Positions 1 to 22,111 of a stretch of DNA of 22,111 bases are shown one piece after another. The position numbers were made by a program, and so were the translations under genes. The notes under the pieces are model-generated. The model searched no databases. It was given only the letters and a program-made list of their open reading frames with translations, and was not told where the DNA came from. The DNA is from a virus. Each line of letters begins with the position of its first letter. The stretch's first letter is position 1. The stretch spans positions 1 through 22,111 of IMG/VR virus record IMGVR_UViG_3300025030_000440. The stretch is one strand, 5' to 3'.

Positions 1-56
1 AGTTTCTCGCCGGTCAGGGCGCTATCCATGCTGATCGCCGCGAGAAACTCGTTCAT

Positions 57-372
57 GCCGTTCGCCGTCCGTGGCACCGGCGTCTCGCCGGTGAATGCCG
101 TTGTCGCCGTTGCTCTGCAATCCCGCTCACTGTACCCGCCCCGAATCCCCGATTGCAACCCCCCGAGCCAATCGACAATATTGTCGATTTTCGAGCAGGC
201 CCCGCCCCATCGCCCCGCGAACACCCCTCTCGTAGGTCGGGACTCCAGTCCCGACGCCGTCCATCCGTCGCCGTCCGTGCCTGCGGGTCGCCTGACCCGC
301 GCCGCCGTTGGGAGGGGCCGCATGGCCGCAGGCCATCCGGCCCGCCGTTCATCCGTTGAGGAGGTGGCCGCG
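57..372. repeat. Gene-free stretch built of hairpin modules
   Basis: No convincing gene is seen here. The stretch contains a hairpin of the GGCGTCTCGCC family (75-93, arms CACCGGCG/CGCCGGTG), a perfect 20-bp palindrome at 170-189, a GTCGGGACT-CC-AGTCCCGAC module (232-259), a TGCGGGTC-GCCT-GACCCGC module (about 280-300) and a GGGCCG...CGGCCC double-stem module (308-348) with inner stem ATGGCC/GGCCAT. GCCGT-type linkers separate them. An open frame runs through all of it from 28, but the composition is that of the modules, so I start the next gene at 373. Confidence 0.7.
170..189. promoter_or_regulatory. Perfect 20-bp palindrome, operator-like
   Basis: AATCGACAATATTGTCGATT equals its own reverse complement. 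It is AT-rich in a very GC-rich setting and occurs once in the window, unlike the surrounding modules. A dimeric repressor site is an inference. It could also belong to a neighbouring element. It lies about 180 bp upstream of the gene at 373. Confidence 0.4.
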
Positions 373-801
373 ATGTCCAACCGCACACCGTGGGAGCAGA
401 CGTACTGCACAGCGTGCAAGGCGCCCTTGCCGCCGAAGCGCGCGAACCAGGAGTTCTGCGCGAGATGCGAAGGGCAAGCGAACCTCTGCCTATCCTGCGG
501 AAAGCATCCCGCCGTTGAGGGGTCCTCGCTCTGCCCCGCCTGCGCCGAGCGCATCGCCGCCACGCGCCTGGCGCACGGCGCCACTGCGCCCCAGGAATCC
601 GCCGGTTGGACCCTCGGCCAGCGCATCATGATCGCGGGGCTGTGGCTGACCGGCGGCGGCATCGCATCAGCGATCGCGTTCGGGGCGCTCATGCACGTGC
701 CCGAGGATGTCGTCGTGGCGGGTTGCGTCAGCAGTATCGGCTGGGCCGGCCTGGCCAAGATCGTCTGCTTCGTGCTCGGCCCCCGCTCCGACGAGCCGTA
801 G
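373..801 (+). CDS. Double zinc-ribbon, two-span membrane protein
   Basis: This is a 142-residue protein. Residues 12-57 hold four CxxC pairs (C12/C15, C29/C32, C39/C42, C54/C57), enough for two small zinc ribbons. Two hydrophobic segments follow (about 83-107 and 113-134), so the ribbons probably sit on one face of the membrane. I chose ATG 373 because a strong GAGGAGGT Shine-Dalgarno lies 7 bp upstream and the open frame before it is made of repeat modules. The TAG stop overlaps the first base of a palindromic element. The gene converges on the repressor gene at 927-1550. I do not recognise a family. It could be a phage moron gene or a host gene at the prophage edge. Confidence 0.6.
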   Translation: MSNRTPWEQTYCTACKAPLPPKRANQEFCARCEGQANLCLSCGKHPAVEGSSLCPACAERIAATRLAHGATAPQESAGWTLGQRIMIAGLWLTGGGIASAIAFGALMHVPEDVVVAGCVSSIGWAGLAKIVCFVLGPRSDEP

Positions 802-870
802 CGAAAAAAGGGGACACCATCACCATTTCGCAGCCGTCGCGAAGATGGTATGGTGTCCCCTTTGTTTCGC
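801..870. repeat. Palindromic element copy 1, between convergent genes
   Basis: This 70-bp element has outer ends GCGAAA/TTTCGC and arms GGGGACACCAT/ATGGTGTCCCC around a central TTTCG...CGAA stem. It is the only copy lying outside a coding frame. A-rich and T-rich flanks on the two sides of a GC-rich hairpin would also suit a bidirectional terminator for the two genes that converge here. Confidence 0.9.
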
Positions 871-926
871 CTGCCGCCGCCCCTCCAAACGGCGTCATAA
901 CGCTATAACGCCTTAGCGCCTTGCCT
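871..926. repeat. Short gap with tandem AACGC repeat
   Basis: The gap contains a short tandem (GTCATAACGCTATAACGCC, about 893-912) followed by a related TTAGCGCC. Nothing else is recognised. Confidence 0.4.
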
Positions 927-1550
927 TCATCCGCTCCCCGCCTCTGCCGTTCCGGTCCCCTGTCCCCGCCGTTGCCGTGCCTCGATCATTCGCTTCCACT
1001 TCCTCAGCCGATCCTCGCTCAGCACCCGCAGCCACTGCTGCCACGTCCAGCCCCACGCGCCGCCGTGGGCTCCCCGGGTGTGGTCGCGCGGATCGGCATA
1101 CCCGCGCAACTCCCGCAGCTCGGCGGCCGTCAGAACCATCCCGCTCTCGATCAACTCCTCGAGCCCCATGGGAAGCACCTCGTCCGGATCGAACGACGAG
1201 ACGCTTCTCGTAGGTCGGGTCTCCAGGCCCGACACCGTCCCCGCCTTCCCGCCGTTCCCGTCACCTGTCACCTGTGACCTGTCACCTGCGAGGTCCTCGG
1301 GACCGAGCATGATCTCCCCAAAGAAATACGCCACCGGCACGCGGAACAACCGAGACCAGTCCATGACGCGCTCAACGCTGGCCGGCCTCGTTCCGGTCTC
1401 CCACTGCGACACCATTGACGCCGCCACGGAAGGATCGCAGGCTGCCGCCATCGCCGACTGCGAAAGCCCGCGCCCCTTCCGCAGGCGGCGTAGGCGCTCA
1501 CCTATGGCTTCCGAAAGTTCTTGGGAATCTTCAGCGACAGCTATTGACAT
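927..1550 (-). CDS. XRE-family repressor (phage immunity repressor-like)
   Basis: This 207-residue protein is divergent from the rightward phage operon, the usual place for a lysogeny repressor. Residues about 14-71 form an XRE/HTH_3 helix-turn-helix (LRRLRKGRGLSQSAMAAA ... MVSQWETGTRPAS), followed by the typical LFRVPVAYFFGE tail. Residues about 89-116 are an insert made of two repeat modules read in frame: a CACCTGT tandem and a GTCGGG/CCCGAC hairpin (1210-1236). The C-terminal part (about 120-195) is helical and ends in a Trp- and Arg-rich segment, with no LexA-type protease motif seen. The start codon overlaps the -35 of the rightward promoter. On the minus strand TATACT (1563-1558) lies just 7 bp before the start, so its transcript may be nearly leaderless. 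Confidence 0.85.
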   Translation of the reverse strand: MSIAVAEDSQELSEAIGERLRRLRKGRGLSQSAMAAACDPSVAASMVSQWETGTRPASVERVMDWSRLFRVPVAYFFGEIMLGPEDLAGDRSQVTGDGNGGKAGTVSGLETRPTRSVSSFDPDEVLPMGLEELIESGMVLTAAELRELRGYADPRDHTRGAHGGAWGWTWQQWLRVLSEDRLRKWKRMIEARQRRGQGTGTAEAGSG

Positions 1551-1574
1551 GGCCCTCAGTATACGCTATTGTCA
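1540..1574 (+). promoter_or_regulatory. Rightward early promoter with two operator-like repeats
   Basis: TTGACA (1544-1549) and TATTGT (1567-1572) are 17 bp apart, a good sigma-70-type promoter directed at the early operon. Direct repeats GCTATTGACA (1540-1549) and GCTATTGTCA (1565-1574) overlap the -35 and -10 respectively, 25 bp apart. Binding of the divergent repressor there would block this promoter, and also its own start region. Two GGTAG repeats (1580, 1590) follow at one helical turn. The role is inferred; the motifs are seen. Confidence 0.6.
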
Positions 1575-1624
1575 CCAGCGGTAGCTTACGGTAGTGTAAC
1601 CCATAGCTCACGGAGCCCACCCAC

Positions 1625-1825
1625 ATGCCCACACCCACCAAGCCCTCAGCCCCCGCCGATCGGATCAGCCCGATGGAGATACATCGTCTGTGCGATTCCG
1701 CGATCGACGATGCCCGTGATGCCAAGGCCCACAGCAAGGACATCCGGGTCCACAACGAGGCTGACGCGCTCATTCTCGCCGCTCTCACTCGTCTGCGCGC
1801 GGCGATAGAGGCTGTCCCTGCATGA
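1625..1825 (+). CDS. Small hypothetical early protein
   Basis: This 66-residue, mostly helical, charged protein is the first gene after the rightward promoter. ATG 1625 is preceded by GGAG in the leader CGGAGCCCACCCACATG, the same leader style as most genes here. There are no motifs that I recognise. Its position just after the early promoter suggests a small regulatory or early protein, which is inference only. Confidence 0.55.
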   Translation: MPTPTKPSAPADRISPMEIHRLCDSAIDDARDAKAHSKDIRVHNEADALILAALTRLRAAIEAVPA

Positions 1826-1902
1826 CCGCCTCGAGCGTCTCGCGACTCTCGTCCCAGAGGACCCGCATGAACCGCGCCCGCCTCCTGATCCGTCGCCGTT
1901 GA
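1822..1902 (+). CDS. Possible tiny ORF overlapping the previous stop
   Basis: An ATG overlaps the stop of the 66-residue gene (ATGA) and opens a 26-codon frame rich in Ser and Arg that ends RLLIRRR. A second in-frame ATG (1867) has a GAGGA-like sequence upstream. It may only serve translational coupling, or may be chance in GC-rich DNA. Confidence 0.2.
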   Translation: MTASSVSRLSSQRTRMNRARLLIRRR

Positions 1903-1957
1903 ACTTGCGAACCTGCGAACTTGCCAACCTGACACCGCCGTCCCAGGAGCCCACCCG
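1903..1957. repeat. Spacer with GAACTTGCGAACCTG tandem
   Basis: A tandem of GAACTTGC / GAACCTGC / GAACTTGCC units (about 1900-1930) is followed by the leader CAGGAGCCCACCCG before the next ATG. Confidence 0.6.
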
Positions 1958-2230
1958 ATGCCCACCGCGCGAACCGAGTTCGACCCCAGCGCCCTCCGCG
2001 ACTTCAGGCAAGCCCGAGACCTCACCCACGAGGGCCTCGCCCTGTTGCTCAACGTCAACCGCACCGCAGTCACTCAGTGGGAGTCCGGCGACAAGGTGCC
2101 TTCCCGCGAGAACCTCTTCGCCCTCGCCGACGTGTTCGGGGTCCGCGTTGATCGTCTCGTCCGCCGCACCAACGGGAAGTCCAGCGGTCGACCCACGCGT
2201 CGATCCGTCGCCACCGAACACGCCGCGTAA
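1958..2230 (+). CDS. Cro-like XRE helix-turn-helix protein
   Basis: This is a 90-residue DNA-binding protein. Residues about 11-68 form an XRE domain (FRQARDLTHEGLALLLNVN, then RTAVTQWESGDKVPSRENLF and the closing ADVFGVRVDRLV). The remainder is a short basic tail. It has good CAGGAG spacing to ATG 1958. As the second helix-turn-helix gene, transcribed opposite to the repressor, it fits a Cro/Ner-like role in the lytic decision. The family is clear; the role is inferred from position. Confidence 0.8.
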   Translation: MPTARTEFDPSALRDFRQARDLTHEGLALLLNVNRTAVTQWESGDKVPSRENLFALADVFGVRVDRLVRRTNGKSSGRPTRRSVATEHAA

Positions 2231-2268
2231 GCGCGAACTCCCAGCCCGCCCACAGGAGAGCAGCGACG

Positions 2269-2925
2269 ATGACGGCGACGCGAACCGCACCACAACCCAC
2301 CACCCTTACCCAGCGCATGGACCGTCCAGCAATTCGACGGGGTTCGCGAGAGGTGCTGCGGGGGAGTGCTGCTACCGTTGCGTCAGCTTCGCCGAATGTT
2401 ACCACGAGTAACGCCGCCCGTCAATCCCCCCCGTCGCCGTCCCAGCCTTCCCGACGCACCGCCGTCCCGCCGATCACCTCTACCACCTCCGAACCTGCGC
2501 CTGAATCAGCCTGCACCCTCGCCGCCGATCGTCGGGACGCCACTGCGCCGGACAGCGAAGAAAGGGGACACCATACCATTTCGCCGACGTCTGGCGAAGA
2601 TGGTGTCCCCTTTTTCGCGCCCCCCCCGCCCGCCTTCCTCACCCTCCAGCAGGCCGCCCACGCGCTCACCGCGCTGGGCCGCGGCGTCGTGACGTACAAC
2701 CGCCTGTTCCAACTGTTCACCCGCCAGGTCGCCCGCCCGCCCATCAGGGTCTACGTGATGGACATGGGCCGTGGCGCCTCGCCCCGCAACGTGAAGCACA
2801 TCCGCGCCGAGGACCTCCCGGCCCTCGCCGAGTTCCTCGGCCTCACCGACCCGCCCGCCGTTGACATGCGCTCAGCACTTCGCACTTCGCACTCAGCACT
2901 GCCGTCCCCGGAGCCCACCACATGA
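2269..2925 (+). CDS. Hypothetical protein with a possible excisionase-like domain and a palindromic-element insert
   Basis: The frame codes for 218 residues. Residues 1-95 are low complexity (Pro, Ser, Thr, Arg) and may not be a folded domain. Residues about 97-116 are palindromic element copy 2 read in frame. Residues 121-192 look like the conserved core: LTLQQAAHAL, then VTYNRLFQLFTRQ and a closing HIRAEDLPALAEFL, compatible with a small MerR/excisionase-type winged helix. The last 20 residues come from a CGCACTTCGCACTCAGCACT module. ATG 2269 has AGGAG 10 bp upstream, but a later start cannot be excluded because all the N-terminal part is unusual. The stop overlaps the next ATG. Confidence 0.5.
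   Translation: MTATRTAPQPTTLTQRMDRPAIRRGSREVLRGSAATVASASPNVTTSNAARQSPPSPSQPSRRTAVPPITSTTSEPAPESACTLAADRRDATAPDSEERGHHTISPTSGEDGVPFFAPPPPAFLTLQQAAHALTALGRGVVTYNRLFQLFTRQVARPPIRVYVMDMGRGASPRNVKHIRAEDLPALAEFLGLTDPPAVDMRSALRTSHSALPSPEPTT
2555..2618. repeat. Palindromic element copy 2, inside a CDS
   Basis: The 64-bp element has ends GCGAAGAAAGGGGACACC and GGTGTCCCCTTTTTCGC and centre TTCGCCGACGTCTGGCGAA. It is read in the frame AGG GGA CAC (EERGHHT). Confidence 0.9.
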
Positions 2926-3284
2926 CTCGCACTCAGCAGCGCAAGCCCAACCCCCACGTAGGTCGGGACTCCAGTCCCGACGCCGCCCGCAAAGCCGCGG
3001 GCCAAACCCTCGTGGACTGTCACCACGCCCTGGCCGCCCTCGAACTCATCGATGCAGAGCACGAGTTGCCCGAGGACGAGCAGTGCCGCATGGTCCAGGT
3101 TTCATCCATCGAGTCCCGTTGCCTCGCGCTCATCGAATCCGCCCTCGCGGTGATCGAGCGCGACGCGGGCCTCGCGCCGCCCACGTCCATCCCCGAGCTC
3201 GACGCCCCGACGGTCGCCGATCTGGACCCCTCCTCCCTCGAGGACGGCGACCTCCTGCCCGCCGCCGAGGAGGCGCACCCATGA
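2922..3284 (+). CDS. Hypothetical helical protein with a module insert
   Basis: This 120-residue protein's ATG overlaps the previous stop (ATGA), implying translational coupling. Residues about 12-22 (VGRDSSPDAA) are encoded by a GTCGGGACT-CC-AGTCCCGAC hairpin module (2958-2985), so a mobile repeat is translated near the N terminus. The rest (about 25-95) is predicted helical and acidic, ending in a Glu/Asp-rich tail. I recognise no family. Confidence 0.6.
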   Translation: MTRTQQRKPNPHVGRDSSPDAARKAAGQTLVDCHHALAALELIDAEHELPEDEQCRMVQVSSIESRCLALIESALAVIERDAGLAPPTSIPELDAPTVADLDPSSLEDGDLLPAAEEAHP

Positions 3285-3919
3285 TGCACCCGCGCGCCAA
3301 CGACGCCGGCGGCGAACCGATCCTGACCCCGACCACTGCCGGCGGCCAGCCCGCCGTGATCCCTCCCCCCCTCTCCGGCACGGAGAGGGGGCCGGGGGGT
3401 GAGGCTCCTTCCCCCCGCCTCACCGCCATCGACTTTCTGTACTACCTCTTCGAGGCCCACCGCGACATCGGCCTCCGCATCGAGGACCTGACGGCCTACC
3501 ACGCGCCGACGCGCTGCCAGATTCGCATCCTGGCGGTCCGCCACGTCGGGCAGCCCGAGACCGCCGATCCCTACCTCTACCACGTCATCCTCCAGGAGAT
3601 CGACCCGTTCCGCCTGGTGGCCCACGGCCACACCCTCACCGGCGAGACGATCCACTGGATCCCGATGTCCGGCGCCTGCCCCGCGCCGGCTGCCCGGGCG
3701 GGCGAGGCCGAAGAAAGGGGACACCATACCATTTCGCCGACGTCTGGCGAAGATGGTGATGGTGTCCCCTTTTTCGCGCCCGCCACACTCACCCCCGCCC
3801 TCGGCGGCCCCGAGGAGGGTGCCGTGTCGTTCGTGCCGTTGGGAGGGGCCGCATACCGCGAAGCGGTATCCGGCCCGCCGTCCGCCGTCACCCCTGCCAC
3901 ACCAGGAGCCCACCCATGA
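3281..3919 (+). CDS. Hypothetical protein carrying three in-frame repeat modules
   Basis: The protein has 212 residues. ATG ATG at 3281 overlaps the previous stop. Residues about 46-130 look like an ordinary globular domain (AIDFLYYLFEAHRDIG ... YHVILQEIDPFRLVAHG). Around it are three translated modules: residues 28-42 from a CTCTCCG/CGGAGAG hairpin with GGGGTGAGGC tail, residues 143-166 from palindromic element copy 3, and residues 186-201 from a GGGCCG...CGGCCC double-stem module with inner arms ATACCGC/GCGGTAT. About a quarter of the protein is therefore repeat-derived. Function is unknown. Confidence 0.55.
   Translation: MMHPRANDAGGEPILTPTTAGGQPAVIPPPLSGTERGPGGEAPSPRLTAIDFLYYLFEAHRDIGLRIEDLTAYHAPTRCQIRILAVRHVGQPETADPYLYHVILQEIDPFRLVAHGHTLTGETIHWIPMSGACPAPAARAGEAEERGHHTISPTSGEDGDGVPFFAPATLTPALGGPEEGAVSFVPLGGAAYREAVSGPPSAVTPATPGAHP
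3710..3775. repeat. Palindromic element copy 3, inside a CDS
   Basis: The arms are AGGGGACACCATACC and GGTGATGGTGTCCCCT, the centre TTCGCCGACGTCTGGCGAA. The reading frame is the same as copy 2, so both give EERGHHTISPTSGEDG. Confidence 0.9.
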
Positions 3920-4350
3920 GACCGTCTCACCCGTCCGCGTCCGAGAAGATGGCCCTTGGCCTCGTCACCGCAATCGCCTGCCTCGCGGTGATGACCGTCC
4001 TACTGCTGTTCTGCGCCGGCAGCTCCCACGCCCAGGCAGTCGCCCCCTCCGACTGCATCTACATCTCGCAGGTGCTGATCGACGGCGTCCCCGAGGCCAC
4101 TGTGGCCGGCGTGGGTTACGCCTCCTACTCGTCGCCGACGTCCTGGCAGGTCCTCGCCCGCAGCGCCTCGGGTACCTGGTACATGGCCCCTGGCGATCTG
4201 CGTCTCAACGCGTTCCAGTACCGGGTCTCCGTCAGCCGCGCAACCTTCACCACCTACGGCGCGCCGACGATGCACTACCTGAGCTGCGCGCTGTGGGGAG
4301 GGCGCTGGCATCGCGTTGTCATCCGCGCCACCGCCGTCCCGCCCTGGTAG
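3916..4350 (+). CDS. Secreted or periplasmic small protein with signal peptide
   Basis: This 144-residue protein starts at an ATG overlapping the previous stop, with CAGGAGCCCACCC upstream. Residues 1-42 form a signal peptide: a short polar and basic start, a hydrophobic core LGLVTAIACLAVMTVLLLF and a probable cleavage after SSHAQA. The mature part (about 100 residues) is beta-rich, with C47 and C126 possibly forming a disulfide. I recognise no family. A secreted product in the early region could act in superinfection exclusion or host surface change, which is inference only. Confidence 0.65.
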   Translation: MRPSHPSASEKMALGLVTAIACLAVMTVLLLFCAGSSHAQAVAPSDCIYISQVLIDGVPEATVAGVGYASYSSPTSWQVLARSASGTWYMAPGDLRLNAFQYRVSVSRATFTTYGAPTMHYLSCALWGGRWHRVVIRATAVPPW

Positions 4351-4420
4351 CCGTCCGCCGTCGCCGTCCCGCTCGCGCCGTCGCCGTCACGGTCACGCCG
4401 TCCACAGGAGTCCGCCCACC
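4351..4420. repeat. Spacer of GCCGTC linkers
   Basis: The spacer is almost only repeats of (G)CCGTC with small changes, then the leader CCACAGGAGTCCGCCCACC before ATG 4421. It seems to be linker with no full hairpin module between the linkers. Confidence 0.6.
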
Positions 4421-5254
4421 ATGCTCAAAGTGAACCTGATCCAATTCCAGGCCGATACCCCCGAGGAGACGACCGTCTTCGGCGAGGCATTGCAGCGCCT
4501 GATGTCAGGGTCCCTCCCCGGCGCCGAGCCCCTCCTCGGCCTCACCGCCCTCCCCGCCGCCTCCGGAACCGCCACCCTCGGCGATCCCGACGCGCCTCCC
4601 GCGCTCCCCGCCGCCTCCGCCCCTCGCCCCCTCTCCGGAACGGAGAGGGGGCCGGGGGGTGAGGCCGCCGTTCCGTTGACGTCCGCTGGGACCGCCGGCG
4701 TCTCGCCGGCTGAGGTGGCGGGCGGTGAGCCGTCCGTGCCCGCGAGCCCTGTCCCGCCACCGCGGGATCGCCCGCCCCGCAAAGGCCGTCGCGTTGTTGG
4801 AGGGGCCGCATCGCATAGCGATCCGGCCCGCCGCCCCGCGAAGCGGGGTCCCGCGACCGCGGGATCGCCTTCCGCCGCCACGCCGTCCAACCCCCACGCC
4901 TGTCCCTCGCCGGGCTGCGCCTTCTCCTCCGGCACCCAGGCCGGCCTCACCCGCCACCGGAACCAGCAGCACGGCGAGCCCGCCACCACTGCCGGCAAGG
5001 GCGCCGGCGCTCCCGGCGACGCCTCACGCGGTACGCCGACCAAGGCGGCTGGGGCGTTCGTGTGTGCAATCTGCCTGAAAACGTTCGCGAGGCGCGGAGA
5101 CCTCGAGCGCCATCGAACGATGGCGCACACGCGCCACACGCCGGGGACGCGCACGCCGCGCGCGCCGACATTGCCGGACGCGCCCGCCTTCGACCCGATC
5201 GAGATCCCGCCGCTCGACGACGACGCCGACCCGCTCGGGGGTGACGAGGAGTGA
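4421..5254 (+). CDS. Two-finger C2H2 zinc-finger protein
   Basis: This is a 277-residue protein with a low-complexity middle (Pro, Ala, Gly; residues about 40-155) and two C2H2 fingers. Finger 1 has C161, C166, H179, H184 (C-x4-C-x12-H-x4-H); finger 2 has C215, C218, H231, H236 (C-x2-C-x12-H-x4-H, with the usual F and L hydrophobic positions). The tail is acidic. This fold is common in eukaryotes and rare in phages. The middle contains several translated repeat modules: a CTCTCCG hairpin (4627-4665), a GCCGGCG-TCT-CGCCGGC hairpin (4694-4710) and a GGGCCG...CGGCCC double stem (4797-4833). Start ATG 4421 follows ACAGGAG. DNA or RNA binding is likely from the fingers; the target is unknown. Confidence 0.75.
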   Translation: MLKVNLIQFQADTPEETTVFGEALQRLMSGSLPGAEPLLGLTALPAASGTATLGDPDAPPALPAASAPRPLSGTERGPGGEAAVPLTSAGTAGVSPAEVAGGEPSVPASPVPPPRDRPPRKGRRVVGGAASHSDPARRPAKRGPATAGSPSAATPSNPHACPSPGCAFSSGTQAGLTRHRNQQHGEPATTAGKGAGAPGDASRGTPTKAAGAFVCAICLKTFARRGDLERHRTMAHTRHTPGTRTPRAPTLPDAPAFDPIEIPPLDDDADPLGGDEE

Positions 5255-5483
5255 ACCCGCTCCTGACTCCCTACCTCCTCAACCAGCTCGAACCCGACCT
5301 GCGCGCCTGCCTGGCGGTCGTGCCGGTCCCGGTCTGCAGTCGCCGCCTGGTGGATGTCCGTAACGACCTGCTGTGCAGCGGCCTGGGATCATCGCCGCCC
5401 GTCTCGTCCAGGCCGTGACGCAGTTCATCTTCACCCGCCTGACGACGTTCTCGCTGGCCGAGTGCTACGGCCACCCGAACTGA
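5251..5483 (+). pseudogene. Small ORF interrupted by a one-base frameshift
   Basis: GTG 5251 overlaps the previous stop (GTGA) and gives a 55-residue frame ending at 5418. The last residues after GLG look random, while the -1 frame from 5385 continues smoothly as GIIAARLVQAVTQFIFTRL and ends naturally at 5483. Joined, the two parts make a plausible 77-residue protein. The switch lies at CCTGGGATC (5382-5390), which is not a classic slippery heptamer, so a one-base loss or a sequence error is likelier than programmed frameshifting. No family is recognised. Confidence 0.4.
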
Positions 5484-5530
5484 GGACGGCAGCACTGAGC
5501 ATCGAGCATTGAGCAGTCAGGAGAACGACA
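5484..5530. repeat. Spacer with GAGCATTGAGCA tandem
   Basis: Tandem TGAGCATCGAGCATTGAGCA is the reverse orientation of the ATGCTCAATGCTC module seen in later gaps, followed by CAGGAGAACGACA before GTG 5531. Confidence 0.75.
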
Positions 5531-5734
5531 GTGCGCACCTACCGCTACCGGCTGGAGTTCCAGGCCCCTGATGACGCTGCGGCGTCTCGGCTGGTGGGCG
5601 CGCTGAACAGCGTGATCTCGGCCGCCTCGCGCGTCGAGATCCAACTGCCCCTGGGCCTCACCGCCGTAGACGCCGATCTACCGTATGCCGTCCGCAAAGC
5701 CCTACCCAAGCGCCGCCGCAAATCGTCCGCGTAG
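5531..5734 (+). CDS. Small hypothetical protein
   Basis: This is a 67-residue protein starting at GTG 5531, with CAGGAG 8 bp upstream. The first half (YRYRLEFQAPDDAAASRLVG) suggests a beta-alpha unit; the end is basic (KRRRKSSA). There is no recognised family. It is co-directional with and close to the transposition genes. Confidence 0.5.
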   Translation: MRTYRYRLEFQAPDDAAASRLVGALNSVISAASRVEIQLPLGLTAVDADLPYAVRKALPKRRRKSSA

Positions 5735-5807
5735 GACGGGCTCCAGCCCCGATTCCGTAGCCGTATGCTCAATGCTCGATGCTCAATACTCACTCCAGAG
5801 AACCGCC
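5735..5807. repeat. Spacer with GGGCT/AGCCC hairpin and ATGCTCAAT tandem
   Basis: A GACGGGCTCCAGCCCCGAT hairpin is joined by CCGTAGCCGT to three ATGCTC(A/G)AT-type units, then AGAGAACCGCC before ATG 5808. Confidence 0.8.
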
Positions 5808-6218
5808 ATGTCCGACGTCACTCCATCCCAACTCCACCGCTACCTGATGGCCCACGCCGTGGGCCGGGCGAACGCCGTGCCATCCGGCGTCATCCAGGAG
5901 GCCCTGGGTCTCGGAGCCTCCGCGCTCCGCGAGATGCTCCACGCGCTGCGGGTCGAGGGGACGCTGATCGGGTCGTCGATGTCCTCCACCGCCGGGGGCT
6001 ACTACATCCCGGCCGATTACGACGAGGCCTACGAGGGCGTGCAGCACCTCAAGTCGCGCATCCGCGAGCTGTCCCGCGCCTACGCGGGCCAGGTGCGGGC
6101 GATCAAGCGCCAGCACCCCTCCTCACCTCCCAGGCAGCTCTCGCCGTCCAAGCCTCCCGTCCAGCATCTGCTGTTCGACCTGCCCAACCCGCGCGGCGCG
6201 CCAACCATCGCCGTGTAG
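5808..6218 (+). CDS. Winged-helix-like phage regulator
   Basis: The protein has 136 residues. Residues about 5-72 read as a winged helix: helix pairs (SQLHRYLMAHAVG, SGVIQEALGLGASALREML) and a wing ending GGYYIPADYDE, a form common in small phage regulators. A helix of about 30 residues follows (YEGVQHLKSRIRELSRAYAGQ), suited to dimer formation, then a Pro-rich tail ending with HLLFDL. It lies directly before the transposase. DNA binding is inferred from the pattern, and no specific family is claimed. Confidence 0.55.
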   Translation: MSDVTPSQLHRYLMAHAVGRANAVPSGVIQEALGLGASALREMLHALRVEGTLIGSSMSSTAGGYYIPADYDEAYEGVQHLKSRIRELSRAYAGQVRAIKRQHPSSPPRQLSPSKPPVQHLLFDLPNPRGAPTIAV

Positions 6219-6289
6219 CCCGCCGTGGCCGGGTTGCCGTCGCCGTATGCTCAATGCTCAATGCTCAATGCCGCCGTCAGAGGGTTCAC
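6219..6289. repeat. Spacer with ATGCTCAATGCTCAAT tandem
   Basis: GCCGTCGCCGT linker, three ATGCTCA units (6246-6270), GCCGCCGTC linker, then AGAGGG before ATG 6290. Confidence 0.8.
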
Positions 6290-8155
6290 ATGCCCACACT
6301 GTCCCGCACCGAGGAGACCCGTCTGCAGGTCCTGCATGAGATTCGCCTGCGGCCGTCGCTCCGCCGGCCGGGCATCTCGCGCTTCGAGCGCGGCGACCTG
6401 ATCACGCGGATTGCCGAGCGCTGCGGCTGCTCCGAGAAGACCGTCCGGCGAGTGTTGGCGGATGACCGGCCAGCTACCGAGCGGGGGAAGCGGACGGGGC
6501 GAGCGGACGCCGGCCGGATGCGCGTGTTGCCCGAGCCGCTGCGGGGGCAGGTGGAGGCTCGCGTCCGCGAGCTGCTGTCTCAGACGCGGCTGCTGTTCGC
6601 GGCCCCGCGCGGGAAGACCCCGCGCACGACGATCAGCGATGCCGAGGTCTGCCGGCAGTTGTACCACGAGTTCCCTGCGCTCGAGGAGCTGCTGCCCCGC
6701 GAGCTGGAGACGGGCGACCGGCTGCCGTACAACCGTTCGCTCTACCACGCCGTCAACCGCTTCACCGCCGCGATCCGCGAGGCCGACCGGCCGCGCCGCG
6801 GCGCTTCGGTCCGCATCGAGGCTCCGCACATCAACTACCAGTGGGTGAAGGACGAGACGGTGACGGATTTTTTCCTGCAGCCCGGGCCGGGGGAGTCCAC
6901 TCCGCAGCGGGCGTGGCTGTCGGTGGTAGAGGACGAGTTCAGCCGCGCGATCGTCTTCGCGCACCACGTGCGCAACGCCCACCGCGCGAGCTACTCCGAC
7001 CTGATGATCCGCGCGATCGGGCGCAAGCCGACCGACGCGGGCTGGCCGATGTGCGGAGTGCCTCAGCAGCTCCGGTACGACGTGAACTTCGTCGATTTCT
7101 CGGCCCATGCGAAGCGCTGCATGGCCGACCTGGGGATCCAGCCGAACCCCTGCCAGGGGATGCAGCCCCAGAGCAAGGGCAAGGTCGAGCGGATCATCGG
7201 CACGATCAAGCGCGGGCTCCATCCTCTCCTGCCCGGTTACTGCGGCGCTGCGAACACCGGCGACGAGGCGATCACGCCCGGCGCCGACTTCATCTGTCGC
7301 AGCGAAGAAAGGGGACACCGCGGAAAGAACGGGGACACCATACCATCTTCGCCGACGTCGCGAAATGGTGATGGTGTCCCCGTTTTTCCGGATGGCATGG
7401 TGTCCCCTTTTTCGGCCGACTCCGGCCTCTGGTACGACCCCCGCTCCAACCTCCCGCTCCTCACGCTCGAGGAGGCGGACGCCGCCCTGCACGCCTGGAT
7501 CGCCGAGTACCACCGGACGGTCCACGGGTCCCTGGGCTGCTCGCCGCGAACGGCCTGGGCCAACAGCGCGTCGGCGAACGTGGGGCTTGTGCGGGTGCCT
7601 ACCGATCAACAGTTGTTCGAGACGTTCCTGATCCAGGCCGACGACACGGGGCACGGGCCCGGGGGACGGGTGGTGGCGGCCCAGCAGGTCCGCGCGCACG
7701 GCCTGACGTTCCAGGCCGAGTGGCTGGGGGACTATGAGGGGATGGTGCTGGACGTGAGGTACAAGCCCACGGACCCGAGTCGGGTGTGGGTGTTCGAGCG
7801 GGGGCGGCTGTTGGACGAGGTTCCGCTGCTGCCGACGATTGTGTTGGGCGAGGGCATCGACTGGAGCGACGCGGAGCGCATGATTCGCGATCGCAAGCGC
7901 GCCGACAAGGCCGCCCGGGCGGATCGCCGCGCCGCGCAGGCCGGCCTCCACCTCCACGCGCCATTGGCCGCCCGCCTGGCCGGAAAGAACGGGGACACCA
8001 TACCATCTTCGCCGACGTCGCGAAATGGTGATGGTGTCCCCGTTCTCCCGGCCCCCGACGCCGTCCCCTGGCAGCCTCCCTCCTCTGCCGATGACGAGAA
8101 GCTCGCCCAGGTCACGATCGGCGGCATACCGCTCCGCCGCGCCGCCGGCGGGTAG
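6290..8155 (+). CDS. Mu-type DDE transposase (MuA-like) with two in-frame palindromic inserts
   Basis: This 621-residue protein catalyses strand transfer of the element. The N-terminal helix-turn-helix lies at about 35-58 (LITRIAERCGCSEKTVRRVL). The RNase-H-like catalytic core holds D188 (VKDETVTD), D264 (LRYDVNFVDF) and E300 (SKGKVERIIGTIK), giving a DD(35)E spacing; SVVEDEFSRAIVF (211-223) is the typical core strand. Residues 338-375 are the nested palindromic element (copy 4), sitting 38 residues after the catalytic Glu and before the conserved AEYHRTVHGSLGCSPRTAW segment. Residues about 564-587 are a second, single element (copy 5). The C-terminal beta-barrel and basic tail follow Mu A organisation. 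ATG 6290 was chosen because the frame upstream is out-of-frame sequence of the previous gene. It precedes the ATPase gene, as in MuA-MuB. Confidence 0.92.
   Translation: MPTLSRTEETRLQVLHEIRLRPSLRRPGISRFERGDLITRIAERCGCSEKTVRRVLADDRPATERGKRTGRADAGRMRVLPEPLRGQVEARVRELLSQTRLLFAAPRGKTPRTTISDAEVCRQLYHEFPALEELLPRELETGDRLPYNRSLYHAVNRFTAAIREADRPRRGASVRIEAPHINYQWVKDETVTDFFLQPGPGESTPQRAWLSVVEDEFSRAIVFAHHVRNAHRASYSDLMIRAIGRKPTDAGWPMCGVPQQLRYDVNFVDFSAHAKRCMADLGIQPNPCQGMQPQSKGKVERIIGTIKRGLHPLLPGYCGAANTGDEAITPGADFICRSEERGHRGKNGDTIPSSPTSRNGDGVPVFPDGMVSPFSADSGLWYDPRSNLPLLTLEEADAALHAWIAEYHRTVHGSLGCSPRTAWANSASANVGLVRVPTDQQLFETFLIQADDTGHGPGGRVVAAQQVRAHGLTFQAEWLGDYEGMVLDVRYKPTDPSRVWVFERGRLLDEVPLLPTIVLGEGIDWSDAERMIRDRKRADKAARADRRAAQAGLHLHAPLAARLAGKNGDTIPSSPTSRNGDGVPVLPAPDAVPWQPPSSADDEKLAQVTIGGIPLRRAAGG
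7302..7415. repeat. Palindromic element copy 4, nested composite, inside transposase
   Basis: The outer arms are GCGAAGAAAGGGGACACC and GGTGTCCCCTTTTTCG. Inside is a complete 70-bp inner element (7321-7390) with ends CGGAAAGAACGGGGACACC and GTGTCCCCGTTTTTCCG. The left outer arm stops after ACACC, where the inner copy begins. Confidence 0.93.
7981..8050. repeat. Palindromic element copy 5, single inner type, inside transposase
   Basis: The first 60 bp are identical to the inner element at 7321-7380, only 660 bp away. The right end reads CGTTCTCCCG. No outer element surrounds it. Confidence 0.93.
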
Positions 8156-8210
8156 CCGTTGGAGGGGCCGCATGGCGCAGCCATCCGGCCCGCCGTTCAG
8201 GAGAACCGCC
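8156..8210. repeat. Spacer with double-stem module
   Basis: A GGGCCG-C-ATGGC-GCA-GCCAT-C-CGGCCC module lies between CCGTT linkers, then CAGGAGAACCGCC before ATG 8211. Confidence 0.85.
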
Positions 8211-8357
8211 ATGTTCGACTTCATGTTCGGCCTCTGGTTGGCCTTGCGCGAGTGGGCCTCACAGACTCGCGAGTGCGGCCGGCTGCACCGCCAGTGGGCT
8301 GAGGTCAAGCGCGCCAACCGCCAGTACCGCGATGTAGCACGGGCGGCCCGCCCGTGA
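8211..8357 (+). CDS. Small hypothetical protein between transposase and ATPase
   Basis: The product is 48 residues long and rich in Trp and Arg: a short hydrophobic start (MFDFMFGLWLALREW) then a basic helix. ATG 8211 has CAGGAG 10 bp upstream. The last codons and the TGA stop lie inside a hairpin module (8338-8356, arms CACGGGCG/CGCCCGTG), so the original C terminus may have been replaced. Function is unknown. Confidence 0.5.
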   Translation: MFDFMFGLWLALREWASQTRECGRLHRQWAEVKRANRQYRDVARAARP

Positions 8358-8430
8358 AAGCTGTGGTCGCCGTCTGCCGCCGCCGTGATGCTCAATGCTC
8401 AATGCTCAATACTCACTCCCGAGGTGTTCC
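8358..8430. repeat. Spacer with ATGCTCAATGCTCAAT tandem
   Basis: GCCGTC and GCCGCCGCCGT linkers are followed by three ATGCTCAAT units, then CCGAGGTGTTCC before GTG 8431. The frame of the ATPase stays open through the tandem but the tandem is not part of the conserved protein. Confidence 0.8.
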
Positions 8431-9141
8431 GTGCCCACCAAAACCATCCACAACATCCAGCCCTACCGGGAAACGCTGACCGCGTTCGACAACGCGGCCC
8501 TGGCGTCCGGTGACCAGTGCCTCTCGGTGATCTCGTCCCCCGCCGGCGCGGGCAAGTCGTTCTGCGCCCGCGAGTTCGCCGAGCGCCATCCCGAGCACCT
8601 GTTGGTGCACTGCCCGCCCAAGTGCCTGCTGACTTCGCCCCGCGCGTTGCTCGACGTGATCGCGCGCCCGTTGGGGATCGCGGTCGGGACGCAGAGCCGT
8701 CCGCGCGAGCTGACCGAGGCGATCATCGAGGTCCTGGCCGCCCGCCGCGGGCTCCTGATGGTGGACGAGAGCGAGGAGCTGACGACGCCGATTGCCAACC
8801 TCGTGCGCTACATCGCCGAGCGATCGGGCCGGCCGGCGTGCTTCATCGGCGCGCCGCGGATCAAAGAGGTGCTGCTCCGCCACGAGCCTTTGTCTACCCG
8901 GGTCGGCTTCCGCTACGACGTCCGGGCGATCACGGTGGCGGACCTGCAGACGATGTTCCCGCAGACCTACATCAAAGAGGCCTACGAGGAGATCGTGCGC
9001 GTCACGCGGGGCAACCTGCGCCTGGTGTTCCAGCTCTGGCCGAAGCTGGCCGAAGCGAAGCGCGACCTCGGCCGGGACGGTGTTGACCAGACCACCGTCC
9101 GCGCGATCGCCGACGAGTTCCTGCTCATCCGCGCCGCCTAG
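8431..9141 (+). CDS. MuB-like AAA+ ATPase, transposition target factor
   Basis: The protein has 236 residues. Walker A is SPAGAGKSF (K42, S43), Walker B is LLMVDE (D112, E113), and the segments SGRPACFIGAPRIKEVL and STRVGFRYDV match sensor and arginine-finger regions of the MuB/TniB-type AAA group. It should bind DNA with ATP, select target and activate the transposase encoded upstream. I chose GTG 8431 (GAGGTG upstream) over an ATG at 8395, because the residues between come from the ATGCTCAAT tandem module. Shorter than Mu B (312 residues), mainly in the N-terminal part. Confidence 0.88.
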   Translation: MPTKTIHNIQPYRETLTAFDNAALASGDQCLSVISSPAGAGKSFCAREFAERHPEHLLVHCPPKCLLTSPRALLDVIARPLGIAVGTQSRPRELTEAIIEVLAARRGLLMVDESEELTTPIANLVRYIAERSGRPACFIGAPRIKEVLLRHEPLSTRVGFRYDVRAITVADLQTMFPQTYIKEAYEEIVRVTRGNLRLVFQLWPKLAEAKRDLGRDGVDQTTVRAIADEFLLIRAA

Positions 9142-9225
9142 TGGCACGCGCGGCTCGCCCGTGAGGGCTGTGGGCCGTTGTAGGGGCGGACCAACGTGTC
9201 CGCCCGCCGTTCCCAGGAGACCACC
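9142..9225. repeat. Spacer with two hairpin modules
   Basis: A hairpin CACGCGCG-GCT-CGCCCGTG (one mismatch; 9145-9163) is followed by a CCGTT linker, GGGCGGAC-CAACGT-GTCCGCCC (9184-9205), another CCGTT and CAGGAGACCACC before ATG 9226. Confidence 0.85.
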
Positions 9226-9696
9226 ATGCCAGACAGCAACGGTCCAGAGTCCATCGTTCATAGCCCGCCGCTCGAGGAAATCGTCCTCCGGGGAATCCCG
9301 CGCCTCGATGGCGCCATGCTGGACCTGTGGGGCGAGTTTCTGCGGCAGGACGAGAAGTGGGGCCGCCAGGACCACGACGACCTTACCTGGGCCGCCATCC
9401 TGCTCGAGGAGATCGACGAGGCCTGCTCGGCCATCGACGAGGACAACACCGCCCTCGGCAGCGAGGGCACCGCGGGGATCGCCTGGGCACTGGCCCATGC
9501 GCGGACCGGCGGCGGCTGTGCCCGTGATTACCTCGCCGACATCCGGGGTGAGCGGAATCCGGAGAGGCCCGCGCCCGACCTGTCCCCCTCCGCCCTCCGC
9601 ACCGAACTGATCCAGGTCGCCGCCGTCGCCATCCAATGGGCCGCCTGCATCTCCCGCCGTTCGGCGCCGCCGAGTGAACCGGCTGAGGTTCCGTAG
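9226..9696 (+). CDS. MazG-like nucleotide pyrophosphohydrolase
   Basis: This 156-residue protein carries the signature of phage-type all-alpha NTP pyrophosphohydrolases: RQDEKWGRQDHDDLTWAAIL, metal-binding EEIDE (E61, E62, E65) and the late helix TELIQVAAVAIQWAACISRR (126-145). Such enzymes hydrolyse (d)NTPs to monophosphate and pyrophosphate, and phages use them to tune nucleotide pools or ppGpp signalling. Substrate is not predictable here. ATG 9226 follows CAGGAG. It opens the block of DNA-metabolism genes (GemA, Gam). Confidence 0.75.
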   Translation: MPDSNGPESIVHSPPLEEIVLRGIPRLDGAMLDLWGEFLRQDEKWGRQDHDDLTWAAILLEEIDEACSAIDEDNTALGSEGTAGIAWALAHARTGGGCARDYLADIRGERNPERPAPDLSPSALRTELIQVAAVAIQWAACISRRSAPPSEPAEVP

Positions 9697-9788
9697 CCTG
9701 CGTCACCGCAAGCCGGAACCTCGGCCCGCCGTGCCGTCTTCCGTGTATTCCGTGTATTCCGTGGTCATCTCAGCCGTTGGAGCGTCCC
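9697..9788. repeat. Spacer with GGTTCCG hairpin and TTCCGTGTA tandem
   Basis: GAGGTTCCG and CGGAACCTC (9686-9724) form a hairpin that includes the end of the previous gene. Then GCCGTGCCGTC linkers, a tandem TTCCGTGTATTCCGTGTA (9740-9757) and CCGTTGGAGCGTCCC before ATG 9789. Confidence 0.8.
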
Positions 9789-10376
9789 ATGCCCACCCAA
9801 CCTCAACTCAAGCGCCTCTTCGCCCTGGCCCGCAACGCGGGGATCTCGCCCGACGATCTGAAGGCGATCGTGGCCGACCGCTACGGCCACGCCTCCCGCC
9901 GCGATCTGTCCGACGCGGAGTACGAGGACCTCTGCGTGCACCTGCAGGACGCCGCCGGGTCGCGCTCCCAGGCGTCGGGCCGCCTGCGCGCGGGCGAGCT
10001 GGCGAACGAGATGGAGATCCTGGCCTTCCTGCAGACCGAGGGCCTGCCCTGGGCGAAAAAGGGGACACCATCACTTTCTTCGCCGACGTCTGGCGAAAAA
10101 GTATGGTGTCCCCTTTCTTCGCCCTGCCCGCCCTGCACCGAGCTCGACTTCGCCCACGCGGTCACGATCCTCAACGACTTCCGCCTGTACCGTTCGAGCT
10201 ACAAGCGGTTCTCGATCCGCGACGCCCGCCGCTGCCTTGCTACCTGGGGTGAGTACCCGTTGTGGGTGTGGAGGCGCGCCGCCGAGGTCTGGCTTTCGCA
10301 CTACCGCACGAAGAACGAGCGCTACTTCGCGGGCATCCTCAAGCACACGCTGGCCGACGCCCGCCGCGCCGCGTAA
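9789..10376 (+). CDS. GemA/gp16-like protein with palindromic insert
   Basis: This 195-residue protein's N terminus (QLKRLFALARNAGISPDDLK ... ASRRDLSDAEYEDLC, residues 6-50) matches the Mu gp16/GemA family (DUF1018), proteins of the early region whose role is poorly known. Residues 89-113 are palindromic element copy 6, read in a different frame from copies 2 and 3 (KKGTPSLSSPTSGEKVWCPL). The C-terminal part (120-195) is a helical, Trp- and Tyr-rich domain that I do not recognise; the insert lies in the link between the two parts. TTGGAG precedes ATG 9789. Confidence 0.65.
   Translation: MPTQPQLKRLFALARNAGISPDDLKAIVADRYGHASRRDLSDAEYEDLCVHLQDAAGSRSQASGRLRAGELANEMEILAFLQTEGLPWAKKGTPSLSSPTSGEKVWCPLSSPCPPCTELDFAHAVTILNDFRLYRSSYKRFSIRDARRCLATWGEYPLWVWRRAAEVWLSHYRTKNERYFAGILKHTLADARRAA
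10052..10123. repeat. Palindromic element copy 6, inside a CDS
   Basis: The 72-bp element has ends GGCGAAAAAGGGGACACC and GGTGTCCCCTTTCTTCGCC and centre CTTCGCCGACGTCTGGCGAA. The arms differ slightly (ATCACTTT / AAAGTATG), keeping complementarity imperfectly. Confidence 0.9.
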
Positions 10377-10413
10377 CGGCGGTTCGCAGGTTACAGGTTA
10401 CAGGTTCAACGAC
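10377..10413. repeat. Spacer with AGGTTACAGGTTACAGG tandem
   Basis: A short tandem of GGTTACA units, related to the CACCTGTCACCTGTGACC tandem inside the repressor gene (1261-1287). Confidence 0.7.
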
Positions 10414-10629
10414 ATGGTCCTGGTCAGCGATGTGATCGACGTTGAGAGCGAGGGAATCGTCCTGGACGGTGCCTGCGCCTGCGGCGCATTCCGCTGGGAC
10501 TGGTTCCCTGAGTGCTGGCGAGACCAGTTCGGCCAACAGATCCGCCACATGCCACACGCCTGCCTCGACTGCGGCGCGCTGCTCTACGGCGAGGGCTCCA
10601 TCCGCTTCGGCGAGCGACTGTTCCCGTAG
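10414..10629 (+). CDS. Small zinc-ribbon-like protein
   Basis: The product has 71 residues. C21 and C23 (GACACGAF) with C50 and C53 (HACLDCGALL) could bind one zinc ion. No strong Shine-Dalgarno is seen before ATG 10414, and the frame continues upstream through a repeat module. Function is unknown. It lies between GemA and Gam. Confidence 0.5.
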   Translation: MVLVSDVIDVESEGIVLDGACACGAFRWDWFPECWRDQFGQQIRHMPHACLDCGALLYGEGSIRFGERLFP

Positions 10630-10738
10630 GGGCGGACCAACGTGTCCGCCCGCCGTTGGAGGGGCCGCATGGCCGCAGGCCATCCGGCCCGCCGTCCAAA
10701 CCAGGGCCCGAGCCCACCACACAGAGAGAGGTGCTACC
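10630..10738. repeat. Spacer with two adjoining hairpin modules
   Basis: GGGCGGAC...GTCCGCCC (10631-10652), identical to that at 9184, is joined by CCGTT to a GGGCCG-C-ATGGCC-GCA-GGCCAT-C-CGGCCC double stem (10656-10695), then unique leader ending AGAGAGGTGCTACC before ATG 10739. Confidence 0.88.
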
Positions 10739-11284
10739 ATGCCCAAGCCCGCCAAGCCCGCCGAGCCGGATCCCCCTCGTTTCCTGTCCTGGGACGAGGT
10801 CAGCGCCGCCGGCAAGGAGGTCATCGACCTGGACAACTCCGCCGCGCAGCTCCAGGCCGAGCTCGACAAGGCCGCCGCCGCGCTCACGGCCGAGTACGAG
10901 CCGCGCATCTCCGAGTTGGTGAAGCAGTCCGACCTGGTCAAGACGGGAATGCGGGTCTTCACCGACGCTCACCGTCGCGAGTTCCCCCCGGGCGCGAAGA
11001 GCCGGGCGCTCACGCACTGTACCGTGGGCTACCGGGATCGGCCGGCGGCCGTCGAGTTCCTGCTGAAGAAGGCGGAGGACGTGATCTCTGCCATTCGCGA
11101 AGCGGGGTTCGGCCGCTTCATCAAGACGCCGCCGCCCAAGCCGGCCGTGGACAAGGCGGCGATCAAGACGGCCGCCGAGGCCGGCGAAATCGACGCCGCC
11201 ACGCTGAAGGGCATGGGCGTGAAGATCGTCCAGGCCGAGGACTTCTACGTGGCGGTGAACACGTCGCCCGTCGTCGTCAACTGA
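10739..11284 (+). CDS. gam: Gam-like host-nuclease inhibitor
   Basis: This 181-residue protein fits the Mu Gam family, which binds double-stranded DNA ends and protects linear DNA from exonucleases. It has a long helix pair (about 30-80), then the conserved beta/alpha part: TVGYRDRPAAVEFLLKKAED, AIREAGFGRFIKT, KPAVDKAAIKTAAEAGEI and the closing MGVKIVQAEDFYVAV. Length and motif order match the family. Strong AGAGAGGTG precedes ATG 10739. It is free of repeat modules, unlike its neighbours. Confidence 0.88.
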   Translation: MPKPAKPAEPDPPRFLSWDEVSAAGKEVIDLDNSAAQLQAELDKAAAALTAEYEPRISELVKQSDLVKTGMRVFTDAHRREFPPGAKSRALTHCTVGYRDRPAAVEFLLKKAEDVISAIREAGFGRFIKTPPPKPAVDKAAIKTAAEAGEIDAATLKGMGVKIVQAEDFYVAVNTSPVVVN

Positions 11285-11328
11285 GGTTACCCCTCTCCGG
11301 AACGGAGAGGGGCCAGGGGTGAGGCATC
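11285..11328. repeat. Spacer with CTCTCCG hairpin that supplies the ribosome-binding site
   Basis: CCCCTCTCCG-GAA-CGGAGAGGGG is followed by its constant tail GGGGTGAGGC. The tail GGTGAGG lies about 5 bp before ATG 11329, so the module itself seems to provide the Shine-Dalgarno sequence. Confidence 0.85.
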
Positions 11329-12237
11329 ATGGCCGTCCAACGCAGCACGCTGAAGGGCAAGCCGAAAGCAAAGAAGCCGCCGAAGCCCGCGCCCCCCGCG
11401 CCTGCGGCTTCCGCGAAGCCGCGTGCCGCGCCGTCCCGCCGTCCCCCCTCTCCGGCACGGAGAGGGGGGCAGGGGGGTGAGGCCAAGCCGTCCCCCAAGC
11501 CCTTCGACCGCACCTGTCTCGGGCGCGGGCGGTCGAGGCGGGCGGAGCTCATCCACGAGCAATCGACCGTGGAGCTACCCTCGCTGCCGCTGGAGCGGCG
11601 CTGCAAGGTCTGCCGACTGGCGATGACGGGGCAGACGGGGCACGAGGCGTGGAACTTCATCAACATCAACCTCATGGGCGGCGTGGCGATCGCGACCGTC
11701 CACGAGTGGGTGCGCGAGCAGAAGCTCGCCATCTCCGGCAAGTCGCTCCAGCGTCACCGCGACGGGCACCTCCAGGAGTGGATTGACAACACGATCCGCT
11801 ACCAGAGCATCCTCGGCGTGATGTCCTGGTTCCTGGGCAACCTCGACTCGCTCGACCTGGCCGAGAAGGCCATCATGCAGAACGGCGTCCTCCTCCAGAG
11901 CCTTTTCCTGGGGCTGGGCATCCTGAAGCCCGATGACGCCGAGATCACCGACGAGGAGCGCTCGACGATCCTGCAGCGCCTCCAGAACCCCGCCGTGATC
12001 GGCATGATGGCCGAGCAGCGCCGCAACGCGCTCGCCCTGGCCTCCATCCGCGCCACCAAGGCCGGCGTCGCGCGGACCGACAAGGCGGTCCAGAAGGCCG
12101 AGGTGGAGATCGCCATGCTCGATGACGACTACTCCGCCGGCGCCCTGGAGACGTTCATGGGCGTCCTGAAGAAGCTCTGCAAGCCCTGCCAGGCCATCAT
12201 TCGCGCGGACCTCGGCGACCCGACCGCCGCGCAGTAG
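11329..12237 (+). CDS. Probable small terminase subunit (Mu gp27-like position)
   Basis: The frame codes for 302 residues. The first 58 are basic and Pro/Ala-rich, with residues 38-52 from a CTCTCCG hairpin module (11446-11483) read in another frame than the same module in the gene at 3281. The core has KVCRLAMTGQTGHEAWNFIN, then HEWVREQKLAISGKSLQRHR (about 126-145), resembling the helix-turn-helix region of gp27/DUF3486 proteins, followed by long helices to about 290. It sits directly before the large terminase, which supports the call. The conserved protein may begin after the insert. Confidence 0.55.
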   Translation: MAVQRSTLKGKPKAKKPPKPAPPAPAASAKPRAAPSRRPPSPARRGGQGGEAKPSPKPFDRTCLGRGRSRRAELIHEQSTVELPSLPLERRCKVCRLAMTGQTGHEAWNFININLMGGVAIATVHEWVREQKLAISGKSLQRHRDGHLQEWIDNTIRYQSILGVMSWFLGNLDSLDLAEKAIMQNGVLLQSLFLGLGILKPDDAEITDEERSTILQRLQNPAVIGMMAEQRRNALALASIRATKAGVARTDKAVQKAEVEIAMLDDDYSAGALETFMGVLKKLCKPCQAIIRADLGDPTAAQ

Positions 12238-12332
12238 CCGTAGTGTCTCCCCCTTCTGAAGGCAGGGGGCCGGGGGGGTAGGAGCCGTAGCCGTCAGCTT
12301 TCGTGTATTTCGTGTATTCCGTGGTGATCGCC
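12238..12332. repeat. Spacer with CCCCCTTCTG hairpin and TTTCGTGTA tandem
   Basis: A degenerate CCCCCT...AGGGGG hairpin with GGGGGGTAGG tail is joined by CCGTAGCCGTC to a tandem TTTCGTGTATTTCGTGTA (12299-12316), ending at the next start. Confidence 0.75.
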
Positions 12333-14210
12333 ATGCCGTTGCCCACTCCATCCAAAGCCAAGCTGCGCACCGCCCTCCGCGGCAGGCCGGATTCCGGATT
12401 CCCGGACTCCGAGCTGGAGTTCTTCGCCAAGCACGTCCACGTCCGCTGCGGCAGCCAGGGCTGGCGGCTGTGGACGCTGGAGGGCCATGAGTTCATGGCC
12501 CTGCTGGTGGTGGACGACACCCGCCAGACGGTGATGCAGAAGTCGACGCAGCTTGGGATTTCCACGCTGGAGATCGGGAAGGCGCTCTACCGCTGCTGCC
12601 GCCTGCGCCTGGTCGGCGGCTACTACATCACCAACGCGAACTTCGTCCGCAAGTTCGTGTCGTCCACGGTTGACCCCGTCATCGACAAGGACCCGCTGAT
12701 CGCCCAGTTCGTGGTCGAGGGCGACCCATACGCCGATCTGTCCGAGTGGGCGCGGAAGCGGAAAAAAGGCGCCGACACCACGCAGCTCAAGCGGTTCGGC
12801 GACATCCCCCTCTGGTTCCTGGGGGTCCAGACCTACCAGGACGTGTCCTCCGTGGACATGGATCACATCGGCCTGGACGAGTTCGACGAGCTGGACGAGG
12901 CGCTGGCCGAGGACATCCCCGACCGCATCATGCACTCTGACTACAAGCGCCGGAGCGTCTTCTGCAAGCCCTCCGTGCCCGACTTCGGCATCAACGCCGA
13001 GTATCTCGCCAGCGACCAGAAGCGGTTCATGCTCCGCTGCGCCAACTGCGGCAAGTGGACCAACCTCGAGGACGCCTTCCCCGCCTGCCTCTTCCCCCGC
13101 GAACAAAGGGGACACCATACCAATTCATCCGTCCGAATTGGTGTCCCCTTTGGCGCGGGGTCCTCCTTCCGTTTCGGCTGCCCCCTCTGCGGCGGAGGAC
13201 GGCTCCCGTACCTCGATGGCCCCCGCACCGTCCGCTTCCACCAGACCCGCCGCGATGGGCTGCCGGCCCGTCAGCCCTCGATCCTGGACGCCTCCGGCCG
13301 GATCTGCGCGCGGTGGGAGGCCGCCTTCCCCGACCGGCCGATCTCGGGGTACCGAATCAGCCAGATGTACGGGCCGTTCACCTCGGCTGACGACGTGGCC
13401 GCCGACTGGAAGAAGTCCGAGAAGAGCGACGTGGCCCGGGGCCGGTTCACCCGCTCCGTTGGCGGCCAGCCCTACGCCGCCGACCGCCAGCCGATCACCG
13501 CGGCCGTGTTCGACGCCGCCTGCAACCCGAGCGTCCGCCGCCTGCTTCACCAGGAGCCCGCCCTGCTCCGCACGGCCGTCGCGATCTGGGCGGGCATCGA
13601 CCTCGGCAAGACGCACTGGCTGTGGGTGCTGGCCGAGTTCCCCGATGGCCTGATCCAGACCGTCTGGTTCGAGGAGTGCCACGACGACGACGTGTTGGCC
13701 GACCGGCTCCGCCGGTTCGGGGTCCATGCCTTCTGCATCGACGCCGGCGCCGAGACCCACACTGCGAAGCGCCTGGTCAAGCAGTTCCCGCACCGGGGGG
13801 TCCTGACCCGCTGGAGCGACACACAGCTCCAGGGCGTGGTCGGGGAAGAGATCGACGGGCTGGATGTCTTCCACACGCTGAAGGTCCCGCGCACCGAATC
13901 GCTCGACGAGATGTGCTCGCTCATCCGCCGCGAGGGCGACGACGGCCCACGGCTGCGGCTGCCCAATGTCCTCTGCGAGGAGATGGACGTGGCCCGCCGC
14001 CACTTCCTCAAGCTCGTGAAGAAAGACAAGGACGAGGATGCGCGCCAGCCCTACCGCGACGGGGTTGAGAACCATCTGGCCTGCGCGTGCTGCTACGCGA
14101 CGCTCATCCGCAAGTGGGGCGAGAACCTGCATGTGGGGCCCGTGGCCGACCTGACGGGTCTCAAACTGTCCATCCCGCGCACGCCGCTACCCAGCCCCTG
14201 GGGGGACTGA
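12333..14210 (+). CDS. Phage large terminase, GpA-like, with palindromic insert in its zinc ribbon
   Basis: This 625-residue packaging motor has an N-terminal ATPase with a Walker A-like QKSTQLGISTLEIGKAL (69-85) and Walker B IGLDEFDEL (179-187, E183). A zinc ribbon follows (C236, C239 and C283, C286), as in lambda GpA-type terminases. Between the two cysteine pairs, residues 256-274 are palindromic element copy 7. The C-terminal RNase-H-like nuclease shows GIDLGKTHWLWVLAE (D423) and FCIDAGAETHTAKRL (D470). ATG 12333 is chosen since upstream frame is repeat tandem; GTG 12324 is possible. It follows the likely small subunit. Confidence 0.88.
   Translation: MPLPTPSKAKLRTALRGRPDSGFPDSELEFFAKHVHVRCGSQGWRLWTLEGHEFMALLVVDDTRQTVMQKSTQLGISTLEIGKALYRCCRLRLVGGYYITNANFVRKFVSSTVDPVIDKDPLIAQFVVEGDPYADLSEWARKRKKGADTTQLKRFGDIPLWFLGVQTYQDVSSVDMDHIGLDEFDELDEALAEDIPDRIMHSDYKRRSVFCKPSVPDFGINAEYLASDQKRFMLRCANCGKWTNLEDAFPACLFPREQRGHHTNSSVRIGVPFGAGSSFRFGCPLCGGGRLPYLDGPRTVRFHQTRRDGLPARQPSILDASGRICARWEAAFPDRPISGYRISQMYGPFTSADDVAADWKKSEKSDVARGRFTRSVGGQPYAADRQPITAAVFDAACNPSVRRLLHQEPALLRTAVAIWAGIDLGKTHWLWVLAEFPDGLIQTVWFEECHDDDVLADRLRRFGVHAFCIDAGAETHTAKRLVKQFPHRGVLTRWSDTQLQGVVGEEIDGLDVFHTLKVPRTESLDEMCSLIRREGDDGPRLRLPNVLCEEMDVARRHFLKLVKKDKDEDARQPYRDGVENHLACACCYATLIRKWGENLHVGPVADLTGLKLSIPRTPLPSPWGD
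13099..13155. repeat. Palindromic element copy 7, inside terminase
   Basis: The shortest copy (57 bp): GCGAACAAAGGGGACACC and GGTGTCCCCTTTGGCGC with centre CAATTCATCCGTCCGAATTG, a different loop class from copies 2-6. Confidence 0.9.
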
Positions 14211-14211
14211 C

Positions 14212-14478
14212 ATGACCCGCCGCCGTTCAACCGGAGAGACTGTCCTCGGCCTCGCGCTCCTGGTGACGTTCATCGCCGTCTGGTACTGCGTCATCGCGCA
14301 GTGGCCCGCCATCTCTGCCAGCCCGGCGCTCGACGTGTCCGGCCCGACGCTCGAAAGTGGCAGGGGCGAAAAAGGGGACACCATACCATTTCATCCGTCC
14401 GAAATGGTGATGGTGTCCCCTTTCTTCGCCCCTGCGCCCCATGCGGCCCCTCCAACCGTCATCGGCCACTGGCCGTAG
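14212..14478 (+). CDS. Single-span membrane protein with palindromic insert
   Basis: This 88-residue protein starts 1 bp after the terminase stop. Residues 9-31 (VLGLALLVTFIAVWYCVIAQW) make one transmembrane segment. Residues 52-73 are palindromic element copy 8 (EKGDTIPFHPSEMVMVSPFF), and the last residues are from nearby repeat DNA. Without the insert the protein is about 50-60 residues. A small holin- or spanin-like role is possible but not supported by motifs. Confidence 0.5.
   Translation: MTRRRSTGETVLGLALLVTFIAVWYCVIAQWPAISASPALDVSGPTLESGRGEKGDTIPFHPSEMVMVSPFFAPAPHAAPPTVIGHWP
14365..14430. repeat. Palindromic element copy 8, inside a CDS
   Basis: The 66-bp element has ends GGCGAAAAAGGGGACACC and GGTGTCCCCTTTCTTCGCC, with centre CATTTCATCCGTCCGAAATG, the same loop class as copy 7 but with a different closing stem. 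Confidence 0.92.
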
Positions 14479-14551
14479 CCGTCTTCGTGCTGCTTCGTGC
14501 GCTTCGTGTCTTCGTGTTTCAGGCGTTCCGTTCCGTGATGTGAGGTGTCCC
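14479..14551. repeat. Spacer with CTTCGTG tandem
   Basis: CCGTC linker, then repeated (G)CTTCGTG units (14483-14520), ending GTGAGGTGTCCC before GTG 14552. Confidence 0.75.
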
Positions 14552-15472
14552 GTGCCGTTAGCCGACGCCATCGACCAACTCATCTCCCGCACCGCGCCGA
14601 CCCTGGTGACGCGCTCGTTCCAGCGCGCCTGGGACGCGGCGGCGCCGGTCGATGAGTACCCGCTGGCGCAGATCATCGAGCGGCTGGACTCCCGCGTGTG
14701 CCCGCTCTGTCGGGCGCTCCACGGGAGGATCATCCGGCGGGACGATCCCCAGTTCGCGCGCTGGCGCCTGGGCAGCCACATCAACTGCCGCCGCGTCATG
14801 GCCTGGATCCACCGGTCCGAGACCGACCACACCGGCCAGCCGACGCAGCCGACGTTCCCGGCGGGCAGCGACGTGCTCCACACCGACGCCAAGGGCCGGT
14901 CGTTCACGCTCGACCAGCTCACGGAGAAGCACGGCCACTTCGTCCGCGACCCGCAGAAGTATGCGGCCCTGCGCACGCCGGTCCGGCCGACCGGCCGCGA
15001 CTTCATCGCGTACCGCAAGCCGCTGCCCGGCGGCGGGCTGGCTCCGCACGTGACGCTGCGGTTTCGCGACGGAATGCCCAAGTGGGCGGTCCGCCAGACG
15101 CTGCAGAGCATGGGCCAGGGGTTCACGGACCTGTACGGGCTGCCGATCCCTGGCGACCGCGAGCTGGCGGTGCAGATGCTCTGGCACGCGGGCCGCAGCG
15201 GCCTGTTCTCCAACCTGTCCGCCATCGCGCGCATCCGCTCCGGGGCCTGGCCGGCTGCCGCGCTCACGCCGGAGGACCTGGCGCTGGTGCCTTCGCTCCT
15301 CCTGTCCGATCCCGAGACGCACTTCGTGACGTCCCAAACCGGAAGCCGCACCGAGTGGGTGTTGCACAACCCCTCGATCACGCTGCCCGACGGCCGCGTG
15401 GTCGAGGACCCATCCGCCTTCTACTCGCCCGCCGCTGGCGAGTTCACAGACATCGCGCGCCTGCCGTCATAG
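14552..15472 (+). CDS. F-like minor head protein (SPP1 gp7/Mu F family)
   Basis: The protein has 306 residues. Residues 49-80 carry the family signature: CPLCRALHGRIIRRDDPQFA, then SHINCRR, i.e. C50, C53, H57 and H76, C79. In Mu and SPP1 the homologue is a minor head protein needed for head assembly and DNA ejection. The second half (about 165-300) is a separate domain that I cannot assign (VTLRFRDGMPKWAVRQTLQS ...). GTG 14552 is chosen for the nearby GAGGTG; an ATG further up lies in repeat DNA. In Mu the F gene follows the portal gene, but here the portal is 5 kb downstream. Confidence 0.75.
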   Translation: MPLADAIDQLISRTAPTLVTRSFQRAWDAAAPVDEYPLAQIIERLDSRVCPLCRALHGRIIRRDDPQFARWRLGSHINCRRVMAWIHRSETDHTGQPTQPTFPAGSDVLHTDAKGRSFTLDQLTEKHGHFVRDPQKYAALRTPVRPTGRDFIAYRKPLPGGGLAPHVTLRFRDGMPKWAVRQTLQSMGQGFTDLYGLPIPGDRELAVQMLWHAGRSGLFSNLSAIARIRSGAWPAAALTPEDLALVPSLLLSDPETHFVTSQTGSRTEWVLHNPSITLPDGRVVEDPSAFYSPAAGEFTDIARLPS

Positions 15473-15560
15473 GAGCACCGTTGTGGGACGGGCTTCAGCC
15501 CCGATGCCATAGCTGTATGCTCAGTGCTCGATACTCAATGCTCGCTACCGAGGTCGTCCC
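15473..15560. repeat. Spacer with GGGCT/AGCCC hairpin and ATGCTCAGTG tandem
   Basis: A GACGGGCTTCAGCCCCGAT hairpin (about 15486-15504) follows CCGTT. Then tandem ATGCTCAGTGCTCGATACTC-type units and CCGAGGTCGTCCC before ATG 15561. Confidence 0.8.
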
Positions 15561-15980
15561 ATGTACACCACCGTCGCCGCCGTGAAAGCCGAGTTCCCCA
15601 AGCTGAAGACCTGGGGCGAGGGCTCCGCGCCGACTGATCCTCAGATCACGGCCATGATCGAGCAGGCCGACGCGCGGATCGACGGCTACTGCGCGGGTCG
15701 GTATGCGACCCCCCTCGATCCGGTGCCTGACACGGTCGAGGAGATCAGCCGGTACCTGGTGGCGGCGCGCATCATGGAGCGACTGTGGCCGGACACGCCG
15801 GAGGCCGCACAGGCGAAGCTCAAGCAGGCCACGAGCCTCCTCGCCGACATCGCGACGGGGAAGCTGAAGCTGGTGGCCCAGGGCGTGGGCGAGTCCGCCA
15901 CCGAGGCCGGCGCCGACGCGGGCCCGCTCTACGCGCTCCCCACCGGCGACCCGACCTTCAGCATGGAGGATGACTGGTGA
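15561..15980 (+). CDS. gp36-like protein (DUF1320)
   Basis: This 139-residue protein resembles Mu gp36 (DUF1320), a structural or assembly protein of the head-tail region. It has YTTVAAVKAEFPKL, MIEQADARIDGYCAGRYATP, then a helix LVAARIMERLW and TSLLADIATGKLKL near the end. Family length is near 140. GAGGTC precedes ATG 15561. The next gene starts at a GTG overlapping the stop. Confidence 0.78.
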   Translation: MYTTVAAVKAEFPKLKTWGEGSAPTDPQITAMIEQADARIDGYCAGRYATPLDPVPDTVEEISRYLVAARIMERLWPDTPEAAQAKLKQATSLLADIATGKLKLVAQGVGESATEAGADAGPLYALPTGDPTFSMEDDW

Positions 15981-16888
15981 GCGACGGCAGGAGTGAGCAT
16001 CGAGCATTGAGCACCGAGCATCGTGGCATGGGCGTCTCGCCCATGAGGGCCGCGGTGCCGTCCGCCGTTCCCGTGCCTGCGGGTCGCCCGACCCGCGCCG
16101 TAGGCGAAGAAAGGGGACACCACGGAAAGAACGGGGACACCATACCATCTTCGCCGACGTCGCGAAATGGTGATGGTGTCCCCGTTCTTCCGGATGGTAT
16201 GGTGTCCCCTTTTTCGCCCGACCCCCTCCGCCTCCTCAAATCCGCCCTCTGCAACCTCCTCTGGCCCACGGGGGGCGGCTGTCTGTACGGCCACGGCTGC
16301 ACCGCCGAGATCCGTGTCGCGAACGACGAACAGCTCCGCGCGTTGCTCGACCACTTCGGCCAGGAGCGCCTCCTCGAGCTGACCGTTCGCATCCGCACCG
16401 AGGTGGTCGGGATGTCCGGCTACCAGTGGCGCAGCTACATCGGCTACATGAAGCGCCTCCGCGACCTCATGCACCAGGAGCGCCAGTCGCCGACCGCGGC
16501 TCGCGCCGGTCGGGCTTCCGGCCCGACACCCGAGCAGTCCATGGGCCGGCAGCTCTCGGCCCAGGCCGAGCAGTCCCGCACCGCCGCCGAGGCCGCCGCC
16601 GCGCGCTTCGACGCCCTGCCCGACGCCGAGCAGGTCGCCCTGATGAAGGAGGCCCGCCGTTCCAACCTGGCGCTGCGCAACCGCGCCTACGACTCCCCCA
16701 TCCTCCGCGCCGCCGCGATCGCGCTCATGCCCGCCGCAGGCGAAGACAGGGGACACCGCGGAAAGAACGGGGACACCATACCATCTTCGCCGACGTCGCG
16801 AAATGGTGATGGTGTCCCCGTTTTTCCGGATGGTATGGTGTCCCCCTTTTCGCCCACATCACCTGCCTCCGGAGCCCACCATGCCTGA
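15977..16888 (+). CDS. Hypothetical head-region protein whose N terminus is made of repeat modules
   Basis: GTG 15977 overlaps the previous stop. Residues 1-80 of this 303-residue frame come from four adjoining modules: a GAGCATTGAGCA tandem, a CATGGGCG-TCT-CGCCCATG hairpin, a GCGGGTC-GCCC-GACCCGC hairpin and nested palindromic element copy 9. The presumed original protein is about 83-250 (LRLLKSALCNLLWPTGGG ... SGYQWRSYIGYMKRLRDL, then a long helix). Residues 255-292 are nested copy 10. No start codon with a Shine-Dalgarno is evident after the modules, so either the modules are translated or the true start is cryptic. No family is recognised. Confidence 0.55.
   Translation: MSDGRSEHRALSTEHRGMGVSPMRAAVPSAVPVPAGRPTRAVGEERGHHGKNGDTIPSSPTSRNGDGVPVLPDGMVSPFSPDPLRLLKSALCNLLWPTGGGCLYGHGCTAEIRVANDEQLRALLDHFGQERLLELTVRIRTEVVGMSGYQWRSYIGYMKRLRDLMHQERQSPTAARAGRASGPTPEQSMGRQLSAQAEQSRTAAEAAAARFDALPDAEQVALMKEARRSNLALRNRAYDSPILRAAAIALMPAAGEDRGHRGKNGDTIPSSPTSRNGDGVPVFPDGMVSPFSPTSPASGAHHA
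16103..16218. repeat. Palindromic element copy 9, nested composite
   Basis: The 116-bp composite has outer ends GGCGAAG and TTCGCC; the inner element spans 16123-16192 (CGGAAAG...TTCCG). The junction reads ACACCA|CGGAAA. Confidence 0.93.
16739..16854. repeat. Palindromic element copy 10, nested composite
   Basis: The 116-bp composite has outer ends GGCGAAG and TTCGCC; inner element 16759-16828. It lies in the same gene as copy 9. Confidence 0.93.
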
Positions 16889-17336
16889 CTGCCCGCCCGT
16901 ACCCGAGATCATCGCCGTGACCCGTGCCATGTGCCGCCAGCACGGAATCCCGCTGGCGCTCGAAGAACTCTGCGTCGAACGTATGAGGAATGGCCTGGAC
17001 CGTTACGGGGAGACGATGTTCAGCAACGCCAACCCGAGGGCCTGGCTCCGCGAGATCCTCGAGGAGCTGATCGACGCCTTCAACACGGGCGGTCCACTCC
17101 GCGCCTGCCGGTGCGAGACGCCCATCGGCGTGCCGCGCACCGCCGAAGCCCTCCTCTCCGTCTGGGCCGCCTACCAGGCCGCGCCCGCAAGCGAAGAAAG
17201 GGGACACCGCGGAAAGAACGGGGACACCATACCATCTTCGCCGACGTCGCGAAATGGTGATGGTGTCCCCGTTTTTCCGGATGGCATGGTGGCCCCTGTT
17301 TCGCCCACCGCCCCGCCGGAGGTGGCGCAGCCATGA
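16881..17336 (+). CDS. Hypothetical protein, possibly MazG-like, with palindromic insert
   Basis: This 151-residue protein starts 8 bp inside the previous gene, with GGAGCCCACC before ATG 16881. Residues 36-68 (RNGLDRYGETMFSNANPRAW, LREILEELIDAFN) have the helix and E-E-x-x-D pattern of small phage NTP-pyrophosphohydrolase-like proteins, but the rest of that fold is not clear and I hold the call lightly. Residues 104-141 are nested element copy 11, so the natural C terminus is probably near residue 103. Confidence 0.45.
   Translation: MPDCPPVPEIIAVTRAMCRQHGIPLALEELCVERMRNGLDRYGETMFSNANPRAWLREILEELIDAFNTGGPLRACRCETPIGVPRTAEALLSVWAAYQAAPASEERGHRGKNGDTIPSSPTSRNGDGVPVFPDGMVAPVSPTAPPEVAQP
17191..17305. 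repeat. Palindromic element copy 11, nested composite with decayed right arm
   Basis: The inner element 17210-17279 is intact. The outer right arm reads GGTGGCCCCTGTTTCGCC instead of GGTGTCCCCTTTTTCGCC, so the outer hairpin has started to decay while the inner one has not. Confidence 0.92.
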
Positions 17337-18532
17337 ACCTCGTCCTCTCCGACCACCGCTTCCTCCACACCACGCCGGGGTTCTCCGCCGCGGACCTGCT
17401 CCGGCGGATCGGCTCCCCGCGCCTGCGGGACATGCCGTTGCTCCCCGACTGGATCGACTCCGCCGCCGACGCCGCCGGCATCTCGCGCGAACTGCTCTGC
17501 TGCATCGCGCAGAAGGAGCAGTCCGCGCTCACCCTCCCCTCCCTCTCCGCCCACGCCCTGGCGGACTTCTGCGGCTACGACGGCGGCGACGGTATCCCCC
17601 AGCCCGGGAGCGAGGGCCCCGAGGAGCAGCTCCGCCACGCCGCGCGCGGCCTCCGCTACCTGTTCAATATGGCTCCCCTGGTCTCTCAGAGCCCGTGGAC
17701 GGCAGTCGTCGGGGTCCCGTTCCGTGGAATCTGCACCCCCGCGAACCAGGCTACCGCGGTGCTCTACAGCTACACGCCGTCTGTCCACGACAAGACTCAC
17801 CTCCTCGCCATCTGGCGGGAGTTCGATCTCGGCGACCCGCTCGCCACTAATGAGGAGACCTCACCCATGATCGGTTTCGCTTCGCTCCACCCGCACACCG
17901 TCAAGCGCTTGCAGGCCGTGGGCATCTCTGACGGCCAGATACTCCAGGGCGTGGCGACCACCGACTCCAAGCCAGGGCATCCCAGCGCCGGCACGCACGA
18001 CAGCGTCGGGCGCTACCAGGACCGCCGGTTCGGCCACTGCATCGACGTCCGCACCTCGTTCGGCTTCACCCGCGCGCATTTCGACGCCCTGGTCAAACAG
18101 GGCTTCGCGCCTTTCGCGCGCGAGGGCTGGTCTACCGGCGACCACTGGCATGTGATCGACGCCTCCGGCCTGCCGTCCGACAACGGCCGCCCCGACCACC
18201 TGCAGGTGGTCAACAACCAACTCAAGGAGTGGGTGCGCGGCGGCGACGGCCTGGTCGGAACCGAGCCCATGCCCGACCGTTGGCGCCCGACCCAGTCCCA
18301 GGCCGCTTTCATCGCCAAGGTCTGGATCACGCACACGGACTTCGTCCTCGCCGGCGATCTCATGGTCGTCGATCCCGCCGGCAACGCCATCGACTGTCAC
18401 CCCGCCGTGACCAACGGGGTGACCCGCGTCGACCTCCGCGAGGTCGCCGAGGCCCTGGGCTACGAGGCGCATTACCGTGTGATGCCCCAGGGCCCGCGCA
18501 TCTACCTCAAGCCGTTTGGAGGGGCCGCATAG
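17333..18532 (+). CDS. Peptidoglycan hydrolase: lysozyme-like plus M15-type peptidase domains
   Basis: This is a 399-residue protein. The N-terminal part (about 35-165) has IAQKEQSALT with a candidate catalytic E62, in the style of glucosaminidase or lytic transglycosylase domains. Residues about 175-285 resemble a zinc D-Ala-D-Ala carboxypeptidase/M15 fold: FGHCIDVRT (H235, D238) and GDHWHVID (H271, H273) as likely zinc ligands. The last 80 residues (VWITHTDFVLAGDLMVVDPA ... VAEALGYEAHYRV) look like a stalk domain of the copper-amine-oxidase-N type. The final GGAA and the TAG stop are within a double-stem repeat module. ATG 17333 overlaps the previous stop. It could be endolysin or a virion-bound hydrolase. 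Confidence 0.65.
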   Translation: MNLVLSDHRFLHTTPGFSAADLLRRIGSPRLRDMPLLPDWIDSAADAAGISRELLCCIAQKEQSALTLPSLSAHALADFCGYDGGDGIPQPGSEGPEEQLRHAARGLRYLFNMAPLVSQSPWTAVVGVPFRGICTPANQATAVLYSYTPSVHDKTHLLAIWREFDLGDPLATNEETSPMIGFASLHPHTVKRLQAVGISDGQILQGVATTDSKPGHPSAGTHDSVGRYQDRRFGHCIDVRTSFGFTRAHFDALVKQGFAPFAREGWSTGDHWHVIDASGLPSDNGRPDHLQVVNNQLKEWVRGGDGLVGTEPMPDRWRPTQSQAAFIAKVWITHTDFVLAGDLMVVDPAGNAIDCHPAVTNGVTRVDLREVAEALGYEAHYRVMPQGPRIYLKPFGGAA

Positions 18533-18649
18533 CCCGTAGGGCTATCCGGCCCGCCGTTGTGGGAGGGGCTTCAGCCCCGACTGTTGCCGTCGCCGTCGGC
18601 GTCGCCGTAATGCTCAGTGCTCAATACTCAGTGCTCGGTGCTGCCTGCC
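18533..18649. repeat. Spacer with three modules
   Basis: The end of a GGGCCG-C-ATAGCCC-GTA-GGGCTAT-C-CGGCCC double stem (18516-18557), CCGTT, a GGGGCTTCAGCCCC hairpin (18561-18577), several GCCGTC linkers and a tandem ATGCTCAGTGCTCAATACTC (18610-18629) before ATG 18650. Confidence 0.88.
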
Positions 18650-19174
18650 ATGCCGTACAACGTCTCGTTAGAGTGGTCCATCGCCGGCCACGTCCAGTTC
18701 CGCCGCCCCTTCGTGGACCTGGACCGCCGGTTCCGCGACCTGCGGCCGGCCTTCCGCGACATGATGGACGTGGTGGAGGACGAGACGCGCCACCAGTTCG
18801 ACGTCGAGGGCGATCCGCCGTGGGCCGCGCTGAACGAGCAGTATGCCGCCCGCAAGCTCGCGAAGCACGGCCACCAGACGAAGCTGATCGTGACGGCCGC
18901 GCTCGCATTGTCCCTGATCGAGCGCTGGGCCCCGGGGTCCATCGCGCGCATCTCGAAGCTGGAGATGGCGCGCGGGACCGCGCTCCAAGTCGGCAAGTCG
19001 AAGGGGTGGAACCTGGGGCTGATCCACCAGCTCTCGGCTCCGCGCGTCGGCCAGCACGGGATCCCCGCCCGCCCGATGATGGTCGTGCGCCCCGAGGCGC
19101 AGACGAAGCTGACAACAATCCTGTCCGACTACCTCTGGGAAGAGGCGTCCGCCATCTTCTCCGAGATGCCGTAG
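18650..19174 (+). CDS. gpG-like virion morphogenesis protein
   Basis: The 174-residue protein matches the phage virion morphogenesis family (Mu gpG): paired helices with MMDVVEDETRHQFDVEGDP, the hallmark PPWAALNEQYAARKLAKHG, a strand-rich middle with GLIHQLS and the closing GIPARPMMVV. Members act in head maturation or tail completion. The start is ATG 18650 after a repeat tandem, with no strong Shine-Dalgarno. No module lies inside the gene. Confidence 0.8.
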   Translation: MPYNVSLEWSIAGHVQFRRPFVDLDRRFRDLRPAFRDMMDVVEDETRHQFDVEGDPPWAALNEQYAARKLAKHGHQTKLIVTAALALSLIERWAPGSIARISKLEMARGTALQVGKSKGWNLGLIHQLSAPRVGQHGIPARPMMVVRPEAQTKLTTILSDYLWEEASAIFSEMP

Positions 19175-19322
19175 CCGTTGGCCCACCGTTGGAGGGGCCG
19201 CATGGCCGCAGGCCATCCGGCCCGCCGTATCCGTCGTAGGTCGGGTCTCCAGGCCCGACGCCTTTGTAGAGGCCATTCTCCCCTCTCCTTCAGGAGAGGG
19301 GCCTGGGGTGAGGCAAAACACC
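19175..19322. repeat. Spacer with three hairpin modules
   Basis: A double stem with ATGGCC/GGCCAT inner arms (19189-19228), a GTCGGGTCTCCAGGCCCGAC hairpin (19236-19262), and CCCCTCTCC-TTCA-GGAGAGGGG (19280-19302) with GGGGTGAGGC tail, whose GTGAGG is the only ribosome-binding-site candidate for ATG 19323. Confidence 0.88.
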
Positions 19323-19799
19323 ATGCCTTCCGCCACTTGGCGCACCGTCCGCGCCGCGATCATCTCGATCCTGCAGGAGCACCTGAACGCAGCACTCGAG
19401 TCCCTGGACGCCGCGCCGCTCAGCACCGAGCTGATCTGTGCGGACGACCAGGTCGCCGGGTACGACGATTCGGTGCTGGTGACCTACCAGAACCAGGCCC
19501 ACGGGGATCGTCACGACGGCTGGGCCAACTCGGAGCTGCACTACGCCGTGCACGTGCTTCGCGCCGGCGGGGATGCCGAGACCGCCATGTCCCTGGCGGC
19601 CGATACCGAGGCGGCCGTCTGCCGGGTGCTCAACGGCCACCTCGACCTGGACAACGCGGTCCAGGCGGTCGGGATCGGGACCTCGATCCCGCTGCGACCT
19701 ACCGAGCCCGGGGGCGTATTCTGCCAGCGGTTTGACATCCCGGTGGCCTGCCGTGTCTCGCTCGCGATCGACGAGTCCGGCCTCCACCCGGACGTTTAG
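19323..19799 (+). CDS. Probable tail-terminator or minor tail protein
   Basis: This is a 158-residue protein. Its beginning (TWRTVRAAIISILQEHL), the middle helix LAADTEAAVCRVLNGHLDL and the end FDIPVACRVSLAIDE follow the layout of small phage tail-terminator/completion proteins, with paired strands before and after a helix. Its place after the gpG-like gene fits. No sequence signature is decisive, so this is an inference from pattern and context. Confidence 0.45.
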   Translation: MPSATWRTVRAAIISILQEHLNAALESLDAAPLSTELICADDQVAGYDDSVLVTYQNQAHGDRHDGWANSELHYAVHVLRAGGDAETAMSLAADTEAAVCRVLNGHLDLDNAVQAVGIGTSIPLRPTEPGGVFCQRFDIPVACRVSLAIDESGLHPDV

Positions 19800-19925
19800 C
19801 CGTCCGTGCCTGCGGGTCGCCCGACCCGCGACGTTGACGCAGATGGAAACGACGGAAGGCGCTGTCCCTTCCGTGTGTTTCGTGTATTCCGTGGTCATCC
19901 GCCGTTGCCGTGCCGGAGGTCTACC
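19800..19925. repeat. Spacer with GCGGGTC hairpin and TTTCGTGTA tandem
   Basis: GCCGTCCGT linker, GCGGGTC-GCCC-GACCCGC (19811-19828), unique DNA, a tandem TTCCGTGTGTTTCGTGTA (19869-19886), linkers GCCGTTGCCGT and strong GGAGGT before ATG 19926. Confidence 0.82.
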
Positions 19926-21878
19926 ATGCCTCGCACCCGCAAGCCAACCGCCGCTCCCGTTCAGCCCGTCGCCCCGACCGGCGAACTCGGGCTCACCGGC
20001 CTGAAGGCCGTGGGCGGCATGATCTACGAGGAGCACAACCCGCGGCTGGCCGGCAAGCTGGCGCTGGAGGCCTACGAGAAGATGCTGGCCGCCGACGACC
20101 AGGTGGCCGCCATCCACTCGGCGATCACGCTGCCGATCCTGGCCGCGATGCCCGAGGTGCAAGCCGCCAACGATGGCGCGGGCGCCGTCGATCAGGAAGC
20201 CGCTGAACTCGTCCGCACCAACCTGCTCAAGGGCATGGTGCAGACGTGGGATGAGCTGTTGGACGACGCCCTCATGGGCGTCATGTATGGCCATGCCGTC
20301 GCTGAGAAGGTCTGGGCGGAGCGCGACGGCTACATCATGCTCCAGAAGCTCGCGCCCCGGCACCAACGCACGATCTCGAAGTGGGGCTTCGACCGCTCCG
20401 GCGTCGTGACCGGCCTCTACCAGTCCGGCCAGGACGGGCTCGGCGAGTATCACACCGACCTGTTCATCCCGGCCGACCGCTTCGTGCTCTTCTCCTGGCG
20501 CGGGCGCGCCGGCAACCCCGAGGGGCGGGCCCTGTTTCGCTCGATGTACCGCGCCTGGTTCCAGAAGGACCTCCTCTGGAAGGTCCTGATGATCGGGCTC
20601 GAGCGCATGTGGCTTGGGCTCCCCGTCGCCAAGGAGCCCGAGCGCGGCGATACCGAGAAGGCCAAGGCCAACCGCGAGGTGATGCTGACCCTGCTGACTC
20701 AGGTGCGCGCCGGCGAGCAGGCGGGAATCATCCTGCCGTCCGGCTGGGAGCTGGACACCGCCCTGGCCCAGGAGCGGACGGGGACCGACATCATCATCAA
20801 GGTCCTGCAGATGCTGGACACGGGGATGGCCCGCTCCGCTCTGGCGGAGTTCCTCATGCTGGGTTCCACCGATGTGGGGGCGAAGGCCGTCGCCGATCCG
20901 CAGCTCGAGCTGTTCCTGACCGCCCTCAACGGCATTTCGAGTTGGGTCTGCGAGGCGCTGAACCGCTACGTGATCGAGCCGCTCTGCCGCTACAACTTCC
21001 CGGGGCTGGACGCTTTCCCCGAGATCGTCATCCCCCACGTCGGCGCGAACCTGAAGCTCGCCCAGCTCGGCGACGCGCTCTCCAAGCTGGCTGGCACCGA
21101 CTTCATCATACCGGAGCAGCCCGTGGTCGAGTATGTCCACTCCCTGCTCGGCCTGCCGGCTCCGTCCGAGAACGCGGTTGAGGAACGACAGCAGCAGCAG
21201 GAGAAGCAGTTGGAGCGGCAGCAACAGCAGCAACAGCCGTCCGAGATCACCGAGGGCGACCCCTCCACCTCCCCGGCCAAGTCGTCCGTGCGCCTCGCTG
21301 CGGCAGCGGGCGCATCGGGCATCGAGTCCCTGCCCCTCGGCGACATCGGCGAGAGTCTGACCGCCCTGGAGGACGGTCTGTCCCGCGAGATGCGCGCTCT
21401 CATCGAGAAGCAGATAGGGGCGCTGACCAAGCGCCTGAAGCGCAGCATCACGGCCGCAGCGGGCGGCAGCGCCCGTTCCAAACGTACCCTGCTCAAGGCG
21501 CTGGACGGCCTGGAGTTGCCGTTGCAGTCCGAGTACCAGGCGCTTCTCCTGCGCTACCTGGAGGCCGCCGGCGACTCTGCCGCCGCGGCGAGCAAGCAGT
21601 GGTTGGGCGTGGCGCCGCCTCGCGAGGCCTTGCGCGAGCTGGGCCCGCTGTGCCTGCACGAGGCCTCGGCGTTGGCGCAGAAGCACGCGGGCGACCTGGT
21701 CTTCGCGCTGCGCAGTCAGGTGGTGGCCGATCTCGAGTCGGGGCTGTCGGCTGAGGAGATCGTCTGGAACCTCGAGCAGGCCGCGAGAGAGCGCCGTTCC
21801 GTCGACTTCTCGGGCTCGCTGCTTGAGGCTGCCGACCGCATCGGGTCTGGCCTGTCCGCCGCGATGCGCGCGGGCTAA
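19926..21878 (+). CDS. Phage portal protein, gp29-like (DUF935)
   Basis: This 650-residue protein forms the portal ring through which DNA is packaged. Family features seen: ALEAYEKMLAADDQVAAIHS near the N terminus, VMYGHAVAEKVW, RFVLFSWRGRAGNPEGRALF, then LLWKVLMIGLERMWLGLPVA, and GTDIIIKVLQMLDTGMARS with AEFLMLGST further on. A Gln-rich link (residues about 419-440) leads to a 210-residue helical C-terminal extension. Strong GGAGGT precedes ATG 19926. In Mu the portal gene follows the large terminase; here it is the last gene of the window. Confidence 0.9.
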   Translation: MPRTRKPTAAPVQPVAPTGELGLTGLKAVGGMIYEEHNPRLAGKLALEAYEKMLAADDQVAAIHSAITLPILAAMPEVQAANDGAGAVDQEAAELVRTNLLKGMVQTWDELLDDALMGVMYGHAVAEKVWAERDGYIMLQKLAPRHQRTISKWGFDRSGVVTGLYQSGQDGLGEYHTDLFIPADRFVLFSWRGRAGNPEGRALFRSMYRAWFQKDLLWKVLMIGLERMWLGLPVAKEPERGDTEKAKANREVMLTLLTQVRAGEQAGIILPSGWELDTALAQERTGTDIIIKVLQMLDTGMARSALAEFLMLGSTDVGAKAVADPQLELFLTALNGISSWVCEALNRYVIEPLCRYNFPGLDAFPEIVIPHVGANLKLAQLGDALSKLAGTDFIIPEQPVVEYVHSLLGLPAPSENAVEERQQQQEKQLERQQQQQQPSEITEGDPSTSPAKSSVRLAAAAGASGIESLPLGDIGESLTALEDGLSREMRALIEKQIGALTKRLKRSITAAAGGSARSKRTLLKALDGLELPLQSEYQALLLRYLEAAGDSAAAASKQWLGVAPPREALRELGPLCLHEASALAQKHAGDLVFALRSQVVADLESGLSAEEIVWNLEQAARERRSVDFSGSLLEAADRIGSGLSAAMRAG

Positions 21879-22111
21879 GCCACGTTGGCGTCACAACTGA
21901 AGCCGTCATGTGTTGCCGGGTGCCCCTCATCACCTGGCCAAAGTTGTTTGTGCCGGCCCGTAGGGGTCATTTTTCGCACATTAGAGCCGTCTCAGGGACA
22001 GATAATGTTTGAACTCCTGCCTGCCCCCCTGCCCGCTCCCGCCCCCAGGGACAGTTACCACCGAAACTCGCCGCTCCCCGCGCCCACTTTGCGCTCAACC
22101 CCACACCCAGT
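21879..22111. other. Gene-free right end of the window
   Basis: No gene is seen in these 233 bp, and none of the modules of the gene gaps occur. It contains two direct CAGGGACAG motifs (21993-22001 and 22046-22054), the first continuing ATAATGTTT, separated by C-rich DNA. Whether this is the element boundary, a gap before further phage genes, or host DNA cannot be told. Confidence 0.5.

Follow-up and report, generated by a model that had tools for sequence, protein, structure and literature searches.

A palindromic element family in frame in genes of a Mu-like phage, with a large related population in an Armatimonadetes genome

The window analysed here, 22,111 bases that make up the complete IMG/VR virus record IMGVR_UViG_3300025030_000440, contains eleven copies of one palindromic element, ten of them in open reading frames, and the same family is present at many loci in the genome of the Armatimonadetes MAG G001. 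Overall, the copies are probably best explained as non-autonomous palindromes of the REP/TIR type that stem from the host, are moved in trans by a Y1 transposase, entered the phage repeatedly, and are tolerated as peptide. The record is that of a Mu-like phage, with a recognisable Mu-type transposase, MuB-like ATPase, and terminase; a search for Y1 transposases (PF01797) found none in the window, and no Rfam family matches it.

The GGGGACACC arm has 29 matches on the two strands of the window, where shuffled sequences led us to expect 0.35 and gave at most 3. The matches resolve into eleven hairpins, as the original prediction had counted, of which seven are simple and four are nested composites with one element inside another, and the DNA folding energies of the hairpins lie 5.9 to 11 standard deviations under those of shuffles. 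When aligned, the elements end in GAAAAA/TTTTTC feet and have GACGTC at the hairpin tip, and the arms GGGGACAC of the window copies match the GGGGWSAS motif. The simple copies are e1 (803 to 868, no strand assigned, with a bulge orientation opposite to that of most copies) and, on the plus strand, e2 (2557 to 2616, equal to e3 minus 6 nt), e3 (3710 to 3775), e5 (7984 to 8048), e6 (10055 to 10120, likewise with an inverted bulge orientation), e7 (13101 to 13154), and e8 (14366 to 14427). The composites, also on the plus strand, are e4 (7304 to 7413, inner element at 7324 to 7388), e9 (16106 to 16215), e10 (16742 to 16851), and e11 (17193 to 17302, with its outer right arm mutated to GGTGGCCCC). 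Since the four composites are near-identical to one another and their inner part also stands alone, with the same core, as e5, the composite has been copied as a unit.

Only e1 lies outside any gene. The Mu-type transposase gene (6290 to 8155, plus strand; Mu-transpos_C, PHROG 310) carries e4 and, near its C terminus, e5; e6 lies in a gene at 9789 to 10376 (plus strand) that has a weak PHROG 286 match and for which we keep the tentative label GemA-like from the original prediction; and e7 is carried by the gene of the terminase large subunit (12333 to 14210, plus strand; GpA_ATPase, PHROG 675). The remaining carriers are the open reading frames at 2269 to 2925 (e2), 3281 to 3919 (e3), 14212 to 14478 (e8), 15977 to 16888 (e9 and e10), and 16881 to 17336 (e11). 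Since 88% of the window is coding by our own gene calls, random landing would be expected to put about ten of eleven copies in open frames, and what counts is that none of these frames is closed. One forward frame is closed in seven of the ten copies, yet the closed frame is never the one in use. Both the claim that none of the ten closes its frame and the claim that all three forward frames are used were borne out: the RGHH type is read in seven copies (e2 and e3 among them), GDTIP in two (e5 and e8), and GTPS in one (e6).

How firmly a copy can be called internal to a gene was judged by third-position GC, for which we required at least 0.88 on both flanks and a lower value inside the copy. 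Four copies in three genes are secure by this measure, namely e4 and e5 in the transposase, e6 in the GemA-like gene, and e7 in the terminase, with 0.88 to 0.97 on both flanks and 0.38 to 0.57 inside. Copy e3 is likely internal to its gene as well. The coding claim is weaker for copies near the ends of open reading frames or in small or uncharacterised ones: e2 and e9 are near uncertain N termini (the coding status upstream of e2 is uncertain, and e9 may precede the true start), e10 and e11 are about 12 and 11 codons before their stops, and e8 is in a small frame. The prediction of at least seven carrier genes thus stands for open frames, of which there are eight, and is firm for three genes. 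Copy lengths were also compared. The five simple in-frame phage copies with AAA/TTT feet measure 41, 47, 47, 53, and 53 and agree modulo 3, and in G001 a match length of 2 modulo 3 is found for 18 of 25 in-gene copies and 16 of 50 others (Fisher p = 0.0014); we give this signal no weight, because the phage lengths step by 6 nt, a short direct repeat, and the loss of target sequence in G001 varies.

Homologues of the carrier proteins do without the segments. In the terminase, e7 sits between the two CxxC motifs of the zinc ribbon, the loop of which has 43 residues in the phage and 25 in homologue L142, and the difference of 18 residues equals the 54-nt element; L142 is distant, so that we infer the exact junction. 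The e4 composite is missing as a whole from transposase homologues, and alignments place the inserts in variable loops. Strict IMG/VR searches for terminase and transposase relatives returned none. Conservation of the same segments as protein in unrelated homologues, which the original prediction had set against mobile DNA, turned out the other way, as relatives of the carrier genes lack them.

A pattern scan of genomes found the arms in several phyla, with the closest match in MAG G001 (record VGFC01). A search of the host genome with a covariance model had been proposed, and such a model, derived from copies in the window and in G001, recovered no fewer than 75 separate G001 loci (150 candidates were scored, and the count is a lower bound); by the same model, other genomes of the phylum hold a few copies, the strongest of them in G285. 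Between flanks of high third-position GC, 25 of the 75 copies are in frame, and again all three frames are used. By our own reading of context, the carriers include the linkers of a sugar ABC ATPase and of an E1 alpha/beta fusion, a sulfatase, a DNA methyltransferase, and a hydrazine-synthase-alpha-like gene with three copies in two frames. The dominant arm form in G001, GAGGGACAC, is one base off GGGGWSAS. In six G001 copies all 20 stem pairs are kept, five of them with both partners changed and none with a change in just one partner, a degree of compensation that slid and shuffled controls fall short of, and the outer stem sequence and AT-rich feet vary in step on both sides with pairing kept. 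Variants of 81 to 93 nt that have longer loops between the same arms occur on G001 contigs C155, C240, C199, C145, C263, C24, and C28; they may derive from a larger transposon by internal deletion.

With respect to origin, G001 copies are clearly nearer to e6 and e8 than the other phage copies are (the closest relative of e6 is a G001 copy, and the core of e8 is one edit from one), and e7 also leans to G001 copies, by one edit. These affinities suggest that the phage likely has a host related to G001, G001 itself being a related carrier and at most a candidate host. The source of the elements looks like a host REP/TIR population and not a speciality of the phage.

Comparison of G001 with G285 shows how the copies sit in bacterial genes. 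In the G285 orthologue of the hydrazine-synthase-alpha-like gene (about 83 to 86% identical over the shared part), the second copy is at the same place and the third is missing. Seven further gene pairs differ by net gains of 45, 48, 18, 30, 42, 51, and 69 nt in G001, all multiples of three; an eighth site (C234) aligned poorly and was left out. Because these gains are smaller than the elements (62 to 92 nt), 14 to 47 nt of host loop are missing at each alignable G001 site. Either the element replaced its target or the loops were trimmed later, for which the divergence of the two genomes leaves room. Insertion of the IS200/IS605 type is not known to lose target sequence, and we know of no description of target replacement for REPs or IS200/IS605 elements. 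That palindromic mobile DNA enters proteins by replacing short loops in any frame, and spread in this way through bacterial coding genes and into the phage, is a tentative reading that we hold to be possible but rather doubtful. The original statement that the unit moves as DNA and is tolerated as peptide agrees with the 25 in-frame G001 sites in all frames and with relatives that lack the segments, but it needs amending in that the bacterial copies may replace a loop instead of simply inserting, and translation is predicted.

A candidate for the mobilising enzyme is suggested by the arms. Y1 genes whose TIRs have GGGGWSAS in common were named TIRYTs in a study that also described families of TIR repeats (Di Nocera et al. 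2013, PMC3733652). The present family resembles such TIR repeats of TIRYT/RAYT genes in its GGGGWSAS-type arms, in being dispersed (at least 75 copies in G001, 11 in the phage) and partly self-complementary, and in sharing genomes with Y1 genes flanked by related arms; it differs in its longer hairpin, its phage copies, and its many in-frame intragenic copies, and in that no Y1 gene was found with its exact arms alongside. The Y1 gene on G001 contig C140 is flanked by 25-bp GGGGACACCATNNNATGGTGTCCCC hairpins, smaller than the element and with the same GGGGACACCAT arms, and the gene itself contains a further one, in frame, ahead of the motif at its C terminus. Clostridia have Y1 genes set between GGGGACACC arms, and short palindromes that match these arms occur at other places in the respective genomes. 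The exact arms of the 62-nt element were beside none of the ten G001 Y1 matches examined, so that we put forward the link to Y1 transposases as a proposal.

Other palindromes of the window and of G001 were also recorded. A tandem array of 25-bp GGGGACACCATNNNATGGTGTCCCC hairpins with a spacing of about 38 bp occupies G001:C338:3572-3785. Further palindrome families of the window have close counterparts on the flanks of other G001 Y1 genes. GTAG-tagged REP-like palindromes, several of them intergenic, are found at window positions 232, 1210, 2958, and 19236, at 5731, 15483, and 18559, and at 9180 and 10626, and one like them flanks the Y1 gene of C405 (L109). A GGGGCCGCAT...TCCGGCCCGCCG family (window 314, 3845, 4802, 8164, 10661, 18521, and 19194) has a near-identical counterpart flanking the Y1 gene of C77 (L110), and a palindrome similar to the GTGGCACG type (window 71, 8334, 9141, and 16023) flanks that of C103 (L107). 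Two more families, CCTGCGGGTCG... and CTCTCC...GGAGAGGGG, partly in open reading frames, are at 277, 16073, and 19806 and at 3371, 4631, 11293, 12249, and 19283. Short intergenic repeat runs (GCTCAATGCTCAAT; CGTGTATTCCGTGG) are at 5767, 6249, 8390, 15519, and 18612 and at 9742, 12302, and 19872.

The history that we propose would run as follows. Non-autonomous palindromic elements of the REP/TIR class, with arms fitting GGGGWSAS, would be native to an Armatimonadota-like host genome, fold into a DNA hairpin, and most likely be moved in trans by a Y1 (HUH, RAYT/TIRYT-type) transposase of the host. Copies from the host pool would have reached the phage repeatedly, after which the nested composite was copied as a unit. 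Since the palindrome is free of stops in most frames and in either orientation, in-gene copies can survive when the frame is kept; those in the loop or linker regions of a coding gene would then be translated as segments of about 18 to 37 residues, with KRGTPYQFPTSEIGMVSLFF and EERGHRGKNGDTIPSSPTSR among the predicted peptides. Four observations count against this history: none of the ten G001 Y1 matches has the arms of the 62-nt element alongside, the phage record has no Y1 transposase, the dominant G001 arm form departs from GGGGWSAS, and the missing 14 to 47 nt of loop do not fit what is known of IS200/IS605-type insertion. Recombination or template switching at hairpins during replication, with annealing at microhomologies, replacement of short host stretches, and no dedicated transposase, is an unlikely alternative that would account for the missing host loop at the alignable sites, for outer stems that vary with pairing kept, and for the failure to find a Y1 gene with the exact arms. 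Against it, a G001 Y1 gene has the smaller GGGGACACCAT-arm hairpins on its flanks and Y1 genes in Clostridia lie between similar arms; in addition, arms conserved across a family of many copies, and a nested composite that was copied whole, suggest that an enzyme recognises them. A role of the segments as functional parts of proteins or of gene regulation, with hairpins selected separately in each gene, is very improbable: frame keeping and compensatory stem changes would suit such parts, but three frames giving unrelated peptides are in use, homologues lack the segments, copies occur in unrelated genes and outside genes, and their third-position GC is unlike that of the surrounding gene. An assembly artefact or chimaeric contig, which repeats in a virus record from a metagenome might suggest, has a negligible chance, because each copy has flanks of its own, the copies are not identical to one another, and the family occurs independently in G001 and G285, the latter with one copy at the corresponding position in an orthologous gene.

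Palindromes that code for protein are known chiefly from Rickettsia and a small number of REP-rich bacteria. The predicted parallel to the Rickettsia palindromic elements (RPE), with a sequence that is probably unrelated, holds: both are mobile palindromes that occupy many unrelated genes without breaking the frame and seem to be tolerated as peptide. The present family differs from RPE in its bacterial lineage, in its use of all three frames, in its presence in a phage as well, and in the apparently replaced loop of the bacterial copies, and most copies here are shorter than RPE-1. It also resembles GTAG and CGTC REPs and REPINs as short dispersed palindromes; no GTAG was seen at the hairpin foot, where the aligned ends read GAAAAA/TTTTTC, nor was an unpaired terminal CGTC tag as in CGTC REPs (including RPE-4 and RPE-6), GACGTC being at the tip instead. 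REP copies inside coding regions have been reported, most of them in Opitutus terrae and R. conorii (PMC3733652). In-frame palindromes are therefore already known from RPE and intragenic REPs, and a phage precedent was not found among open-access papers; scans of viral collections gave chance matches only, exact-pattern scans of IMG/VR yielded no other record with the family, and phage or plasmid records had no match to the element.

The family described here spans an environmental Armatimonadetes MAG and a phage, with three frames in use and at least 25 in-frame copies in a single genome. With that many copies and a close relative, G285, that has empty or different sites, the entry of REPs into genes and the persistence of the resulting peptides become testable by strain comparison. 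A REP population of host type that colonises a phage genome could, in addition, help to identify the hosts of phages.
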